Of a stretch of 64,000 bases of DNA, positions 1 through 64,000 are shown one piece after another (within the stretch, counting starts at the first letter, position 1; each line of letters opens with the position of its first letter). Source of the DNA: Mucilaginibacter roseus (GTDB taxonomy: Bacteria > Bacteroidota > Bacteroidia > Sphingobacteriales > Sphingobacteriaceae). The translations under genes were made by a program, and so were the position numbers. Where the stretch lies: the NCBI RefSeq assembly GCF_021215455.1, contig NZ_JAJPWV010000003.1, positions 62,001-126,000 on the forward strand, read 5' to 3'. The notes beneath the pieces were generated by a model that was not told where the DNA came from, searched no databases, and was given only the letters and a program-made list of their open reading frames with translations.

Positions 1-959
1 ATCTTTTTGTCGTAACCGCTATAATATTTATTGCCTTCAGAGATATTTACCGGGCGCTCATAGCAACGGTACAAGGCTGAGTAAAAGCTACGCTTCTGTG
101 CTTCGGTGCCGCCCTTAACGTCAATCTGGTTAATTACCTTGCTCCAGGCCTGCTCGCCCGCCTGCTTAACCTGATCAAAACCGCGGTTGCCTTTAAACTC
201 CGCCTCATAATTTATTTTAGCCTGCTCCGCGCTTATAAATGACACGGCATATTTTAGCTCAACTGTATTGCTTGCCGCATTACTGAAGCTGATAAAGGCC
301 TTGATATTTTTACCGTTAACAGTTGCACCGGCGGCAGGAGCGCCATTGTTAATGATACCGGCCGTACCTTTTTGATTCAACGTACCGTAGGTATAAATTT
401 TAATATCACCATGATAGGTTTCAATGCCGGTTACCTCAGTATCCTTAATGCTCCACGTTGATTCATCGCCATTGTAAGTGCCCAGTAACAGGTTCTTCTC
501 GCCTTTTGCCGGGAACTCAAATTTATAGATGCCTGTTTTTATACCCGGCACATATTCTACCGTAATATCCTGGTCGATGAGGTATGTTTTATAGTACCAT
601 GGACGGATCACTTCCAGGTCATGGTCATACGTCATGCGCTGGTTAAAGGCCTTGGCCGTAACCGCGTCGGTAGTTGGTTTTATGCTAAACGCTTCACCCA
701 TACGGTGCGATACGATCAGAAAAGGAAAGCTGCTGATCTGATCGTCAAGGTAATCCTTGCGTATGGGGAACATGCGCATCATCTGGTTAGGCAATTGTAC
801 CGTAGGCCTCGTTGGCTCAAGCAAAGCGCCAACATTGCCAATGCGAGCATCAACGTATTTAAGATTTCCTTCACCTGAATTTTGCTGGGCCAGGCCTGGC
901 AAACTGCAAGCGGACAATAATGTTAACGCCGACACGCAACGCTTAATTTGTTTGATCAT
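1..959 (-). CDS. GH92 family alpha-mannosidase, N-terminal part (runs off left edge)
   Basis: This is a partial gene whose reading frame stays open to base 1; only the first 319 codons are inside the window. The protein starts with a signal peptide (MIKQIKRCVSALTLLSACSLPGLAQ) with a Cys in the hydrophobic stretch, followed by VDARIGNVGALLEPTRPTVQ, which resembles the N-terminal beta-sandwich of glycoside hydrolase family 92. GH92 enzymes are Ca-dependent exo-alpha-mannosidases that trim alpha-mannosides, usually in the periplasm or at the surface of Bacteroidota; full-length members are around 750 residues, so more than half is missing here. The catalytic acidic residues lie in the missing part, so activity cannot be judged. 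It is divergent from a GH31 gene and shares the LacI-type operator region with it. The ATG at 957-959 is the first Met in frame and precedes the signal peptide directly. Confidence 0.85.
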   Translation of the reverse strand, partial: MIKQIKRCVSALTLLSACSLPGLAQQNSGEGNLKYVDARIGNVGALLEPTRPTVQLPNQMMRMFPIRKDYLDDQISSFPFLIVSHRMGEAFSIKPTTDAVTAKAFNQRMTYDHDLEVIRPWYYKTYLIDQDITVEYVPGIKTGIYKFEFPAKGEKNLLLGTYNGDESTWSIKDTEVTGIETYHGDIKIYTYGTLNQKGTAGIINNGAPAAGATVNGKNIKAFISFSNAASNTVELKYAVSFISAEQAKINYEAEFKGNRGFDQVKQAGEQAWSKVINQIDVKGGTEAQKRSFYSALYRCYERPVNISEGNKYYSGYDKK

Positions 960-1103
960 GGATATTGTTTGTAATGGTTTATAAGCAGCGCATCAGCTTG
1001 CTTAAACGATTAACCAAAGTTATAATCTGTACCGACATGCTAAAGCTTTATTGTATATAATTTTTGTGACGGAGCAATTCTAGTAGGATATAATAAAATA
1101 GAA

Positions 1104-1137
1104 CAAACGTTTGCGTAGCCAGTGCAAACGTTTGCAC
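1104..1137. promoter_or_regulatory. Tandem LacI-type palindromic operators between GH92 and GH31
   Basis: Two palindromes lie in the 289-bp divergent promoter: CAAACGTTTG at 1104-1113 and GTGCAAACGTTTGCAC at 1122-1137 (a perfect 16-bp palindrome). Their centres are 21 bp apart, about two helical turns, so two dimers would sit on the same face of the DNA. The central CG and GCAAACGTTTGC core match the operators of the LacI/GalR family. A promoter-like TATAATTTTTG lies upstream on the + strand at about 1055-1065, so a bound repressor could block GH31 transcription as well as the leftward GH92 promoter. No lacI-type gene is visible in the window, so the regulator must be encoded elsewhere. Confidence 0.7.
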
Positions 1138-1248
1138 AACACCTTTTTTAGCCGCCGCAGCAGCACCTGCTTTTTTTAGCGATCAATTTAGTTGAATTTT
1201 ATATTAAGCCCTGACTAACAAACCAATATCGCTACTTCATTCTTTTTT

Positions 1249-2886
1249 ATGACGAATAACTACCTATCTACCCACCTAAAAAAATCATGGAACAAATTGC
1301 TTGTTGCAATTCCATTTCTGTTATCGTTCAACGCCGCGTTTGCCCAAAACACCAACATTGCAATAAAACCAGGGGAATACTGGTATGGCGGCGCTGTTAA
1401 CGAAGCGCAAACCATGCCTTTTAAAGATGGTTATACCTTTGACTTATTTGCCAATACGGGCACTAACCAGGCAAGTCCGCTGCTGCTATCAACCAAAGGG
1501 CGTTACGTTTGGAGCGATGAGCCTTTTAAATTTACTGTAAGAAGTAATCAGTTAGTGATAACAGGCAATAATCAGCCATTGGATATTGATTCGGCCGGTC
1601 ATAACCTGAAGGAATCATTTATCAATGCAAGCAAAAAGCATTTCGCAGCAAAGGGCAAACTGCCTGATACACTTTTGTTCAGTCGGCCGCAGTACAATAC
1701 CTGGATAGAGCTTGTATACAATCAAAACCAAACCGACATATTAAAATATGCCCATGATGTTGTTGCCAATGATTTCCCCGCCGGCGTGCTAATGATAGAT
1801 GATAACTGGGCGGACTATTATGGCAGGTTTGATTTTCGGAAAGACCGTTTCAGTAACGCTACGGCGATGGTTGACAGCCTGCATAAAATGGGCTTCAAAG
1901 TAATGCTCTGGATAAGTCCGTTTGTATCACCGGATACGGAGGTGTTCAGGGAATTATTAAGCAAAAAACTGCTTTTATACAGCGCCCAACAAAAGGAAAA
2001 GAATGATTGGGATAAGGCCATTAACCCTGCCATTATAAGCTGGTGGAACGGTTACAGCGCCGTACTTGATTTTACTAACCCAAAGGCACAAGAGTGGTTT
2101 AAGGCCAGGTTGAACTATATGGTAAATACCTATCACCTGGACGGTTTTAAGTTTGATGCGGGTGATGCCGATTTCTATCCTGCGGATGCTATCTCCTACA
2201 AAAAAGCAACACCAAATGAGCATAGCCGCTTATGGGGAGAGATAGGACTCAACTATCCACTTAATGAATACCGCGCCATGTGGAAAATGGCCGGAAAGCC
2301 CCTGGTACAGCGCCTGCGCGATAAGCAACACACTTGGGCCGATCTGCAAAAATTGATCCCGCATATTACCGTGGCGGGCTTATTGGGCTACAACTTTACC
2401 TGCCCGGATATGATTGGCGGCGGAGAATACGGCTCCTTCATAGGCAGGGATAAACTGGATGAGGAGTTGGTGGTACGCTCGGCGCAGTGCTCGGCACTGA
2501 TGCCAATGATGCAATTTTCGGTAGCGCCGTGGCGGGTATTAAGTAAAGAGCACCTGGCACTGGTAAAGCAAGCTGTTGAAACCCGGAAAAAGCATACACC
2601 TTATATAATGCAATTGGCCAAATCATCAGCAAAAACAGGACTGCCAATAGTACGCAGCATGGAATACCAGTACCCGGCACAGGGTTATGCTGAAGTAAAA
2701 AGCCAGTTTATGCTGGGCGATAAACTACTGATAGCACCGGCACTGAATAAAGATAAAACCAAAACCATCTACCTGCCCAAAGGCAAATGGCGTGATGACA
2801 GGGGCAAGACAATAAAGGGCCCGGCAAAAATTGAGCAGGATGTTCCGCTAAACCGGCTGCCTGTATTTGAGCTGGTAAGTAAGTAA
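1249..2886 (+). CDS. Secreted GH31 glycosidase, alpha-galactosidase/MYORG-like branch
   Basis: The protein has 545 residues with a Sec signal peptide ending at about residue 33 (SFNAAFAQ). The core is a GH31 (beta/alpha)8 barrel: LMIDDNWADYYGRFDF, then GFKVMLWISPFVSP, then DGFKFDAGDADFY, whose Asp303 is the expected catalytic nucleophile. MQFSVAPWRV and a C-terminal strand domain (LLIAPALNKD, YLPKGKWR) follow. From memory these motifs match the animal MYORG and bacterial alpha-galactosidase branch of GH31 better than starch or xyloglucan alpha-glucosidases, so substrate should not be assumed to be an alpha-glucoside. The sister gene 36 bp downstream is probably co-transcribed. GH92 on the other side suggests attack on a mixed alpha-linked glycan. 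Confidence 0.85.
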   Translation: MTNNYLSTHLKKSWNKLLVAIPFLLSFNAAFAQNTNIAIKPGEYWYGGAVNEAQTMPFKDGYTFDLFANTGTNQASPLLLSTKGRYVWSDEPFKFTVRSNQLVITGNNQPLDIDSAGHNLKESFINASKKHFAAKGKLPDTLLFSRPQYNTWIELVYNQNQTDILKYAHDVVANDFPAGVLMIDDNWADYYGRFDFRKDRFSNATAMVDSLHKMGFKVMLWISPFVSPDTEVFRELLSKKLLLYSAQQKEKNDWDKAINPAIISWWNGYSAVLDFTNPKAQEWFKARLNYMVNTYHLDGFKFDAGDADFYPADAISYKKATPNEHSRLWGEIGLNYPLNEYRAMWKMAGKPLVQRLRDKQHTWADLQKLIPHITVAGLLGYNFTCPDMIGGGEYGSFIGRDKLDEELVVRSAQCSALMPMMQFSVAPWRVLSKEHLALVKQAVETRKKHTPYIMQLAKSSAKTGLPIVRSMEYQYPAQGYAEVKSQFMLGDKLLIAPALNKDKTKTIYLPKGKWRDDRGKTIKGPAKIEQDVPLNRLPVFELVSK

Positions 2887-2922
2887 CATTTAGGAATTCA
2901 ATAATTAACCAAATAAACCATT

Positions 2923-4476
2923 ATGAAAAATTTACGAGTACTTTTTGTTTTGCTCATCGCTCTGGGAGGATGTAAAAAGAACAGTGAAAACCTTACGGCA
3001 ACGGATACCAAAGCGGATTCAAAGAAAACCACTTTCGCGGTTACCAATTTTTATGTTAACGGCAGCACCGGCAACGATGCCAACACCGGGTTAACAGCTG
3101 CAACGGCGCTAAAAACCATACAAGCCGCTTTATACAAAACCACTAACGGAGCGGGCAGCAATATTTACGTAGCGGCAGGCACCTATAAAGAGCGGTTATA
3201 CTGGCCGAATTCCGGCGCATCAACCAGTGAGAAAATTACGCTTACCAATTACAATGGCGGCATTGTTATACTGGATGGTGTAAACGCCACCAACGATGCG
3301 CAAAATTCCATGATAGGCATTGCCAGCAAAAGCCACATTAAAATAGATAACATCCGTATAGCTAATAACATCCGCAGTTTTGCATCGGGTATATATGTTT
3401 CCGGCTCGGGCACCGACGTACATGTTACCAATTGCAAAATTTACAACATCGGCTGGACAACCAACGCATCGGCGATACCTACAAGCTCAGACAATGCCAA
3501 CCCGCTGGTAATGATTGGCACTACATCCACATCATACAATCAGATTTACGTAGGCGGTAACGAAATTTATAATTGCAACACCGGCTACAGCGAGGGCTTA
3601 ACCCTTGGCGGTAACGTGGAGAACTTTTTAATAGAGCGCAACATTGTGCACGACATAAAGAATATAGGTATTGACATGACCGGCCATTACGCATGGACGG
3701 GCGCCCCCGCCAACGTAAACTTTGCCCGTAACGGTAACGTGAAATATAACACGGTTTACCGCTGCGTATCGCCGGTGGCTACTTCTGGCGGTATTTATGT
3801 AGATGGCGGCAAGTGGATAAACATTGAGGGCAACACCAGCTACGAAAATTACGCCGGTATAAGTGTTGGCTGCGAAAATAATAACAACAACGCCGAAGGC
3901 ATTAATGTACGTAGCAACTTTGTTTACAATAACATTGAGGCAGGTTTACTTATCGGCTCCAATCAATCAAACGGGAAGGTTATTAATTCAACCGTTAGCA
4001 ATAACACGCTTTATCAAAACTACTCCAAAGGCGGCTGGGGCGGCGAGATACACATGCAGAATATGGATAATGTATCATTCATCAACAACATCATCCACTC
4101 GCGCAGCAATATTGTGGTTATTGCATCATTGGGTTATACCTCAACCAACCTTAGCTTTAACTACAACAAGTATTATTCGCTATCGGCATCGGCATCAAAC
4201 GTAACGTTTGACTGGGGCGGCATCAACGGAACCACTTACTCAAGTCTGGCGACGTTTAAAACCGCCACCGGCTTAGATGCTAATTCGACTTATGGCAACC
4301 CGGGTTATGTTTCGGGTACTTTACCAACGCCAAACCTCCATTTAAGCAGTACATCAGCATCAGTAAATGCAGGCTTGCCTACCTACGTGGTACAAACTGG
4401 CGAGTTTGATATTGACGGAGGCGCCCGCAAAGTGAACAACCGGGTTGATATAGGCGCTGACGAATCAGCCTACTGA
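2923..4476 (+). CDS. Right-handed parallel beta-helix lipoprotein (DUF1565-like), probable polysaccharide-active
   Basis: The protein has 517 residues and begins with a lipoprotein signal (MKNLRVLFVLLIALGGC), so Cys17 is the likely lipidated residue. FYVNGSTGNDANTG and IYVAAGTYKERLYW are the opening strands typical of DUF1565 and pectate-lyase-like beta-helices, and the rest is rich in N/G/T repeats forming helix rungs (for example VENFLIERNIVHDIKNIGID). It ends in the common IDGGARKVNNRVDIGADE motif found at the C-terminus of such proteins in Bacteroidota. Function is probably binding or cleavage of a polysaccharide at the cell surface; no catalytic triad can be assigned by eye. It follows the GH31 gene by 36 bp and is closed by a strong terminator. 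Confidence 0.75.
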   Translation: MKNLRVLFVLLIALGGCKKNSENLTATDTKADSKKTTFAVTNFYVNGSTGNDANTGLTAATALKTIQAALYKTTNGAGSNIYVAAGTYKERLYWPNSGASTSEKITLTNYNGGIVILDGVNATNDAQNSMIGIASKSHIKIDNIRIANNIRSFASGIYVSGSGTDVHVTNCKIYNIGWTTNASAIPTSSDNANPLVMIGTTSTSYNQIYVGGNEIYNCNTGYSEGLTLGGNVENFLIERNIVHDIKNIGIDMTGHYAWTGAPANVNFARNGNVKYNTVYRCVSPVATSGGIYVDGGKWINIEGNTSYENYAGISVGCENNNNNAEGINVRSNFVYNNIEAGLLIGSNQSNGKVINSTVSNNTLYQNYSKGGWGGEIHMQNMDNVSFINNIIHSRSNIVVIASLGYTSTNLSFNYNKYYSLSASASNVTFDWGGINGTTYSSLATFKTATGLDANSTYGNPGYVSGTLPTPNLHLSSTSASVNAGLPTYVVQTGEFDIDGGARKVNNRVDIGADESAY

Positions 4477-4494
4477 CATCATCAAATACTATAA

Positions 4495-4538
4495 AAAACG
4501 CCCTGCTGAGTAAGAAAAATCAGCAGGGCGTTTTTTTT
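4495..4538 (+). terminator. Rho-independent terminator after the GH31 and beta-helix genes
   Basis: A 12-bp perfect stem (ACGCCCTGCTGA at 4498-4509 with TCAGCAGGGCGT at 4520-4531) encloses a 10-nt loop and is followed by eight T residues. The preceding A run makes it partly bidirectional. Confidence 0.9.
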
Positions 4539-4540
4539 AT

Positions 4541-4779
4541 AAACAGACGTTTACGGCCATTACTTGCCGATTACTGACATATAACCGAAAAATTGGTTAC
4601 ATCTCCCGAAGTTTGGGGATTGCCCACCCTGATTTGCCGCAGTACTTTTGTGATGTTAAAGCTGTGTAAGTAAAAAACCATAGCATAACAGGCAGAAGAT
4701 TGTGAAGCCGGCTCCGAAATTCTGCCGAAAAACAACCTGTTTCAATATTTGAAACAGCAACTAATATCATAATATCAAG
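4541..4779 (+). promoter_or_regulatory. Non-coding leader with several inverted repeats before the barrel gene
   Basis: No open frame with coding character is visible here. Three dyads can be seen: TAACC-N8-GGTTA around 4581-4598; GGCAGAA at 4691-4697 pairing with TTCTGCC at 4720-4726, with AAGCCGGCTC inside; and a tight palindrome CTGTTTCAA-TAT-TTGAAACAG at 4737-4757, about 22 bp upstream of the ATG. The last could be an operator or a hairpin that controls translation of the outer membrane protein. Nothing identifies a known riboswitch. Confidence 0.4.
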
Positions 4780-5352
4780 ATGAAAACTTTAATCAAATTA
4801 AGTGCACTAACACTTGCAATAGTATCTCTTTTCTCAATTAACGCTAACGCACAAGACGGTGGCAAAACTACTACTGGTTCAGGTATCCGCTTAAACGTTG
4901 GCCCTGATTTCGGCTTGCCTGTAGGCAGCTTTAAAGACGCTTACAACTGGAGCGTAGGCGGATCAGTTCAGGCCGACTTCCCGATCCTGCAGGATCAGTT
5001 ATATGTTACTGTTAACGGCGGTTTCCAAAACTACTTCGCTAAAGAAATTAACGGTGTAAGCGGCGAAGACCTGAAATTAATACCAGCGAAAGCGGGTTTA
5101 AAATACTTCCCGGTGCAAAACTTTTATGTACAAGGTGAAGCCGGTGCTGCTTTCATCACCAATAAAAGTGATGTAGGCGCAACCAAATCAGCAGCATTCG
5201 TTTACGCGCCGCAGGTAGGTTACCTGTTTAACGTAGGCGGAAACAACTACATTGATGCAGGTGTACGCTTTGAAGGCAACTCTAAATTTACCGACAATGG
5301 CAAAAGCAATAATTTGCTTGCCCTGCGCGTAGCTTACAGCTTCGGTTTATAA
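4780..5352 (+). CDS. Outer membrane beta-barrel protein, small (OmpW/porin-family-like)
   Basis: The protein has 190 residues. A clear signal peptide ends at SINANAQ (residue 25). The mature part shows alternating strands and turns (SVGGSVQADFPI, LYVTVNGGFQNYF, FYVQGEAGAAF, YIDAGVRFEG) and ends with LRVAYSFGL. A C-terminal aromatic-containing strand is the usual BAM signal, so this is an eight-stranded barrel of the outer-membrane-beta-barrel type. The role is unknown; such proteins are usually abundant structural or envelope-stress proteins. It is a single-gene unit with its own structured leader and terminator. The start is the only ATG before the signal peptide. Confidence 0.75.
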   Translation: MKTLIKLSALTLAIVSLFSINANAQDGGKTTTGSGIRLNVGPDFGLPVGSFKDAYNWSVGGSVQADFPILQDQLYVTVNGGFQNYFAKEINGVSGEDLKLIPAKAGLKYFPVQNFYVQGEAGAAFITNKSDVGATKSAAFVYAPQVGYLFNVGGNNYIDAGVRFEGNSKFTDNGKSNNLLALRVAYSFGL

Positions 5353-5374
5353 TAAAAATAGTGTTTAATATAGT

Positions 5375-5412
5375 AACAGCGCCTGCGATTAATATCGCAG
5401 GCGCTGTTTTTT
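5375..5412 (+). terminator. Rho-independent terminator after the barrel gene
   Basis: A 14-bp perfect stem (AACAGCGCCTGCGA at 5375-5388 with its complement at 5395-5408) has a 6-nt loop and a T run at 5407-5412. It also separates this gene from the leftward ORF at 5435-5785. Confidence 0.9.
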
Positions 5413-5434
5413 GCTATCGGGGCTTAAACAATCT

Positions 5435-5785
5435 TTAAATATTATACCTCTTTTGAAACCATTTAGGGATGATTAACAACTGAATTATTAAAATCGAAAA
5501 AAGCCCTGATAATATATAGGTTAAAGCAACCTTTAACTCTTTATTGGCTATAGTTACTGACGTTTCATCTCTAAATATTTTTATCGAAACAATATACCCG
5601 ATGAACATACCTGATAAACATTTTAGAAACATATACCGGTTATAGCTTACCCTTATAAATACTAAATAAAATACAATTATACAAAGCGCAATTATCCAGG
5701 TACGAAAAATCAGGGCGTCGATAAAGTACAAAGCAATATAAGCTATATTATCTATAGCCCGCTTGAAACTTAAAAATAAATCCAA
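5435..5785 (-). CDS. Small AT-rich membrane protein, unknown (TTG start or remnant)
   Basis: I do not recognise this protein. It would have 116 residues with three or four hydrophobic helices (IAYIALYFIDALIF, WIIALCIIVFYLVFI, MFIGYIVSIKIF, YILSGLFSILIIQLLII) and basic ends. There is no ATG near the N-terminus: the frame opens after a TAA at 5798-5800 and the only plausible start is TTG at 5783-5785. The next Met is near residue 52. Base composition is clearly more AT-rich than in flanking genes. These points suggest either a recently acquired orphan gene or a fragment. It has no operon partners. Confidence 0.4.
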   Translation of the reverse strand: MDLFLSFKRAIDNIAYIALYFIDALIFRTWIIALCIIVFYLVFIRVSYNRYMFLKCLSGMFIGYIVSIKIFRDETSVTIANKELKVALTYILSGLFSILIIQLLIIPKWFQKRYNI

Positions 5786-6032
5786 GGCATAGCTTGTTTA
5801 TAGCTATTATCAAACATATACTTACTAATACTATACCCAAACGGGCAATTAGGTTTGCTTTCATTATCTGAGAGACAGGCGCTTCAGGCATTTAAACATA
5901 AGTATTTTCAGCAAAAAATCGGATCATCCGAGCGTTTGTCGTTCTTCGCACTATGACATTCGGCTTACCTTATTATGATAATACGCTTACCACTTATATG
6001 GGCATTACTTGCTTTTTTTGCTGATCTAAATA

Positions 6033-6962
6033 ATGTATATGGAGCAAAGCTACCTTACAGATCACTTTGTTGACGCACGATTACCTGAGTCCGCCCAAGC
6101 TATTATAGCGCCAGGCGACAATAAGGCTGTTAAAGTAAAAAGCCATTTGGATGAGTTGATGACCATACATCACCATACCAATGAAAACGCACTGCACTAC
6201 TATCACAATACGCATTACCACCTGCTGTTAGGCAAGCAGGGTTATACCGAAATTATCGCAGGCAACCTTTTGCACAATTTTGCCGCAGGCAGTATGTTTT
6301 TACTTTCGCCCGGACAAAAACCGGATTACCAAAACAGCTCTGACAACGTACAGATCACCATACTATCCTTTCATAAAAAACTATTAAGCAGCAGCCTGAT
6401 TAAGCAAGCAGGCATACTCGAAATTATAACGCCGGGTGAAAAGGTTACCCCTTACTGCGAGCTTTCGGCCGACCGGGCAAGAATAATGCGCGAGCTTTTT
6501 GACAAGCTGGAAAAGGAACTTTACGGCACCCGCATCTTTCATGAGCAAATGGCATACCTCACTTTTATTGAACTGATGCTGCAAGGATACCGCGTTTGTA
6601 CTGAGCCAACTTTGGTAAGCCACACCAATAATCGGGCTGCGCAGTTAACCCAACAATTTCTGCAACTGGCGGATGAGCACTATTTAACCAAGCGAACGGT
6701 ACAGGAATATGCCGACGAGTTGGCCGTAAGTGCCAAGTACCTGAGTGAAGTAGTAAAAAATGAAACCGGACTTAGTCCGCTGCACCACATTCACCAGCGA
6801 TTGTTTAATGAGGCGCGGCACTGGCTGGTTTCGGCAAACCTGTCAATAAAAGAGGTGGCAGATAAACTAAGGTTTGACACCCCATCGCACTTCAGCCGTT
6901 TTTTTAAACAATACACCGGCCACAACCCTACATCATACCAACTGATACATGCCGTGATTTAG
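6033..6962 (+). CDS. AraC family transcriptional regulator
   Basis: The protein has 309 residues. The N-terminal two thirds form a cupin-like sensing domain (HHHTNENALHYYHNTHYHLLLG, then GSMFLLSPGQKPDY), as in the AraC/XylS type that binds small ligands. The C-terminal hundred residues hold the double helix-turn-helix: TVQEYADELAVSAKYLSEVVKNE and LSIKEVADKLRFDTPSHFSRFFKQ, followed by the usual GHNPTSYQ. The target is not obvious; it lies alone between a hypothetical gene and the haem-kinase operon. Two in-frame ATG codons (6033 and 6039) are possible starts. A perfect palindrome TCGGATCATCCGA at 5919-5931 lies in its upstream region, but AraC proteins normally bind direct repeats, so it cannot be assigned to autoregulation. 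Confidence 0.85.
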   Translation: MYMEQSYLTDHFVDARLPESAQAIIAPGDNKAVKVKSHLDELMTIHHHTNENALHYYHNTHYHLLLGKQGYTEIIAGNLLHNFAAGSMFLLSPGQKPDYQNSSDNVQITILSFHKKLLSSSLIKQAGILEIITPGEKVTPYCELSADRARIMRELFDKLEKELYGTRIFHEQMAYLTFIELMLQGYRVCTEPTLVSHTNNRAAQLTQQFLQLADEHYLTKRTVQEYADELAVSAKYLSEVVKNETGLSPLHHIHQRLFNEARHWLVSANLSIKEVADKLRFDTPSHFSRFFKQYTGHNPTSYQLIHAVI

Positions 6963-6967
6963 ATATT

Positions 6968-7014
6968 TATGCTTAGCCTGAAAATGATCCCGGTCACTTT
7001 TCAGGCTGAGCATA
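6968..7014. repeat. 17-bp inverted repeat enclosing an FNR-like box
   Basis: The arms are 6968-6984 and 6998-7014 (17 nt each, one mismatch). The 13-nt interior is exactly the distal FNR-like box plus one base, TGATCCCGGTCAC. The A4 and T4 tracts are at the inner ends of the arms rather than after the stem, so this is not a normal intrinsic terminator, although it lies 6 bp after the araC stop codon. Confidence 0.6.
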
Positions 7015-7050
7015 ATCATTCGCAGATAATCCCGCGTATTATGATATTTG
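6985..7050 (+). promoter_or_regulatory. Tandem FNR-like box promoter of the haem-kinase operon
   Basis: The distal box is TGATCCCGGTCA (6985-6996) and the proximal box TGAGCATAATCA (7007-7018), centres 22 bp apart. The -7 element GATATTTG lies at 7043-7050, its last base 37.5 bp from the proximal centre, one base more than in the other five promoters of this group. The distal box is followed by CTTTT. The layout predicts autoactivation of the sensor-regulator pair. Confidence 0.7.
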
Positions 7051-7074
7051 TGCTCAATATCATATTTTAACCGC

Positions 7075-8265
7075 ATGGAGAACGCTGCCTTGTTAAATGC
7101 AATTATTCAAAATGCCATTGATGGTATCATTACTATTGATGAGCGAGGCCGGGTCGAGTCGATCAACCCGTCAGCGTGCAGGCTGTTTTTGTATGCGCCT
7201 GACGAGGTAGTTGGGAATAATATTGCCATGCTGATGCCCCCGCCTGACCGCGAGCAGCACGATAGCTATATACACCGTTATCAGCGCACCGGGCAAGCAC
7301 ACATTATTGGTATCGGTCGTGAAGTGCAGGGCTTACGAAAAGATGGAACCGTATTTCCGTTCAGGCTGGCGGTGAGTGAGGTGCAATACTCGGGCCGAAA
7401 AATATACACCGGTTTTATACATGATCTGAGTCGCGAAAAAAAGGCAGAAGAACGCCTGCGCGAATATGCTGCCAACCTGGAACAACAAGTGCAGGAGCGC
7501 ACCCAATCTCTCAAAAACACAGTTGATGAGCTTCAGATAGCCAAGGAAGAGGTAAGCCAATCGCTGGAAAAGGAAAAGGAATTGGGGCAACTGAAAAGCC
7601 GTTTCGTTTCCATGGCTTCGCATGAGTTCCGAACACCCTTAAGCGCTATCCAGCTTTCGGCCGTGCTTATCGAAAAATATGCCTCGCAACTTAACAATCC
7701 GAACATCAGCAAGCATATCAACAAAATAAAGGGCTCGATAGGTAACCTCACCAGTATACTGAATGATTTTTTGTCGTTAGAGCGCCTTGAGGCAGGCAAG
7801 GTAGAACCTGTATTTACCCCCTTTGATATCGTGAAATTTTCTGAAGAGATAACGGAGGAGATGCAGATGATAGCTAAAGAAGCACAAAACATCGTTTACC
7901 AGCATACCGGTACTACCAGTATGGTAAGCCTTGACCAGGGCTTGCTACGTAACTGCATCATTAACCTTATTAGCAACGCTATAAAATACAGCGGCGAGCA
8001 TACTTTTATTGAATTTAATACAGAATTAACTGATGATCAACTCATCATCATTATAAAAGATAACGGCATAGGCATCCCCGAAAGCGACCAAAAACATTTG
8101 TTCGAGGCTTTCTTCAGGGCGCACAATACCGGCAACATACCGGGTACCGGCCTGGGGCTTAATATTGTGGCAAGGTATGCCACATTAATGAACGGACAAA
8201 TAGCATTTGAAAGCAAGATAAACCAGGGTACATCATTCACTTTAGCATTTCCGGTAAAAGCATGA
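7075..8265 (+). CDS. fixL: FixL-like haem-PAS oxygen-sensing histidine kinase
   Basis: The protein has 396 residues from the ATG at 7075; an in-frame TTG at 7048 is possible but would lie inside the promoter. A PAS domain (residues about 5-120) carries the residues that define haem-binding FixL: His62 (proximal haem ligand, Bradyrhizobium H200), Arg68 (R206), His76 (H214) and the distal Arg82 (R220) in HIIGIGREVQG. A coiled coil (LEQQVQERTQSLKN) follows. The HisKA H box is ASHEFRTPLSAIQ with His183, and the ATPase domain has NLISNAIKY, DNGIGIPE and GTGLGLNIV. It should be a soluble cytoplasmic kinase, active when deoxygenated, by analogy with FixL. The stop overlaps the response regulator start by 4 bp, so the two are partners. 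Confidence 0.9.
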   Translation: MENAALLNAIIQNAIDGIITIDERGRVESINPSACRLFLYAPDEVVGNNIAMLMPPPDREQHDSYIHRYQRTGQAHIIGIGREVQGLRKDGTVFPFRLAVSEVQYSGRKIYTGFIHDLSREKKAEERLREYAANLEQQVQERTQSLKNTVDELQIAKEEVSQSLEKEKELGQLKSRFVSMASHEFRTPLSAIQLSAVLIEKYASQLNNPNISKHINKIKGSIGNLTSILNDFLSLERLEAGKVEPVFTPFDIVKFSEEITEEMQMIAKEAQNIVYQHTGTTSMVSLDQGLLRNCIINLISNAIKYSGEHTFIEFNTELTDDQLIIIIKDNGIGIPESDQKHLFEAFFRAHNTGNIPGTGLGLNIVARYATLMNGQIAFESKINQGTSFTLAFPVKA

Positions 8266-9311
8266 CAACTATATTGATCATTGAAGACAACAACGACATC
8301 AGGGAAAGTACCGCGGAGATATTAGAACTCAGTGGCTACAAGGTGCTTCAAGCTAACAACGGTAAGGCAGGTGTTGACCTCGCCTTTCAGCATAAACCCG
8401 ACCTGGTTCTTTGCGATATTATGATGCCCGAGCTCGATGGTTATGGCGTACTATACATGCTGGGCAAAAACGCGGAAACAGCGGGCACGCCCTTTATCTT
8501 TCTGACGGCCAAGGCCGAGCGGATAGATTTTAGAAAAGGTATGGAGATGGGTGCTGATGATTACCTGACCAAACCCTTTGATGATATTGAGCTGCTGAAC
8601 GCCATTGAATCGCGGCTGAAAAAGAAACAGCGCCAGGAGGAGTACTACAATCAATCGATAGATAAGCTGGAGCAACTGGCAAGCGGCAACGGGCAAGGCC
8701 TGGCCGAGCTTAAAGGCATGATAGCCGGCAGAAAAGTACGCCAGATAAAAAAGAAACAGATACTTTATTACGATGGCGATACCCCGCAAGGCCTTTACCT
8801 GGTGCTTGAGGGTAGCGTAAAAACCATTAAAATTGCCGAGGATGGCCGCGAACTCTTAACCGGCCTTTACCGTAATGATGATTACCTGGGAATACATGCC
8901 CTGCTTTTAGATGAAAGCTATACCGATACCGCCGAGGCTGTTGAAGATTCGGCCGTGTGCCTGCTGCCGAGGGATATGACGCTGAACCTGCTTAACAAAT
9001 ACCCGGATGTGGGGCAGCAATTCATCCGCATATTGGCCAACAACGTGCGCGAAAAGGAGGAGCAGTTAATTGAGCTGGCCTATAATTCTGTACGTAAACG
9101 TTTGGCGCAGGTGCTTATCCGCCTGAGTAAGCAATCAACTGATCCGGCGCAGTTCAAAATATCACGCGATGAACTGGCCGCCATGGCAGGCATGGCTACT
9201 GAAACGGTTAGCCGTACCCTTACCGATTTTAAGGAAGAAGGCTCAATAGAAAAAAAAGGCAGCCAGATAACCATACTGGATATGAACCGCCTGGTAAAAA
9301 TGAAAAACTGA
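8262..9311 (+). CDS. Receiver domain fused to an FNR/CRP-type DNA-binding module
   Basis: The protein has 349 residues. Residues 1-120 form a complete receiver: acidic pair at E8/D9, phosphoacceptor Asp52 (CDIMMPELDG), Thr82 and Lys104. A linker helix leads to a cNMP-binding-like beta-roll (about 150-270) and a Crp-type winged helix (about 275-345). The roll lacks the cAMP pocket Arg-Ser pair, and only two Cys occur in the protein, so it is neither a cAMP receptor nor an Fe-S FNR. The recognition helix TETVSRTL contains E314-x-x-S317-R318, the FNR signature that reads TGAT half-sites; CRP has R-E-x-x-x-R instead. Control by phosphorylation from the haem kinase is therefore the simplest reading. 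Its stop codon overlaps the distal box of the next promoter. Confidence 0.88.
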   Translation: MTTILIIEDNNDIRESTAEILELSGYKVLQANNGKAGVDLAFQHKPDLVLCDIMMPELDGYGVLYMLGKNAETAGTPFIFLTAKAERIDFRKGMEMGADDYLTKPFDDIELLNAIESRLKKKQRQEEYYNQSIDKLEQLASGNGQGLAELKGMIAGRKVRQIKKKQILYYDGDTPQGLYLVLEGSVKTIKIAEDGRELLTGLYRNDDYLGIHALLLDESYTDTAEAVEDSAVCLLPRDMTLNLLNKYPDVGQQFIRILANNVREKEEQLIELAYNSVRKRLAQVLIRLSKQSTDPAQFKISRDELAAMAGMATETVSRTLTDFKEEGSIEKKGSQITILDMNRLVKMKN

Positions 9312-9373
9312 CGAATATCATTTTTTGTACTGACGGTACGCATGTTTTGGCTACTGCAACAAGGCTAACTTTG
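9309..9373 (+). promoter_or_regulatory. Tandem FNR-like box promoter of ldhA-hemN
   Basis: The distal box TGACGAATATCA (9309-9320) begins in the stop codon of the response regulator. The proximal box TGACGGTACGCA (9331-9342) is centred 22 bp downstream. The -7 element TAACTTTG (9366-9373) is a perfect TAnnTTTG and ends 36.5 bp from the proximal centre, placing a predicted start near 9378. A T6 tract lies between the boxes. Confidence 0.8.
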
Positions 9374-9390
9374 TAGCAAAGCATTAGCAA

Positions 9391-10419
9391 ATGAAAGTTG
9401 TAGCCTACAGTATAAAAGCTTTTGAAAAGGAATTCCTGGCAAAATCCAATCAAAAGAAACATGATATCACCCTCATATCAAACCCGTTAAGTATTGAAAC
9501 GGCCGCCTACGCGCAAGGTAAGGATGCCGTAGTTATATTTACCAATGATGATGCCTCAGCCCCGGTTATTGATAAACTGGCGGATATGGGTATTAAATAT
9601 ATTGCCACCCGCTCCGTAGGTACCGATCATATTGACAAAGTTGCTGCAGGCGAAAGGGGCATTAAGCTGGCCAACGTACCCATCTACTCACCACAAGCCA
9701 TTGCCGAACATACCCTGGCGCTTGCCCTCGCCCTTAGCAGGCACATACCTGTAGCCCACCAGCATAGTATAAATTTTGATTTTAAGCTGGATGACCTGAT
9801 CGGTTTTAATTTTTATGGTAAAACCGTTGGGCTGATCGGTTTGGGGCATATCGGCCTGGCAACAGCCGCCGTTTTTAAAGGGTTGGGTTGCCGTGTTATT
9901 GGTTATGATGTGAGCAAACCCGACCGCTTGCCCGATATTGAGTTTGCTCCGCTGGATGAATTGCTTAAGCAATCTGACGTTATATCATTGCACGCGCCGC
10001 TTACACCGGATACTTTTCATATCATCAACACTGAAAACATCGCCAAAATGAAACCGGGTGTTATGCTGCTTAATACTTCACGTGGTGGGTTGATTGACAC
10101 AGAATCAGCCCTGCTGGCAATAAACACCGGGCAAATAGGCTACTTAGGTTTGGATGTTTACGAAAACGAAAAAGGTCTGTTTTTCCAGGACCATACACAC
10201 GATGCGCAAAAGGATAGCCTGCTTACCCGTTTAATGGCTCATCCCAATGTGATTGTTACCCCACATCAGGCATTTTTGACTAACGAGGCTTTACAGCAGA
10301 TTTGCGATCAAACCATTAAAAACCTCGACCTATGGCAGCAAAACAAATGCACCGGCAACGCCTGTGCCTGCGCCAACAGTTGCCGCACCGAAGTGGTGCC
10401 TGTTAAAATCATCGCCTAA
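9391..10419 (+). CDS. ldhA: D-lactate dehydrogenase (NAD-dependent 2-hydroxyacid family) with Cys-rich tail
   Basis: The protein has 342 residues. The Rossmann motif is GLIGLGHIGLATAAVF, with catalytic-domain signatures SVGTDHID, NTSRGGLIDTE (substrate Arg), GLDVYENE (Glu) and TPHQAF (His). It should reduce pyruvate to D-lactate with NADH, restoring NAD when respiration is limited, which fits the low-oxygen promoter. The unusual part is the C-terminal extension after the normal end of the fold, with C320, C325, C327 and C331 (C-x4-C-x-C-x3-C) followed by RTEVVPVKIIA. This could bind a metal or be redox-sensitive; I cannot tell. hemN follows after 12 bp and is probably co-transcribed. Confidence 0.88.
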   Translation: MKVVAYSIKAFEKEFLAKSNQKKHDITLISNPLSIETAAYAQGKDAVVIFTNDDASAPVIDKLADMGIKYIATRSVGTDHIDKVAAGERGIKLANVPIYSPQAIAEHTLALALALSRHIPVAHQHSINFDFKLDDLIGFNFYGKTVGLIGLGHIGLATAAVFKGLGCRVIGYDVSKPDRLPDIEFAPLDELLKQSDVISLHAPLTPDTFHIINTENIAKMKPGVMLLNTSRGGLIDTESALLAINTGQIGYLGLDVYENEKGLFFQDHTHDAQKDSLLTRLMAHPNVIVTPHQAFLTNEALQQICDQTIKNLDLWQQNKCTGNACACANSCRTEVVPVKIIA

Positions 10420-10431
10420 AAGCCTAAAGCC

Positions 10432-11799
10432 ATGCCCGTACCCGAAGCACTCACCGATAAATATAATGTTGCCGCGCCGCGCTACACTAGTTACCCTACT
10501 GTACCTTATTGGGATAATACTCCATTTGATGCCGCGGAATGGGAACGCGCTGTAAAGGCATCATTTACACAAACCAATAATACCGATGGCATCAGCCTTT
10601 ACATACACCTGCCCTATTGCGAAAGCCTGTGTACTTATTGCGGCTGCAATACCCGCATTACCAAAAATCACCGTGTAGAGCAACCCTATATTGAGGCCGT
10701 ACTAAAGGAATGGGGAATGTATAAAGCCATCTTTAATGAGCAGCCCGTAATACGTGAGATACATTTGGGTGGCGGAACGCCAACCTTTTTTAGTCCGCAA
10801 AATTTGCAGTTGCTGATAAACGGATTACTTGATGATACCGCCATCCACCCGAATGCTGAATTTGGTTTTGAGGCGCACCCGGGGAATACCACTACGGAGC
10901 ATTTACAAACCCTGTACGATCTGGGTTTTCGCAGGCTGAGCCTCGGCATTCAGGATTTTGACCCGAAGGTACAATTTATCATTAACCGCATACAGAGTTT
11001 TGAGCAGGTAAAAAAAGTAACGGACGAGGCACGGGAAATAGGTTATGACTCTATCAATTACGACCTGATCTATGGCCTGCCGCTGCAAACTGTAGCGAGC
11101 ATGGCTGATACCCTGCACCAAGTTGCCTTGCTGATGCCCGACCGTATCGCCTTTTACAGCTACGCTCATGTGCCCTGGATAAAACCCGGCCAGCGCCGCT
11201 ATACCGAAAAAGATCTGCCCGACGCGTTTTTGAAACGTAAACTGTATGATCTGGGTTGCGAGTTGTTTCAAAACATCGGCTATCATGATATTGGCATGGA
11301 CCATTTTTCACTAAGTACCGATAGCCTTTACCGGGCTGAACAAGGTGGTCGTTTACACCGCAACTTTATGGGTTATACCTATCAATATACCCAATTGCTT
11401 ATCGGCCTGGGGGTATCATCCATTAGTGACTCATGGTATGCTTACGCGCAGAATGCTAAGAAGATAGATGAGTACCTGGATCTGATCAATGCCGGCCGGT
11501 TGCCACTTATCAAGCTGCATCAATCTACCGATGAGGATATGCTGTTGCGCAGCCATATATTGGATATTATGTGCAAGGGCCAAACCCGCTGGGATCATGA
11601 TGCCCAACCGTCTGCCGGGCTGTCAAAAAGCATTGAAAGGTTGGAGCCATTAGTGAATGACGGCCTGATAGAACTCAACTCCCGCTGCCTGAAGGTTACA
11701 CCGCTTGGCAAACGCTTTTTACGCAATATATGTATGGCTTTTGACGAAAGGCTGTGGCAAAACAAGCCAGCAACGCAATTATTCAGCATGAACGGATAA
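10432..11799 (+). CDS. hemN: Oxygen-independent coproporphyrinogen III oxidase (radical SAM)
   Basis: The protein has 455 residues, the normal length for HemN. The radical SAM cluster motif is HLPYCESLCTYCGCN with C63, C67, C70 and the extra C72 that true HemN proteins carry, unlike HemW, which helps the call. LGGGTPTFFS and FEAHPGNTT supply the SAM-binding loops, and the C-terminal HemN domain (DHFSLSTDSLYRAEQGGRLHRNFMGYTY) is present. It decarboxylates coproporphyrinogen III to protoporphyrinogen IX without O2, supplying haem for the cbb3 oxidase and the haem kinase under low oxygen. It is the second gene after ldhA and is followed by a bidirectional terminator. Confidence 0.95.
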   Translation: MPVPEALTDKYNVAAPRYTSYPTVPYWDNTPFDAAEWERAVKASFTQTNNTDGISLYIHLPYCESLCTYCGCNTRITKNHRVEQPYIEAVLKEWGMYKAIFNEQPVIREIHLGGGTPTFFSPQNLQLLINGLLDDTAIHPNAEFGFEAHPGNTTTEHLQTLYDLGFRRLSLGIQDFDPKVQFIINRIQSFEQVKKVTDEAREIGYDSINYDLIYGLPLQTVASMADTLHQVALLMPDRIAFYSYAHVPWIKPGQRRYTEKDLPDAFLKRKLYDLGCELFQNIGYHDIGMDHFSLSTDSLYRAEQGGRLHRNFMGYTYQYTQLLIGLGVSSISDSWYAYAQNAKKIDEYLDLINAGRLPLIKLHQSTDEDMLLRSHILDIMCKGQTRWDHDAQPSAGLSKSIERLEPLVNDGLIELNSRCLKVTPLGKRFLRNICMAFDERLWQNKPATQLFSMNG

Positions 11800-11840
11800 T
11801 AACATATAATCAAACCTGAACGCAATCAATTAACAATGAA

Positions 11841-11866
11841 AAAAGCGGCTTTTGGCCGCTTTTTTT
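11841..11866. terminator. Bidirectional terminator between hemN and the 591-residue gene
   Basis: AAAAGCGGC (11841-11849) pairs with GCCGCTTTT (11855-11863) across a 5-nt loop, with A and T runs on both sides, so it can end transcription from both directions. Confidence 0.85.
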
Positions 11867-11870
11867 GTGC

Positions 11871-13646
11871 TTATGCTATGGCATTCAGTTGCGCTTCGCA
11901 GGTTTGCAGCATGGTTTGCATCTCCTGTAAATACTCAAGCGTTTGGTTGCTTATCTGCGGTATCAGCGCCTTATAATAATCAATACCCTGCTGTAGCTGC
12001 TGCCTGAACTTGTCAAGGTATTTTTCCTTCTTAGTATTCATGTTATTTACCGAGCGGGCAACTTCTTTGTTCAGGTACTCCAGGTAAAGGTTCAGCTCGT
12101 TAATGAAAAGGTTGGGGCGGCTCACATTTTTAAGCAGGTTAAGTTTGCCGTAGATATGCTTTACCATTTCATCTAACGAGTATGTAGCCTTAAAATAAGC
12201 CAGGTTTGGGCCGGGGCAAATGGCTACCGCCTTGTTTTCGCGGGGTTTTAGCAGGTTGTTTTTGATATAGGCTGATACGGCCAATCCTTCGCAAAGGCAT
12301 ATTTTTTCGGTTACTTCCTGTACCTGGCGGTATAATTCATCGCCGGGCAGATTGGCAGCCATAAGCTGTTCAATTTTTAAATGCTGGTACTGGCGCGATG
12401 CCGTACAGATAGGCTCGGCCGTAAACTCCGTATTGGTACACAGGTATTTTTTAGTACAAGGGCTCCCCGGACGATGCGCGGCTATACGCTTCAAACGCAA
12501 CTGCTGTATGCTTGCCGGCTTAAAGTTATTGAAGAGCACACCCAGCGGCGATGCCGCGCTTACGTAAAAATCATCCGGCTTTGCCGCGGTTAACTGGTGC
12601 AGTGTTTCATCATCAACATTGGTAGCTTCAGGAACCAGCAAGAACGGACTGCCCCAGCCTGTAGCATCAAGCGCGTAGTGCTCCAGCAAAAAATTATTTT
12701 CGGCTGCCGTACCTATACCACCCTGAACACTGATGCGGATTGACGGATTATTGATAACGCTGTAGCCTTTGCTACTTAATGCCGGTAAGTATATAGCCTG
12801 TAACTCATCTACCATTTCCTGCCGCTTTTCGTTGAATCCCTGTAATATGGGGCCAAGCAATAAGCCATCGGTAGCAAAGGCATGGCCACCGCAATTCAGG
12901 CCCGACTCGATACGGAACTCATGCACCCAAATACCTTTTTTGGCCAAAAATTTCGCTTGTATCAATGCCGAGCGGTAATCGCTCACCTTCAGTATCACCC
13001 GCTTGCGGGTGTTGCCATCAACGTCCGGAAAAAAATCACGGAACTCCTCGAGGTAACTATATAAGCGCGGGTTCATACCGGCTGATAGTATGACCGAGGC
13101 ATTCAGGTCACTTTGTGCAAAACCACGCAGGGCGGCTAAGGCATCGGTATTAACCTCGCCGGTGCTATGGCCGTCCTTGTCATAGTTCATCTTATCAACC
13201 TTGGCCATAATATTTACATCAATACTGCCGGATTGCATTTCGCTGCGCAATTGCTGCTCTAATTTGTGTTTCAGATCGACATCAGTGGTCTGTTGCATCA
13301 GTAGGTATTTTTGTTTCAATGCCGAGCCATCGGGCAGCATATCAAAATAACGGTCAATATCGTGGCCCTCGCCAAACGGCTGTTGCTTGAGCGCGGTCAT
13401 TTGCCGGGCAACGTAGGTGTTCAGCATATCCAGATACGCGGTTATGCGCCGGGCACGGTAATCGTGCTCATTTTTTTTGATCGGGATGTATTCATCGTTG
13501 TGCTCACGTATGTGAAACTCGCGCATACGCTCTACCAGTTCATCATCAACTATTGAAACCACGGATGATATACCGTATCGCGCTACTTTGAGCGGTGTAT
13601 CAATTGAAAAGGCCAGCCCTAAAACGGGGATATGAAAGTTGTGCAT
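11871..13646 (-). CDS. Unknown 591-residue protein with NPD/FMN-barrel-like region and Cys clusters
   Basis: I do not recognise a characterised family. The N-terminus reads IPVLGLAFSIDTPLKVARYG and the middle part resembles FMN-dependent TIM barrels of the nitronate monooxygenase/PfaD type: GLNCGGHAFATDGLLLGP near residue 250, then ISVQGGIGTAAENNFLLEH, where GGIGT would hold the FMN phosphate, and GWGSPFLLVPEAT. A Cys-rich segment follows (about residues 393-416: PGSPCTKKYLC and EPICTAS), then KICLCEG (about 450) and AICPGP (about 478), and a long C-terminal helix region. An oxygen-independent redox enzyme is a reasonable guess because the gene lies in the low-oxygen island downstream of a tandem-box promoter. 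The substrate is unknown. A terminator-like hairpin lies between it and the upstream membrane gene. Confidence 0.6.
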   Translation of the reverse strand: MHNFHIPVLGLAFSIDTPLKVARYGISSVVSIVDDELVERMREFHIREHNDEYIPIKKNEHDYRARRITAYLDMLNTYVARQMTALKQQPFGEGHDIDRYFDMLPDGSALKQKYLLMQQTTDVDLKHKLEQQLRSEMQSGSIDVNIMAKVDKMNYDKDGHSTGEVNTDALAALRGFAQSDLNASVILSAGMNPRLYSYLEEFRDFFPDVDGNTRKRVILKVSDYRSALIQAKFLAKKGIWVHEFRIESGLNCGGHAFATDGLLLGPILQGFNEKRQEMVDELQAIYLPALSSKGYSVINNPSIRISVQGGIGTAAENNFLLEHYALDATGWGSPFLLVPEATNVDDETLHQLTAAKPDDFYVSAASPLGVLFNNFKPASIQQLRLKRIAAHRPGSPCTKKYLCTNTEFTAEPICTASRQYQHLKIEQLMAANLPGDELYRQVQEVTEKICLCEGLAVSAYIKNNLLKPRENKAVAICPGPNLAYFKATYSLDEMVKHIYGKLNLLKNVSRPNLFINELNLYLEYLNKEVARSVNNMNTKKEKYLDKFRQQLQQGIDYYKALIPQISNQTLEYLQEMQTMLQTCEAQLNAIA

Positions 13647-13673
13647 CGTTATTTAAAAATCAATTATTATTCA

Positions 13674-13706
13674 ATAAAAAAAGCGGCTGATAACCGCTTT
13701 TTTATT
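13674..13706. terminator. Hairpin with A/T runs between the small membrane gene and the 591-residue gene
   Basis: AAAAAAGCGG (13677-13686) pairs with CCGCTTTTTT (13694-13703) around a 7-nt loop. It reads as a terminator in both directions. Because no separate box promoter is visible for the 591-residue gene, this may be an attenuator or partial terminator in a two-gene unit. Confidence 0.7.
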
Positions 13707-13728
13707 CATACCACACTAATCCTGTTTG

Positions 13729-14076
13729 TTAAACTATTACAATGATGATCATTGCCACGTGAATTAAAATACTGGCCGCGAACAGCTTGAGCACGGTACG
13801 GATACCGCCACCAGCCATATTGGCGATCAGGTTTGCAAAAAAGCAGATCATGGTTACGGCTAACACCGCGGCAGAGCCGTCAAAGTAGTAGCTCAATACT
13901 GCCGGGATGGGTAAAAATATTACGCCATGCACCATCAGTACTAAAAAGAACCATAAGGTTTGGTTGCTTTTTTGCGTGTCGGCAAACTCATTAAACTTAT
14001 CCCACAAGTTAAAATGCAGGGTTGCCGGTTTATGTTCATTTATAAATTGCGGGGTTATTGTTTTTATAGTTGCCAT
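13729..14076 (-). CDS. Small integral membrane protein in the low-oxygen island, unknown
   Basis: The protein has 115 residues. A hydrophilic N-terminus (about 40 residues) is followed by three predicted membrane helices: LWFFLVLMVHGVIFLPIPAVL, AAVLAVTMICFFANLIANMAG and LKLFAASILIHVAMIIIVIV. Two His residues fall inside helices 1 and 3 (VHGV, IHVAM), which could bind haem or metal, but no family match is evident. It is the first gene behind a tandem-box promoter and lies upstream of the 591-residue gene, so a role in low-oxygen membrane or redox physiology is likely by context only. Confidence 0.7.
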   Translation of the reverse strand: MATIKTITPQFINEHKPATLHFNLWDKFNEFADTQKSNQTLWFFLVLMVHGVIFLPIPAVLSYYFDGSAAVLAVTMICFFANLIANMAGGGIRTVLKLFAASILIHVAMIIIVIV

Positions 14077-14101
14077 AACATTTATCGTTTTGTTTACAAT
14101 T

Positions 14102-14166
14102 CAAAATTGCGGATAAACACGTGCCTGCACCATGACAGCCATCATTACAAAAAGTGACCTTACGCA
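14102..14166 (-). promoter_or_regulatory. Tandem FNR-like box promoter of the small membrane gene
   Basis: Read on the minus strand, the distal box is TGCGTAAGGTCA (14155-14166), the proximal box TGATGGCTGTCA (14133-14144) and the -7 element CAATTTTG (14102-14109). Centres are 22 bp apart and the -7 end is 36.5 bp from the proximal centre. CTTTTT follows the distal box. Confidence 0.75.
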
Positions 14167-14172
14167 CATTTT

Positions 14173-14859
14173 TTATTTGCATATCGCGGGTGCATCCATT
14201 GCCGGCGGACTAAGGTATGGCACATTAAGCGACAGGCCCCGCAGCACAAACCACACCCCAAGGCACAGCATAAAATAAGGCACCACTATATTCAGCTTTC
14301 GCCTGAGCGATACGGTAAAAAAACCGCTGCCAAGCGCGGCGGCAAACATGAGCGGTAAAGTGCCCATTCCAAACCATAACATAAAGCTTGCTGAGTTTAA
14401 AACCGTACCGGTGTTAACAGCGCCTACCAGCGCCAGGTAAACAAATCCGCAGGGAAGTAAACCATTAAGCATACCTGTGAGCAAATGCCCCGCACGTTTT
14501 TTTAATGCCCATACCAGCATGTTATTAAACGGTTGCATTAACTTTACAGCGATGCCCGTACTTTTAAATGAGTGTTTAATTAAGCGGGATAATGCCGCCA
14601 GTATAATGAGTACACCGCTTACAATGCTCAACCCGTTCTGGATGTTGGCCAGCCAAATTTGCTTGCCTATAAGCCCAATGATCAAACCAAGAACAACATA
14701 ACTTATGGTGCGGCCGAATTGGTACAGCAGTTTATCAAAAGCAAGCAGCCATGCCGAGCGCCCGCCAAAGGACACGGCCAGCATTAACGGCCCGCACATG
14801 CCAATGCAATGAACACTGCCGAAAAGTCCTATAAAAAACGCTACCTGCCAGTCGCTCAT
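14173..14859 (-). CDS. Sulfite exporter TauE/SafE-like membrane protein of the cbb3 operon
   Basis: The protein has 228 residues with about six membrane helices. It starts with WQVAFFIGLFGSVHCIGMCGPLMLAV; the HCxGMCGP motif in helix 1 is typical of the TauE/SafE-UreH-CcdA-like group found beside cbb3 oxidase genes, where a copper or redox role in oxidase assembly has been proposed. A second motif MLNGLLPCGFVYLAL carries another Cys in a helix. Its ATG overlaps the fixH stop by 4 bp, so it is the last gene of the cco operon. Sulfite export is not implied by the family name. Confidence 0.82.
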   Translation of the reverse strand: MSDWQVAFFIGLFGSVHCIGMCGPLMLAVSFGGRSAWLLAFDKLLYQFGRTISYVVLGLIIGLIGKQIWLANIQNGLSIVSGVLIILAALSRLIKHSFKSTGIAVKLMQPFNNMLVWALKKRAGHLLTGMLNGLLPCGFVYLALVGAVNTGTVLNSASFMLWFGMGTLPLMFAAALGSGFFTVSLRRKLNIVVPYFMLCLGVWFVLRGLSLNVPYLSPPAMDAPAICK

Positions 14860-15296
14860 GGTAAGGTGATCTCTTGTTTATAGAGGTATTGCCTGTTGCC
14901 TTGCTGCCAGTTGATAACCAGTTGCCACCGCCCCTGCTGAAAATCAGTTAACGGTATGCTGAATAATCCACCCGCGCCGGTAGCCATATCCATAGCCTTA
15001 TCAAACCGTTGCCCTGACGGGCGGAGGAAGGTGAGTTTGCCGTTTGCCTCGCCGGTAAACTGTATGTTCAGGGTGTTACCCTCTACCTTTATAATGGGTT
15101 GTGCATGATCCTGCTCCACATTCTTCTGGCGCGTGTATTCGCTGTTGTAGGCCAGGCCTTTTTCGTAATAACTGTTATCATAATCATCGGCAGGCTGCCT
15201 TAACATGTAAACCGCCATGCAGATGATAAAGAGCATAAAGGTTACCATACCGGTAACCAGCCATTTGCCCCAATTCCAATTTCTAATTGCTTCCAT
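14856..15296 (-). CDS. fixH: FixH family oxidase assembly protein
   Basis: The protein has 146 residues. One N-terminal membrane helix (WLVTGMVTFMLFIICMAVYML) precedes a periplasmic beta-sandwich with the FixH signature DNSYYEKGLAYNSEY and a closing GRWQLVINWQQGNRQYLYKQEI. FixH/CcoH is needed for cbb3 maturation, probably in the assembly complex that receives copper. It overlaps ccoG by 14 bp and the TauE-like gene by 4 bp, typical of translational coupling. Confidence 0.9.
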   Translation of the reverse strand: MEAIRNWNWGKWLVTGMVTFMLFIICMAVYMLRQPADDYDNSYYEKGLAYNSEYTRQKNVEQDHAQPIIKVEGNTLNIQFTGEANGKLTFLRPSGQRFDKAMDMATGAGGLFSIPLTDFQQGRWQLVINWQQGNRQYLYKQEITLP

Positions 15297-16674
15297 AAAC
15301 CGGTCCTATAAATGATGTTGATATAGTGCTGAGCGTTTCATGACCCCGCATCACTTCAATTTCAATATCTGTTTTAGCGCTTTTTATTCTGTTGGCAGGT
15401 ACCATTAAAAAGAAAACCGCCTTGCCCTCGCTTTCGGCTTTTAACGTACCAGGTGCCTGGATATATTTTACCTTGATCGCAGGATCATTAGTAACCAGTG
15501 TGATCTGTTGCGGAGTGCTGGTTTTATTAATCAGTTCGGCATTGTAAATATTGCTGATGTAACCACCCGGCTGCTCCTGATACAGCATACCAGCCGACCG
15601 CAGTATGGTAACATCAACCGCGCTGCGTTTAAGCACAAAGGAGGTAAGCACGCCCAGCAGCACCACAATTACCGCGCTGTAAGCAACCATACGTCCGTTA
15701 AACTTTGGCTGCTCCTTTTGGGCGATGCTTTCTTCAGAGTAAAAGCCGATAAGGTTAAGCGGCTTGTTGATCTTTTCCATTACCTGGTTACAGGCATCAA
15801 TACAGGCGGTGCAATTTATACATTCCAGTTGGGTGCCCTTACGTATATCAATGCCTGTCGGGCAAACATCTACACACAAGCCGCAATCCACACAATCGCC
15901 TTTTTGGGTCTGATCCTGTTTTTTAGATATCTTACCGCGCGGCTCGCCACGCAAAAAATTATAGGCTACCACAAGCGTGCTCTTATCTATCAGCACCCCC
16001 TGCAAGCGCCCGTACGGGCAAACAACCGTACACACCAGCTCTCGCATTTGACTATAAACCAAATAAAACACCACGGTAAATACCCAAATACTTATAAAAC
16101 CCGACCAGTGCATGGCAACCGGCTCGGTAATGATTTTTATTAATGCTTCCTTACCAATAATGTATGCCAAAAAAATATTAGCTATCAAAAACGATAGCAC
16201 AATAAAAATGCTGTGTTTAGATATTTTTTTGATCAGCTTTTCGCGGGTTAGCGGCCCTTTGTCCAGCTTGCGGCGTTTTTTGGCATCGCCCTCAATCCAT
16301 ATCTCTATCTTACGAAAAACCATCTCCATAAAAATAGTTTGCGGGCATATCCATCCACAAAACACCCGGCCGAAAGCGATGGTGAACAGTATGATACATA
16401 CCAACCCGGCCAGCATTGCAAGCACGAACAAAAAGAAATCCTGCGGCCAAAATACCTGCCCCAGTATTACAAAGCGGCGCTCCATAATATTGAGCAGCAA
16501 CAGCGGGTGCCCGTTAACGCTGATGAATGGGCCTGCAAAAAACAGCACCAGGTAAGCATAGCTTAGCAGGCTGCGGTACCGGTACAGCTTACCCTTACGC
16601 ACAACCGGATACATCCAGCGGCGGCCACCGCCAGTGGTGGTATTAGGTTGTGCGGTAATATCAGCGGTAAGCAT
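15283..16674 (-). CDS. ccoG: CcoG/FixG cytochrome cbb3 accessory protein (Fe-S, cupric reductase type)
   Basis: The protein has 463 residues. N-terminal helices include the conserved GRVFCGWICPQTIFMEMVFRKIE, then more membrane helices, a double ferredoxin-like domain (CVDCGLCVDVCPTGIDIR and CINCTACIDACN), another helix (MVAYSAVIVVLLGVLTSFVL) and a C-terminal Ig-like domain (IYNAELINKTSTPQQITL). CcoG homologues reduce Cu(II) to Cu(I) for delivery to the CuB site of cbb3 oxidase. It lies 14 bp after ccoP in the operon. Confidence 0.93.
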   Translation of the reverse strand: MLTADITAQPNTTTGGGRRWMYPVVRKGKLYRYRSLLSYAYLVLFFAGPFISVNGHPLLLLNIMERRFVILGQVFWPQDFFLFVLAMLAGLVCIILFTIAFGRVFCGWICPQTIFMEMVFRKIEIWIEGDAKKRRKLDKGPLTREKLIKKISKHSIFIVLSFLIANIFLAYIIGKEALIKIITEPVAMHWSGFISIWVFTVVFYLVYSQMRELVCTVVCPYGRLQGVLIDKSTLVVAYNFLRGEPRGKISKKQDQTQKGDCVDCGLCVDVCPTGIDIRKGTQLECINCTACIDACNQVMEKINKPLNLIGFYSEESIAQKEQPKFNGRMVAYSAVIVVLLGVLTSFVLKRSAVDVTILRSAGMLYQEQPGGYISNIYNAELINKTSTPQQITLVTNDPAIKVKYIQAPGTLKAESEGKAVFFLMVPANRIKSAKTDIEIEVMRGHETLSTISTSFIGPVYGSN

Positions 16675-16688
16675 ATCTGTAGTTTATT

Positions 16689-17579
16689 TTAAATAGACGC
16701 CGTTTTAGCAGCAGCGTCATCTTTATAAATATCGCCCTGCGGCTCTTTGGCTCCGGCAGGTTTAGTTCCGTATATTGACTTAATGTAGCTGGCCACATCG
16801 GCAATTTGTTTAGGGGTAAGCTGCTTTTCCCAGTTGGGCATACCCTTGGCCTGTACTCCGTATTTAATAGTTTTAAATACATCGTTTATTTTGCCGCCAT
16901 GCAGCCAGTACTCATCGGTAAGGTTAGGCCCAACAACGCCCTGCCCCTTCTCGCCATGGCAGGCGGCGCAATGGGTTTTAAATACCGTTGCGCCCGATTG
17001 CAACACTGCGCCGTCTGTTGAAAGAGTGACTGAATTTTCATCCACCCGGTTGGCTGATTTTGCCAGGAAGGCTTCCTTCTCCTTGTTAGCCACGGTTATT
17101 TCGGTTTGATATTCCTGATCCTGTAATTGCCCTATGCCGAATACATGGTAAACAAGCAGGTACCCGATAGCGAATGCGATGGTGATATAGAACAAGCCCA
17201 TAAACCAGGCGGGCGTTGGGTTATTCAGTTCCTTAATACCGTCAAAATCATGCTCGGTAAGCAGTGATTGCTCTTCGGCCATTGGCCTTAATGAGAGGAG
17301 CTTGTTCACCAGGCTGTTCTTTGGTTTAGGAGGTATTACTTCGGCTTCAGCTACAGCAGACATGTTTTTAGCTTCAGCACCCAGTAGCAGGCGGGTAAGT
17401 ACCTTAAATGTGCGCAGCAATACCAGCATGGTTATTACAAACAATACCAGCATCAGCATAATGGCTCCGTAGCCAATGTAGTTCATGGTATCAACAGGCA
17501 CCAACGTATCATCGGCTGCCATTACAGGGGCAGTGCCTAAGGTTGTTATCAGCAAAAACGCGGTCAATAGCTTTTTCAT
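16689..17579 (-). CDS. ccoP: CcoP subunit of cbb3 oxidase with a single c-type haem motif
   Basis: The protein has 296 residues. A signal-like helix ends at APVMAAD, then come a membrane helix (IMLMLVLFVITMLVLL), the FixP_N-like segment DFDGIKELNNPTPAWFMGLF with a second helix, and one cytochrome c domain with C204-A-A-C207-H208 and the axial Met in GVQAKGMPNWEKQL. Classical proteobacterial CcoP has two CxxCH motifs; only one is present here. Electron entry must therefore use fewer haems. It overlaps ccoQ by 4 bp. Confidence 0.9.
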   Translation of the reverse strand: MKKLLTAFLLITTLGTAPVMAADDTLVPVDTMNYIGYGAIMLMLVLFVITMLVLLRTFKVLTRLLLGAEAKNMSAVAEAEVIPPKPKNSLVNKLLSLRPMAEEQSLLTEHDFDGIKELNNPTPAWFMGLFYITIAFAIGYLLVYHVFGIGQLQDQEYQTEITVANKEKEAFLAKSANRVDENSVTLSTDGAVLQSGATVFKTHCAACHGEKGQGVVGPNLTDEYWLHGGKINDVFKTIKYGVQAKGMPNWEKQLTPKQIADVASYIKSIYGTKPAGAKEPQGDIYKDDAAAKTASI

Positions 17580-17767
17580 AGCTCCTGTATATTTAGGTGT
17601 TTAGGTTGATTATCGCTCAGGGGTATATCGCTCATATAGTCGGCATGTGGTTTTTTTATGCGGATAAGCATTACCGTTACCACAATGAAGAACAGCAGAA
17701 ATATGGCTAACGAGGTGATGAGGTAAACCTGGTTACCATCAATACCCTGTACAAATTGTTTAAACAT
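17576..17767 (-). CDS. ccoQ: CcoQ-like small subunit of cbb3 oxidase
   Basis: The protein has 63 residues with one membrane helix (VYLITSLAIFLLFFIVVTVMLI) followed by a short basic and acidic tail (RIKKPHADYMSDIPLSDNQP). Size, topology and position between ccoN-O and ccoP match CcoQ/FixQ, which stabilises the oxidase complex. It begins 5 bp after the ccoNO stop. Confidence 0.85.
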   Translation of the reverse strand: MFKQFVQGIDGNQVYLITSLAIFLLFFIVVTVMLIRIKKPHADYMSDIPLSDNQPKHLNIQEL

Positions 17768-17772
17768 GGCGC

Positions 17773-19905
17773 TTAGTTATTAGCGGTTTTAGTTACTTTA
17801 ATATCAGTACCCAGGCGTTGCAGATAGGCTATCAGGGCTACTATCTCGCGGTCGCTTTGTACCTTTATCTTGTCTTTAGCCAGGTTATCGGCAATGCCTT
17901 TGGCCTGTTTATCCAGCTCGGTGTTGGCCTGCTTGTCGTAACCGGCGGCATACGGTACACCCAATGTGCGCATGGCATTTATTTTAGATGCCGTGGTGGT
18001 GGTGTCGAGCTTTTGGTTGATGAGCCAATCGTAGTTCGGCATGATACTGCCCGGCGACATCAGCCTTGGATCAAGCATGTGGTTATAGTGCCAGGCGTTG
18101 CTGTACTTGCCCCCCTCGCGCTGCAAATCGGGCCCGGTACGTTTTGATCCCCAAAGAAAAGGGTGATCGTAAACAAATTCACCGGCCTTACTGTATTCGC
18201 CATAACGCTCCGTTTCAGACCGGAAAGGCCTTACCGTTTGCGAGTGACAGTTAACGCAACCCTCGCGGATGTATATATCACGGCCCTGCAATTCCAGCGG
18301 CGTATAGGGTTTTACACTGGCAATGGTAGGCACGTTTGAGGAGATGGTCATGGTTGGGATCAGCTCAATGATACTGCCTATCAGTATCACCAGTAATGAA
18401 AGTACCATCAGTTGTATCGGCTTACGCTCCAATACGCGGTGCCAAAAGTTGTCGCCCTCGTTATGGGCTACAAAAACTTTTTCCAACGGCATCGCTTCGG
18501 CAGGCTCCTGCGCTACCAATTTGCCAACGGCCATGGTTTTAGCCAGGTTATAAGCCATTACAATAACACCCACCAGGTACAACCCGCCACCAACAGCACG
18601 CATTACATGCATCGGGATGATGCGCAGCGTGGTTTCTAAAAAGGTGGGGTATTTCAAGATACCCTCCGGTGTAAATTCTTTAAGCATCAGGCCCTGGGTA
18701 AAACCGGCCCAGTACATCGGTACCGCGTAAAACAATATGCCCAGCGTACCTATCCAAAAGTGGAATGAGGCCAATTTGGTGGAGTAAAGCTGTGTGCGGT
18801 AAATTCTCGGTATCAACCAGTATAGTATGGCAAAGGTTAAAAAGCCGTTCCAGCCTAAAGCGCCAACATGCACGTGGGCTACTATCCAGTCAGTAAAGTG
18901 GCCAATGGCGTTTACTTGTTTTAATGATAGCATTGGCCCCTCAAAGGTGGCCATACCATAGGCCGTTAAACCAACCACCATAAATTTAAGTACCACATCA
19001 TCGCGCACCTTATCCCAGGCACCGCGCAGGGTAAGCAACCCGTTGATCATGCCGCCCCAGCTTGGCGCTATCAGCATAATAGAAAATACGATACCTAATG
19101 ATTGTGCCCAGCTTGGTAAGGTGGTATATAGCAAGTGGTGTGGACCCGCCCATATATAAATAAATATCAGCGCCCAAAAGTGCAGTATACTCAACTTATA
19201 TGAATACACCGGGCGGTTGGCCATCTTAGGCAAAAAGTAATACATCATGCCCAGGTAAGGCGTGGTTAAAAAGAAAGCCACCGCGTTATGCCCGTACCAC
19301 CATTGCACCAGCGCATCCTGAACGCCGGCATACAGGTAGTAGCTTTTTAAACCAGATATAGGCAACTCGAACGAATTAACGATATGCAGCACCGCTATGG
19401 TTACAAACGTGGCAATGTAAAACCAGATGGCCACGTACAGGTGCCGCTCGCGGCGTTTAATGATGGTACCGAACATGTTGATGCCAAATACCACCCATAT
19501 CAGCGTAATGGCAATATCAATAGGCCATTCCAGCTCGGCATACTCGTGCGAGGTGGTGAAACCCAGCGGTAGCGTAATAACTGCCGATACGATGATGAGC
19601 TGCCATCCCCAAAAATGAATCTTGCTCAGGGCATCACTAAACATGCGGGCCTTTAGCAGGCGTTGCAGCGAATAGTAAACGCCCATAAAAATGGCGTTGC
19701 CCACAAACGCGAAGATAACCGCGTTGGTATGCAGCGGGCGTATGCGGCCAAAGGTGGTGTACTGGTTGCCCATGTTCATGCCGGGTTTAAACAGCTGCAT
19801 GGCTACCAGTAGCCCTACTGTCATGCCGATTATCCCCCAAACAATGGTGGCAATTCCAAAATTTCGTACAATCTTGTTATCGTAGTAAAATTTTTCGGGT
19901 TGCAT
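17773..19905 (-). CDS. ccoNO: Fused CcoN-CcoO: catalytic and monohaem subunits of cbb3 oxidase
   Basis: The protein has 710 residues. Residues 1 to about 470 are the twelve-helix haem-copper catalytic subunit, with GRIRPLHTNAVIFAFVGNA, WWYGHNAVAFFLTTPYLGMMYYFLP (CuB His region), WAGPHHLLYTTLPSW and IVAHVHVGALGWNGF (haem ligands). The remaining part is CcoO, anchored by LMVLSLLVILIGSIIELIP, with haem motif C550-V-N-C553-H554 and RTGPDLQREGGKYSNAWHYNHM. In proteobacteria these are two proteins; fusion is known in Bacteroidota. The complex reduces O2 with very high affinity and pumps protons across the inner membrane. It has its own tandem-box promoter in the gap after ccoS. Confidence 0.95.
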   Translation of the reverse strand: MQPEKFYYDNKIVRNFGIATIVWGIIGMTVGLLVAMQLFKPGMNMGNQYTTFGRIRPLHTNAVIFAFVGNAIFMGVYYSLQRLLKARMFSDALSKIHFWGWQLIIVSAVITLPLGFTTSHEYAELEWPIDIAITLIWVVFGINMFGTIIKRRERHLYVAIWFYIATFVTIAVLHIVNSFELPISGLKSYYLYAGVQDALVQWWYGHNAVAFFLTTPYLGMMYYFLPKMANRPVYSYKLSILHFWALIFIYIWAGPHHLLYTTLPSWAQSLGIVFSIMLIAPSWGGMINGLLTLRGAWDKVRDDVVLKFMVVGLTAYGMATFEGPMLSLKQVNAIGHFTDWIVAHVHVGALGWNGFLTFAILYWLIPRIYRTQLYSTKLASFHFWIGTLGILFYAVPMYWAGFTQGLMLKEFTPEGILKYPTFLETTLRIIPMHVMRAVGGGLYLVGVIVMAYNLAKTMAVGKLVAQEPAEAMPLEKVFVAHNEGDNFWHRVLERKPIQLMVLSLLVILIGSIIELIPTMTISSNVPTIASVKPYTPLELQGRDIYIREGCVNCHSQTVRPFRSETERYGEYSKAGEFVYDHPFLWGSKRTGPDLQREGGKYSNAWHYNHMLDPRLMSPGSIMPNYDWLINQKLDTTTTASKINAMRTLGVPYAAGYDKQANTELDKQAKGIADNLAKDKIKVQSDREIVALIAYLQRLGTDIKVTKTANN

Positions 19906-19938
19906 AATATTGCGGTTAGTTCAAATAAATTAATGGTG

Positions 19939-20003
19939 TAAAATTACCCGGACTGCCCTGCCCGGCACGTGATGCCCGTTAGCCAAAAACATGATACAGA
20001 TCA
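19939..20003 (-). promoter_or_regulatory. Tandem FNR-like box promoter directly before ccoNO
   Basis: Read on the minus strand, the distal box is TGATCTGTATCA (19992-20003, within a 14-bp palindrome at 19991-20004 that overlaps the ccoS stop), the proximal box TAACGGGCATCA (19970-19981) and the -7 element TAATTTTA (19939-19946). Centres are 22 bp apart and the -7 end is 36.5 bp from the proximal centre. The proximal box has a weak upstream half. This would boost ccoNO over ccoI-ccoS. Confidence 0.65.
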
Positions 20004-20162
20004 TTTTTCGGCTTCGCTGGTAGTATCATCATCCAGCAAAATGCGCACAGATGGAGTGTAAAGATCATTGTGCTGACCCTTGCGCTGCGCCCAGAAAAAG
20101 GCGCACAAAAACCCCAGCGCCAGCAGTATGCTGCACCCTATTAAAAAATAAATTATGCTCAT
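20001..20162 (-). CDS. ccoS: CcoS/FixS oxidase maturation protein (53 residues)
   Basis: This short gene is easy to miss. It encodes 53 residues starting MSIIYFLIGCSILLALGFLC, one membrane helix followed by AFFWAQRKGQHNDLYTPSVR and an acidic tail LLDDDTTSEAEK. The A-x-x-W-x-x-x-x-G-Q-x-x-D-L pattern is the CcoS/FixS signature. CcoS is required for cofactor insertion into cbb3 oxidase and normally follows CcoI. Its ATG overlaps the ccoI TGA in an ATGA (20159-20162), which supports the gene. Confidence 0.93.
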   Translation of the reverse strand: MSIIYFLIGCSILLALGFLCAFFWAQRKGQHNDLYTPSVRILLDDDTTSEAEK

Positions 20163-22546
20163 AACAACTTGCGTTTTTTTGCTGCCACATGGGTGGCAAT
20201 ACTGGTGAATGATATGATGGTGGCCGTACTCAGCGGCATCAGGATGGCCGCGGTAAGTGGCGATAGTTTGCCCGTTACCGCGAAGCTTAAACCGATGAGG
20301 TTATAGGTAAGCGATATAAAAAAGGATATATGGATCACCTTCACGGTATCCTTGGCAAATTTTAAAAACCTCGGAAAACTTTTTAACGACCGCCCATCCA
20401 GGATGGCATCACTGCCCGGCGAAAAGTTGTTCACGTTATCGGTAATGGCTATACCCAGGTCGCTTTGCTTTAACGCGCCTGCATCATTCAGCCCATCGCC
20501 CAGCATACTTACTTTTTTGCCCCGGCTTTGCAATTCTTTGATAAAATCGAGCTTTTGCTGTGGCGATTGCCTGAACAGCATATTTTGGCTGTGATTAAAA
20601 TAAGGCAGCAACTCGTTACGCTCATGATCCTGATCGCCGGACAATAAATAAAGTTTGTACTTAGGTGATAACGCTGCCACATCCTCCAATCCCTCACGGT
20701 ACTGGTGATTAAAGCTGTAATAACCCTGGTAAACTTCGTCAATAACTACATGTACCTTGGTGGTGTTGCTTAGCTCATAGCCCCCGTCCACCACAAAATC
20801 GCTGCTGCCTATGGCAACCAAATGTTCGACAACCACGGCTCGGATGCCTTTGCCTGGTACTTCTTTATAAGCCGATACCGGCAAAATAGCCCCTACCCCC
20901 AAATAAGCGCAAATTTGCCTGCTAAGCGGATGCCCGGAGTTGATGCAAACGCTTTGCACCAGTTGCCGCTGTGCAGCGGTTAGCGTGGTGCAGTCGGTAA
21001 GTATTTTATTGTTGCTGCTGGTTATGGTGCCTGTTTTATCAAATACTAATGTATCGATGCGGGCTAACTGCTCAACCACTGCGGTATTTTTGAGGTAAAA
21101 AAAGTTGCGGTCGAATACGCTCAAAGCGGCCGACATGGTGAACGGTGTGCTCAGCGCCAGGGCGCAGGGGCAGGCCACTATCAGCACGGCGGTAAATGCG
21201 GATAATCCACGCTGCCAATCGAACGGTAACCAAAACAACAGCGAACCAAAGGCGATAATGAGCAGTACGATAGAAAAATGCTTGCTCACCCGCTCGTTAA
21301 AGGTTTGCATCCGGTTATCCTGACTGCGGGTAAAAGCCTCATTGTTCCACAACTGGGTAAGATAGCTTTGCGATACGGGTTTTACAATTTCCATCTCTAA
21401 AGCCTCGCCCATCTGCCGACCACCGGCATAGATGATCTCGCCAAGCGTTTTATTTACGGGTGCCGATTCGCCGGTTACAAAACTAAAATCAATCATGGCG
21501 TTGCCTTTTAATAAGATGGCATCGGCAGGAATGATCTCGTTATTACGGATGCGGATGCGCTGACCCACTTTCAGATCAGCCAATGGAAGCGGCTTCTCCC
21601 CTTCTTCGCTTATCACCTGCACCGCCACCGGGAAGAATGACCGGTAATCGCGCTCAAAAGATATATGGTAATAAGTTTTACGCTGAACGAACTTGCCTAC
21701 CAGCAGAAAGAATACCAGGCCGCAAAGGGTATCGGCAAAGCCGGGACCGGTATGAGTGAGTATCTCGGCAACGGTGCGTATAAACAATACGGCGATTCCT
21801 AATGCCAACGGGAAATCAATATTCAGAACCTTATTTTTCAGGTTGTGGTAAGCCGATGTAAAGTACTCGGTACCGCTGTAAAAGGTTACCGGCAGAGCAA
21901 ATACGATATTAAGCCAGCCAAAAAACTGGCGGAAACTTTCTTCTTGTCCTGACAAACCCAGGTATTCCGGGAAACTGAGCAGCATCACGTTACCAAAGCA
22001 AAATCCCGCAACGGCTATTTTGCGTACCAGGTTATCCTTTTGCTCGGTAGATTGTTTTTTGACCACATCCTGCAGGTTAATGAGCGGTTCGTAGCCAATA
22101 TCAAACAGCAGTTCAACCACTTGGCGCAGGGTTATCTTATTATTATCAAAACGGATGTTCACCTGTTTCTTCAGGAAATCGATACGGCTGTAATAAATAG
22201 CAGGGTTAAGGCGGTGCAACTGTTCCAGCAACCAGATGCACGAGCTGCAATGGATGTAAGGAATATAAAAAGTAACGATGGTTATACCGCCATCTGTAAA
22301 ATCAACCAGGTCGCTAATGATCTTCGGCTCGTCCAGGTACTCAAAGCGCTTGTCGGTACGGGCGCGGTTCGCTCCGGGATGCTCGTTGTAATTATAATAA
22401 TTACACAACCCGCTTTGCGATAGTACCTGGTACACGCCCCGGCAGCCTACGCAGCAAAACTCCTTATCGTCAAATTGATAGGTGGTTTCTTCACAATCCT
22501 GGCCGCAGTGGTAACATGTTGATTTTACAGTGGTATTAACTAACAT
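20159..22546 (-). CDS. ccoI: CcoI/FixI copper P1B-type ATPase for cbb3 assembly
   Basis: The protein has 795 residues. The N-terminal Cys-rich region (CYHCGQDCEE, FCCVGCRGVYQVL) is typical of CcoI, followed by a heavy-metal-associated domain with PYIHCSSCIWLLEQL. The membrane CPC motif is IVACPCALALSTPF (about residue 458), phosphorylation motif DKTGTIT, nucleotide-domain GHPLSRQI (HP motif) and GDGLNDAGALKQSDLGIA. It exports copper across the inner membrane for the CuB centre. It is the first gene of the cco operon and is preceded by a tandem-box promoter. Confidence 0.95.
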   Translation of the reverse strand: MLVNTTVKSTCYHCGQDCEETTYQFDDKEFCCVGCRGVYQVLSQSGLCNYYNYNEHPGANRARTDKRFEYLDEPKIISDLVDFTDGGITIVTFYIPYIHCSSCIWLLEQLHRLNPAIYYSRIDFLKKQVNIRFDNNKITLRQVVELLFDIGYEPLINLQDVVKKQSTEQKDNLVRKIAVAGFCFGNVMLLSFPEYLGLSGQEESFRQFFGWLNIVFALPVTFYSGTEYFTSAYHNLKNKVLNIDFPLALGIAVLFIRTVAEILTHTGPGFADTLCGLVFFLLVGKFVQRKTYYHISFERDYRSFFPVAVQVISEEGEKPLPLADLKVGQRIRIRNNEIIPADAILLKGNAMIDFSFVTGESAPVNKTLGEIIYAGGRQMGEALEMEIVKPVSQSYLTQLWNNEAFTRSQDNRMQTFNERVSKHFSIVLLIIAFGSLLFWLPFDWQRGLSAFTAVLIVACPCALALSTPFTMSAALSVFDRNFFYLKNTAVVEQLARIDTLVFDKTGTITSSNNKILTDCTTLTAAQRQLVQSVCINSGHPLSRQICAYLGVGAILPVSAYKEVPGKGIRAVVVEHLVAIGSSDFVVDGGYELSNTTKVHVVIDEVYQGYYSFNHQYREGLEDVAALSPKYKLYLLSGDQDHERNELLPYFNHSQNMLFRQSPQQKLDFIKELQSRGKKVSMLGDGLNDAGALKQSDLGIAITDNVNNFSPGSDAILDGRSLKSFPRFLKFAKDTVKVIHISFFISLTYNLIGLSFAVTGKLSPLTAAILMPLSTATIISFTSIATHVAAKKRKLL

Positions 22547-22567
22547 AATGGCTCGCTTTAGTTAATA

Positions 22568-22632
22568 CAAAAATGTGCTAAGCGCCCCACCCTTTAAATG
22601 ATGCAACAAGGGCTTAAAAGTGATGTGCATCA
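22568..22632 (-). promoter_or_regulatory. Tandem FNR-like box promoter of the cco operon (ccoI)
   Basis: Read on the minus strand, the distal box is TGATGCACATCA (22621-22632), the proximal box CTTGTTGCATCA (22599-22610, downstream half intact) and the -7 element CATTTTTG (22568-22575). Centres are 22 bp apart and the -7 end is 36.5 bp from the proximal centre. CTTTT follows the distal box. Confidence 0.75.
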
Positions 22633-22645
22633 TTTTTAAGCCCTT
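22608..22645. repeat. 12-bp inverted repeat enclosing the distal ccoI box
   Basis: AAGGGCTTAAAA (22608-22619) and TTTTAAGCCCTT (22634-22645) are perfect inverted repeats, and the 14-nt interior contains TGATGTGCATCA. It lies just after the universal stress gene stop, so it may also act as a transcript end signal, but the T tract is inside rather than after the stem. The same arrangement occurs at 6968-7014. Confidence 0.6.
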
Positions 22646-22659
22646 TAAGTAGATGTGTT

Positions 22660-23529
22660 TTAAAAATTAGGCGCGATAAAACGTTTGCTGGCACACGGGT
22701 AAACCAACAGCGGTATATCAATATGCTTGGCGGCGTGGTGGGTATGGCTGCGGCTGAACAGCTGATCAAAAAAATTATGCTCGCGGTGTACAATAGCCAG
22801 CATATCAACCAATCCGTGCTCGGCTATCCATTCCAGTCCGTGGTTAACGTCAGCATTTTGCACATGGCGGTAAAACACATTGCTGTAGTTTATGCGGTTG
22901 GTAACATCGCGCAGGTAGGCGTCAACCTTACCTTCGTATTGGTAACTGTTGTTGGTTACATGGAACAGCACCAACTCTGCCTTATAGTATCGCGCCAGGC
23001 TGGCAACCGACTGCACCACCTCTATTTCCTGATCGCTCAGATCAGTAGCTATAGCTATGCGCCTGATTAGTTTGTACGCATACTTTGGTGGCACCAGCAG
23101 CAGCGGCACCGTTGTTTTGCCTATCATATCATTACTGGTACTGCCCAGAAAAAACTTTTGTACATCCCCCGCGCCGGATGCGCCCATCACCGTTAGGCAA
23201 ACCCTGTCCTCAACCGCTTTTTCGTTTATCATTTCGGCTACGTTACCTGCGGAGCTTTCACAGGCGGTGAGCACCTCAACGCGTCGGGTTTCATCGGCAT
23301 GGGTGAGTTGGCCGGCCAGTTTGTTTAATTCGGCGGTGGTGTTTTCAACCACGGCATTATAATCATACAGCGGCCAGGCCACTTGCGGTGCCAGGGGCGA
23401 TTCAGCCGCGATGCGGAAACTGTTGAACAACTTTACACGAGCGCCTATGGCTCCCGCTAATTTAACGGCATATTGTGCGGCGTTTTCGGCAGCAGCCGAA
23501 AAATCGGTAGGGACGAATATGGTTTTCAT
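22660..23529 (-). CDS. Tandem universal stress protein (two UspA domains)
   Basis: From the ATG at 23527-23529 the protein starts MKTIFVPTDFSAAAENAAQY and has 289 residues; the frame extends upstream to 23577 but would enter the promoter. It holds two Usp folds: domain 1 (about 1-150) with FVPTDFS and VMGASGAGDVQKFFLGSTSN, and domain 2 (about 155-285) beginning IAIATDLSDQE. Domain 1 keeps a G-A-S-G...GS-T-S-N ATP-binding-like loop. Usp genes are commonly induced by oxygen limitation, and the tandem-box promoter fits. It is upstream of, and co-directional with, ccoI, with the hairpin between them. Confidence 0.85.
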   Translation of the reverse strand: MKTIFVPTDFSAAAENAAQYAVKLAGAIGARVKLFNSFRIAAESPLAPQVAWPLYDYNAVVENTTAELNKLAGQLTHADETRRVEVLTACESSAGNVAEMINEKAVEDRVCLTVMGASGAGDVQKFFLGSTSNDMIGKTTVPLLLVPPKYAYKLIRRIAIATDLSDQEIEVVQSVASLARYYKAELVLFHVTNNSYQYEGKVDAYLRDVTNRINYSNVFYRHVQNADVNHGLEWIAEHGLVDMLAIVHREHNFFDQLFSRSHTHHAAKHIDIPLLVYPCASKRFIAPNF

Positions 23530-23576
23530 AACGATGAGTTTTAATTCGTTTACAATATCACTAATGGATATTGCCA

Positions 23577-23641
23577 CAAATATCAGCCCAAGTAAGTTAG
23601 GAAATAGTGATGAGGGTCAGGGGATTGTGTGATGGGAAGCA
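23577..23641 (-). promoter_or_regulatory. Tandem FNR-like box promoter of the universal stress gene
   Basis: Read on the minus strand, the distal box is TGCTTCCCATCA (23630-23641), the proximal box TGACCCTCATCA (23608-23619) and the -7 element GATATTTG (23577-23584), identical to the -7 of the haem-kinase promoter. Centres are 22 bp apart and the -7 end is 36.5 bp from the proximal centre, predicting a start near 23572. Confidence 0.75.
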
Positions 23642-23905
23642 GGAATTTGGAACTTATAGTATACTTTCAAATATTTATACAACACTCATCTAAAATTTTG
23701 CGTCATAAAACATATCACTATCCCCATTTTGTCGGGTAGTTTGTTTCAAAAAAAGACTTAATAGTTTGAAAAAAGCTTTTATATTTTATTGGTAGCTCGC
23801 AAAATATTTAAAATGAAATTTTGGTTGATCATAAGCCTTATTAAATGCTACCAATGAGAGTTAATAAGCACACTTTTTTAGGGGCGAAACAACTTTCCCA
23901 ATCCA
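23642..23905. other. AT-rich non-coding stretch with a long-spaced inverted repeat
   Basis: There is no supported gene here. ATTGGTAGC at 23788-23796 and GCTACCAAT at 23847-23855 form a 9-bp inverted repeat 50 bp apart, which might be the end of a small transcript or a remnant of an element. Composition is strongly AT-rich compared with the surroundings. Confidence 0.35.
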
Positions 23906-24457
23906 TCACATCCTCATGTAATGCAATGCAACATGGCCTGATTTAAAGGGAATGGTATCAACCAGCTTAAGGTTAAGCTTTTGTTGAAGGCTGCCGGCAA
24001 CCAGTAGCGGTCTGCCATGACCGACGACTACCGGGTGTACCACCAAGTTAAATTCATCAATAACATCGGCGGCTATCATCTCAGGCAGCATACTCACGCT
24101 ATCCACAGTAATACTTTTGCCGGGCTGCTGCTTTAATTTCAGGAGTTCGGCCACGGGGTTTTCACGGACGATGTGGGTATCTTTTCGTGCGTTTTCGAAT
24201 GTTTTTGAAACTACTATCTTATCAATGGCAGTGAACCTTTCGGCAAATCTGTTCTCGGCCGGTGTGCCCGACTGATCTTTTGCTACATCAGCCCAATAAG
24301 GGAACATTAGCTCATACATTACCCGGCCAAAAAACACCAGGTCTACATCATCCATAGTACCGGTAAAATAATCAAGTAGTTCTTCACTCGGACTCATAGC
24401 GGTATGGTCGCAATAACCATCAAGGCTAATATTTATTCCGAATTTTACTTTTCTCAT
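23906..24457 (-). CDS. Dihydrofolate reductase/RibD C-terminal family protein
   Basis: The ATG at 24455-24457 gives MRKVKFGINISLDGYCDHTA (183 residues); the longer frame adds nine residues that do not fit the family. The fold is that of RibD_C/DHFR-like reductases: ISLDGY at the start, LVFFGRVMYELM, KIVVSKTFENA, ITVDSVSMLPEMI and a closing VVVGHGRPLL. These proteins bind NADPH, but the substrate of this common stand-alone subgroup is not known. It is a single gene, oppositely oriented to the acyltransferase. Confidence 0.75.
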   Translation of the reverse strand: MRKVKFGINISLDGYCDHTAMSPSEELLDYFTGTMDDVDLVFFGRVMYELMFPYWADVAKDQSGTPAENRFAERFTAIDKIVVSKTFENARKDTHIVRENPVAELLKLKQQPGKSITVDSVSMLPEMIAADVIDEFNLVVHPVVVGHGRPLLVAGSLQQKLNLKLVDTIPFKSGHVALHYMRM

Positions 24458-24564
24458 TTTAAAGTTTTTTAAGAGTTTTATCAAAAGTAAAGCATAGCAT
24501 TATACATCCAGAGGGCAATAAGCGACAAAAAGAGAGGGTTTTAGGCCACTCGTAGCTTACCGCA

Positions 24565-24592
24565 CGCGCCCTTCGACAGGCTCAGGGTGACA
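24565..24592. repeat. Intergenic repeat related to the CCTTCGACAGGCTCAGGG element
   Basis: The stretch contains CCCTTCGACAGGCTCAGGGT followed by GACAGG. Very similar short motifs (GTCACCCTGAGCCTGTCGAA on the other strand) recur between genes in many unrelated bacterial genomes. It has weak internal symmetry (CCCT...AGGG) and may be REP-like. One copy only was seen in this window. Confidence 0.5.
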
Positions 24593-24635
24593 GGCCACCT
24601 ACACGTTTTCTTATATTCTGCTATCTTTAGCCACC

Positions 24636-25754
24636 ATGCTATCTAACCAATTAAATGCTAAACCCCATTACCAAATACTTGACGGGCTGCGCGGCGTTGC
24701 GGCGCTTATTGTAGTTACCTTTCATATTTGCGAGGCACATGCCACCAGTAAGTTTGATATGATGATCAACCACGGTTACCTGGCGGTTGATTTCTTTTTC
24801 CTGCTTTCGGGCTATGTAATCGGCTACGCTTATGACGACCGTTGGGGCAAGCTCACCGTCGGCAATTTCTTCAGGCGCAGGCTGGCAAGGCTGCAGCCCA
24901 TGGTTATTGTCGGCATGATTATCGGTGCCATCTGCTTTTACTATTCCGATTCGCCGCTGTGGCCCAACATACATACCGTACCTGCCTGGAAGCTGCTGGT
25001 GGTTATGCTGGTTGGTTTTACACTGATACCGGTACCTGCATCGTGGGATATACGCGGCTGGCAAGAAATGCACCCGCTGGATGGGCCGGGCTGGTCGTTA
25101 TACTTTGAGTACATTGCCAATATATTATACGCCCTTGGCGTGCGCAAATTACCCAAGTGGGCATTATCGATTTTGGTGATCGCCTCGGCAGCTTTGCTGG
25201 TACACTACCTGTTAACCGGCCCCAACGGAGACGTTATTGGCGGGTGGACACCCAACCTGGAGCACACCCGCATTGGCTTTACCCGCATGCTGTTCCCATT
25301 CTTCGGCGGTTTATTGTTATCGCGTATTACCAGGCCTATCTATATTAAAAACGCTTTTTTGTGGTGCACTGTTATGCTGGTTGCGGTGCTGGCCGTACCG
25401 CGCATTGGCAGTCCCGAAAATGTATGGGCAAACGGCTTGTATGAATCGCTGGTCATCATCCTGGTATTTCCGCTGATTGTGTATATGGGTGCCAGCGGAC
25501 AGATCCATAGCACTAAAGGCAAACAGGTCAGCAAATTCCTGGGCGATCTGTCGTACCCTTTATACATCACCCATTATCCTTTTATTTATGTTTATACCGG
25601 CTGGGTTAGCAGAGATAGGGGCATGAGCTTGGGCCATGCATTGCCATATGCCGTACTTACCTTCGTGATATCGGTATCGGTAGCTTATGCCGCGTTGAAA
25701 TGGTATGATGAACCGGTTAGAGCATGGTTAAAACGACGGACGCTAAAAGCCTAA
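24636..25754 (+). CDS. Acyltransferase 3 family membrane protein (OafA/YrhL-like)
   Basis: The protein has 372 residues with about ten membrane helices. It opens with the family signature YQILDGLRGVAALIVVTFHICE, where the His is the proposed catalytic residue, then YLAVDFFFLLSGYVIGYAY and FFRRRLARLQPM (the R-R-x-x-R-x-x-P motif). SYPLYITHYPFIY sits near the end. Such enzymes O-acetylate or otherwise acylate surface sugars, peptidoglycan or antibiotics; the acceptor is not known. No SGNH domain is fused at the C-terminus. It is not in an obvious operon. Confidence 0.85.
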   Translation: MLSNQLNAKPHYQILDGLRGVAALIVVTFHICEAHATSKFDMMINHGYLAVDFFFLLSGYVIGYAYDDRWGKLTVGNFFRRRLARLQPMVIVGMIIGAICFYYSDSPLWPNIHTVPAWKLLVVMLVGFTLIPVPASWDIRGWQEMHPLDGPGWSLYFEYIANILYALGVRKLPKWALSILVIASAALLVHYLLTGPNGDVIGGWTPNLEHTRIGFTRMLFPFFGGLLLSRITRPIYIKNAFLWCTVMLVAVLAVPRIGSPENVWANGLYESLVIILVFPLIVYMGASGQIHSTKGKQVSKFLGDLSYPLYITHYPFIYVYTGWVSRDRGMSLGHALPYAVLTFVISVSVAYAALKWYDEPVRAWLKRRTLKA

Positions 25755-25763
25755 CTGGTGGAT

Positions 25764-26855
25764 TTATTTTTTATCAACCTCGTCAACAATGGACCTGATC
25801 ATGCTATCCAGTTCCTTTACTGAATCCTGCAGATATTGCCATTCGGTTGTTTGCGGGGCATGGCCATCGGCATTTATCAAATCCATCAACCCGAGTATGG
25901 ATGCTACCGGCCTGCGCAACTCGTGCGATTGCATAAAGGCTATGTTTTGTAACGATTGCTTTTGCATCTGCACCATCTCTTCATTCTGTATGCGGCGCGT
26001 TATATCAATAATGTCGACAGACACACCAATAATCTCACCCTCGGCATCAAAAGCAGGTTCAAACTTTACCAAAAACCAGGCATCTGCACCGTTGCTTTTC
26101 AACTTGCGCTCATCAAACACGGCTGTACCGCGCAGCGCCGTATTGTAATCCCGGTAAAAGAGGGCTAAATGATCGGGGTGAATGTAGTCGGTCATTTTTT
26201 TGCCCCGCTCCAGGCTGCGCCCGTAGGCCGAACGTACGTGATTGTTCCAGGCTTTATTAAAGGCGAGTATCTCAAAGTTGCGGTTCAATAGCAAATGCTG
26301 TTCTACCGAGCTCTCAAAAAACGAGCGCAACTCAATTTCTGTACGCCGCATTTCAGCCTTCTGCGCTTTAAGCACCAGCACACTGGCTTCAAACTCCAAT
26401 ATACTGATCACCTGTCGGGCAAGTATATCCAGCATTTCGGCCTGCTTGGGCGACAGGTCCGACGGCCGTTTTCCTATCACACATAGGCTGCCTAAATCAT
26501 ATCCATCATGCGTGGTTAGCGGTACCCCAGCGTAAAACCTGATATGCGGATCATCCAGCACCAGCGGATTGGCGGCAAACCGCTCATCAAGCATAGCATC
26601 CTTAACAATCATCGTCCCCTTATTGCCAATAACATGATCGCAAAAGGCGTCGCAACGTGGCGTCTCACTAAAATCAAAGTTGTGCTTAACCTTAATGTGC
26701 TGCACATCTTCATCAATAAAAGTTATCAATGCCGTTGGCTGTCCGCAAATGTATGCAGCAAGGCGGGTTATTTCCTGCAGCTGATTTTCATAATCTACGG
26801 GCAATTGCAAAAACCGTTTAACCGTTTGCAACCGTTCAAGCTCTTTGAGGGGCAT
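25764..26855 (-). CDS. GAF-PAS-HisKA protein lacking a kinase ATPase domain
   Basis: The protein has 363 residues. Residues 1-165 are a GAF domain (LAAYICGQPTALITFIDED, HIRFYAGVPLTTHDGYDLGSLCVI), then a PAS domain (FFESSVEQHLLLNRNFEILAFNKAW ... GVSVDIIDITRR) and a HisKA segment with MQSHELRRPVASILGLMDLI, a complete phosphoacceptor H box. The protein ends about 60 residues later without N, G1 or G2 boxes, so it cannot phosphorylate itself. Similar shortened proteins are frequent in Sphingobacteriaceae and may act as phosphate acceptors or light/redox-sensing scaffolds. The stop is genuine in this sequence and no ATPase domain remnant follows. Confidence 0.78.
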   Translation of the reverse strand: MPLKELERLQTVKRFLQLPVDYENQLQEITRLAAYICGQPTALITFIDEDVQHIKVKHNFDFSETPRCDAFCDHVIGNKGTMIVKDAMLDERFAANPLVLDDPHIRFYAGVPLTTHDGYDLGSLCVIGKRPSDLSPKQAEMLDILARQVISILEFEASVLVLKAQKAEMRRTEIELRSFFESSVEQHLLLNRNFEILAFNKAWNNHVRSAYGRSLERGKKMTDYIHPDHLALFYRDYNTALRGTAVFDERKLKSNGADAWFLVKFEPAFDAEGEIIGVSVDIIDITRRIQNEEMVQMQKQSLQNIAFMQSHELRRPVASILGLMDLINADGHAPQTTEWQYLQDSVKELDSMIRSIVDEVDKK

Positions 26856-27047
26856 ATATAGTAATTTGAATGGTTGAGCTGCTTACCAATAAAGCATTAC
26901 CGATAAGTACGGTTTTTAATAGCCTTTGGTTGTAAAAAAAATTAATTAAAAGGGTAAAAAATTAGCATCCTGCTGTAAAAAGCTAAAAAGCTGGAAGCGC
27001 CTTTAAATTATTTTGTTTTGCTTTGCACATACTAAATACATTTCAAC

Positions 27048-28448
27048 ATGGAGATTAACCTATTTGAAAAACAGGTTTACACCAACCGCCGCGAAGTACT
27101 GAAACAGCGTTTTGGCAACGATGGCATTTTGCTGTTTATGGGTAATGAGGAAAGCAGCATGAACTATAAGGATAACACCTTTCCTTTCCGTCAGGACAGC
27201 AGCTTTTTGTATTATTTCGGGCTTGATGTACCAGCGCTGGTGGCTACTATTGATACCGAGACCGGCGAGGAGGTCATTTACGGAAACGAACTTACTATTG
27301 ATGATATTGTGTGGACAGGTACGCTGCCCACTGTTAGCGAAATGGCCGGCATGGTAGGCATTAGCCACACCAAGCCTTACAACGCGGTAGCCGACTATAT
27401 ACAGCATGCCATCAGCAAAGGCCTTAAGGTGCATATACTGCCACCCTATCGCCCGGAGAATGTAATTAAGCTGGCCAGCTGGTTCGGCAAAAACACAGCT
27501 AAGGTTAAAAGTTTGGTTTCCGAAAAGCTGATCCGCACCGTGGTTGGCCAGCGGGTTATCAAATCGCCGCTTGAAGTTGCCGAGCTGGAGAAAGCCGTAA
27601 ACATCAGCATTGATATGGAGCTGGCTGTTATTAAAAACGCTAAGCCCGGTGTTAAATGTTACGAGCTGGTATCGCATGCGCACCAGGTGGCTATCGCCAA
27701 TAATGCGCGGTTGGGTTATCCGGCCATTATTACTACACAAGGGCAAACACTGCATACCCACTATTATGGTCACGAACTTAAGGATGGCGATATGGTGTTG
27801 AGCGATATAGGCGCCGAGAATGCCATGCATTATGGTGGCGATTTAACACGTACTTTCCCTGCCGGTAAAAAATTCACCGCCAAACAGGCCGAGCTTTACA
27901 ATACAGTGTTAAACTCAATGGATCATGCCATCAGCATGTTGAAACCAGGCGTCAGGTACCGGGATATTCACTTTGCCGCCTGTGAAAAATTAGCCGAGGG
28001 CCTGGTGAGTGTCGGGATAATGAAGGGCGATCCGGCTGAGGCTTTGGCGGCGGGCGCGCATACCATGTTTTTTCAATGCGGACTGGGCCACATGCTGGGT
28101 ATGGATACACACGATATGGAAGACCTCGGCGAGCAATTTGTTGGTTATACCGATGAATTGAAAAAAGAAACCAGCATCTTCGGACTTAAATCATTACGCC
28201 TGGGACGCGAGCTGCAGGCCGGTTTTGTGCTCACGGTTGAGCCGGGCATCTACATCATTCCGGAGCTGATAGACCGCTGGCAGGCGGAAAACAAGTATGC
28301 CGGCTTTATTGATTACAACGTACTGAACACCTACCGCGATTTTGGCGGCATCCGTATTGAAGATAACTTCTTGATAACCGAAACAGGCAACCAGCTATTA
28401 GGCAAATACCTGCCAAAAACCCTGCACGAAATTGAGGGTTTAAAATAA
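27048..28448 (+). CDS. pepP: Xaa-Pro aminopeptidase, M24B family
   Basis: The protein has 466 residues. The N-terminal AMP_N domain (FEKQVYTNRREVLKQRFG to about 165) is followed by the pita-bread M24 domain. Metal ligands fall in VLSDIGAENAMHYGGDLTRTFP (two Asp), GLGHMLGMDTHD (His), LTVEPGIYI (Glu) and GGIRIEDNFLI (Glu), so the di-manganese site is complete. It removes an N-terminal residue preceding proline from cytosolic peptides. It is a single gene ending at the hairpin shared with the next, oppositely oriented gene. Confidence 0.9.
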   Translation: MEINLFEKQVYTNRREVLKQRFGNDGILLFMGNEESSMNYKDNTFPFRQDSSFLYYFGLDVPALVATIDTETGEEVIYGNELTIDDIVWTGTLPTVSEMAGMVGISHTKPYNAVADYIQHAISKGLKVHILPPYRPENVIKLASWFGKNTAKVKSLVSEKLIRTVVGQRVIKSPLEVAELEKAVNISIDMELAVIKNAKPGVKCYELVSHAHQVAIANNARLGYPAIITTQGQTLHTHYYGHELKDGDMVLSDIGAENAMHYGGDLTRTFPAGKKFTAKQAELYNTVLNSMDHAISMLKPGVRYRDIHFAACEKLAEGLVSVGIMKGDPAEALAAGAHTMFFQCGLGHMLGMDTHDMEDLGEQFVGYTDELKKETSIFGLKSLRLGRELQAGFVLTVEPGIYIIPELIDRWQAENKYAGFIDYNVLNTYRDFGGIRIEDNFLITETGNQLLGKYLPKTLHEIEGLK

Positions 28449-28460
28449 CATCCTTTATAA

Positions 28461-28491
28461 TTAAGGCTGCTTAGTTGATAGGCAGCCTTAA
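28461..28491. terminator. Hairpin between pepP and the tetR gene (convergent)
   Basis: TTAAGGCTGC (28461-28470) and GCAGCCTTAA (28482-28491) pair around an 11-nt loop. It overlaps the 3' end of the leftward tetR gene, so it probably ends both transcripts. T runs are short, so strength is uncertain. Confidence 0.55.
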
Positions 28492-29082
28492 TATACGCTC
28501 CAGCTCCGGTGCTACCTTATTGTTAAAATAAACACTTACTGATGCGGTATGGCTTAGCTGTCCGCTGCTTCTGTTTTCGGCATAAGTGCAGGCCGATTGA
28601 TACAGGTATTTAAAGGATATGAACCTGATGTGAACGTTGCTTTTTTGAAGTAGACCTTGTTCAAAATTATCATATATCGGGTTAAGCAGGTTGATCAACT
28701 CGGTACGGAAGTCCTGCGCCTGAAAAATGGATGGCGACCGCAGGTAACGGCAAATCACACTCGCCTTTTCAGCGTTGTGGGTATTAAAGGCAGCCAGTAA
28801 AGCCCAAAAATCTTCGGTTTTGTGTTCACGATAATCGTTACGGTAAGAACGTAAAGATAAAAAGAGCGCCAGGCTATCGAGGCTTGATTGCAGACAGATC
28901 TGCATTAGATTGCCTAGGTTGCCATACTTAGCTACGATGGAATAACGCTTGGCATTAGCTGCCACGCCTACCTGATCGAGCGTTAATTGCTCAAACCCGT
29001 ATTTGCTGATTAGCCTGATAGCGCTGTCAACAATTTGCTCCTTGCTTTTTGATGTTTGCCTTTGCGTGGTTCTTGTAATCAT
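28471..29082 (-). CDS. TetR family transcriptional regulator (first of two)
   Basis: The protein has 203 residues with an N-terminal helix-turn-helix: KEQIVDSAIRLISKYGFEQLTLDQVGVAANAKRYSIVAKYG. The recognition helix departs from the usual S-x-x-x-x-Y-F pattern (AKRYSIVAKYGNL), so it may bind an unusual sequence. The C-terminal ligand domain has no recognisable specificity. It lies downstream of another tetR gene and both carry the same 28-bp dyad in their upstream regions, which suggests cross-regulation. Confidence 0.75.
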   Translation of the reverse strand: MITRTTQRQTSKSKEQIVDSAIRLISKYGFEQLTLDQVGVAANAKRYSIVAKYGNLGNLMQICLQSSLDSLALFLSLRSYRNDYREHKTEDFWALLAAFNTHNAEKASVICRYLRSPSIFQAQDFRTELINLLNPIYDNFEQGLLQKSNVHIRFISFKYLYQSACTYAENRSSGQLSHTASVSVYFNNKVAPELERILRLPIN

Positions 29083-29140
29083 GACCGGTTGATTTGATAT
29101 TTTGTGATTGTGATGAATTACGCGCTTTAATAACTAAAAA

Positions 29141-29168
29141 TTAGACACTTTGCGTATTTGTGTCGAAA
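29141..29168. promoter_or_regulatory. TetR-type dyad upstream of the first tetR gene
   Basis: TTAGACA (29141-29147), 13 bp, TGTCGAAA (29161-29168). The inner GACA/TGTC arms are an inverted repeat; the same spacing and flanks recur at 29777-29804. It lies about 60-85 bp upstream of the start at 29082. Confidence 0.6.
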
Positions 29169-29183
29169 TAACAATAAAAAAAT

Positions 29184-29777
29184 TTACGTTAATCCTTTAT
29201 GTAAAATCTGGGCTAACCAGTTTATCTTTTCTTCAAAATTCTGAAGCTTGTTATAGAGCACAATTTCCTGTTCGTAGCTTTTAAATGCAGTTACAAATAT
29301 TTCGGCCAGGAACGTGCTATCTTCCGTACTCAACTGCGCGATCTCATTGTTAGCCTGCGCCCATTGTATGATGTTGTTGAGTATGGCAATCTCGTTATCC
29401 TGCAGCTTATGGGTTTTGGCAGCCAACAATGATGGATCCTGCCTGAAATCCTCAGTTACAAGCTCATAAGATGATACTATTTTTTTAAGGTTACGCAGCT
29501 TTACACTGTAGTAACGCTCAATATTCACCACGAAAGTAGCGTCAGGACTTATCACTTTTTGGCATTCTTTTAATAACTGGCCAAACAAGCGATGCGATAC
29601 CGCATCAAATACTTCCATCTTGTTACGGAAGTAATAATACAGCGTACTCCTACCCTTACCACTCGCCTTTGATATATCCTGCATGCTCACCCGCAGATAG
29701 CCATACTTCTGAAACACCTCTTCGGCAGCGGTAATTATATCCTCACGAACCTTATCTATAGCTTCCGCTTTAATCAT
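29184..29777 (-). CDS. TetR family transcriptional regulator (second of two)
   Basis: The protein has 197 residues with a standard TetR N-terminus: DIITAAEEVFQKYGYLRVSM, QDISKASGKGRSTLYYYFRNK, where GRSTLYYYF is the recognition helix. The C-terminal domain (residues about 60-195) is helical and unassigned. The gene lies 38 bp downstream of acr3 on the same strand, with an operator-like dyad starting at its initiation codon, so it seems separately controlled from the arsenic operon. Its target may be itself and the neighbouring tetR gene. Confidence 0.82.
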   Translation of the reverse strand: MIKAEAIDKVREDIITAAEEVFQKYGYLRVSMQDISKASGKGRSTLYYYFRNKMEVFDAVSHRLFGQLLKECQKVISPDATFVVNIERYYSVKLRNLKKIVSSYELVTEDFRQDPSLLAAKTHKLQDNEIAILNNIIQWAQANNEIAQLSTEDSTFLAEIFVTAFKSYEQEIVLYNKLQNFEEKINWLAQILHKGLT

Positions 29778-29804
29778 TAGACAATTTTACACATTTTGTC
29801 GAAA
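29777..29804. promoter_or_regulatory. TetR-type dyad at the start of the second tetR gene
   Basis: TTAGACA (29777-29783), 13 bp, TGTCGAAA (29797-29804), with the initiation codon overlapping its edge. It has the same arms and spacing as the site at 29141-29168. Confidence 0.6.
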
Positions 29805-29815
29805 ATAAAAAACTT

Positions 29816-30877
29816 TTACCGGTCAATTCCGTAATATTTTTTTCTTAGCCGACTTATCATCTTAACCAGCAATATTAAAGCAGGTACTTCTACCAATGGC
29901 CCTACAACACCCGCAAGTGCCTGCCCTGAGTTAATACCAAACACACCAACAGCAACCGCTATTGCCAGTTCAAAATTGTTACCCGTAGCAGTAAATGCAA
30001 TGGCGGCGTTTTGCGGGTAAGCGGCTTTAAAGCGTTTAGCTGCAAAAAAGCTGATTACGAACATCAACACAAAATAAATTATAAGCGGCAAAGCAATACG
30101 CAACACATCAACAGGAAGTTTAACAATAACTTCGGCCTTTATGCTGAACATAATTATTATAGTAAACAGTAAAGCGATTAAGGTGATGGGTGATATCATC
30201 TTAATATACCGGTGCTCATACCAATCGATACCTTTAAATTTTACAAGCAGGTACCTGCCTGCAAAGCCAGCGATGAAGGGCAGGCCCAAATATATAAAGG
30301 TTGACTGCGCCACATCGGCAGCGCTTACATTAATATTTTCGGCCTTAAAGCCAAACCATGGCAAAAAAACAGTTATAAAAACGTAAGCATAAATGCTATA
30401 CAACAGCACCTGAAAAACACTGTTAAGCGCCACAAGCCCGGCGGCGTATTCCCTGCTGCCATCAGCCATATCATTCCAAACAATTACCATAGCTATACAC
30501 CTGGCCAGGCCAATCATGATTACGCCTACCATATAATCCGGCCGGTCATGCAAAAACAATATGGCAAGTGCGAACATCAATACAGGGCCAACTATCCAGT
30601 TCAAAAAAACCGAAAGGCTTAATAACTTAATGTTGTTAAATATACGCCCTAGATACTCATAGCGCACCTTGGCCAGCGGCGGGTACATCATCAAAATTAA
30701 ACCAACGGCAAGCGGTATATTGGTTGTTCCTGAAGCATAGGCGCCCACTGCCGCCGATAGTTCAGGCATTAAATAACCCAACAGTAACCCTATGGCCATT
30801 GCTGCAAATATCCAAAGGGTCAAAAATCTGTCGAGCAGGCCTAAACGCTTCGTTTTTGAAACATTACTAATTGCCAT
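29816..30877 (-). CDS. acr3: Arsenite efflux permease, ACR3 family
   Basis: The protein has 353 residues with about ten membrane helices. Diagnostic segments are [42 protein letters not shown] (with the Cys conserved for As(III) transport in Acr3) and [20 protein letters not shown]. It extrudes arsenite using the membrane potential. It is the last gene of arsR-DUF6428-arsC-acr3 and starts 1 bp after the arsC stop. Confidence 0.93.
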
Positions 30878-30878
30878 A

Positions 30879-31298
30879 CTAAATATTTACGTAATGGTCA
30901 GCAAAATTGAACGCGTAAGTTTTTATCATATCACGTATCTGCCGGAACTGCTGCATAATTTCATCCGGGGTACCCGTTGCCTTTGCCGGGTCCGGAAAGT
31001 TGTGGTGAAAGCGTTGCACATTGCCTGGAAAGTAGGGGCATGCCTCGTTAGCGTTATCGCAAACCGTAATTACGTAGTCAAAGTTTACATCGCGGTATTC
31101 ATCCACATGGTTTGATGTATGGGCGGATATATCAACCCCATCCTCAGCCATTACCTGAATAGCCTTAGGGTTAACGCCATGTGTTTCAATACCGGCACTG
31201 TAAATATTGGCTTTGCCGGCGCTAAATAATTCAAGATAGCCATGGGCAATCTGGCTGCGGCAACTATTGCCGGTGCACAGTACTAATATATTCTTCAT
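30879..31298 (-). CDS. arsC: Arsenate reductase, low-molecular-weight phosphatase (thioredoxin) type
   Basis: The protein has 139 residues. The P-loop is [15 protein letters not shown] with C8-x5-R14, and the second and third redox cysteines fall around [17 protein letters not shown], giving the three-Cys relay of the thioredoxin-coupled ArsC class. Arsenate is reduced to arsenite for export by the next gene. It is tightly packed in the operon. Confidence 0.93.
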
Positions 31299-31313
31299 AA
31301 AATCACCTTCCTT

Positions 31314-31832
31314 TTAACAACAACCAGATCCGGGAGTACAGCATGACGACGCTGCCAAATTTTGCATTTGCACTTTAGTAACCGGTTCAACTTCAGGCGT
31401 ACCACAGCTGCCACCGCGCTCAATAGCTTTGCATTGCACGGTATCCGGCCTCAAGTCTACTATCAAATCATTTCCAACAATATTGATGCTCTTTGGTATA
31501 AGTTGCCGCGTATCAAACCGCTGGTTACCAAATTCAATTTTAACTTTAGCCGCGGGATGCAGGGGCATAGCTTTCTCAACAACGTTGATTATAGCCAATG
31601 CTTTTTCAACTTTCATTGCCTCGTTGTTACCTTCAGTTGTGGGCTCCCATAATTGCATAACCACTTCTGTCCATACGTTCATCACTCCGCCGCAATCAAC
31701 CGACGTAATTGGCGCTTGCTTAATTTCTGTGATATGGTAAGATGCATCAACCCACTGCCCTTCGGCGTACTGAAATTGTAATGCCAGCCCTTTATGAGCT
31801 GTTAATTGATCTTTAAAAGTTTGCCAGTTCAT
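31314..31832 (-). CDS. DUF6428 family protein of the arsenic operon
   Basis: The protein has 172 residues. The conserved features are HITEIKQAPITSVDCGG, WTEVVMQLWEP and a C-terminal Cys tail SSCCTPGSGCC with two CC pairs, plus Cys residues in KAIERGGSCGTPEVEP. DUF6428 proteins accompany arsR and arsC in many Bacteroidota; a role as an arsenite or metal-binding chaperone is only an inference from the Cys pairs and position. It lies between arsR and arsC, with its own operator copy 22 bp upstream of the start. Confidence 0.75.
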   Translation of the reverse strand: MNWQTFKDQLTAHKGLALQFQYAEGQWVDASYHITEIKQAPITSVDCGGVMNVWTEVVMQLWEPTTEGNNEAMKVEKALAIINVVEKAMPLHPAAKVKIEFGNQRFDTRQLIPKSINIVGNDLIVDLRPDTVQCKAIERGGSCGTPEVEPVTKVQMQNLAASSCCTPGSGCC

Positions 31833-31853
31833 TAGTTTTAGCTTTATTGTATT

Positions 31854-31869
31854 ATTGCAATATTGCGAT
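31854..31869. promoter_or_regulatory. ArsR-type operator upstream of the DUF6428 gene
   Basis: ATTGCAATATTGCGAT matches the palindrome pattern ATCG-n-AATATT-n-CGAT with one mismatch. It is almost the same as the site upstream of arsR at 32222-32237, so a second regulated promoter inside the operon is likely. Confidence 0.6.
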
Positions 31870-31886
31870 CATTATAATCAAAAAAT

Positions 31887-32219
31887 TTAACAGCAGCTAT
31901 TTGCTGTGCCTTTATAAGAGTTGAAAAATCCCTTTAACGTTTCGTTTAGCGCCTTCCATGCCGATGGCTCAATGCAATAACAAACACTTGCACCATCAAT
32001 GTTGCCCTGTATAAGGCCGGCGTTCTTCAATTCTTTTAAATGCTGAGAGATGGTGGCCTGCGCCAAACCCAGCTCCTCTACCAAATCGCCACAAATACAG
32101 GCGTCGGCTTTTATAATATGCTCCAAAATAGCTATGCGCGCCGGGTGCGCTATGGCTTTAAGCATAACCGCCAGTTGATTTTGTTCTTTGGTGAATATTT
32201 CAGTTTTAGTCACACCCAT
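31887..32219 (-). CDS. arsR: ArsR/SmtB family arsenite-responsive repressor
   Basis: The ATG at 32217-32219 gives MGVTKTEIFTKEQNQLAVML (110 residues); the longer frame uses a TTG inside the operator. The winged helix is AIAHPARIAILEHIIKADACICGDLVEELGLAQATISQHLKELKNAG. The C-I-C pair at the start of the DNA-binding helix (DACICGDL) matches the classical As(III) site, and C-terminal SCC adds more thiols. It releases DNA on arsenite binding. It is the first gene of the arsenic operon. Confidence 0.92.
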   Translation of the reverse strand: MGVTKTEIFTKEQNQLAVMLKAIAHPARIAILEHIIKADACICGDLVEELGLAQATISQHLKELKNAGLIQGNIDGASVCYCIEPSAWKALNETLKGFFNSYKGTANSCC

Positions 32220-32221
32220 AC

Positions 32222-32237
32222 ATCGCAATATTACGAT
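32222..32237. promoter_or_regulatory. ArsR operator at the arsR start
   Basis: ATCGCAATATTACGAT is a 16-bp dyad with ATCG/CGAT ends and an AATATT centre, 2 bp upstream of the arsR ATG. A diverged copy lies at 31854-31869. Confidence 0.65.
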
Positions 32238-32264
32238 TAATATTAATCATTGCAAAAAATCAAA

Positions 32265-32299
32265 AAATAAAAGGGCCCTTAAATAATTAAGAGCCCTTC
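32265..32299 (-). terminator. Terminator of the DUF5686 gene
   Basis: Read leftward, AAGGGCTCTTAA pairs with TTAAGGGCCCTT (one mismatch) across a short AT loop, followed by a T-rich stretch (TTTATTTTTTG). It lies 23 bp after the stop codon at 32322. Confidence 0.75.
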
Positions 32300-32321
32300 G
32301 ATATATGTGGAGTTAAGAATT

Positions 32322-34886
32322 TTAAAAATCGAACTTCACAAAAAACCGCACGCCATTTTTGGCAATGCCCGGATGATCAAGGTAAGAGAAACGCTTAACA
32401 TAGTCAACCCGTAAAACCTTAAATATGTTAGATATACCTACGCTGCCTTCCATATACGGCCCGTTGTTTAATGAGTAGGTAATTGGCGCACCCGTTTCGG
32501 TACTTATCGGGAAGTTATATAGCTGCGGGTTCAACGCCGGGTTGTTCTCGTTACGTATACCCCCCCAAAGACTTTTAAAGTCGATCACCTCACGCCATTT
32601 CAGTTTTTTCAGCAATGGCACTTTGTTAAAAATAAAGCCATTAAAGCTATGATCTATGTTGATTGCCGCATAATGGTCGCTCACGAATTCCAAAAAGTTC
32701 ATCAGGTTGTACGACTGGAACTGGAACGCATACGATTGGTTGGCCCGATGTATATCCAGCAACGGGAATGGCGCCTGGCCAAATATGTTATTACCTTCAA
32801 GCCCTATATCGGTATAACCGAATTGCGACCAGTAGAAACGCTTGGTGATATTTGCTGTAATGCTTTGATAGTTATAATCGCCGCCAAACAGATCCTTCAC
32901 GCCCTGATTATATTGAAGCGTAAATATTGGATACTTATCAGGTATCGGTGTACGGTATAGCTTTCCCTGATAGAATTTCTCAAACGGCGCGTAACGCAAT
33001 TGCAGCGAGAGTTCAGTAGTACTTAGTGTGCGTATATTGTTGGGCTGGCCGTTTACTGTGTTTTGGAAATACAAAGCACCTGCCGGACTTTGCGACCAGG
33101 TTTTGAAGCCAAGGTTGTACGAGAAGTGATTGCGGAATTCATGGACATAATCCAACCGGAAAATGTCGTTATACAACCACATATCGTTATTGCCACGCTT
33201 GAATGATAACAGGAAGCTGCTCTCCTGCACAAACTGCAGCTCCTGTCCCGGAATTTTGGTATCGTGCTGGAAGCTTGCCCTTATGTAGTTTTGCGGGAAC
33301 CGGTAGATCGACTTATTGTTGAGCGAATATGTCGCACTTAAAAAGTACTTGAATTTTTCATCCTTAAAACCATAAGCGCCGTAAGTTTCAAAGTAATAAC
33401 GCTCGCTTAACGCGGTAGTGGTACGGCCACCTAAACGTAAGCGGAAACCCTCAACCGGGTTAAAGCTGTAAAATGTATTTACCGGCCCAACTTCAAACGG
33501 CCCAAAGTTTTTATACCCGGCAATAAACAGGGTGATTAAATCCATTGTGCGTTTAAACGACGGGATGGTTTGCAGGCTATCAATATTCTTATAGATATCG
33601 CGCTGCTGTACGGATAACGTATCTAACCGGTTTGACTGCCAGAACATATCGCTTTTCTCTTCCGCGTCCTTCGCGAAAACCACAGCCGAACCCTCGTATG
33701 TAGTTTTTGGCAGCGGCTTGTTAACCGTAAAATCCTGAATGGTAACGGTGCGTTGGCCAAAAATACCGCCGCCTTTATTTTTGTTTAAACCGAAGTCCAT
33801 TTTCAGGTCGCTTCCGCTCAGGTGATAACGGCCGTCAGGATTTTTTTCGAATGACAGCGTTGCCATCATCTTACGCACAAAGTTAAGGTTGATGTTTTTA
33901 TTGACGGTTAGCACCGCGTTTTCAACTGCGTAGTTACCATCCAAAGTTACATACAGCCTGCCCTCAAATAACATATCCGTGGTGTTGCGTGGCGTAAAGC
34001 TTAACTCAACCAGTTGCGGGCTTTGATCCTTAAGTGTATCAGTAATAAAGAACTTGTAAAATGCCGGTGCCGAATTTGCTATCGGGCTTAATATTTGGTT
34101 ACTCAACAATGAGATATTATTATCGTATATCTCGATGTCCTGGTACATGCGGTTAAAGTACTGCTGCAAGCCTTCGTTATCAATAAAGTTCTCATCAAAC
34201 TTTACCTGTTTGTGAGCGGTAACTATTTGCTTTTTGCTTTCCGGATCTTTACGATAAAAATTATCTGAAAGCCTTTCTTCCATGTACATAGGCAGCAGGT
34301 TTTTACCACCGATAGCAGTTGAATCCTGCTCCTGGAACAGAAACTGGTAATTACGGAACATCTTCCGGTTCTTGAACTTGTCGGACAGGTTGCTCAACGA
34401 AAAGAACATCTTTTCGTACTGCTTGTATTGGGTATAATCATAAGCTTCTGAACGGTTTTTATCCTTATTGGCAATAACCTTACGGATCAGCTCAACAGCC
34501 GGGTTATTCTTGTTGGTATATTTTTTCTTTTTACCGCCTTTTACCACTACTTCGGTAAGCAGTTTGGCATCGTTACCCATTACAATATCAACAGTTTGCT
34601 CGCGGCCGGGCAATATATTTTTTACCACGGTTCTGTACCCTACATACGATGCTTGTAACTGGGTATAAGTACCATTGATAGTGATCTTGTAATGGCCGTT
34701 CATATCGGTATTAACACCTTGTGAGGTGCCTACCACAGCTATCGAAACATAAGGCAATGTTTCTTTGGTCTTGGCATCGCGCACGGTGCCCTGCACAACC
34801 GTATTTTGTGCAAAAGCAATAACTGTCAGCAACATAAATAGCGCTAACAAACTAAATTTCTTATTTACTTTAATTAGTATTTTCAT
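32322..34886 (-). CDS. Carboxypeptidase-regulatory plus DUF5686 outer membrane protein
   Basis: The ATG at 34884-34886 gives MKILIKVNKKFSLLALFMLL (854 residues); the longer frame uses GTG at 34898. After a signal peptide ending VIAFAQ comes a CarboxypepD_reg_2 domain (VVQGTVRDAKTKETLPYVSIAVVG), a lysine-rich linker GGKKKKYTNKNNPA, and DUF5686 with a long C-terminal beta-barrel ending GVRFFVKFDF. The plug domain of true TonB receptors is not seen. Such proteins are placed in the outer membrane of Bacteroidota; function is unknown. It is a single-gene unit. Confidence 0.82.
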   Translation of the reverse strand: MKILIKVNKKFSLLALFMLLTVIAFAQNTVVQGTVRDAKTKETLPYVSIAVVGTSQGVNTDMNGHYKITINGTYTQLQASYVGYRTVVKNILPGREQTVDIVMGNDAKLLTEVVVKGGKKKKYTNKNNPAVELIRKVIANKDKNRSEAYDYTQYKQYEKMFFSLSNLSDKFKNRKMFRNYQFLFQEQDSTAIGGKNLLPMYMEERLSDNFYRKDPESKKQIVTAHKQVKFDENFIDNEGLQQYFNRMYQDIEIYDNNISLLSNQILSPIANSAPAFYKFFITDTLKDQSPQLVELSFTPRNTTDMLFEGRLYVTLDGNYAVENAVLTVNKNINLNFVRKMMATLSFEKNPDGRYHLSGSDLKMDFGLNKNKGGGIFGQRTVTIQDFTVNKPLPKTTYEGSAVVFAKDAEEKSDMFWQSNRLDTLSVQQRDIYKNIDSLQTIPSFKRTMDLITLFIAGYKNFGPFEVGPVNTFYSFNPVEGFRLRLGGRTTTALSERYYFETYGAYGFKDEKFKYFLSATYSLNNKSIYRFPQNYIRASFQHDTKIPGQELQFVQESSFLLSFKRGNNDMWLYNDIFRLDYVHEFRNHFSYNLGFKTWSQSPAGALYFQNTVNGQPNNIRTLSTTELSLQLRYAPFEKFYQGKLYRTPIPDKYPIFTLQYNQGVKDLFGGDYNYQSITANITKRFYWSQFGYTDIGLEGNNIFGQAPFPLLDIHRANQSYAFQFQSYNLMNFLEFVSDHYAAINIDHSFNGFIFNKVPLLKKLKWREVIDFKSLWGGIRNENNPALNPQLYNFPISTETGAPITYSLNNGPYMEGSVGISNIFKVLRVDYVKRFSYLDHPGIAKNGVRFFVKFDF

Positions 34887-34939
34887 TTTATTATTCACTC
34901 AATTTACCTCCCGGCAAAAGGGTGCTCAAAGATAAATAC

Positions 34940-34970
34940 AATACCGCACGGATATTTCCCGTGCGGTATT
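34940..34970 (-). terminator. Hairpin ending the efflux operon
   Basis: ATACCGCACGG (34941-34951) and CCGTGCGGTAT (34959-34969) form an 11-bp stem around a 7-nt loop, about 70 bp beyond the tolC-like stop. Read leftward it is followed by TGTATTTATC, a weak T tract. Confidence 0.65.
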
Positions 34971-35040
34971 GCAGACGAACATCGCTTTGCAATATTTTAA
35001 TGAGTTATTAATTATTGCAATGTTTTTGACAATGCCGTGT

Positions 35041-36456
35041 TTATTTCCAACCGCCGCCGAGCGACCGGTACAGGTTAACAATAGCCTGTAGCTGCTGCAA
35101 TTTGTCGCCTACGCTGTTAAGCTGTGCGGCAAGCAGGCTTTGCTCTGATGTTAACACATCGGTATAATTTGTTGCCGAGCTGTAACGCAGCAACTCTTTG
35201 GTAAAATCAACAGATTTCTGTAGTGCCTCTAATTGTTTAGCGCGTGATGTTTGCTTTTCAACCGCGGTTTGGTAAGCATACAAAGCATTTGAAACTTCAG
35301 AACCGGCAGTGAGTACGCTTTGTTGAAAGGCGTAGTAAGCCTGCTCCTGCTGTGCTTTAGCTGTGCGTAACCTCGCGCGGTTTTCCCCTTTTGAAAAAAT
35401 AGGCTGAGTTAAGCCACCAACTATGCTATAGAATATGGAATTATCAAACAGGTTTTTGATCTTCAGTGACGAAACCCCGCCCTGCGCCGTAATAGTTAAA
35501 GCCGGGTAGAAGTAGGTACGCGCTACGTTCGTATTTTCAAATGCGCTGCGAAACGCGAATTCCGCCTGCTGCACATCGGGCCTGTTTTTTAACAATTGCG
35601 ACGGTATACCTACCTGCATATCGGTGTAAGGCTTCTGCTCGTCAAGCGAGGTTCGTTTGATAGCGCCCGGCGCACGTGCAAGCAGTATGCTCAGGGCATT
35701 CTCCGTTTCGCGGATACTGCGTTTTAAATCAGGTATGGTAACCTCGGCAGCATAGCGATTAGCCTCACTTTGCACAACGGCTGCACCAGTAACAATCGCG
35801 CTTTCCTTTAAAGCCTTCATGGTCTCCACATCGGTAATGCGGTTCTTCAGGGTTTGTTCGGTAATAGCCAATTGCTTATCCAGCGCAAGCAGGCTATAAT
35901 AGTTGTTCGCGATATTGGCTATCAGTTGCGTTTGCACGGCACGCTTGCCCGCATCACTCGCGAAAAAGTTGGCCAGCGCCGAACGTTTTGAACTGCTCAG
36001 CTTACCCCATATGTCAGCTTCCCAACTGGTGCTTAAGCCCAACTGATGCGTAGTGGTAGTCAATATAAACGAGTTGGCAAACTCCGGCGGAAAATTCAAC
36101 CCCGCTAATGATTGCTTGTTACGTGTAATAGTTGCATTACCTGATAGGCTCGGGAAAAACGCCGCCTTGGTTTGCTGTACGGTAGCATAAGCCTCGTTAA
36201 TGCGCTGCATAGCCGTTTTAAGGTCGAGGTTGTTTTGTACGCCCTCTTTTATTAGTCCCTGCAAAACGGTGTCGGCAAACAACTGCTCAACAGGTACAGT
36301 AGCTATTGATGTGGTATCGTTGATAGTAGTATCACGATACAACTTATCCGTTTGTACGTTAAGGTTTGGCTGCTGGTACTTTTTGGTAACGCACGATGAG
36401 ATGATCATCGCTGCTGAAAGCGCTGCAAGTACCGGCCATTTATATCTCTTGATCAT
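35041..36456 (-). CDS. TolC/NodT-type outer membrane efflux lipoprotein
   Basis: The protein has 471 residues and begins with a lipoprotein signal MIKRYKWPVLAALSAAMIISSC (Cys22). Two OEP repeats follow, seen as long coiled-coil helices with conserved segments ATVQQTKAAFFPSLSGNATI, LGLSTSWEADIWGKLSSSKR and NRPDVQQAEFAFRSAFENTNVARTYFYPALT. This matches the OprM/CusC group that closes tripartite RND pumps. It is the last gene of the tetR-adaptor-RND operon. Confidence 0.92.
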   Translation of the reverse strand: MIKRYKWPVLAALSAAMIISSCVTKKYQQPNLNVQTDKLYRDTTINDTTSIATVPVEQLFADTVLQGLIKEGVQNNLDLKTAMQRINEAYATVQQTKAAFFPSLSGNATITRNKQSLAGLNFPPEFANSFILTTTTHQLGLSTSWEADIWGKLSSSKRSALANFFASDAGKRAVQTQLIANIANNYYSLLALDKQLAITEQTLKNRITDVETMKALKESAIVTGAAVVQSEANRYAAEVTIPDLKRSIRETENALSILLARAPGAIKRTSLDEQKPYTDMQVGIPSQLLKNRPDVQQAEFAFRSAFENTNVARTYFYPALTITAQGGVSSLKIKNLFDNSIFYSIVGGLTQPIFSKGENRARLRTAKAQQEQAYYAFQQSVLTAGSEVSNALYAYQTAVEKQTSRAKQLEALQKSVDFTKELLRYSSATNYTDVLTSEQSLLAAQLNSVGDKLQQLQAIVNLYRSLGGGWK

Positions 36457-36500
36457 TGTTATGATTATTATCTTTTATTCAATAAATTTCAATACGGTAA

Positions 36501-39500
36501 TTAGGCCACAACCACTTCATCGTCCTCATCATCTTCTTCCTTTGCCTTATTGCCGCTGATGCGCTCCTGAAGGCTCTGGAATATGACGAACAGCGTCGGG
36601 ATAACAAACACACCGAACACCGTACCGATAAGCATACCACCTACCGCGCCGGTACCGATTGAACGGTTACCCTCGGCACCCGCTCCCGATGCCAGCATTA
36701 GCGGAACTAAACCCAGTATGAAGGCGAATGACGTCATCAAAATCGGGCGTAAACGGGCTACTGCACCGTCAATAGCGGCCTCAACAATACTCAACCCGGC
36801 ACGGCGGCGCATTACCGCGAACTCCACGATAAGAATTGCGTTCTTGGCCAACAAGCCGATGAGCATGATGAGCGTGATCTGTAAATAGATGTTATTTTGT
36901 ACTCCGAATATCTTGGCAAACAAGAATGCTCCTGCCAAACCTACAGGCAGCGATAACAATACCGCGAAAGGTAAGATGTAGCTCTCGTACTGCGCGCTTA
37001 ATAAAAAATATACGAATATCAAACAAAGTCCAAAAATGAACAGCGTTTGGCTTCCGCTTGAAATCTCCTCGCGGCTAAGGCCCGAAAATTCGTAACCGTA
37101 ACCGGTTGGCAAAGTTTGTGCAGCCACTTCTTGCACCGCTTTAATGGCATCACCCGTACTAAAACCAGGCTTAGGCGCACCGGTAATAGATATTGAAGTG
37201 AACAGGTTGAAACGGCTGATTGATTCCGGACCATATACTTTTTTCAAGGTAACAAACTCTGATATCGGGGCCATTACATTATCGTTGGTGCGCACAAATA
37301 TCTTGGTCATGCTTTCAGGGCTGCCACGAAAACCGGCATCAGCCTGTATCATTACACGGTACTGTTTACCAAACTCATTAAAGTTTGAGGCGTACAAACC
37401 ACCGAAATAACCTTGCAATGTACCCAGTACAGCGTCAACGCCAATGTTAGCGTCTTTACACTTGGCCACATTTACATCAACCTCATACTGTGGGAAGTTG
37501 GTATTAAAGAAGGTCGCCCCGTACTGAATCTCAGGACGCTGATTTAACGCGCCCAGGAACTTACCATTCACGGCCATAAAATCGGCTATGCTGCCGCCCG
37601 TACGATCCTGCAATTGCAGTTCGAAACCACTACTGTTACCAAAACCCTGTAACGATGGCGGGGCGAAAAAGATAATCTTGGCTGATTTGATACCCGCCGT
37701 CATACCAAACATTTTACCGGTAACCGCGGCAACACTATGCTCGGCGCCTTCACGCAGAGACCAATCCTTCAACTTAATGAACAAGATACTGTACGAACCG
37801 CCGGCACCGCTTAATAAACCAGTACCCGCAACACGTGTAACCGATTCAACCTCGGGCAGTGCCTGTACCATTTTACCAACCTGGTTTGATACCTCGATAC
37901 TGCGTTCCAGCGATGCTGCCGGTGGCAAGCTGATATCGGCCATGATAAAGCTTTGATCCTCATCGGGCACAAAACCGCTTGGCGTAGTTTTTAACAGGAA
38001 CCAGAATAACACCGCGAATACCGCGATACCAACAACAGCAATCCATTTTTTTACAGACAGGAAACCTACCGAACGTTTGTACTTATCGGTAACGGCATCA
38101 AACCCGGCGTTAAAGGCGGCATAAAAGCGGTTAAGTAAACCTGTTTTATGATGCTCACCTTCCGGATGCGGCTTTAATAACAAGGCACACAAGGCAGGGC
38201 TAAGCGTTAACGCGTTAACCGCCGATATGATAATGGAAATAGCCAGTGTTAAACCGAATTGCTTATAGAATACACCTGACGAGCCGGTAATAAAGGTAAC
38301 CGGTATAAACACCGCTGCCATTACCAGGGTAATGGATATTACCGCACCGCTGATCTCGCTCATGGCAGTCACGGTTGCTTTCTTGGCTGATTTTGCACCA
38401 TTATCCAGCTTGGCGTGTACCGCCTCAACTACTACGATGGCGTCATCCACCACAATACCGATGGCCAATACCAACGCAAACAACGTTAACAGGTTAATGG
38501 TAAAGCCAAACAGTTGCAGGAAGAAGAATGTACCCACAATAGCTACCGGTACCGCGATGGCCGGAATAAGCGTCGAGCGGAAATCCTGCAAGAAAACGAA
38601 TACCACGATGAACACGAGTATAAACGCCTCGATAAGCGTATGGATAACCTTTTCGATTGATACGTCAAGGAAATCATTCGCGCTGAAGATAGGCGTTACG
38701 GTTACGCCGCGTGGGAAAGTTTTTGAAGCATCGTCAAGTGTTTTCTCGATCTGCTCAATCATTTCGTGCGCGTTTGAACCGGCAGCCTGGTATACCGCAA
38801 GCGCTATGGATGGCTCGCCATTGGTTTCGGTAGTAACACTGTAGCTTAAAGCGCCCAGTTCAACACGTGCAATATCTTTAAGGCGTAAAAACTGACCGTT
38901 ACCCGCAGAGCGGATCACGATGTTCTCAAATTCAGCCGGCTTTTTTAAACGGCCTTTATATTTCAGTACATACTCGAAAGATTGGTTACTGTTTTCACCA
39001 ACCTTACCCGGTGCTGCCTCAATGTTTTGTTCTGCAAGAGCAGCGTTAACATCAGCAGGTATTAAGCCGTAAGTAGCCATAACATCCGGCTTTAGCCAGA
39101 TACGCATGGAATAATCCTGCGAACCGAAAGAGATAGCGTCGCCCACACCATTAATACGCTTTACCTGCGGCAATACGTTAATGGCGGCATAGTTCTGCAA
39201 AAAGGTTTGATCGAATGATTTGTTTGAGCTTTGCAGCGCGAACACCATCACCATACTGCTTTGCTGCTTGCTGGTGGTAACACCGGCCTTGGTAACCTCG
39301 GCAGGTAACAACGGCGTAGCTTTTGACACCCTGTTCTGCACGTTTACTGCGGCAAGGTCAGGATCAGTACCCAGTTTAAAATAAACGGTTATGGTTGCTG
39401 TACCATCATTACTGGCTTTGGAGGTCATGTAGGTCATGTTCTCCACACCGTTTATCTGCTCTTCGAGCGGTACAATAACACTGTTCATCACCACCTCGGC

Positions 39501-39659
39501 ATTCGCGCCGGTGTATGATGCCGAAACCTGCACCGTTGGCGGCGCAATTTCGGGGTATTGAGATATTGGCAGCGTGGTTAGCCCCAATATACCCAGTATA
39601 ACTATGATGACCGATATAACAGTAGAGAGTACCGGCCTTTCAATAAATTTGCGTAACAT
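36501..39659 (-). CDS. RND multidrug efflux transporter, HAE1 (AcrB) family
   Basis: The protein has 1052 residues, the standard AcrB length. Segments include MLRKFIERPVLSTVISVIIV, YTGANAEVVMNSVIVPLEEQINGVENM, the TM4 proton-relay segment GIVVDDAIVVVEAV with the Asp-Asp pair, and the second repeat LIMLIGLLAKNAILIVEFA. Motif content (two repeats, twelve helices) marks the drug/proton antiporter class rather than heavy-metal CzcA pumps. The C-terminus is acidic (EEDDEDDEVVVA). Adaptor and TolC genes flank it on the same strand. Confidence 0.95.
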   Translation of the reverse strand: MLRKFIERPVLSTVISVIIVILGILGLTTLPISQYPEIAPPTVQVSASYTGANAEVVMNSVIVPLEEQINGVENMTYMTSKASNDGTATITVYFKLGTDPDLAAVNVQNRVSKATPLLPAEVTKAGVTTSKQQSSMVMVFALQSSNKSFDQTFLQNYAAINVLPQVKRINGVGDAISFGSQDYSMRIWLKPDVMATYGLIPADVNAALAEQNIEAAPGKVGENSNQSFEYVLKYKGRLKKPAEFENIVIRSAGNGQFLRLKDIARVELGALSYSVTTETNGEPSIALAVYQAAGSNAHEMIEQIEKTLDDASKTFPRGVTVTPIFSANDFLDVSIEKVIHTLIEAFILVFIVVFVFLQDFRSTLIPAIAVPVAIVGTFFFLQLFGFTINLLTLFALVLAIGIVVDDAIVVVEAVHAKLDNGAKSAKKATVTAMSEISGAVISITLVMAAVFIPVTFITGSSGVFYKQFGLTLAISIIISAVNALTLSPALCALLLKPHPEGEHHKTGLLNRFYAAFNAGFDAVTDKYKRSVGFLSVKKWIAVVGIAVFAVLFWFLLKTTPSGFVPDEDQSFIMADISLPPAASLERSIEVSNQVGKMVQALPEVESVTRVAGTGLLSGAGGSYSILFIKLKDWSLREGAEHSVAAVTGKMFGMTAGIKSAKIIFFAPPSLQGFGNSSGFELQLQDRTGGSIADFMAVNGKFLGALNQRPEIQYGATFFNTNFPQYEVDVNVAKCKDANIGVDAVLGTLQGYFGGLYASNFNEFGKQYRVMIQADAGFRGSPESMTKIFVRTNDNVMAPISEFVTLKKVYGPESISRFNLFTSISITGAPKPGFSTGDAIKAVQEVAAQTLPTGYGYEFSGLSREEISSGSQTLFIFGLCLIFVYFLLSAQYESYILPFAVLLSLPVGLAGAFLFAKIFGVQNNIYLQITLIMLIGLLAKNAILIVEFAVMRRRAGLSIVEAAIDGAVARLRPILMTSFAFILGLVPLMLASGAGAEGNRSIGTGAVGGMLIGTVFGVFVIPTLFVIFQSLQERISGNKAKEEDDEDDEVVVA

Positions 39660-39713
39660 ATTTTGTTGTGCTGAGGTTGCAAGGACATAATCAATGCCCT
39701 TTAAAATTCGTTA

Positions 39714-40883
39714 TTACTTTACGTCTTTGTAAGCAGCTTCGCCACCTTTGGTATCAGGCTGTATGGTCATGCCGTCCTGCAGGTTGGCCACACCATCAAA
39801 CACTACGGTTTCGCCTGCCTTTAACCCCTCGGTAACTACAAAGTACTGGCCTGCGGGTGCCTCAACAGTGGTGATCTCCGTGCTTTTTACTTTTCCAGCT
39901 TTATCAACCACGTATACAAAGCGCTTGCCCTGCAACTCAAATGTTGATTTTTGCGGAACCAGTACACCATCCGTAATATTTTGCGGTATACTGATAGTTG
40001 CGCTACCACCACTGCGGATAAGCCCTACCGGGTTAGGGAAGGTTGCCCTTAATTGAGACGAACCTGTTGAAGTATTGATCAACCCATTGGCGGTTTCTAC
40101 TCTGCCTTTTTCAGGGTATTCGGTACCATCGGCCAGGGTTAAGGTAACAGGTGGCAATTGCTTTAATTTATCATCAAGGGTTTTGCCTTTATTATGCCTT
40201 GAAAAATCAAGCAGTTGTTTCTCGTTTAACGAGAAGTAAGCATATACCTTACCGATATTTGATACCGTAGTAAGTGGCTGTGCGGTGGTGCTGCTTACCA
40301 GGCTGCCCAGTTTATATGGGATAGCGCCAACCACACCATTAACCGGGCTGGTAACCGTAGTATAACCTAAGTTTGTACGCGCGTTTGATAAACTTGCTTT
40401 AGCCTGTTTCAATGCCGCCCTGCGCGATTGAAGTGTTAATTCAGCTGATTCCAACTCGAATTTGCTGATAATTCCTTTATCAACAAGCGGACGGGTTTTC
40501 TTAACCTGAAGTTCGGCAGCGTTAACGTCAGCCTCGGCACTGCTAATAGAGGCGGCGGCAGTGGCTACTTCCTGTGCATATTGCGGCGCATTAATGCGGA
40601 AAAGCAACTGGCCTTTTTTAACCACGCTACCCTCGTCAATGTAAATCTGCTCGATGTAGCCGTCAATTTTTGGACGTATTTCGATATTTTGCTGCCCCTC
40701 AAGCGTGGCCGGATAAGTAGCATTGATCTCCGTATTCTGAGGGGTGACTGTAAATACCGGGAAACTTTGCGGCGGCGGAGCACCGGCACCGGCCTGACCT
40801 TGCTGCTGTTCGCCTCCGCCACATGCTGCTAATAACAGCATTGCCGAACCTAAACCGGCAACTATAAACGCTTTGGTTCTCAT
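39714..40883 (-). CDS. RND periplasmic adaptor (membrane fusion) lipoprotein
   Basis: From the ATG at 40881-40883 the protein has 389 residues and a lipobox LLLAACGGG. The longer frame to 40913 lacks a signal peptide and was not chosen. It has the HlyD/AcrA order: lipoyl half-motif IDGYIEQIYIDEGSVVKKGQLLFRI, alpha-helical hairpin (residues about 95-160), second lipoyl half with ARTNLGYTTVTSPVNGVVG, then beta-barrel and membrane-proximal domains. It links the RND pump to the TolC-like channel. Confidence 0.92.
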   Translation of the reverse strand: MRTKAFIVAGLGSAMLLLAACGGGEQQQGQAGAGAPPPQSFPVFTVTPQNTEINATYPATLEGQQNIEIRPKIDGYIEQIYIDEGSVVKKGQLLFRINAPQYAQEVATAAASISSAEADVNAAELQVKKTRPLVDKGIISKFELESAELTLQSRRAALKQAKASLSNARTNLGYTTVTSPVNGVVGAIPYKLGSLVSSTTAQPLTTVSNIGKVYAYFSLNEKQLLDFSRHNKGKTLDDKLKQLPPVTLTLADGTEYPEKGRVETANGLINTSTGSSQLRATFPNPVGLIRSGGSATISIPQNITDGVLVPQKSTFELQGKRFVYVVDKAGKVKSTEITTVEAPAGQYFVVTEGLKAGETVVFDGVANLQDGMTIQPDTKGGEAAYKDVK

Positions 40884-40943
40884 GGTGATGTTTGAAAATT
40901 GATATATGTGCATGATATTTAGTGACTTTTGTTATTTGATAAG

Positions 40944-40965
40944 TTTGGTTAAATTTTGTTAACTG
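40944..40965. promoter_or_regulatory. Diverged copy of the TetR operator upstream of the adaptor
   Basis: The reverse complement reads CAGTTAACAAAATTTAACC followed by AAA, sharing TTAACAAAAT with the perfect dyad at 41567-41588. It lies between the tetR stop and the adaptor start, so the repressor may bind twice in the operon. Confidence 0.45.
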
Positions 40966-40971
40966 CTATTT

Positions 40972-41562
40972 TCATTTTTTAAAAAGCATGTTACAGGTTA
41001 TTTCCTTTCGCTCAAGCATTAGTTTATTAAACTGCTCGTCGTCCAGGTTGTAAAATTGCTTGTACATGGGTTTCATAATCAGCGGATAGATCATCATCGA
41101 AAACATATTCATAGAAAAATGTATAGGATCCATTTGCTCGAGTCTGCCTGCATCCATTTCCGCCTTTATCTGCCTCGAAAAATTTTCTACCTTTTCGCTC
41201 ATGTTCTCTTTATGATAAAGATTACCATGCGTATTCATCTCCGTAATCAAAAAAGTCTCCTGATAAGGATACTCCATTGAGTCGGCCATAAACACATCTA
41301 TAAAGTCCTCTACCTTTTCTTTAAAGGGCTTTTCCGCTTCCATAACCTGCACCAGGCGCGTGCTCAAATCGTTCATTCCGTCTTCATAAACCTGCTTAAT
41401 TAATGAATCCTTAGAGCGGAAATAGTAATTTACAAGTGTACGGTTAACACCAGCTGCATCGGCAATATCCTGTGTGGTGGCATGCAAGCGCCCCTCTGCA
41501 AAAAACACTCGCTTAGCAGTATCTTTTATAAGTTGTTCAGTACCAGTATCTCTTGTCGCCAT
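40972..41562 (-). CDS. TetR family repressor of the RND efflux operon
   Basis: From the ATG at 41560-41562 the protein reads MATRDTGTEQLIKDTAKRVF (196 residues). The helix-turn-helix is HATTQDIADAAGVNRTLVNYYFRSKDSLIKQ, a typical TetR recognition helix (N-R-T-L-V-N-Y-Y-F). The C-terminal domain should bind the inducing drug. It is the first gene of the efflux operon and has a perfect dyad directly upstream of the start codon, which points to autorepression together with the pump. Confidence 0.87.
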   Translation of the reverse strand: MATRDTGTEQLIKDTAKRVFFAEGRLHATTQDIADAAGVNRTLVNYYFRSKDSLIKQVYEDGMNDLSTRLVQVMEAEKPFKEKVEDFIDVFMADSMEYPYQETFLITEMNTHGNLYHKENMSEKVENFSRQIKAEMDAGRLEQMDPIHFSMNMFSMMIYPLIMKPMYKQFYNLDDEQFNKLMLERKEITCNMLFKK

Positions 41563-41566
41563 AAAT

Positions 41567-41588
41567 TGTTTAACAAAATTGTTAAACA
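41567..41588. promoter_or_regulatory. TetR operator at the start of the efflux operon
   Basis: TGTTTAACA (41567-41575), AAAT, TGTTAAACA (41580-41588): a perfect inverted repeat with 9-bp arms, ending 5 bp upstream of the tetR ATG. Confidence 0.8.
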
Positions 41589-41727
41589 TTCAGTTTAAAC
41601 AGAAATTTTAATTTTACTTTTTGACTTATTTGACAAGTTTGTGATATTTGGCATTCCACACCGACATTATTATTACTTAAAGGATGGCTATACTTGTCCA
41701 TCCATCAACCTCGCTTACTGATTTAAT

Positions 41728-44334
41728 ATGTCTGAAACTACCGAAGAGATACGCCTTGCCGATAATTATAGTGGAAAAGCCGATTGGAGCAAATGGGGCC
41801 CTTACCTGTCTGAACGCCAATGGGGCACCGTACGGGAAGATTACAGTGCAAATGGTGATGCCTGGAATTATGTTACACATGATATGGCCCGCAGCAAAGC
41901 CTACCGCTGGGGCGAAGATGGCATTGCCGGTATAAGCGATGATAAACAACACATCTGCCTGAGCCTGGCGCTCTGGAACGGCAAGGATGCTATTTTAAAG
42001 GAACGTTTATTTGGATTGACCAACCATGAAGGTAACCACGGCGAGGATGTAAAGGAGCTGTACTACTATCTGGATAATACACCTACGCACTCTTACATGA
42101 AAATGCTGTATAAATACCCGCAGCAAGCTTTTCCGTATGATCTGCTAATTAAAAAAAATGCCGCCGCCGGCAAGGACAAACCGGAATTCGAGCTGATAGA
42201 TACCGGCATTTTTGATGATAACGCTTATTTTGATGTTTTCACAGAATATGCCAAGGTGGACATTGACGACATCATGGTGCAATACACTATTCATAATCGC
42301 GGCAATCAAATAAGCGCTATTGACGTACTACCGCAGGTATGGTTTCGTAAAATATGGCTGAGTGGGGATGAAAAACCGGTTATCAGGCAAAGCGGCAAAA
42401 ACGCTTTTGAGTTAACATCAGCCAAAACGGGCACCTACTACCTGTACTTCGAGCAGCCTACCAATACGCTGTTTACCAATAACGAAACCAACCGGAACCG
42501 CTTATACAAAGTGGCTAATGAATTGCCGCATGTTAAAGACGGTTTTAACGAATACGTGGTTCGTAAAAATAGCAACGCCGTCAACCCTGACAAGACAGGC
42601 ACTAAAGCGGCGGTATGGCATCATATTGAGATAGAGGCCGGAGGAAATGCGGTTGTCCGTTTACGTTTGAGCCGGGTAGCTACCAACGCCCCATTTACCA
42701 GCTTCGACGAAACCATGGCAGCAAGACTTGCCGAAGCCGACGAGTTTTATGCAGCTAAGCAAACCAAGGTAGCATCAGCCGACGCAAAACTGGTGCAGCG
42801 CCAGGCCTGGGCCGGGCTGCTATGGAGCAAGCAATACTACAAATTCAACGTAAAGCGCTGGCTTGATGGCGATGCCGGAAAACCTGTACCACCAGCCAGC
42901 AGGCGCAAGGGGCGCAACGCCAACTGGAAACATTTTGTAGCCGAGGATATTTTACTGATGCCCGATAAATGGGAATACCCTTGGTTTGCCGCCTGGGACC
43001 ACGCCTTTCACTGTATTGCCGTTGCCCCGGTTGATGCCAACCTGGCCAAAAAGGAATTACAGATACTGATTGGTGTTAACCACATGCATCCCAACGGACA
43101 AATACCGGCCTATGAGTGGGATTTTAATGACACTAACCCACCGGTACAAGCCATAGCTGCTTTACAGGTGTACGAAATGGAAAAAGCGGCGACCGGCAAA
43201 GGCGATCAGCTTTTCCTGGAAACCGTATTTCAAAAACTGCTGCTCAACTTTACCTGGTGGGTTAACCGTAAGGACAGCGAGGGCAATAACATTTTTGAGG
43301 GCGGCTTTTTAGGATTGGATAATATCGGCATATTTAACCGCAGCCAGCCCGTTCCCGGCGGCGGATTTTTGGAGCAGGCCGACGGCACCAGTTGGATGGC
43401 CATGTACGCCCTTAACATGATGCGCATGGCGATGGAACTGGCCGTAACCAACAAGGCGTACGAGAGCATGGCCATTAAATTTGCCGAGCACTTTATGTAC
43501 ATAGCAGGATCTATCGCCAATATGGGTGAGGAATCTGAAGGTTTGTGGGATGATGAGGATGGTTTTTATTATGATGTGTTAAAAAAACCGAATTGTAGCT
43601 GGGAGCGATTAAAGTTACGATCAATTGTTGGGTTGATACCGCTATTTGCCGTTAGCGTATTTAAAGAAAACCAGTGGCAGCAACTGCCAGAATTAATCCA
43701 TAGGTTAGAGTGGTTCAAGGAACAACGGCCTGACCTGGTAGCGCTGGTGAGCCGCTGGCGGGATGTAAACGGCGATCAGCATCTTTTCTCGCTGTTGCGA
43801 GGCCACCGCATGAAGTTGCTGCTGAAACGGATGCTTGACCCGGAAGAGTTTTTATCAGATTACGGCATCCGCTCGCTGTCAAAAATATACGAGCAGCAGC
43901 CCTACAAATACATGCTAAACGGTGCCGATTATTCAGTTAAATATATTCCGGGTGAAAGTGACTCGAACATGTTTGGCGGTAACAGCAACTGGCGCGGGCC
44001 GGTATGGTTCCCATTAAATTACCTGATCATTTGCTCGTTAAGGCATTTCCATGAATATTATACGGATGATTTTAAGGTAGAATACCCTACAAGATCGGGG
44101 CAATACCTTACACTTTCGCAAATTGCGGATGAATTGAGCAAGCGTTTGCAGAATTTATTCCTGATAAACTCACAAGGAGAACGCCCGGCAAACGGCGGCC
44201 GCGTTAAATTTAATACGGATGAACACTTTGAATCTTACATTCCGTATTATGAATACTTTAACCCGGAAACTGGTGAAGGTTTAGGCGCCAGCCATCAAAC
44301 GGGATGGACCGCCTTAGTAGCCTTGCTTTTTTGA
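41728..44334 (+). CDS. GH63-like glucosidase (MGH1-like, alpha-glucosidase type)
   Basis: The protein has 868 residues with no signal peptide, so it is probably cytosolic. It opens with SERQWGTVREDYSANGDAWNY and carries long stretches typical of the GH63/MGH1-like (alpha/alpha)6 fold: HFVAEDILLMPDKWEYPWFAAWDHAFH, where the D in AAWDHAFH is a likely catalytic acid, GQIPAYEWDFNDTNP, and the C-terminal NSNWRGPVWFPLNYLI. It may release glucose from an intracellular oligosaccharide or glucosylated compound; the substrate cannot be read. It overlaps the glucokinase gene by 40 bp in convergent orientation. Confidence 0.75.
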   Translation: MSETTEEIRLADNYSGKADWSKWGPYLSERQWGTVREDYSANGDAWNYVTHDMARSKAYRWGEDGIAGISDDKQHICLSLALWNGKDAILKERLFGLTNHEGNHGEDVKELYYYLDNTPTHSYMKMLYKYPQQAFPYDLLIKKNAAAGKDKPEFELIDTGIFDDNAYFDVFTEYAKVDIDDIMVQYTIHNRGNQISAIDVLPQVWFRKIWLSGDEKPVIRQSGKNAFELTSAKTGTYYLYFEQPTNTLFTNNETNRNRLYKVANELPHVKDGFNEYVVRKNSNAVNPDKTGTKAAVWHHIEIEAGGNAVVRLRLSRVATNAPFTSFDETMAARLAEADEFYAAKQTKVASADAKLVQRQAWAGLLWSKQYYKFNVKRWLDGDAGKPVPPASRRKGRNANWKHFVAEDILLMPDKWEYPWFAAWDHAFHCIAVAPVDANLAKKELQILIGVNHMHPNGQIPAYEWDFNDTNPPVQAIAALQVYEMEKAATGKGDQLFLETVFQKLLLNFTWWVNRKDSEGNNIFEGGFLGLDNIGIFNRSQPVPGGGFLEQADGTSWMAMYALNMMRMAMELAVTNKAYESMAIKFAEHFMYIAGSIANMGEESEGLWDDEDGFYYDVLKKPNCSWERLKLRSIVGLIPLFAVSVFKENQWQQLPELIHRLEWFKEQRPDLVALVSRWRDVNGDQHLFSLLRGHRMKLLLKRMLDPEEFLSDYGIRSLSKIYEQQPYKYMLNGADYSVKYIPGESDSNMFGGNSNWRGPVWFPLNYLIICSLRHFHEYYTDDFKVEYPTRSGQYLTLSQIADELSKRLQNLFLINSQGERPANGGRVKFNTDEHFESYIPYYEYFNPETGEGLGASHQTGWTALVALLF

Positions 44335-45290
44335 ACCAGTGAGCTCGCGCCCAGTATAGCGGCATCGGCCTCTTTTAAATCACTTAAAAGTAACTTAACC
44401 CGCTCCCTGAAGGCAGGAAGCAGGTTAAGTTCCATATGTTTTTTAGCCGGCTTCAACAAATAATCGCCCGCCTTTATCACACCACCGAACAACACAATGG
44501 CTTGGGGTGATGAGAACATCACAAAATTGGCCAGGGCTTCGCCTAATATCCTGCCCGTTAAACTATAAACTCTTTGAGCAAGCTTATCACCCTTCAGGGC
44601 ACATTCGTTTACCACTTTGGCGGTAATATCATCTACTTTAAACTCACGCAGTTTACTATCGGGGTAAGCCTTCTTTTTCAACTGCTCCTTCGCGGTAATC
44701 ACAATTCCTGTTGCAGAGCAATAGGCTTCAACCGAGCCACGCGAGCCTGTTGACCAGTGCTTACGCCCGCCTGGCCTTATGATGGTATGCCCCAGTTCAC
44801 CTGCAATACCGTTGCAGCCGTAAAGCAAACTACCATTAACTACAATACCGCTACCAACACCGGTACCAAGCGTAATCTCGATAAAGTGCTGCATGCCCTT
44901 GGCTATGCCATACTGCATCTCGCCCGCGGCTGCGGCATTGGCATCATTGGTCAATATGCAAGGCAGATCAAACTTTTCCGTCATCAGCTTAGCCAGCGGC
45001 ACTTCATCTTTACCCCAGGGCAGGTTGGGCGCATGGTCAATACAACCGGTGTAAAAGTTACCGTTAGGTGCGCCCATACCAATACCTTTTACGGTTTTAT
45101 CACCGTGCTTTTTAATAAGCGGACTAATGTTTTCATACAATGCATCAACAAACAATTCAACGGTAGTGTAATCGGTAGTTTTTATTCGCCCTTCGTCAAG
45201 TATATTACCTGCACTATCAACCAAACCAAACTTGGTGTTGGTACCACCAACATCTATCCCTACTACAATCTCGTTGCTGTTTGCTGCCAT
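44295..45290 (-). CDS. glk: ROK family glucokinase lacking the usual zinc cysteines
   Basis: The protein has 331 residues. The ATP-binding motif is VVGIDVGGTNTKFGLVD, the glucose-contact region is LTNDANAAAAGEMQYG, and CNGIAGELGHTIIRPGG leads into the place where most ROK proteins have a zinc motif C-x-C-G-x-x-G-C-x-E. Here that segment reads GRKHWSTGSRGSVEAYCS, with the metal cysteines absent and the closing Glu kept. Zinc independence is therefore likely. It is the last gene of the pentose phosphate operon, supplying glucose 6-phosphate to zwf. Its stop end overlaps the GH63-like gene. Confidence 0.82.
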   Translation of the reverse strand: MAANSNEIVVGIDVGGTNTKFGLVDSAGNILDEGRIKTTDYTTVELFVDALYENISPLIKKHGDKTVKGIGMGAPNGNFYTGCIDHAPNLPWGKDEVPLAKLMTEKFDLPCILTNDANAAAAGEMQYGIAKGMQHFIEITLGTGVGSGIVVNGSLLYGCNGIAGELGHTIIRPGGRKHWSTGSRGSVEAYCSATGIVITAKEQLKKKAYPDSKLREFKVDDITAKVVNECALKGDKLAQRVYSLTGRILGEALANFVMFSSPQAIVLFGGVIKAGDYLLKPAKKHMELNLLPAFRERVKLLLSDLKEADAAILGASSLVQKSKATKAVHPV

Positions 45291-45308
45291 TAGTATAAAT
45301 TACCGTTT

Positions 45309-46052
45309 TTATTTAGATGCCTTTGCTTCGTCAGATAGTTTTGAGGCCGCGCCTTCATCAACCATCCACATCAGTTTGCCGCTTGCCGGGGCAAGCAGTT
45401 GTGATGGGTATTGCTCAAAATTACGCTCGCCCTCCAAAACCTCATGCAGTGCCGATGCCTTGTTGGCACCAAATACCAACACCGCTACCTTTTGCGCTTT
45501 ATTAATAAAAGGCTCGGTAAGGGTTATGCGGTACATTTGCTGTGGCTCCAGGTAATAGGCATCCACCCATTTGGTACGTTCGTGCAGCACCTCGGTATGC
45601 GGGAATAATGATGCAGTATGCCCGTCCTCGCCCATGCCTAATATCAGCAGATCAAAATTGGCTTCATCTTCACCAAAAAAGCCTCTTAATATCTGCTCAT
45701 AGTCGGCAGCGTAAGCCTTGGCATCCTTATCATCGCTCCACATCGGGAAGATGTTTTGTTTAGGGATAGGCACATGGTTAAGCAGCGTTTCAAAAGCCAT
45801 TTTAGCGTTGCTCTTCTCGTCTGTTAACGGTACCCAGCGCTCATCGCCCCAAAATACAAATACCTTGTTCCAGTCAAGCTGATCCTGGTATTCGGGCTGG
45901 GCCAGTATTTTGTGCAGCGTTACGGGCGATGAACCACCTGTAAGCGCCACGGTAAACCTGCCGTTTTTAGCAATTGCCGATGTACCGGTACTGATAAACA
46001 GATCGGCAAGGGCGGTGCAAAGCTCTACGTTATCTTTAAATATACTTATCAT
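45309..46052 (-). CDS. pgl: 6-phosphogluconolactonase
   Basis: The protein has 247 residues. VALTGGSSPVTLHKIL is the family's phosphate-binding loop, and VFVFWGDERWVPLTDEKSN and ILGMGEDGHTASLFPHTE are its signatures. It hydrolyses 6-phosphogluconolactone, the product of zwf. It lies 2 bp after zwf and 18 bp before glk. Confidence 0.92.
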   Translation of the reverse strand: MISIFKDNVELCTALADLFISTGTSAIAKNGRFTVALTGGSSPVTLHKILAQPEYQDQLDWNKVFVFWGDERWVPLTDEKSNAKMAFETLLNHVPIPKQNIFPMWSDDKDAKAYAADYEQILRGFFGEDEANFDLLILGMGEDGHTASLFPHTEVLHERTKWVDAYYLEPQQMYRITLTEPFINKAQKVAVLVFGANKASALHEVLEGERNFEQYPSQLLAPASGKLMWMVDEGAASKLSDEAKASK

Positions 46053-46054
46053 GT

Positions 46055-47578
46055 TTAGCAGTCTTTTTTACGGTCGTTACCATGTATGTTCAACGCCCAG
46101 ATATGGCCTTCGCGGGCAATAAGCGCCTCTGAGGTTTCAGGGCCCCATGATCCGGCGGCATAATTTGGAAAGTCAAGCGAATCGCGAGATTCCCATGTTT
46201 CCAGTATAGGCGTAATCACGTCCCATGCTTCCTCAACCTGGTCAGAACGCATGAACAGTGTAGCGTCGCCACGCATGGCATCAAGCAACAGGGTTTCGTA
46301 AGCTTCAGGCGTTTGCGTTGAGCAGGTATCGTAATCAAAAATCATCTCGGCCGGGTTAAGCTCCATTTCAAGGCCGGTTTTTTTGGCCATAAAACGTAAG
46401 CGGATATCCATCTGCGGCTGAATGTTAATGGTTAAACGATTAGGCATCAGGTTATCCGATTGACGCTCGTGGAAAGTTGAGTGCGGCACCGGTTTAAACT
46501 GTATGGTAATGGATGAGGTTTTCTCCTGCATGCGTTTACCGGTACGCAGGTAAAAAGGCACATCCTGCCAGCGCCAGTTATCAATAAAGAATTTGATAGC
46601 CGCAAACGTTTCAGTATTTGAATGCTTGTCAACGCCCGACTCCTCACGGTAGCCAGGTACTTTCTTGCCCTGCAACCATCCCTCGGCATACTGGCCACGA
46701 ACGGCATACTTATGCACCTCATCATGCTTCATACGGCGAACGGCACGCATTACATCAACCTTGCGGTTACGCACCTCTTCGGCCTTGAAAGATGCCGGTG
46801 GTTCCATAGCCACCATGCACAGTATCTGCAACAGGTGATTCTGTATCATATCGCGCAAAGCGCCCGAGCCTTCGTAGTAACCACCACGATCTTCAACGCC
46901 TACCTGCTCGGCCACGGTTATCTGCACGTAATCAATATAATTACGGTTCCAAAGCGGCTCAAATAAAGTATTGGCAAAGCGGAAAGCAAGTATGTTCTGT
47001 ACTGTTTCCTTACCCAGATAATGGTCAATACGGTAAATCTGCTCCTCGTTAAAAGTACGGGTAAGCAGCTTATTCAATTCGATAGCGGTTTCCTTGTTAT
47101 GGCCGAAAGGTTTCTCAATTACCATACGGTCACGCTCTACATCAGCTGCAAGACCGGCTTTTTTGATATTAACCGTTACCGCCTCAATAAATTGTGGCGC
47201 TACCGATAGATAGAACAACCTGTTGGCACGTACGCCCCAGGCTTTGCTCTGATCTTCCATTTTCTGATTCAGATCAATGTATGATTGCGCATCATTGATG
47301 TTTGACTGAAAGTATGAGATGGACTCCTTGAAAACTTCCCATTTTTCAGGGTCGGGAGCTCCGCTGCGCGAAAACTCACCTAAACCCTCGTGGAGGCGCT
47401 CTCTAAATTGGTCGTCCGTTAATTCGGTACGGCCAAGGCCAATGATGGCGAAATTATCGGGCAGCCAGTTTTCGAGGTATAAATTATATAATGCCGGTAT
47501 CAGCTTACGTTTGGCAAGGTCACCTGTACCGCCAAATATCACCATAATTACCGGATGGTCATTTTTAACCGTTTTCAT
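46055..47578 (-). CDS. zwf: Glucose-6-phosphate 1-dehydrogenase
   Basis: The protein has 507 residues. The NADP-binding loop is [19 protein letters not shown] and the active-site motif is [15 protein letters not shown], with the catalytic His and Lys intact. It catalyses the first oxidative step of the pentose phosphate pathway. Neighbours gnd and pgl complete that branch. Length and motifs are normal. Confidence 0.95.
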
Positions 47579-47614
47579 TTTTTGCGATTGTTTGGTATGA
47601 ATTTGTTTATCGTA

Positions 47615-49024
47615 CTATTTCCACTCGGTGTGGAATACACCTTCGCGGTCGGTACGCTCGTACTGGTGCGCGCCAAAATAATCGCGCTGCGCCTGTACCA
47701 AATTAGTTGGCAGGGTTGCACTGCGGTAACCATCAAAATAGCTTAATGAGGCCATAAATGCCGGTAACGGAATGCCCTTGTCAACAGCTATCTTAATAAT
47801 ATCGCGGGTATCACCTTGTTTTGCCAGCAATGTAGCGCCAATCTCTTCATCCAACAGGATGTTTGGCAGATCAGGTTGCTTTTGGAATGCCTTGCGGAAA
47901 TCCTCTAAACACAACGCGCGGATGATACAGCCACCACGCCAAATTTTTGCCACCTCCTCAAGTTTAAGCTCGTAGTCATACTCTTTTGAAGCTACGAACA
48001 ATTGAGCCAAACCTTGCGCATAAGTATTGATCATGGCAAAGTAGTAGGCATTTTTAAGTTGCGCTACAAATTTTTGCTTATCAACGGCACCAATTTCGGT
48101 TGGAGTTACTTTTAATAATTCAGCAGCCTTAACACGTTCTGTTTTATAGGCTGATAGATCGCGCATGGTTACGGCGGCATCAATAACCGGAACCGGAACC
48201 TGCAGGTTCATGGCATCCTGTGATGTCCATTTACCGGTACCTTTTGAGCGGGCGCGGTCAGATACAAAATTTACCAGCAATTCATCGCTTCCTTCGTCTT
48301 TTTTCTTCAGGATATCTGATGTAATTTCGATCAGGAATGATTTAAGTTCTGTGTTATTCCACTCCTCAAATATGGGTTGCAGTTCGGCATCCTCAAAACC
48401 CAACCCGCGTTTCAGCAGGTCATAGCTTTCAGATATCAGCTGCATCAGCGCGTACTCAATACCATTGTGCGCCATTTTTACGTAGTTACCGGCAGAGCCG
48501 TTACCTAAATAAGCTACACATGGCTCACCATCAACTTTGGCGGCAATGGCTTCAAAAACAGGGCGCAGGCGCTCGTAAGCATTTTTATCGCCACCCGGCA
48601 TCATGCTTGGGCCGAAACGCGCACCTTTCTCACCGCCCGATATACCCATGCCAAAAAAGTGGATGCCCTTATCGGCCAGTTCAGTGACACGGCGGTCAGT
48701 ATCAGGGAAAAAGCTGTTACCACCATCAATTACGATATCGCCTTTTTCAAGAAACGGTAACAAGGTTTGTATAGCGGCATCAACCGGTTTACCGGCAGGC
48801 ACCAGCAGCATTATCGCTCGTGGTGTTTTTATTGAACCTACAAATTCCTCGGCAGAGGTGGTACCCTTTACTTGCTGACCTTCTTTAGCAGCTTTTTCAA
48901 AAGCGCTTGCTTTTTCAGCGTCAACGTCTAACCCTGCGGCGGCAAAGCCATGATCAGCCACGTTAAGCAGTAAATTCCTGCCCATAACGCCTAAACCAAC
49001 AATGCCAAAATCATATTGAGCCAT
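47615..49024 (-). CDS. gnd: 6-phosphogluconate dehydrogenase, decarboxylating
   Basis: The protein has 469 residues. GIVGLGVMGRNLLLNVADHG is the NADP loop and GMGISGGEKGARFGPSMMPGG holds the catalytic region; the C-terminal dimer arm ends with FHTEWK. It forms ribulose 5-phosphate, CO2 and NADPH. The gap to zwf is 36 bp and to the upstream HAD gene 32 bp. Confidence 0.95.
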   Translation of the reverse strand: MAQYDFGIVGLGVMGRNLLLNVADHGFAAAGLDVDAEKASAFEKAAKEGQQVKGTTSAEEFVGSIKTPRAIMLLVPAGKPVDAAIQTLLPFLEKGDIVIDGGNSFFPDTDRRVTELADKGIHFFGMGISGGEKGARFGPSMMPGGDKNAYERLRPVFEAIAAKVDGEPCVAYLGNGSAGNYVKMAHNGIEYALMQLISESYDLLKRGLGFEDAELQPIFEEWNNTELKSFLIEITSDILKKKDEGSDELLVNFVSDRARSKGTGKWTSQDAMNLQVPVPVIDAAVTMRDLSAYKTERVKAAELLKVTPTEIGAVDKQKFVAQLKNAYYFAMINTYAQGLAQLFVASKEYDYELKLEEVAKIWRGGCIIRALCLEDFRKAFQKQPDLPNILLDEEIGATLLAKQGDTRDIIKIAVDKGIPLPAFMASLSYFDGYRSATLPTNLVQAQRDYFGAHQYERTDREGVFHTEWK

Positions 49025-49056
49025 AGTTTTTTGTGTTTTATTTTATTGTGTTCAGA

Positions 49057-49680
49057 TTATAGTGTTTCAGTTAAGCCAAAATCGGCAAGGGCCTGTTTGG
49101 TTGTTTCAAATTCGGTATGATGTATACCCCGTATGCCCAACATAGCCGCCGCCTCGGTGAAAACCTTGCGGTCATCAATATATACTACCTCTTCGGGCTT
49201 TACCTGCGACAGATCAAGCGCGGAAAGATAAATATCTTTATCCGGTTTGCGGGTATGCACAAAGCATGACGAAGCAAAAATATCGATCCATCCCGTAAGA
49301 CCAAATTTATGTATACGGTATTCGTTCAATTCTCGCCCTTCGTTATTAACGGCCACCGTTCTGAGGTTATATTTTTTCTTTATACGACAAACCAGGTCGA
49401 TCATATCCTGATACGGGGCTGATTCGTTGTACATAAAAGCAGTAAAATCATTTGGCGTAAAGCTACGCTCCTGGTGAAATACCAGCAGGTTTACATATTC
49501 ATCGAGCGTCATTTTACCGGCCTCATACGCATCAAAAATAATGCGGTGGCGCTCGTTCATATCGGCAAAGTCGAGCGAAAAAGCCTCGGCGGCTTTCTGT
49601 CTGGAATTGCGGTCCCAACCATTGGTCAGGAACACACCGCCGAGGTCAAGAAAGAGTGCTTTTACAGCAGGCTGGCTCAT
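49057..49680 (-). CDS. HAD-IA family phosphatase within the pentose phosphate operon
   Basis: The protein has 207 residues. HAD motif I is ALFLDLGGVFLTNG, motif II Thr/Ser equivalent is VAVNNEGRE (Asn, not Ser/Thr, at the usual place), motif III is around TRKPDKDIYLSAL (Lys) and motif IV is VVYIDDRKVFTEAA. The second motif I Asp is Gly, as in the YihX-type subset. The phosphorylated substrate is not predictable; metabolite repair or a sugar phosphate is plausible because it is embedded between tal and gnd, with its start overlapping the tal stop by 4 bp. Confidence 0.8.
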   Translation of the reverse strand: MSQPAVKALFLDLGGVFLTNGWDRNSRQKAAEAFSLDFADMNERHRIIFDAYEAGKMTLDEYVNLLVFHQERSFTPNDFTAFMYNESAPYQDMIDLVCRIKKKYNLRTVAVNNEGRELNEYRIHKFGLTGWIDIFASSCFVHTRKPDKDIYLSALDLSQVKPEEVVYIDDRKVFTEAAAMLGIRGIHHTEFETTKQALADFGLTETL

Positions 49681-50804
49681 ACGGCCACCTCCCCTTTTTT
49701 ATCAGCTATGGTTTTCATCAGGCTATCAAAAGGCTTGATGAATTTCTGGATGCCTTCATCTTCCAGTTTTTGGGTAACCTCAGGGAGGCTGATACCCACA
49801 ACATCTTCCAGTTGGTAAAGCACGTAACGGGCTTCCTCATAAGTGCCATCCAAACGGGCCTCAGGGTTACCATGGTCACGGTAGGCGTTCAGCGTTTCAA
49901 CCGGAACGGTGTTCACTGTTTCAGGACCTATCAATGCCTCAACATACATAGTATCGGCAAAGGCCGGGTTTTTAGTGCTTGTGCTGGCCCAAAGTAAACG
50001 CTGCGGTTTAGCACCTTTTGCTTCAAGCGCTTTAAAGCGCTCGCTTTTAAATATATCCTTGTAAATTTGATACGCGGCCTGTGCACTTGAGATAGCCACT
50101 TTTCCTAATATCTTGCGTGCAGCAGCTTCCTTTTCAGGATTATCTTTAATAGCGGCTTCCAGCATCGGGTCAACCAGGCTGTCAATACGGCTTAAAAAGA
50201 AACTGGCTACTGATGCTACATTATCAACCGATTCGCCATTGGCTAAACGCCTTTCAATACCGGCTACATAAGCCTCAGCTACCTCACGGTAACGATCAAG
50301 GCTAAATAGCAGGGTGACATTTACATTGATACCCTCGCTGATCAGTTGCTCAATAACCGGTAGGCCCTCTTTGGTACCCGGCACCTTGATCATCACATTT
50401 TTACGATCCAGCAATTTCCATGATGAACGCGCTTCGGTAATGGTACCTTCGGTATTTAAAGCCAGACTTGGCGATACCTCCAGGCTTACATAGCCATCTA
50501 ACGCATTGGTTCTTTCGTATACGCCTTTGAACAAGTCAGCCGCGGCACGAACGTCCTCTACCGCTATCGATAGGAATATTTCTTCCGGAGTTTTGCCTTG
50601 TTTGGTCAGTTCAGCTATCGACTCGTTATAGTCATCGCTTTTGGCAATGGCTTCTTCAAAAATAGCCGGGTTTGAGGTTACGCCTCTTAAGTCGTCCTCA
50701 TCTATCAGTTTTTTTAATTCGCCTGACGCGATGAATTTACGACGGATATAGTCAAGCCAGATGCTCTGGCCGTAATCTGATACTCTTTGCAGTGGATTTT
50801 TCAT
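49677..50804 (-). CDS. tal: Transaldolase
   Basis: The protein has 375 residues, the longer form seen in several bacterial groups. Motifs: LRGVTSNPAIFEEAI, DGYVSLEVSPSLA, NVMIKVPGTKEGLPVIEQL (the Schiff-base-type Lys region) and LLWASTSTKNPAFADTMYVE. It transfers dihydroxyacetone units between sugar phosphates. It overlaps rpiB and the HAD gene by 4 bp each, a translationally coupled cluster. Confidence 0.93.
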   Translation of the reverse strand: MKNPLQRVSDYGQSIWLDYIRRKFIASGELKKLIDEDDLRGVTSNPAIFEEAIAKSDDYNESIAELTKQGKTPEEIFLSIAVEDVRAAADLFKGVYERTNALDGYVSLEVSPSLALNTEGTITEARSSWKLLDRKNVMIKVPGTKEGLPVIEQLISEGINVNVTLLFSLDRYREVAEAYVAGIERRLANGESVDNVASVASFFLSRIDSLVDPMLEAAIKDNPEKEAAARKILGKVAISSAQAAYQIYKDIFKSERFKALEAKGAKPQRLLWASTSTKNPAFADTMYVEALIGPETVNTVPVETLNAYRDHGNPEARLDGTYEEARYVLYQLEDVVGISLPEVTQKLEDEGIQKFIKPFDSLMKTIADKKGEVAV

Positions 50805-51256
50805 ATGCTTAATTTTTTTCCTAATGCGAGAACTTTATCTAACCGGCGCTGAAAACGCTCGCCACCATCATACTTCGCGTTAATGAACGCGTGCGCCAGT
50901 TCTGTAATTAACGATGCACCTAAAACACGGCCGCCAATGCACATCAGGTTCATATCGTCGTGCTCAACGCCCTGGTGTGCCGAGTAGCTTTCGGTTATTA
51001 ATGCCGCGCGGATACCATTTATTTTATTGGCCGCTACCGATACGCCAACGCCGCTGCCGCAAACTGCTATACCTTTTTCAACCTCACCGCTTACAATGGC
51101 TTTGGCAAGGGGCACAACAATATCCGGATAATCATCAACAGCGTCATACTCGTGGGCGCCATAGTCAACAATTTCATAACCTTCGCTTTGCAGTTGTTTT
51201 ACCAGCGATTGTTTTTGATCAAAACCGGCATGATCGGCCGCTATTCCAATTTTCAT
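50801..51256 (-). CDS. rpiB: Ribose-5-phosphate isomerase B
   Basis: The protein has 151 residues. GIAADHAGFDQKQSLV at the N-terminus, GIAVCGSGVGVSVAANKI with the catalytic Cys, and HDDMNLMCIGGRVLG are the RpiB signatures. It interconverts ribulose and ribose 5-phosphates. The gene lies 12 bp after tkt. Confidence 0.95.
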   Translation of the reverse strand: MKIGIAADHAGFDQKQSLVKQLQSEGYEIVDYGAHEYDAVDDYPDIVVPLAKAIVSGEVEKGIAVCGSGVGVSVAANKINGIRAALITESYSAHQGVEHDDMNLMCIGGRVLGASLITELAHAFINAKYDGGERFQRRLDKVLALGKKLSI

Positions 51257-51268
51257 ATCAGGTGTATA

Positions 51269-53269
51269 TTATTTATTTAGGAGTGCTTTTGCCCTGTTGT
51301 AAACATTATCAATGGTAAAGCCGAAGTGCGCCAGTACTTCCTCGCCCGGGCCTGACTCGCCAAAGCGGTCTAAACCAATTACATCGCCTTCGGCTGTGAT
51401 GTATTTGTACCATCCTAAGGTAACACCTGCCTCAACGGCTAAACGCGCATGTACCGATGGTGGCAGCACGCTATCTCTATAAGCCTTATCCTGTTTTTCA
51501 AACAGCTCCCACGATGGCATACTTACCACACGTGCGTTAACACCCTCGGCAATAAGCTTTTCGTAAGCGCCTATAACCAGTTGCACTTCTGATCCGGTGG
51601 CCATCAGGATAACCTCGGGCGTATCAGATGAACTGGCCAATACGTAAGCACCTTTTTCAACATTGCTGGCAGGGGCGTATTTCTCGGTATCAATAACCGG
51701 CAGTTTTTGCCTTGACAAAATCAATGCTACCGGGCCATGTTTACGTTGTATAGCAATGCGCCATGCAGCTACCGTTTCGTTAGCATCAGCCGGACGGATA
51801 ACCGTTAAGTTTGGCGTAGTACGCAATGAGGTTACCTGCTCAACCGATTGGTGAGTAGGGCCATCTTCGCCCAAGGCGACACTATCATGCGTAAAGATAT
51901 ACGTAACCGGTGCTTCGGTAAGCGCTGCCAGGCGGATAGAACCGCGCATGTAATCGCTAAAAGTTAAGAAAGTAGCGCCATAAGTACGAATGCCTCCGTA
52001 AGATGCCAGTCCGTTTAATGCTGAACCCATGCCGTGTTCACGTACACCAAACCAGATATTGGTATCCTGATACCTGCCCGGTTGAAAGCTCAATCCGCCA
52101 TCCTTTGGTGTTTCGTTAGAGCTTGCCAAATCGGCAGAACCACCTATTAACCACGGAATGCTGCTACGCAAAGCGTCCAATGCCTTACCTGATGCCTGGC
52201 GGGTAGCTAAGGCTTCGCCTGCTTTAAATTCAGGCAGCTCTTTATCCCAGCCTTCAGGCAGATCGCCCTTAACGGCTAATTGTAATTGTTTCTTTTCTTC
52301 CGGATAAGCCTCGCCATATTTACCAAACAGGCTTTCCCACTCTTTATGCAGCCCGGCACCTTTTTTACCAGCCTCGGCTAAATGCGCCTTTACTTCCTCC
52401 GGAATTACAAAAGTTTGCTCCGGGTCCCAGCCAAAAAATTCTTTGGTTTTTTTCAGGTTATCAGCTCCCAACGGGTTGCCGTGAACCTTGTTGGTACCCT
52501 GCTGCGGACTACCGTAGCCAATTATAGTTTTTACGGATATAAGCGATGGCTTATCAGTTACCGCCTGCGCGGCTAATATAGCTTCTTCTATAGCTTTCAG
52601 GTCATTACCATCCTCTACAGTAATGGTATGCCATCCATAAGCATCAAAACGGGCGGGTACATTTTCGGTAAATGCCAGTTCGGTTGATCCGTCTAACGAA
52701 ATCTTGTTATCATCATATAAATAGATTAATTTACCCAACTGCAGGTGGCCGGCCAATGATGCAGCCTCAGAGGCTACACCTTCCATTAAATCGCCATCGC
52801 TTACAATAGCGTAGGTGTAATGATCAGTCAGTTTATAATCGGGCTTATTGTAAGTAGCGCCAATAAACGCCTCGGCAATAGCGATGCCTACCCCATTACC
52901 AAAGCCCTGGCCAAGTGGCCCGGTGGTAACTTCGATACCCGGCGTTAATACCGATTCGGGGTGGCCCGGAGTTTTTGAACCCAACTGTCTGAATTTTTTC
53001 AGTTCATCCAGCGGCAAATCATAACCATATAAATGCAGCAAACTATATAATAACGCCGAACCATGACCTGCTGATAATACGAACCTATCGCGGTTTGGCC
53101 ATTTTGGGTCGGCGGGATTAAATCTTAAAAACTTGCTCCAAAGCACGTAAGCCATTGGCGCGGCACCCAACGGTAAACCGGGGTGACCGGAATTTGCTTT
53201 TTCAACCATATCGGTTGACAGGAAACGGATGGTGTTTACACTTAACTCTTCAATTGTGTTGTTTTTCAT
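51269..53269 (-). CDS. tkt: Transketolase
   Basis: The protein has 666 residues, as for bacterial transketolases. Motifs: [32 protein letters not shown], thiamine diphosphate motif [20 protein letters not shown] with DDNKISLDG, and [15 protein letters not shown] and [17 protein letters not shown] in the pyrimidine domain. It is the first gene of the pentose phosphate operon, with a 230-bp AT-rich promoter region upstream (53270-53499) in which I see no clear operator. Confidence 0.96.
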
Positions 53270-53499
53270 AGTAGTAGCTGTCTGTTAAATATAAAGTTAC
53301 AACTTGTATTGTAAGATGTATGTTAAATTCAACTCTTTACATCAAACGTATTAAATTAAATACCTAATCGTTGCAAAAAAGGTTTGAGAAACGTTTAGTA
53401 CGTGACGGAGATATGATAAAACGCAATTAGTTTTAATTATTTTTTAATAATTGATATATGCCAATCACATATTTTACTAATACCTGCAATAAAACAGCT

Positions 53500-55059
53500 T
53501 TAATCAAGCGGATACAATGCTAGAAGCTTAAGCAGCACGCCATTTGTCCAGCCGAAACCATCCTGTAAAGGGTATTCGCCGCCGCCCGCTTTTGCAGCAT
53601 CACCTTTAAGCTCAATGTTATATTTTTCGAGCAGTTTACCGGTTTGCCTAAAGGCTGTAATGTTTTGATGAAGCCAGCCCATAGCAATTGTGCTGGCCAG
53701 TGCGTTCTGCTTATAATTGCGCAGGCCCATTACGGTAACGTATTGCAACGGCGCCCATCCGTTGGGCCTGTCCCACTGCTGGCCGGTATTTTTTAAGGTT
53801 GTTGATACGCCACCGGTATGCACAAAGCTGTTTTTTATTTTGGCCGATACTTGCCTGGCCTGCTTATTGGTAGCGATATTGAAGAACAGTGGAAATGCCG
53901 AGGCTATAGTTAACTGCGTTGAACGCTTTTTTGACTTCCAGTTATAATCCACGTAAAAACCCTGCCTGGCATCCCAACAGTATTTATTGATGGCTTTCAG
54001 TCGATTTTGTGCTTTGGCCGAGTAAACCTCCGCTTGTTCAGCATTTCCACCTTCACGGTAGCCACGCGCTATAACCAATTCCAGGTTATATAATAAGCTG
54101 TTCAAATCAACCGGAACCAATTTAGTGGTTTGTATGCTATGCAGGTTTTTACCATCAGCAAACCAGCGGCTGCTAAAATCCCAACCCGATTCGGCAGCCG
54201 CGCGTATGTTGCGATAAAACTCCGCTTTAGGCTGTTTGCCTTTGGCTGCTTCCAAAACATCTTCACGGTAGGATTCCTCGCGGGGCTGATCACTGTCGTC
54301 CCAGTAGCGGTTCAGTACTGTACCGTCGGCCAGCTTAACTACGCGCCGGTGTGCCTGCCCTGGCTTTAAGCCGTTTGCTCCATCCATCCAAAAAGCATAT
54401 TCTTTTAATAATTGTGGCTGATACTTTTTATAAGCACTGTTACCCTTCTTCTCGGCCAGCAATTTCACCATCATGGCAAAAAAAGGCGGTTGCGAGCGGG
54501 TTAAATAATAAGTACGGTTTCCATTGGGTATGTGCCCGTATTTATCGATTAAAAAAGCGAAATTATCTGCCATATCCTCAATCACCTTAATCTTACCAGC
54601 CTGTTGTAAACCCAGCATAGTAAAGTAAGAATCCCAATAATATACTTCCCTAAACCTGCCGCCGGGTACAATGTATGGGTGAGGAAGCGCCAATAGTGAA
54701 GTACCTTTTGCGGTATCCGGACTGCGTTGCAATACTGTCCACAGCGTATCAATATGGCTTATGATACCTTTTGATGGGTTGCTTTTAAAAACATCCGTGT
54801 TAGCAACCGGCTCCTGGAAATATTTTGCTACAAAGGCTTTTAAATTAAACCCCGCTTTCCCTTTTTGTGCTTCATATGCTTTATTAATTACCTCGGCACT
54901 TGCAAGTGGCACCGCATCCGGAAAAGTTTTGCCATCGGCATATACACGTTCCATTTGCACCCGTTTAAATAAATCCGGATATAGTTGTGCGGGAGTTTTA
55001 ACCTGGGCCGTTGCCGTTAACGAGCAAACGGCAAACCATAAGAATAATAGCTTCCTCAT
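53500..55059 (-). CDS. treA: Periplasmic trehalase, GH37
   Basis: From the ATG at 55057-55059 the protein begins MRKLLFLWFAVCSLTATAQV, a signal peptide, and has 519 residues; the longer frame to 55104 would spoil it. Trehalase signature 1 is PGGRFREVYYWDSYFTMLGL and signature 2 is QQWDRPNGWAPLQYV. It splits trehalose to two glucose molecules in the periplasm. The location upstream of the pentose phosphate and glucokinase genes suggests feeding of that pathway. It has no operon partner and is 230 bp from tkt on the same strand. Confidence 0.93.
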   Translation of the reverse strand: MRKLLFLWFAVCSLTATAQVKTPAQLYPDLFKRVQMERVYADGKTFPDAVPLASAEVINKAYEAQKGKAGFNLKAFVAKYFQEPVANTDVFKSNPSKGIISHIDTLWTVLQRSPDTAKGTSLLALPHPYIVPGGRFREVYYWDSYFTMLGLQQAGKIKVIEDMADNFAFLIDKYGHIPNGNRTYYLTRSQPPFFAMMVKLLAEKKGNSAYKKYQPQLLKEYAFWMDGANGLKPGQAHRRVVKLADGTVLNRYWDDSDQPREESYREDVLEAAKGKQPKAEFYRNIRAAAESGWDFSSRWFADGKNLHSIQTTKLVPVDLNSLLYNLELVIARGYREGGNAEQAEVYSAKAQNRLKAINKYCWDARQGFYVDYNWKSKKRSTQLTIASAFPLFFNIATNKQARQVSAKIKNSFVHTGGVSTTLKNTGQQWDRPNGWAPLQYVTVMGLRNYKQNALASTIAMGWLHQNITAFRQTGKLLEKYNIELKGDAAKAGGGEYPLQDGFGWTNGVLLKLLALYPLD

Positions 55060-55146
55060 AAAACTATAACGATGAAAATTTGAAATTGTAAGGCAGAATA
55101 TCAAAATCGCATGGTTAAACAGCTAATATCACCTTATAAAACAACT

Positions 55147-55168
55147 AACGCCGGGCGTTGCCGGCGTT
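55147..55168 (-). terminator. Hairpin after the 103-residue gene
   Basis: AACGCCGG (55147-55154) and CCGGCGTT (55161-55168) pair around a 6-nt loop. Read leftward, the stem is followed by AGTTGTTTTAT. It begins 2 bp after the stop codon at 55170. Confidence 0.65.
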
Positions 55169-55169
55169 G

Positions 55170-55481
55170 TTACATTGCTATTTCATGCCCGGGACGGGGG
55201 TCTTCTGGTAGTATCTCCATTTGCGGATAGTCAACATAGTCGGCATACCATTGAATGGCGCTTACTACATCAAGCGCATCATCAGATGTTATATTGATAG
55301 TTTCAAAAGCATAAAGCTTGTTATGGGCATAGCCATATAGCTGGATCTCACTCTTATTGGGTGTGAATGGATCACTGTTGAGGCAAAAAACGCGAACCTT
55401 AAGGCCGGTATCTCTTGAGTGGATAATGTCGCGGCAAGGATCGTTCGGATCGGTAGCTAACAAATAAACGTTGTGGTCCAT
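55170..55481 (-). CDS. Conserved-looking small protein of unknown function (103 residues)
   Basis: I do not recognise a family. The protein is soluble, acidic, without membrane or signal segments. It reads YLLATDPNDPCRDIIHSRD, VRVFCLNSDPFTPNKSE, then a predicted beta-strand and helix region ending in PQMEILPEDPRPGHEIAM. Codon use and length resemble neighbouring genes and its own terminator follows, so it is likely real. It lies between treA and aroK on the same strand. Confidence 0.6.
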   Translation of the reverse strand: MDHNVYLLATDPNDPCRDIIHSRDTGLKVRVFCLNSDPFTPNKSEIQLYGYAHNKLYAFETINITSDDALDVVSAIQWYADYVDYPQMEILPEDPRPGHEIAM

Positions 55482-55538
55482 AATATTCTGTTAACAAAGC
55501 AAATCGGGGATAGTTTGGCGAATTTTAACCATCAGCAG

Positions 55539-56078
55539 CTATTTGTACAATGCAGCTTCAAGCGCTTCTACCGAAAGCGAAATTCCTTCAATAATATATT
55601 GAGCTTGCATATAAAAACCCTCACGCTCGGCCAGTTTACCGGTAATAAAGTCAACCAGTTCATCTCCCTTTTTACCCTGCAATACCGGGCGTACGGTTTT
55701 GCTGTTTTCCAGCCTGTCGGCAAGCGTTTTGGGTGATAGCTTTACATATAGGGTTTTGCCGTGGTTGTTCATCCAGTCCATATTATCAAAAAAACATGGC
55801 AGGCCACCACCGGTTGATACGATTACCTTTTCAGGATAATCAGTTTCTTTTAGCATAGCCGATTCCAACTTACGAAAGGCATCCTCGCCAAAGGATGAAA
55901 AGTATTCGGCAATGCGCATGCCCACTTTTTCTTCAAGGGCATGGTCGAGATCGATAAATTCATAGCCCAGGTGCGCGGCAAGCTTGCGGCCCCAGGTGGT
56001 TTTACCACAGCCCATAAAGCCCGTGAAAAATATGCGGTGCGGGTTGTATGCTGTATTATCAGTTGCAGATTGGCTCAT
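55539..56078 (-). CDS. aroK: Shikimate kinase
   Basis: The protein has 179 residues. The P-loop is IFFTGFMGCGKTTWGRKLA, shikimate-binding residues lie in FIDLDHALEEKVG and SSFGEDAFRKLE, and VIVSTGGGLPCF is the third family motif. It phosphorylates shikimate in aromatic amino acid synthesis. Length and motifs are normal. It lies after an ABC permease gene without obvious functional tie. Confidence 0.93.
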   Translation of the reverse strand: MSQSATDNTAYNPHRIFFTGFMGCGKTTWGRKLAAHLGYEFIDLDHALEEKVGMRIAEYFSSFGEDAFRKLESAMLKETDYPEKVIVSTGGGLPCFFDNMDWMNNHGKTLYVKLSPKTLADRLENSKTVRPVLQGKKGDELVDFITGKLAEREGFYMQAQYIIEGISLSVEALEAALYK

Positions 56079-56101
56079 CTCTATAAAACAAAAAAAAGTA
56101 A

Positions 56102-57160
56102 TCAGGCGATGGTTACACGCGGATCAATCCAAACATATAGAATATCTACCAGAATATTGATCACCACGAAAATAAAGGCGATAAATAATATGGAACCCAT
56201 GATGACGGGAAAGTCGGACATTTCGAGCGCATCTACCATTACCTTGCCAAGCCCGTTGTAGCCAAACACATATTCAACAAAGAAAGACCCGGCCAGCAGC
56301 GATGCAAACCAATTGGCAATAGCGGTAATAACCGGGTTAAGCGCGTTTTTTAAGGCATGGCGATAAACCACCGCGTTATGGCCAAGGCCTTTGGCACGGG
56401 CAGTGCGGATGTAATCCTGCCCTAATACATCGAGCATGGCGTTGCGGGTAAGCTGTACAATAATGGCCAGCGGGCGCAAACCAAGTGTAAGCGCAGGCAA
56501 CAGGAGATTTTTAAGGGTAATCACTTCGCCCCTGAATGGATCGTAACTATACAAACTGCCCGACATGTTGAGGCCTGTATATTTGTTAAGCACAAAACCA
56601 AACAGCCAGGCAATAATAATACCCGCGAAAAATGAGGGTGCCGATATACCAAGTGTTGACAGACTAATTAATAACCTATCCAGCCATGAATTTTGACGCA
56701 AGGCACATACAACACCTAAAAACACGCCAAGTATTATGGCAAACACCATGGCCGAAGCTGCCAGCAGCAAAGTATTAGGCAATACATCCATTAATAAGGT
56801 TGATACATCCTTATGCGTTTGGTACGAGCGCCGCAGGTAAGGCCATTTTAAAGCCAGCACCTGTTTGTCCCAAACGGGGATCAGCTCAACATAGCCGTAG
56901 CGTTGCTGCTCGGCATGGCTGTTTGTATGTATGCCCAAAGGGGAAAGATCATTCAGATAATAAACAAACTGCATGGGTACCGGTTTATCCAGCCCAAACT
57001 CCTTGCGCACGGCTTCCAGCGATTGCACGTCGGCACGTTGGCCCTGCGTCATGCGGGCAGGATCAACCGGTAAAATATTAAACAGAAAGAATACTACCAC
57101 CACAATACCCAGCATTACAGCCAGGGCATAACCTGTTTTGCGGATGAGGTAATTGATCAT
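56102..57160 (-). CDS. ABC transporter permease, DppB/OppB type
   Basis: The protein has 352 residues with six membrane helices. The N-terminus MINYLIRKTGYALAVMLGIV and the segment ILPVDPARMTQGQRAD are typical of peptide permeases, and the cytoplasmic coupling loop is RTARAKGLGHNAVVYRHALKNA (EAA-like). It would import oligopeptides or related compounds with partner DppC, ATPases and a binding protein, none of which is adjacent. A large internal insertion (about residues 62-100) is characteristic of some Bacteroidota members. Confidence 0.85.
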   Translation of the reverse strand: MINYLIRKTGYALAVMLGIVVVVFFLFNILPVDPARMTQGQRADVQSLEAVRKEFGLDKPVPMQFVYYLNDLSPLGIHTNSHAEQQRYGYVELIPVWDKQVLALKWPYLRRSYQTHKDVSTLLMDVLPNTLLLAASAMVFAIILGVFLGVVCALRQNSWLDRLLISLSTLGISAPSFFAGIIIAWLFGFVLNKYTGLNMSGSLYSYDPFRGEVITLKNLLLPALTLGLRPLAIIVQLTRNAMLDVLGQDYIRTARAKGLGHNAVVYRHALKNALNPVITAIANWFASLLAGSFFVEYVFGYNGLGKVMVDALEMSDFPVIMGSILFIAFIFVVINILVDILYVWIDPRVTIA

Positions 57161-57166
57161 TTTAAA

Positions 57167-58315
57167 TTATTCCTGAAAATATGCTTTTACCAGTTCATCA
57201 TACGCTGGCATGGTGTGGTAATGCCATTTGTTAATTACGGTACCGTTTTTCAATAATAACACACCCGGATTAGCGCGAACCATACTTTTTAGCGGCACGG
57301 CATCGGCAAAAAATACTTCGGTGTATAGCTTATACCGTTTTTCGAGTGCCAAAACATCCTGAGCAGAGTTTGAGGTAAGCAGTACGCTGCGCACATTATA
57401 ATTTTCGGTAAGATTAAGGGCAATAGTATTCAGCTTTTTCAGGGCTTCGTCATTGGTGTGGTTCAGATCGTAAGCTACAATTACCAGGTTATAAAATGGA
57501 TTACTGATGATCTCCTGCGTGTAGTCATTGCCCTGCATATCGGTAATGTTCAGGTCGATTATTTTAGGTGTAAAGCCTTTTTTTACCAGGCGGCTTTCGG
57601 GATTGCCCACTACTTCCCAGTTGTTATCCTTCCAGATGCCGGTTTTCATGTACTCCTTATCTGTCATGTTCTTGGTCTCGCCAGTCGCCTTATTTTTCAA
57701 GTTATAGGTCAGTTCATATTCGTCGGGCTTGGCACCGGGCGGCACCTTCATTTCATCTGGCAGGTTGGCGCCAATTTTGTAGGGCAAAAAATCAATCACC
57801 GGCAGAAAATTGTAAGTGTAAAAACCAATACCTAAAGCCAGCACAGTAGCAACAGCTAAAGCCACATCGCCGGGCTTGCGGCCAAACAAAGGTTTTATTT
57901 TATCAGGGTTGAAAAACAGCACCAGCGTTAGTAACAGCAGTACTAAGTCTTTACCGAACGACTCCCACGGGGTAAGCGGAATAGCATCGCCAAAGCAGCC
58001 GCAGGTTTGTACCACCTTAAAAAATGCAGAATAAAAGGTAAGGAACGCGAAGAAAATAATAAGCAGCAAAAGCCCCCAAACGGTGGTGCGGGCACGCGCA
58101 CCTATCAGCAGGGCAAAGCCCATAATCATTTCGAGCGCGCAAAGTATAATGGCGATGCCGACGGCGAGGCTATCCAGAAAAGTGATGTGGAATACCTCAA
58201 AATATTCAACCAGCTTATACGAAAAGCCCAGCGGGTCATTTGCCTTGATCAGTCCTGAAAATATAAACAGCAGGCCCACCAGAATGCGGCATATCCAAAC
58301 TAACGCGTTTTTCAT
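57167..58315 (-). CDS. BT_3928-like DoxX/MauE family membrane protein with thioredoxin-like part
   Basis: The protein has 382 residues. The first 145 residues hold four helices of the DoxX/MauE fold (CRILVGLLFIFSGLIKANDP, LALEMIMGFALL-like segment, FKVVQTCGCFGDAIPLTPWE with C-G-C). The remainder is periplasmic or soluble with a thioredoxin-like pattern (LVIVAYDLNHTN, LLTSNSAQDVL, VLLLKNGTVINKWHY) but without a CxxC. It has been annotated as BT_3928 family; function unknown, perhaps redox or membrane homeostasis. It overlaps DUF1599 by 4 bp. Confidence 0.75.
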   Translation of the reverse strand: MKNALVWICRILVGLLFIFSGLIKANDPLGFSYKLVEYFEVFHITFLDSLAVGIAIILCALEMIMGFALLIGARARTTVWGLLLLIIFFAFLTFYSAFFKVVQTCGCFGDAIPLTPWESFGKDLVLLLLTLVLFFNPDKIKPLFGRKPGDVALAVATVLALGIGFYTYNFLPVIDFLPYKIGANLPDEMKVPPGAKPDEYELTYNLKNKATGETKNMTDKEYMKTGIWKDNNWEVVGNPESRLVKKGFTPKIIDLNITDMQGNDYTQEIISNPFYNLVIVAYDLNHTNDEALKKLNTIALNLTENYNVRSVLLTSNSAQDVLALEKRYKLYTEVFFADAVPLKSMVRANPGVLLLKNGTVINKWHYHTMPAYDELVKAYFQE

Positions 58316-58851
58316 TTTGCCCCCAGTTTTATCAGCGCGAAAACCGAATAGTTCAACATATCCTGGTAATTAGCCTTTACCCCTTCGGATGCCAGCGTTT
58401 CACCCTGGTTGTCCTCTATCTGTTTCACGCGCAGCAGTTTCATCAATATCAGGTCGGTTAGCGAGCTGATGCGCATATCGCGCCAGGCCTCCCCATAATC
58501 ATGATTTTTGGCGAACATCAGGTTCTTGGTTTCGTTTACATGCTCGTCAAACAAAACGCCCACTTGTTCAGCAGGCAGTTCAAGCGGTGTATCGGCAGTA
58601 CAATCCAGCTGCATCATGGCGATAACGCAATAATTTACGATGCCGATGTATTCGCCGGTAATATCATCACCCACCATTGATATTTTTTTTTCTTCGAGCG
58701 TGCGGATGCGTTGCGCCTTAATGAATATCTGATCAGTGATGGAGGAGATACGCAATATGCGCCACGCAGTACCATAATCGCGTGTTTTTTTAATGAAAAG
58801 ATCCCGGCAAAGGGTGATAACTGCGTCGTATTCTGCTGCGGTGTTAGCCAA
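58312..58851 (-). CDS. DUF1599 protein, TTG start
   Basis: The protein has 179 residues made of two related halves: FIKKTRDYGTAWRILRISSITDQIFIKAQRIRTLEE and MFAKNHDYGEAWRDMRISSLTDLILMKLLRVKQIED, each with the D-Y-G-x-A-W-R-x-x-R-I-S-S motif of DUF1599, a nucleotide modification-associated family. An upstream TAA at 58864-58866 leaves only a TTG codon at 58849-58851 as the start, since no ATG gives a full-length N-terminus. It lies opposite folP, with which it shares a 46-bp gap, and is coupled to the DoxX gene. Confidence 0.8.
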   Translation of the reverse strand: MANTAAEYDAVITLCRDLFIKKTRDYGTAWRILRISSITDQIFIKAQRIRTLEEKKISMVGDDITGEYIGIVNYCVIAMMQLDCTADTPLELPAEQVGVLFDEHVNETKNLMFAKNHDYGEAWRDMRISSLTDLILMKLLRVKQIEDNQGETLASEGVKANYQDMLNYSVFALIKLGAK

Positions 58852-58939
58852 GGTAGTTGATTTTTAGCGTTGTACTATTTAAAGTTGACCGGTTGTAATG
58901 TTATCTGTTTTTTTACAACCTTTACAACTCAATTGTTCA

Positions 58940-59794
58940 ATGGCTAAAGATACATTTTTTAATAAAAAGGAAAGCCTCAACGCGGGCGGAAGGCTAATTG
59001 ACCTGAGCACGCCGAAGGTGATGGGCATTATTAACCTCACGCCCGACTCATTTTTTCAGGACAGCCGTAAACCCGCCGTTGCCGATGCGGTGCAACAGGC
59101 CGGAAAGATGCTCGCCGACGGCGCAACTTTTCTGGATCTTGGTGCTTACTCCTCACGCCCCGGCGCTGCTGACATCAGCGCACAGGAAGAAACCGACCGC
59201 TTGATACCTGTTGTTGAAGCCATAGTTTCCGCGCTGCCGCAAGCTGTTTTATCTGTTGATACCTTCCGGGCTCCGGTTGCTGAGGCTGCTGTAAAAGCGG
59301 GGGCGCATATCATCAATGATATATCGGGCGGACAACTGGATGCTGATATGTTTACAACAGTTGCCCGCTTACAAGTGCCATATATTTTGATGCACATGCG
59401 CGGCACACCACAAAACATGACATCTTTAACTGATTATGAAGATATATTTAGCGAGGTGTTTGATTATTTTGTTGACAAATACCACCAGCTTAAGCAACTG
59501 GGTGTTAACGATGTGATTTTAGACCCCGGCTTCGGTTTTGCCAAAAAAGCCGAACAAAGCTACGCCCTGCTTAACCGTATGCATGAATTCGCTCCGCTTG
59601 AATTGCCCATACTTGCAGGCGTATCGCGTAAGCGGATGATTTATGGCTTGCTGAGCAACACCGCTGCCGAAGCATTAAACGGCACTACCGTATTGAATAC
59701 CATCGCTTTACAGAAAGGCGCTTCTATTTTGCGTGTGCATGATGTAAAGGAAGCGGTAGAGGTGGTGAAGTTGTGGCAGGCGGTGAATAGTTAA
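58940..59794 (+). CDS. folP: Dihydropteroate synthase
   Basis: From the ATG at 58940 the protein begins MAKDTFFNKKESLNAGGRLI (284 residues); the frame upstream to 58898 adds 14 residues not found in the family. Motifs: VMGIINLTPDSFFQDSRKP, DLGAYSSRPGAADISAQEE, SVDTFRAPVAEAAVKAG, INDISGG, ILDPGFGFAKKAEQSY and GVSRKRMI. It condenses pterin pyrophosphate with p-aminobenzoate in folate synthesis and is the sulfonamide target. Confidence 0.94.
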   Translation: MAKDTFFNKKESLNAGGRLIDLSTPKVMGIINLTPDSFFQDSRKPAVADAVQQAGKMLADGATFLDLGAYSSRPGAADISAQEETDRLIPVVEAIVSALPQAVLSVDTFRAPVAEAAVKAGAHIINDISGGQLDADMFTTVARLQVPYILMHMRGTPQNMTSLTDYEDIFSEVFDYFVDKYHQLKQLGVNDVILDPGFGFAKKAEQSYALLNRMHEFAPLELPILAGVSRKRMIYGLLSNTAAEALNGTTVLNTIALQKGASILRVHDVKEAVEVVKLWQAVNS

Positions 59795-59847
59795 TGATTG
59801 TCCATCCCAGCCCGAAACAAAGCCGTTATTAGGAAGCATTAAGCAGA

Positions 59848-60576
59848 TTACAAAATATCCACCAACTCCTTTAAACTATTGATTTGTTGGGGTACATCAT
59901 CGGGTTTTTCGGCATTGTGCGGGTTAAAGTAAATAGCATCCATACCATAAGCTATGGCGCCACGTACATCGGCTTCTATACTGTCCCCTATCATTACGCA
60001 GCTATGCCTGGTGCAGCCGGCAAGGGTAACGGCATGTTCAAATATGGCTTTGTCGGGTTTATTTACGCCAACCATTTCAGATATAATAATATTATCAAAG
60101 TAACCGGCAATATTAGTACCCGCTGTTTTTAGTTCAGTAGCCTCTTTAAAGCCGTTAGTTATTAAGTGCAGACTATATTTTGATTGTAGATACTGTAATG
60201 TTTCGTGCGCATGCGGAAACAGGTTGGTTTTGGTTGGGCATAATTGCACGTAATCATCCTCGAACGATTGCGGCATTACTTCCGGATCAACACCTAAATC
60301 TTCAAACGTTTTTTTAAACCGGGTTTCGCGTAATTGCTGCTTGCTTATTTTACCCAAATGGTAATCAGTCCAAAGCTGGTGATTGTTGCGGGTATAGGTC
60401 TCAATAAAAACTTCGGCAACGGGTAAGCCCAGATCTTTTAATTTATGGGTAACATAAAGCTCCTGCAAGGTTTCTTCGGCATTGCGGTCAAAATCCCAAA
60501 TGGTGTGGTCCAGATCGAAAAATATATGCTGATAGGTTTTGGCGTTGCCTTTGTTTTCAGGTGAGATGCTGGTCAT
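59848..60576 (-). CDS. yjjG: YjjG-like HAD nucleotidase
   Basis: The ATG at 60574-60576 gives MTSISPENKGNAKTYQHIFF (242 residues); the longer frame adds nine unsupported residues. HAD motif I is FFDLDHTIWDFDRNAEETL, motif II LITNGFKEAT, motif III NKPDKAIFEHA and motif IV VMIGDSIEADVRGAIAYG. The signature and length fit the YjjG non-canonical pyrimidine nucleotidase group, which removes damaged nucleoside monophosphates. Confidence 0.85.
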   Translation of the reverse strand: MTSISPENKGNAKTYQHIFFDLDHTIWDFDRNAEETLQELYVTHKLKDLGLPVAEVFIETYTRNNHQLWTDYHLGKISKQQLRETRFKKTFEDLGVDPEVMPQSFEDDYVQLCPTKTNLFPHAHETLQYLQSKYSLHLITNGFKEATELKTAGTNIAGYFDNIIISEMVGVNKPDKAIFEHAVTLAGCTRHSCVMIGDSIEADVRGAIAYGMDAIYFNPHNAEKPDDVPQQINSLKELVDIL

Positions 60577-60615
60577 GCCGCAAATGTAGTTATTGCATAG
60601 CACAACGGTGTAAAG

Positions 60616-61155
60616 CTATTGCAGCGTTTTATACATAATGGTTGTAGCGTCCAGCCTGTCCTCAAAAGGGTCGAGGCAATAACCGGGAATAACGCCGGCG
60701 ATTTCATAACCTAAGGATGTGTACAACGGTTCAGCGGCATCGCCGGTACGGGTATCAAGTGTCAATAAACTTCTGGTATGTTCTTCAGCTACTTTCTCTA
60801 TCTCCAGCATCAGGGCTTTGGCTATCCCCTGCCCGCGATGGTCAGGATGCACCATCAGCTTTCTCACCTCGGCACGGTGTGGCTGATTAGGCATGGTATC
60901 AATATCCAGCTGTACCGTACCAATCAACGCATCGCCACCCATGGCGGCAAGCACGATCACACTGTTTGTTTGTACGGCCGACAGAACCCGGGCGGCCCAG
61001 TAGTCCTCCGCATCCGTTTGCGAAAACGGCATCACAAAGCCAATGCTCGCGCCTGCGTGTACACAAGCATGCAGCAGATCGCCCAATTGCTCTATATATT
61101 TTTCCAGGTCATCAGCACTTAGCTGCTTTATTGAAAATTGCTGTCGCTCAGGCAT
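60616..61155 (-). CDS. GNAT family N-acetyltransferase
   Basis: The protein has 179 residues. The acetyl-CoA loop is VRKLMVHPDHRGQGIAKALMLEIEKVAEE (R/Q-x-x-G-x-G/A pattern), followed by SLLTLDTRTGDAAEPLYTSLGYEIAG. Substrate cannot be predicted. It lies 13 bp downstream in direction from yjjG's far side and 37 bp from the glycosyltransferase fusion; independent transcription seems likely. Confidence 0.85.
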   Translation of the reverse strand: MPERQQFSIKQLSADDLEKYIEQLGDLLHACVHAGASIGFVMPFSQTDAEDYWAARVLSAVQTNSVIVLAAMGGDALIGTVQLDIDTMPNQPHRAEVRKLMVHPDHRGQGIAKALMLEIEKVAEEHTRSLLTLDTRTGDAAEPLYTSLGYEIAGVIPGYCLDPFEDRLDATTIMYKTLQ

Positions 61156-61192
61156 AACTTATTATGGGTTTGATGCTAATCAAATGTAGCAA

Positions 61193-64000
61193 TTATACTT
61201 TAACACTACCCGTACGTTTTAATGTACCCCAACCGCTCAGCTCACCTTTAAGCGCTTTACGTACCGATTTAAACAACACATAATACATCAACTGCCGCCA
61301 TAAAAACCGCTGCGGAATAATGTAGATGAGCTTACGGTAATCATCGCGTTCCATACGGAAAGCGATGATGGAAACTACAAAATCAACCAGCAAAAATACG
61401 CCGTAATAATTCAGCAAACGCTCGGGCTTGGGCTCAAAAAGCGCCAGTACCATCATCAGGTCGGCCAGCGGGGCAAACAGCGGTAATACGATCTGAAAGA
61501 TCAGGATATTAGGCATACCCACCATCCCGAAAAAGCGGTATTTTTTATTGAACAGCGCATCTCGGTTCTTCCAGAAACTTTGCATTACGCCGAAGCTCCA
61601 GCGGAAACGTTGTTTAAGCAGCATCTTCACCGTTTCAGGCGCTTCGGTATAAGCGATGGCATCACCGCAATTGCGAATAACGTAGCCCTGCTTCAATATG
61701 CGCATAGTTAAGTCGCAGTCCTCGGCTAAAGTGTCCGACGTAAAGCCGCCCGCTTTATAAATAGCCTCTTTACGAAATGCGCCGATAGCGCCGGGAACCA
61801 CCGTGATACTATTGATCAGATCAAAAGCCCGCCTGTCCATATTTTGCGCCGTAATGTATTCGATAGATTGCCAGATGGTGATGAGGTTATGCGCATTGCC
61901 AACCTTAACGGTACCTGCCACAGCGCCAATCTCGGCATCGGTAAAGCAGCTCATCAGGTGAAGAATAGCATCACTCTTTAATTGTGTATCAGCATCAATA
62001 CAAACCAGGTACTCGTTATTAGAGTGTTCAATGCCATAGTTAAGCGCGGATGCCTTACCACCATTTGCCTTGGTAAATATCTTCACCAATGGATGATCGC
62101 AAAAGGCTTCGCTCACAACTTTGTAGGTATGATCCTTTGATCCATCATCGATAAAAATAATATCAAAGCGGGGATAATCTAATTTGAGCAGGCTGTTGAT
62201 GGTATTAACGGCGGTAACCTCTTCGTTGTAAGCCGGCACAATTATGCTTACCGCTGGCAGATCAGCTTGAGCAACGGTTGCCTGGCGGTTTTTATTCTCA
62301 AAAAATTGCTTTACAGCTAAAATACCGATAAGTATAATACGGCCGATTGCTAAAAATATAGCCGACAAGAATACATAGAACAGGAACCAGTTGCCATAAA
62401 AGTACCCCGCCACAACCGCATTATACAAAGGGCCCGTAATACCGCTGTTGGCATCATCCTTAACAAGGGGCATTATATCGTCGCGCGTTTTGTCAATCAC
62501 ATCGGCAATGGTGGTAAACTTGTAACCTTGCCGCTTTAGCTCTTTGATGATGCGCGGCAGCGCCTGCACGGTGGCCTCGCGGGTATCTCCTCCGGCATCG
62601 TGCAGTAATATCATGGAGCCTTTGTGCGCATCGCGGATGGTGCGCGCGTAAATACTGTCAGCGGTAACGCCGGGGTACCAATCCCACGGATCGATCGATT
62701 CACCGATGTTGATATAGCTTTGCCTTCGGCTTTCAGCTACGGGTATCACCTCGGCAATGGTTTGCGGCTCGGCATCGGCATTGAACGGCGGCCTGAACAA
62801 TATAGTGCTTCGCCCCGTAACCGATTCTATGAGTTTACGTGTAGCATTTAACTCCAGCTTAACGCGCTCAGGGCTTACCTTTGATATATCCGGGTGCAGG
62901 TAGGTATGGTTACCTATCTCATAGCCCTCATCATGTATGCGTTTAAGCAGCGGTATGTTCTTTTCGGCCATTGAGCCCACCACAAAAAAGGCCGCGGGCA
63001 CGTTTTCTTTTTTTAAGATATCTAAAATGCGCGGCGTATAATCCGGGTCAGGGCCATCATCAAAAGTGAGCACCAGTTTGCCGGGTTTGTAGCCATAGCG
63101 GCGTATTACATACTTGGTGGGCAGGGTAATGTATTGCTGTTTGGTGATGGTGTAACTGGTGGTATCCATCTTCAACTTTATCTCGCCCGCATGTGGGGTA
63201 GTAATCAGGTCGAGTACCTCGCCATCGCCAATGTAATCTATCTTATCATTCAATCCTACTGATGATAGCGGGCGGGTATCAAAGCCCGTTTTTCGCAGCG
63301 AATCAATGGTGAGGCTTTTAGAAATAAAACTCCACAGTCGCGGATCTTCATAACTTAACCGCCACAGCGCCACGCCTGCAGTACCCCAATCATCAGCCAT
63401 GCGGATGATGTTGAAATTAGCGGCCGCATCAGCAAAATAAACGGTATGCTTCAGGCTATCAAGCCCCAGGTAGGTATAATGCATATTGGCCGAAGCCGGA
63501 TCAAAAACAATACGTGCGCTGTTCTCTTTGGCCACACTTATGGCCTGCTGATAGCTTACCGGCGAGCCGACGCTGTTCTCCGGCCAGTCAAACCCACCAC
63601 CCGGAAAAGTGAGTATCACCTTTTCGCTGGGTACACGAGCGCATACATTGTCTATCAGTTCCTCTACCCATTCCTGGTGCGATACATCTCCCGCGTTGCT
63701 CGACTCGTTATGCTGATCAATAGCCATTACGAACAGGTAATCGTTTACATGTTGTAACTCTTCCAGGCGATAGTTTTCATCCTCGGCAATAACGTTTTGG
63801 GTAAGCATTAAGCCTTGGGTATGTAAGCCGTTATAGAGCTCCTTTTGAAAGGCGCGAAAATTATGGCTATTGATGTCAATATCATAAACATCAATATTCA
63901 ACCCCTTAAAATTCCGCTTTTTTAGCTGTGCAACTATATCATCAATAAAACCGGCACGCAATTGCTTATCGCTTATAATATGCTCCAGTGTTTTTGTATC
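61193..64000 (-). CDS. GH18-like, NodB deacetylase and GT2 synthase fusion (5' end off the right edge)
   Basis: The frame is open to base 64000, so the N-terminus is missing; 935 residues are visible. Region 1 (to about 250) is a GH18/YaaH-like barrel, with FKGLNIDVYDID where active chitinases have D-G-x-D-x-D-x-E. Region 2 (about 300-500) is a NodB deacetylase: LVLTFDDGPDP (about residue 314), GNHTYLHPD and RPPFNAD. After a membrane helix comes a processive GT2: VSIIVPAYNEEV, IFIDDGSKDHT, VCIDADTQL, LAEDCDLTMRI and QRFRWSFG (about residue 797), followed by further helices. It should build and deacetylate an amino-sugar polymer such as a chitin- or PNAG-like exopolysaccharide at the inner membrane. 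Confidence 0.87.
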   Translation of the reverse strand, partial: DTKTLEHIISDKQLRAGFIDDIVAQLKKRNFKGLNIDVYDIDINSHNFRAFQKELYNGLHTQGLMLTQNVIAEDENYRLEELQHVNDYLFVMAIDQHNESSNAGDVSHQEWVEELIDNVCARVPSEKVILTFPGGGFDWPENSVGSPVSYQQAISVAKENSARIVFDPASANMHYTYLGLDSLKHTVYFADAAANFNIIRMADDWGTAGVALWRLSYEDPRLWSFISKSLTIDSLRKTGFDTRPLSSVGLNDKIDYIGDGEVLDLITTPHAGEIKLKMDTTSYTITKQQYITLPTKYVIRRYGYKPGKLVLTFDDGPDPDYTPRILDILKKENVPAAFFVVGSMAEKNIPLLKRIHDEGYEIGNHTYLHPDISKVSPERVKLELNATRKLIESVTGRSTILFRPPFNADAEPQTIAEVIPVAESRRQSYINIGESIDPWDWYPGVTADSIYARTIRDAHKGSMILLHDAGGDTREATVQALPRIIKELKRQGYKFTTIADVIDKTRDDIMPLVKDDANSGITGPLYNAVVAGYFYGNWFLFYVFLSAIFLAIGRIILIGILAVKQFFENKNRQATVAQADLPAVSIIVPAYNEEVTAVNTINSLLKLDYPRFDIIFIDDGSKDHTYKVVSEAFCDHPLVKIFTKANGGKASALNYGIEHSNNEYLVCIDADTQLKSDAILHLMSCFTDAEIGAVAGTVKVGNAHNLITIWQSIEYITAQNMDRRAFDLINSITVVPGAIGAFRKEAIYKAGGFTSDTLAEDCDLTMRILKQGYVIRNCGDAIAYTEAPETVKMLLKQRFRWSFGVMQSFWKNRDALFNKKYRFFGMVGMPNILIFQIVLPLFAPLADLMMVLALFEPKPERLLNYYGVFLLVDFVVSIIAFRMERDDYRKLIYIIPQRFLWRQLMYYVLFKSVRKALKGELSGWGTLKRTGSVKV

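Follow-up and report, generated by a model that had tools for sequence, protein, structure and literature searches.

The six promoters predicted in a 64,000-nucleotide stretch of the Mucilaginibacter roseus genome (hereafter the window) raise the question of whether they obey a common layout rule and, if so, which protein reads it. Activator-promoter rules are hardly known in Bacteroidota. A sequence-only reading of the window had claimed that these promoters share tandem FNR-like boxes at fixed positions. The elements and genes are listed here, with ranks and scores from the position matrix described below.

6985..6996, +, distal box, kinase/regulator operon promoter (matrix rank 4 in the window, 32.6 bits)
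7007..7018, +, proximal box, kinase/regulator operon promoter
7043..7050, +, -7 element, kinase/regulator operon (24-bp spacer where the other promoters have 23; start predicted at 7055)
7075..8265, +, FixL-type haem-PAS histidine kinase (the frame is open from TTG 7048, with an ATG in frame at 7075, 20 nt downstream of the predicted start)
8262..9311, +, REC-CRP, receiver plus cNMP-binding fold plus FNR-type helix-turn-helix (helix TETVSR), candidate regulator acting at the boxes
9309..9320, +, distal box, ldhA promoter (rank 1, 49.1 bits; overlaps the end of the REC-CRP gene)
9331..9342, +, proximal box, ldhA promoter
9366..9373, +, -7 element, ldhA promoter (predicted start 9378)
9391..10419, +, ldhA by similarity, D-2-hydroxyacid (lactate-type) dehydrogenase; hits to D-lactate models stay under the cut-offs
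10432-11799, hemN, downstream of ldhA
14155..14166, -, distal box, 115-aa gene promoter (rank 2, 43.2 bits)
14133..14144, -, proximal box, 115-aa gene promoter
14102..14109, -, -7 element, 115-aa gene promoter (predicted start 14097)
13729..14076, -, 115-aa gene (by eye, some stretches are hydrophobic; product without a match in Pfam or NCBIfam)
19992..20003, -, distal box, ccoNO promoter (rank 3, 42.1 bits)
19970..19981, -, proximal box, ccoNO promoter
19939..19946, -, -7 element, ccoNO promoter (predicted start 19934)
17773..19905, -, ccoNO, fused cbb3 oxidase subunits I/II
16689-17579, 15283-16674, 14856-15296 and 14173-14859, genes after ccoNO: ccoP, ccoG, ccoH and a DsbD_2 gene
22621..22632, -, distal box, ccoI promoter (rank 6, 28.2 bits)
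22599..22610, -, proximal box, ccoI promoter (weak)
22568..22575, -, -7 element, ccoI promoter (predicted start 22563)
20159..22546, -, heavy-metal P-type ATPase, called ccoI by its position beside ccoNO
23630..23641, -, distal box, usp promoter (rank 5, 28.6 bits)
23608..23619, -, proximal box, usp promoter
23577..23584, -, -7 element, usp promoter (predicted start 23572)
22660..23529, -, usp, universal stress protein (open frame from GTG 23577; in-frame ATG 23529)

All 18 elements quoted earlier (distal box, proximal box and -7 element of each promoter) were located in the window, and the span 6985-23641 covers all six sites. The centres of the two boxes are 22.0 bp apart in 6/6 promoters, and the proximal centre lies 36.5 bp from the last -7 base in five promoters and 37.5 bp in one, that of the haem kinase, exactly as had been read. 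RTCA is likewise present in 11 of the 12 boxes, the ldhA proximal box being the exception. The box core is TGA-N6-TCA and the FNR-type nature of the boxes is supported. The distal box is the stronger one and is flanked by A- and T-tracts, and the 10-bp gap between the boxes is T-rich. The ccoI proximal box (CTTGTTGCATCA) differs at 3 of 6 consensus bases and that of ccoNO at one. The genes behind the promoters form a set that fits oxygen limitation, as had been proposed; cbb3-type respiratory oxidases are used at low oxygen in other bacteria. The -7 element is the Bacteroidota TAnnTTTG, with no obvious -33 element. Start positions were carried over from Flavobacterium psychrophilum, whose start sites have TAnnTTTG at -12 to -5 (PMC9723704). 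Together with the window geometry, this puts an FNR/CRP-type palindromic box at -41.5, as in a class II FNR-type promoter, and supports the earlier placement of the boxes at -41.5 and -63.5.

Such a pattern could have arisen from weak boxes selected by eye: the ccoI and ccoNO proximal boxes deviate from consensus, one spacer is 1 bp off, and the ccoI layout is absent in orthologues. However, a position matrix built from relatives only, with the window sequence excluded, ranked the same six sites as the top six in the window (28.2-49.1 bits), and the next scores (11.8, 11.6, 9.3, 8.5 and 6.1) were the same sites read in reverse. The maximum in 20 shuffles of the window within 50-bp blocks was 13.5 bits. 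Because the window-free matrix recovers them, chance is refuted for the set, and the spacing counts in relatives, the orthologue conservation and the scans of the own genome also speak against this explanation, to which we assign next to no probability. The six-promoter layout is real, and its non-randomness, formerly argued from the window itself, is borne out. In 800 kb of the own genome, sampled as 40 stretches, one of which was chosen knowing that it held a site upstream of an OmpW-family gene, only that site exceeded 13 bits, the next scoring 12.4. Across the whole genome, a fixed pattern with up to 3 mismatches gave 11 matches against 2 with the reversed control, with the haem-kinase site counted twice (both strands) and the ccoI site missed, and a boxes-only pattern with up to 1 mismatch gave 10 places against 2 control places. 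Five of these 10 fall inside the 16.7-kb stretch (binomial P 2.5e-10), a value that is post hoc because the stretch was defined by the finding itself. The OmpW-family site, found by scanning, is the seventh in this genome; the searches made here brought out no more than about seven, so that the regulon looks small.

The spacing is equally strict in relatives. Exact box pairs in 80 of their loci (1.5 Mb) numbered 84 at 22 bp and 9 at 23 bp, with 0-4 for every other spacing between 12 and 60 bp, among them 2-4 each at 32-33 or 43-44 bp and none at 21 bp. The assertion that both boxes occupy the same DNA face therefore holds only approximately, as 22 bp makes about 2.1 helical turns, and at 21 bp, the value nearer to two turns, these loci contain no exact pair. 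The -7 box follows 23 bp past the proximal box: in these 80 loci, the gap from an exact single box to an exact TAnnTTTG was 23 bp in 55 cases and 45 bp in 73, with 9 cases each at 22 and 44 bp and 0-3 at each other gap from 5 to 43 bp. Among 142 exact boxes followed at 23 bp by a -7 element (at most 1 mismatch), a distal box (at most 1 mismatch) stands at 22 bp in 99, against 0-7 at each other spacing from 14 to 45 bp, and 43 are without such a distal box. Outside the window's family, 23 loci contained 8 exact pairs at 22 bp and at most one at any other spacing, and the same layout was found at hundreds of places among related bacteria. Conservation upstream of the same genes was upheld for most of the promoters, with the layout at 18/20 ccoNO, 25/27 full-length ldhA, 33/67 kinase and 9/27 usp orthologues and the tandem site at 9/18 orthologues of the 115-aa gene, but not for ccoI (0/6); a 591-aa gene carried it in 11/19 orthologues. 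The two-box rule is not universal, because one family (f4) has a single box at ccoN: in its 12 fusion-bearing genomes, which lack tandem sites, ccoNO was found in 10, and 9 of these carry a single box, at -41.5, that lacks a distal partner 22 bp away.

This layout is likely read by REC-CRP, encoded in the cluster next to the kinase, and a tandem site precedes the operon of these two genes. The kinase combines a haem-PAS domain with HisKA/HATPase, and its PAS can be aligned with PDB sequences of FixL (E 6e-32), the HDxY..RY..HIIGIGR stretch being conserved (here HDSYIHRY...HIIGIGR); haem binding is predicted, and we take the residue roles to be proximal His and distal Arg. The NCBIfam rhizobial FixL model scored below its cut-off (168 of 850 bits). 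REC-CRP belongs to the CRP/FNR superfamily (PF00027 7.6e-18, PF13545 2e-18, PF00325 1.8e-7), and its helix TETVSR agrees with the FNR recognition code, a helix of the E..SR kind. It is also a two-component response regulator by its Asp/Thr/Lys residues and partner kinase, with phospho-transfer predicted. Across fusion proteins these residues are retained (Asp 109/109, Thr 108/109, Lys 109/109), and a kinase gene lies directly 5' of the fusion gene in 96 of 109 loci, a few of which are the same gene from two collections; among the remaining 13, one locus stops at the fusion gene. Beyond the kin of the window, the kinases beside many fusion proteins have a PAS that aligns poorly to FixL. In a tree of 60 rows, the 30 fusion proteins formed one group (support 100/99). 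REC-CRP is not a FixJ, having a CRP/FNR-type and not a LuxR/NarL-type output, nor a FixK, which it resembles in lacking a cysteine cluster, as it carries a receiver (NCBIfam FixK model below cut-off, 74.7 of 300). Nor is it a [4Fe-4S] FNR: it has no N-terminal cysteine cluster and only Cys51 and Cys233. In 84/109 fusion proteins a cysteine is kept that aligns with the one in the beta-roll of REC-less FNR relatives, presumably the counterpart of FNR Cys122.

Across genomes, at least two tandem sites were found in 29/43 sampled genomes with the fusion, in 7/42 without it but with a close FNR relative (match to the FNR P0003 at E up to 1e-40), and in 0/211 other sampled genomes (fusion versus no fusion, Fisher 3.6e-23, genomes counted regardless of descent). 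The fusion is neither necessary nor sufficient, because 7 genomes have tandem sites without a REC-CRP match at E up to 1e-40 and the 12 fusion genomes of family f4 lack sites. All 7 contain REC-less FNR relatives, and the own genome encodes a second FNR relative (C1:1100746-1101339, open frame of 234 aa, cysteine-bearing N-terminus). Besides REC-CRP it alone matches PF00325 in this genome, and its match to the REC-less FNR of one genome with tandem sites has E 6.6e-41. This protein, likely an Fe-S one, could bind the boxes as a direct oxygen sensor, with the kinase/REC-CRP operon merely one target. Its helix YETVFR, however, has F where the FNR code has S; moreover, 13 of 16 genomes in which the fusion is the only P0003 match (E up to 1e-20, at most nine candidates scored per genome) still have at least two tandem sites, and REC-CRP is linked to the sites, with one of them before its own operon. 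We regard this alternative as rather unlikely; most likely, the boxes are regulated by the in-cluster receiver-FNR fusion, fed by the haem kinase, and not by a classical Fe-S FNR.

How, then, would two boxes be used? It is probable that two REC-CRP dimers sit on the 22-bp box pair, the fusion likely being switched on by the neighbouring FixL-type haem kinase when oxygen is low. We infer binding, phosphorylation, activation and cooperativity from sequence: at low oxygen the kinase would phosphorylate receiver Asp52, and the phosphorylated protein would dimerise and occupy both boxes. The proximal dimer at -41.5 would touch RNA polymerase as a class II activator, replacing a -33 element, and the distal dimer at -63.5 would help to load it and/or hold the alpha-subunit C-terminal domain in the T-rich gap. 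Positive autoregulation and two dimers would then make the low-oxygen switch a sharp one. So exact a spacing suggests that the dimers are in direct contact, either with each other or with RNA polymerase. Each dimer might instead touch polymerase independently (class II plus class I) without dimer-dimer contact, the 22-bp rule reflecting polymerase geometry. The distance from proximal box to -7 element is indeed as rigid as that between boxes, and T-rich sequence fills the gap where the alpha C-terminal domain could sit. Class I sites, however, usually tolerate several helical phases, a tolerance not matched by the sharp peak of exact pairs at 22 bp, and we hold this version to be possible but the less likely one. 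It is improbable that the distal box tunes or represses, with the proximal dimer activating at mild hypoxia and the distal dimer limiting polymerase contact at deeper anoxia, which would yield a microoxic band-pass. Barnard et al. 2003 reportedly treated tandem-bound FNR, and Green et al. 1998 is said to concern yfiD. E. coli ompW offers a precedent, as FNR activates it at -81.5 and represses it at -126.5 (PMC4886647). Those sites are 45 bp apart, whereas the spacing here is rigid, and the distal box is the stronger one and accompanies 99/142 good proximal sites.

Two REC-CRP dimers on one promoter would depart from several known systems. Like class II FNR/CRP promoters of E. coli, the window promoters have a box at -41.5, the TGA-N6-TCA core and a regulator helix of the E..SR kind; unlike them, they have a Bacteroidota -7 box, no obvious -33 element and, commonly, a second box at a fixed -63.5. 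E. coli also has two sites for one regulator at one promoter in yfiD, ompW and class III promoters; the upstream ompW site represses from 45 bp away (PMC4886647), unlike the window promoters, all at 22 bp. A two-box, 22-bp variant of class II FNR-type activation was not found in the literature searched. The rhizobial FixL-FixJ-FixK cascade shares the FixL-type haem kinase, FNR-type boxes and cbb3 oxidase and assembly gene targets, but here the roles of FixJ and FixK would be fused in one protein, in one step instead of two, and two boxes stand where Table 1 of PMC7888657 gives rhizobial fixNOQP promoters one anaerobox. REC-CRP has DNA-binding and beta-roll domains homologous to those of [4Fe-4S] FNR, with a receiver in place of the N-terminal cysteine cluster.

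More tentatively, and with somewhat more doubt than belief, a large part of the Bacteroidota may share a two-dimer oxygen promoter code, with rigid distances of 22 bp between two FNR-type boxes and 23 bp to the -7 element, that did not change as one sensor replaced another, from Fe-S FNR to the receiver-FNR fusion with other PAS kinases and then to the same fusion with a FixL-type haem kinase. The 22-bp pair would be an obligate cooperative unit, making the promoter respond to regulator occupancy squared; certain lineages would have gone back to one box. The layout offers a testable promoter grammar for Bacteroidota that predicts targets from sequence alone, and its study puts names to a likely oxygen sensor and regulator. 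The ccoN promoter is a natural experiment, since certain lineages have two boxes there and others a single one. The sensor swap, if true, would reveal how strict spacing is kept when the sensor changes.

All the boxes and −7 elements quoted in the sequence-only reading are present in the window, which belongs to a 4.19-Mb genome in 12 contigs, with strand and spacing as it described. The centres of the distal and proximal TGA-N6-TCA boxes are 22.0 bp apart in 6/6 window promoters, and the distance from the proximal centre to the end of the −7 element is 36.5 bp in five promoters, the sixth having 37.5 bp, exactly as had been claimed. A study on F. psychrophilum places the TAnnTTTG box at −12 to −5 relative to mapped starts (PMC9723704). 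Because of this position, the box centres would be located at −41.5 and −63.5, and the placement proposed from the sequence is supported. In-frame ATGs occur 13-43 nt past the predicted transcription starts of the window promoters, and the start of the kinase would accordingly move from TTG 7048 to ATG 7075 and that of usp from GTG 23577 to ATG 23529. The tandem-site promoters show no conserved −33 element. The kinase promoter (window 6985-7050) has a 24-bp gap to the −7 box instead of the 23-bp one, and this is the rarer variant among relatives (21/314 sites).

We counted TGA-N6-TCA pairs at every centre distance of 12-60 bp in 80 loci encoding regulator relatives (1,515,095 bases). These are the best 80 of at least 559 loci found, picked for encoding the receiver-FNR fusion protein (REC-CRP) and hence mutually related, and they underlie the pair, −7 spacing, downstream-gene and orthologue-promoter counts. 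Exact pairs numbered 84 at 22 bp, nine at 23 bp and 0-4 at other distances; with one mismatch allowed, there were 203 pairs at 22 bp versus 2-21 at other distances. At these 203 sites, TAnnTTTG was found exactly 23 bp past the proximal box in 62 exact and 87 one-mismatch cases, and at the neighbouring gaps of 22 and 24 bp in 7 + 10 and 6 + 2 cases (exact + one-mismatch), respectively. Outside the family of the window (23 loci, 92,874 bases), we counted eight exact pairs at 22 bp and at most one at any other distance. A third box 22 bp beyond the distal one accompanied 0/142 exact proximal boxes followed by a −7 box (≤1 mismatch, 44 bp from the proximal box); the only feature in that region is a mild A-rich spot roughly 29 bp upstream of the distal box.

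The 314 tandem sites in relatives formed 270 groups at 75% identity, and a position matrix was built from 223 site groups of relatives, excluding the window sites. With this matrix the six window promoters scored 49.1, 43.2, 42.1, 32.6, 28.6 and 28.2, the next value being 11.8, and the maximum in 20 block shuffles of the window was 13.5. Equal frequency of the pattern in shuffled intergenic sequence, which the sequence-only reading had named as counting against itself, was not seen in these shuffles. Scanning 40 stretches of the same genome (800 kb) gave a single site above 13 bits, at 31.5 (C3:168853-168917), before an OmpW-family gene (PF03922, E 1.2e-39); the stretch with this site had been put among the 40 knowingly, the site having already been found by an earlier pattern search. 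In E. coli, ompW is among the genes that FNR regulates (PMC4886647). Whole-genome pattern counts, spacing counts, the relatives-only matrix and the shuffles rule out a chance origin of the pattern.

Conservation was assessed by seeking the pair plus −7 box upstream of orthologues where 250 bp upstream was available.

Orthologues preceded by the box pair and −7 box
ccoNO: 18/20
ldhA, full-length: 25/27
haem kinase gene: 33/67
591-aa gene: 11/19
115-aa gene: 9/18
usp: 9/27
ccoG: 3/30
REC-CRP gene: 3/79
hemN: 1/39
ccoP: 0/26
ccoH: 0/28
DsbD_2 gene: 0/29

At control spacings the mean count for a gene was 0-2.4, and the highest count at any one spacing was 9. The conservation in relatives anticipated by the earlier reading is supported, except for ccoI, which is found under the pair in 0/6 orthologues. 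The ccoP, ccoH, DsbD_2, REC-CRP and hemN genes probably sit inside operons in relatives. The 591-aa protein is encoded between hemN and the cco cluster (window 11871-13646) and has no Pfam or NCBIfam match.

Across the 80 loci, 137/314 tandem sites precede genes unrelated to those of the window and 18/314 are without a nearby open frame. Pfam searches with 19 group representatives of the 137 unrelated genes returned families including BON, L,D-transpeptidase, YceI, pyridoxamine oxidase, zinc alcohol dehydrogenase, histidine phosphatase, Hsp20, PPDK_N, fumarase, acetate kinase and acetyl-CoA hydrolase; some of the 19 had no Pfam match. The 55 tandem-controlled ldhA-like genes comprise 25 full-length genes and 30 encoding a shortened 'mini-LdhA' of 107-162 aa (e.g. 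L031, L035-L036, L038-L039, L042), mostly directly after the REC-CRP gene. Mini-LdhA keeps D-2-hydroxyacid dehydrogenase residues ~1-100 and 300-342, and the entire NAD-binding domain is absent. A cysteine-rich tail (C..CxC...C type) is present in 18/30 mini-LdhA and 14/25 full-length proteins; the full-length LdhA of the window ends in a cysteine-rich tail too (window 10340-10400), KCTGNACACANSC, which is not known to be usual for a 2-hydroxyacid dehydrogenase.

The first window promoter precedes a FixL-type kinase, whose PAS domain matches FixL structures (E 6e-32), together with REC-CRP, a 349-aa receiver and CRP/FNR protein. Among 109 REC-CRP relatives, the receiver residues Asp (109/109), Thr (108/109) and Lys (109/109) are retained, and 84/109 keep a cysteine at the alignment position of the beta-roll cysteine in REC-less FNR relatives, which we take to be the counterpart of FNR Cys122. 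A kinase lies directly upstream of the fusion in 96/109 loci, with His at the haem-ligand column in 93/96; in most of loci L150-L169 the kinase aligns poorly at this column and looks to have an ordinary PAS domain. In a 60-row tree, the 30 fusion proteins cluster together as a single group (support 100/99). By the class-defining features tested, REC-CRP is not FixJ, FixK or Fe-S FNR.

We searched 296 genomes of the phylum with the tandem pattern (≤1 mismatch) and obtained 210 matches, some being one place on both strands, versus 5 with a reversed control. Counting each genome and ignoring kinship, at least two matches occurred in 29/43 fusion-bearing genomes, in 7/42 genomes that lack the fusion and encode a relative (E ≤1e-40) of P0003, our REC-less FNR query, and in 0/211 others, some of which have lower-scoring FNR relatives (E from 1e-40 to 1e-20); one match was found in 10/211. 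A Fisher test of genomes with versus without the fusion gave 3.6e-23, with the 2x2 and 3-class counts compiled by hand; G283, a receiver-alone match, was entered as no fusion, and in G204, one of the 42, the FNR match is interrupted by stop codons. The 7/42 genomes rule out that tandem boxes are exclusive to REC-CRP, and families f2 and f8 have them both with and without the fusion. A rival explanation is that the second FNR relative of the window's genome regulates the boxes. P0003 carries an FNR-like cysteine cluster; exactly one P0003 match was found in 17 fusion-bearing genomes (n = 16 after omitting G053, whose place was not listed), and G178 has five pattern matches and no P0003 match. 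In ten REC-less relatives inspected, the N-terminal cysteines vary, some having just CxxC and some a third Cys as well (L172, L175, L176, L178, L182, L184, L185, L189), and judging from these residues the cluster type may differ among lineages.

The role of the second box also admits rival readings, in which the distal site is repressing or each dimer meets polymerase independently. The narrow spacing favours a fixed geometry of protein-protein contact; 22 bp is about 2.1 helical turns. The 12 fusion-bearing genomes that gave no pattern match all belong to family f4, which we guess to be Flavobacteriaceae. Of the 10/12 in which ccoNO was found (L191-L200), 9/10 have one exact box, at −41.5, before the −7 box, the gap being 23 bp (8) or 24 bp (1). 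The distal place 22 bp upstream has 3-6 mismatches in these nine promoters, one of which carries a box with two mismatches at 21 bp. Since ccoNO has a single box in these nine, the same promoter exists in one-box and two-box versions. Several f4 genomes (e.g. G103, G107, G134) have a REC-less FNR gene a few kb from ccoNO.

Among the matches listed in the open-licence literature, no paper dealt with FNR boxes in tandem at 22 bp or with FixL paired with REC-CRP in Bacteroidota. At the level of genome comparison, the layout, conservation, linkage and co-occurrence are established. In the mechanism that we propose, low oxygen would activate the haem kinase, and phosphorylated REC-CRP would occupy both boxes and switch transcription on, possibly in a cooperative and steep manner. 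Such a system would resemble class II FNR activation that has FixL as its input and an additional second box, and the roles that are separate in FixJ and FixK would be combined in one protein.
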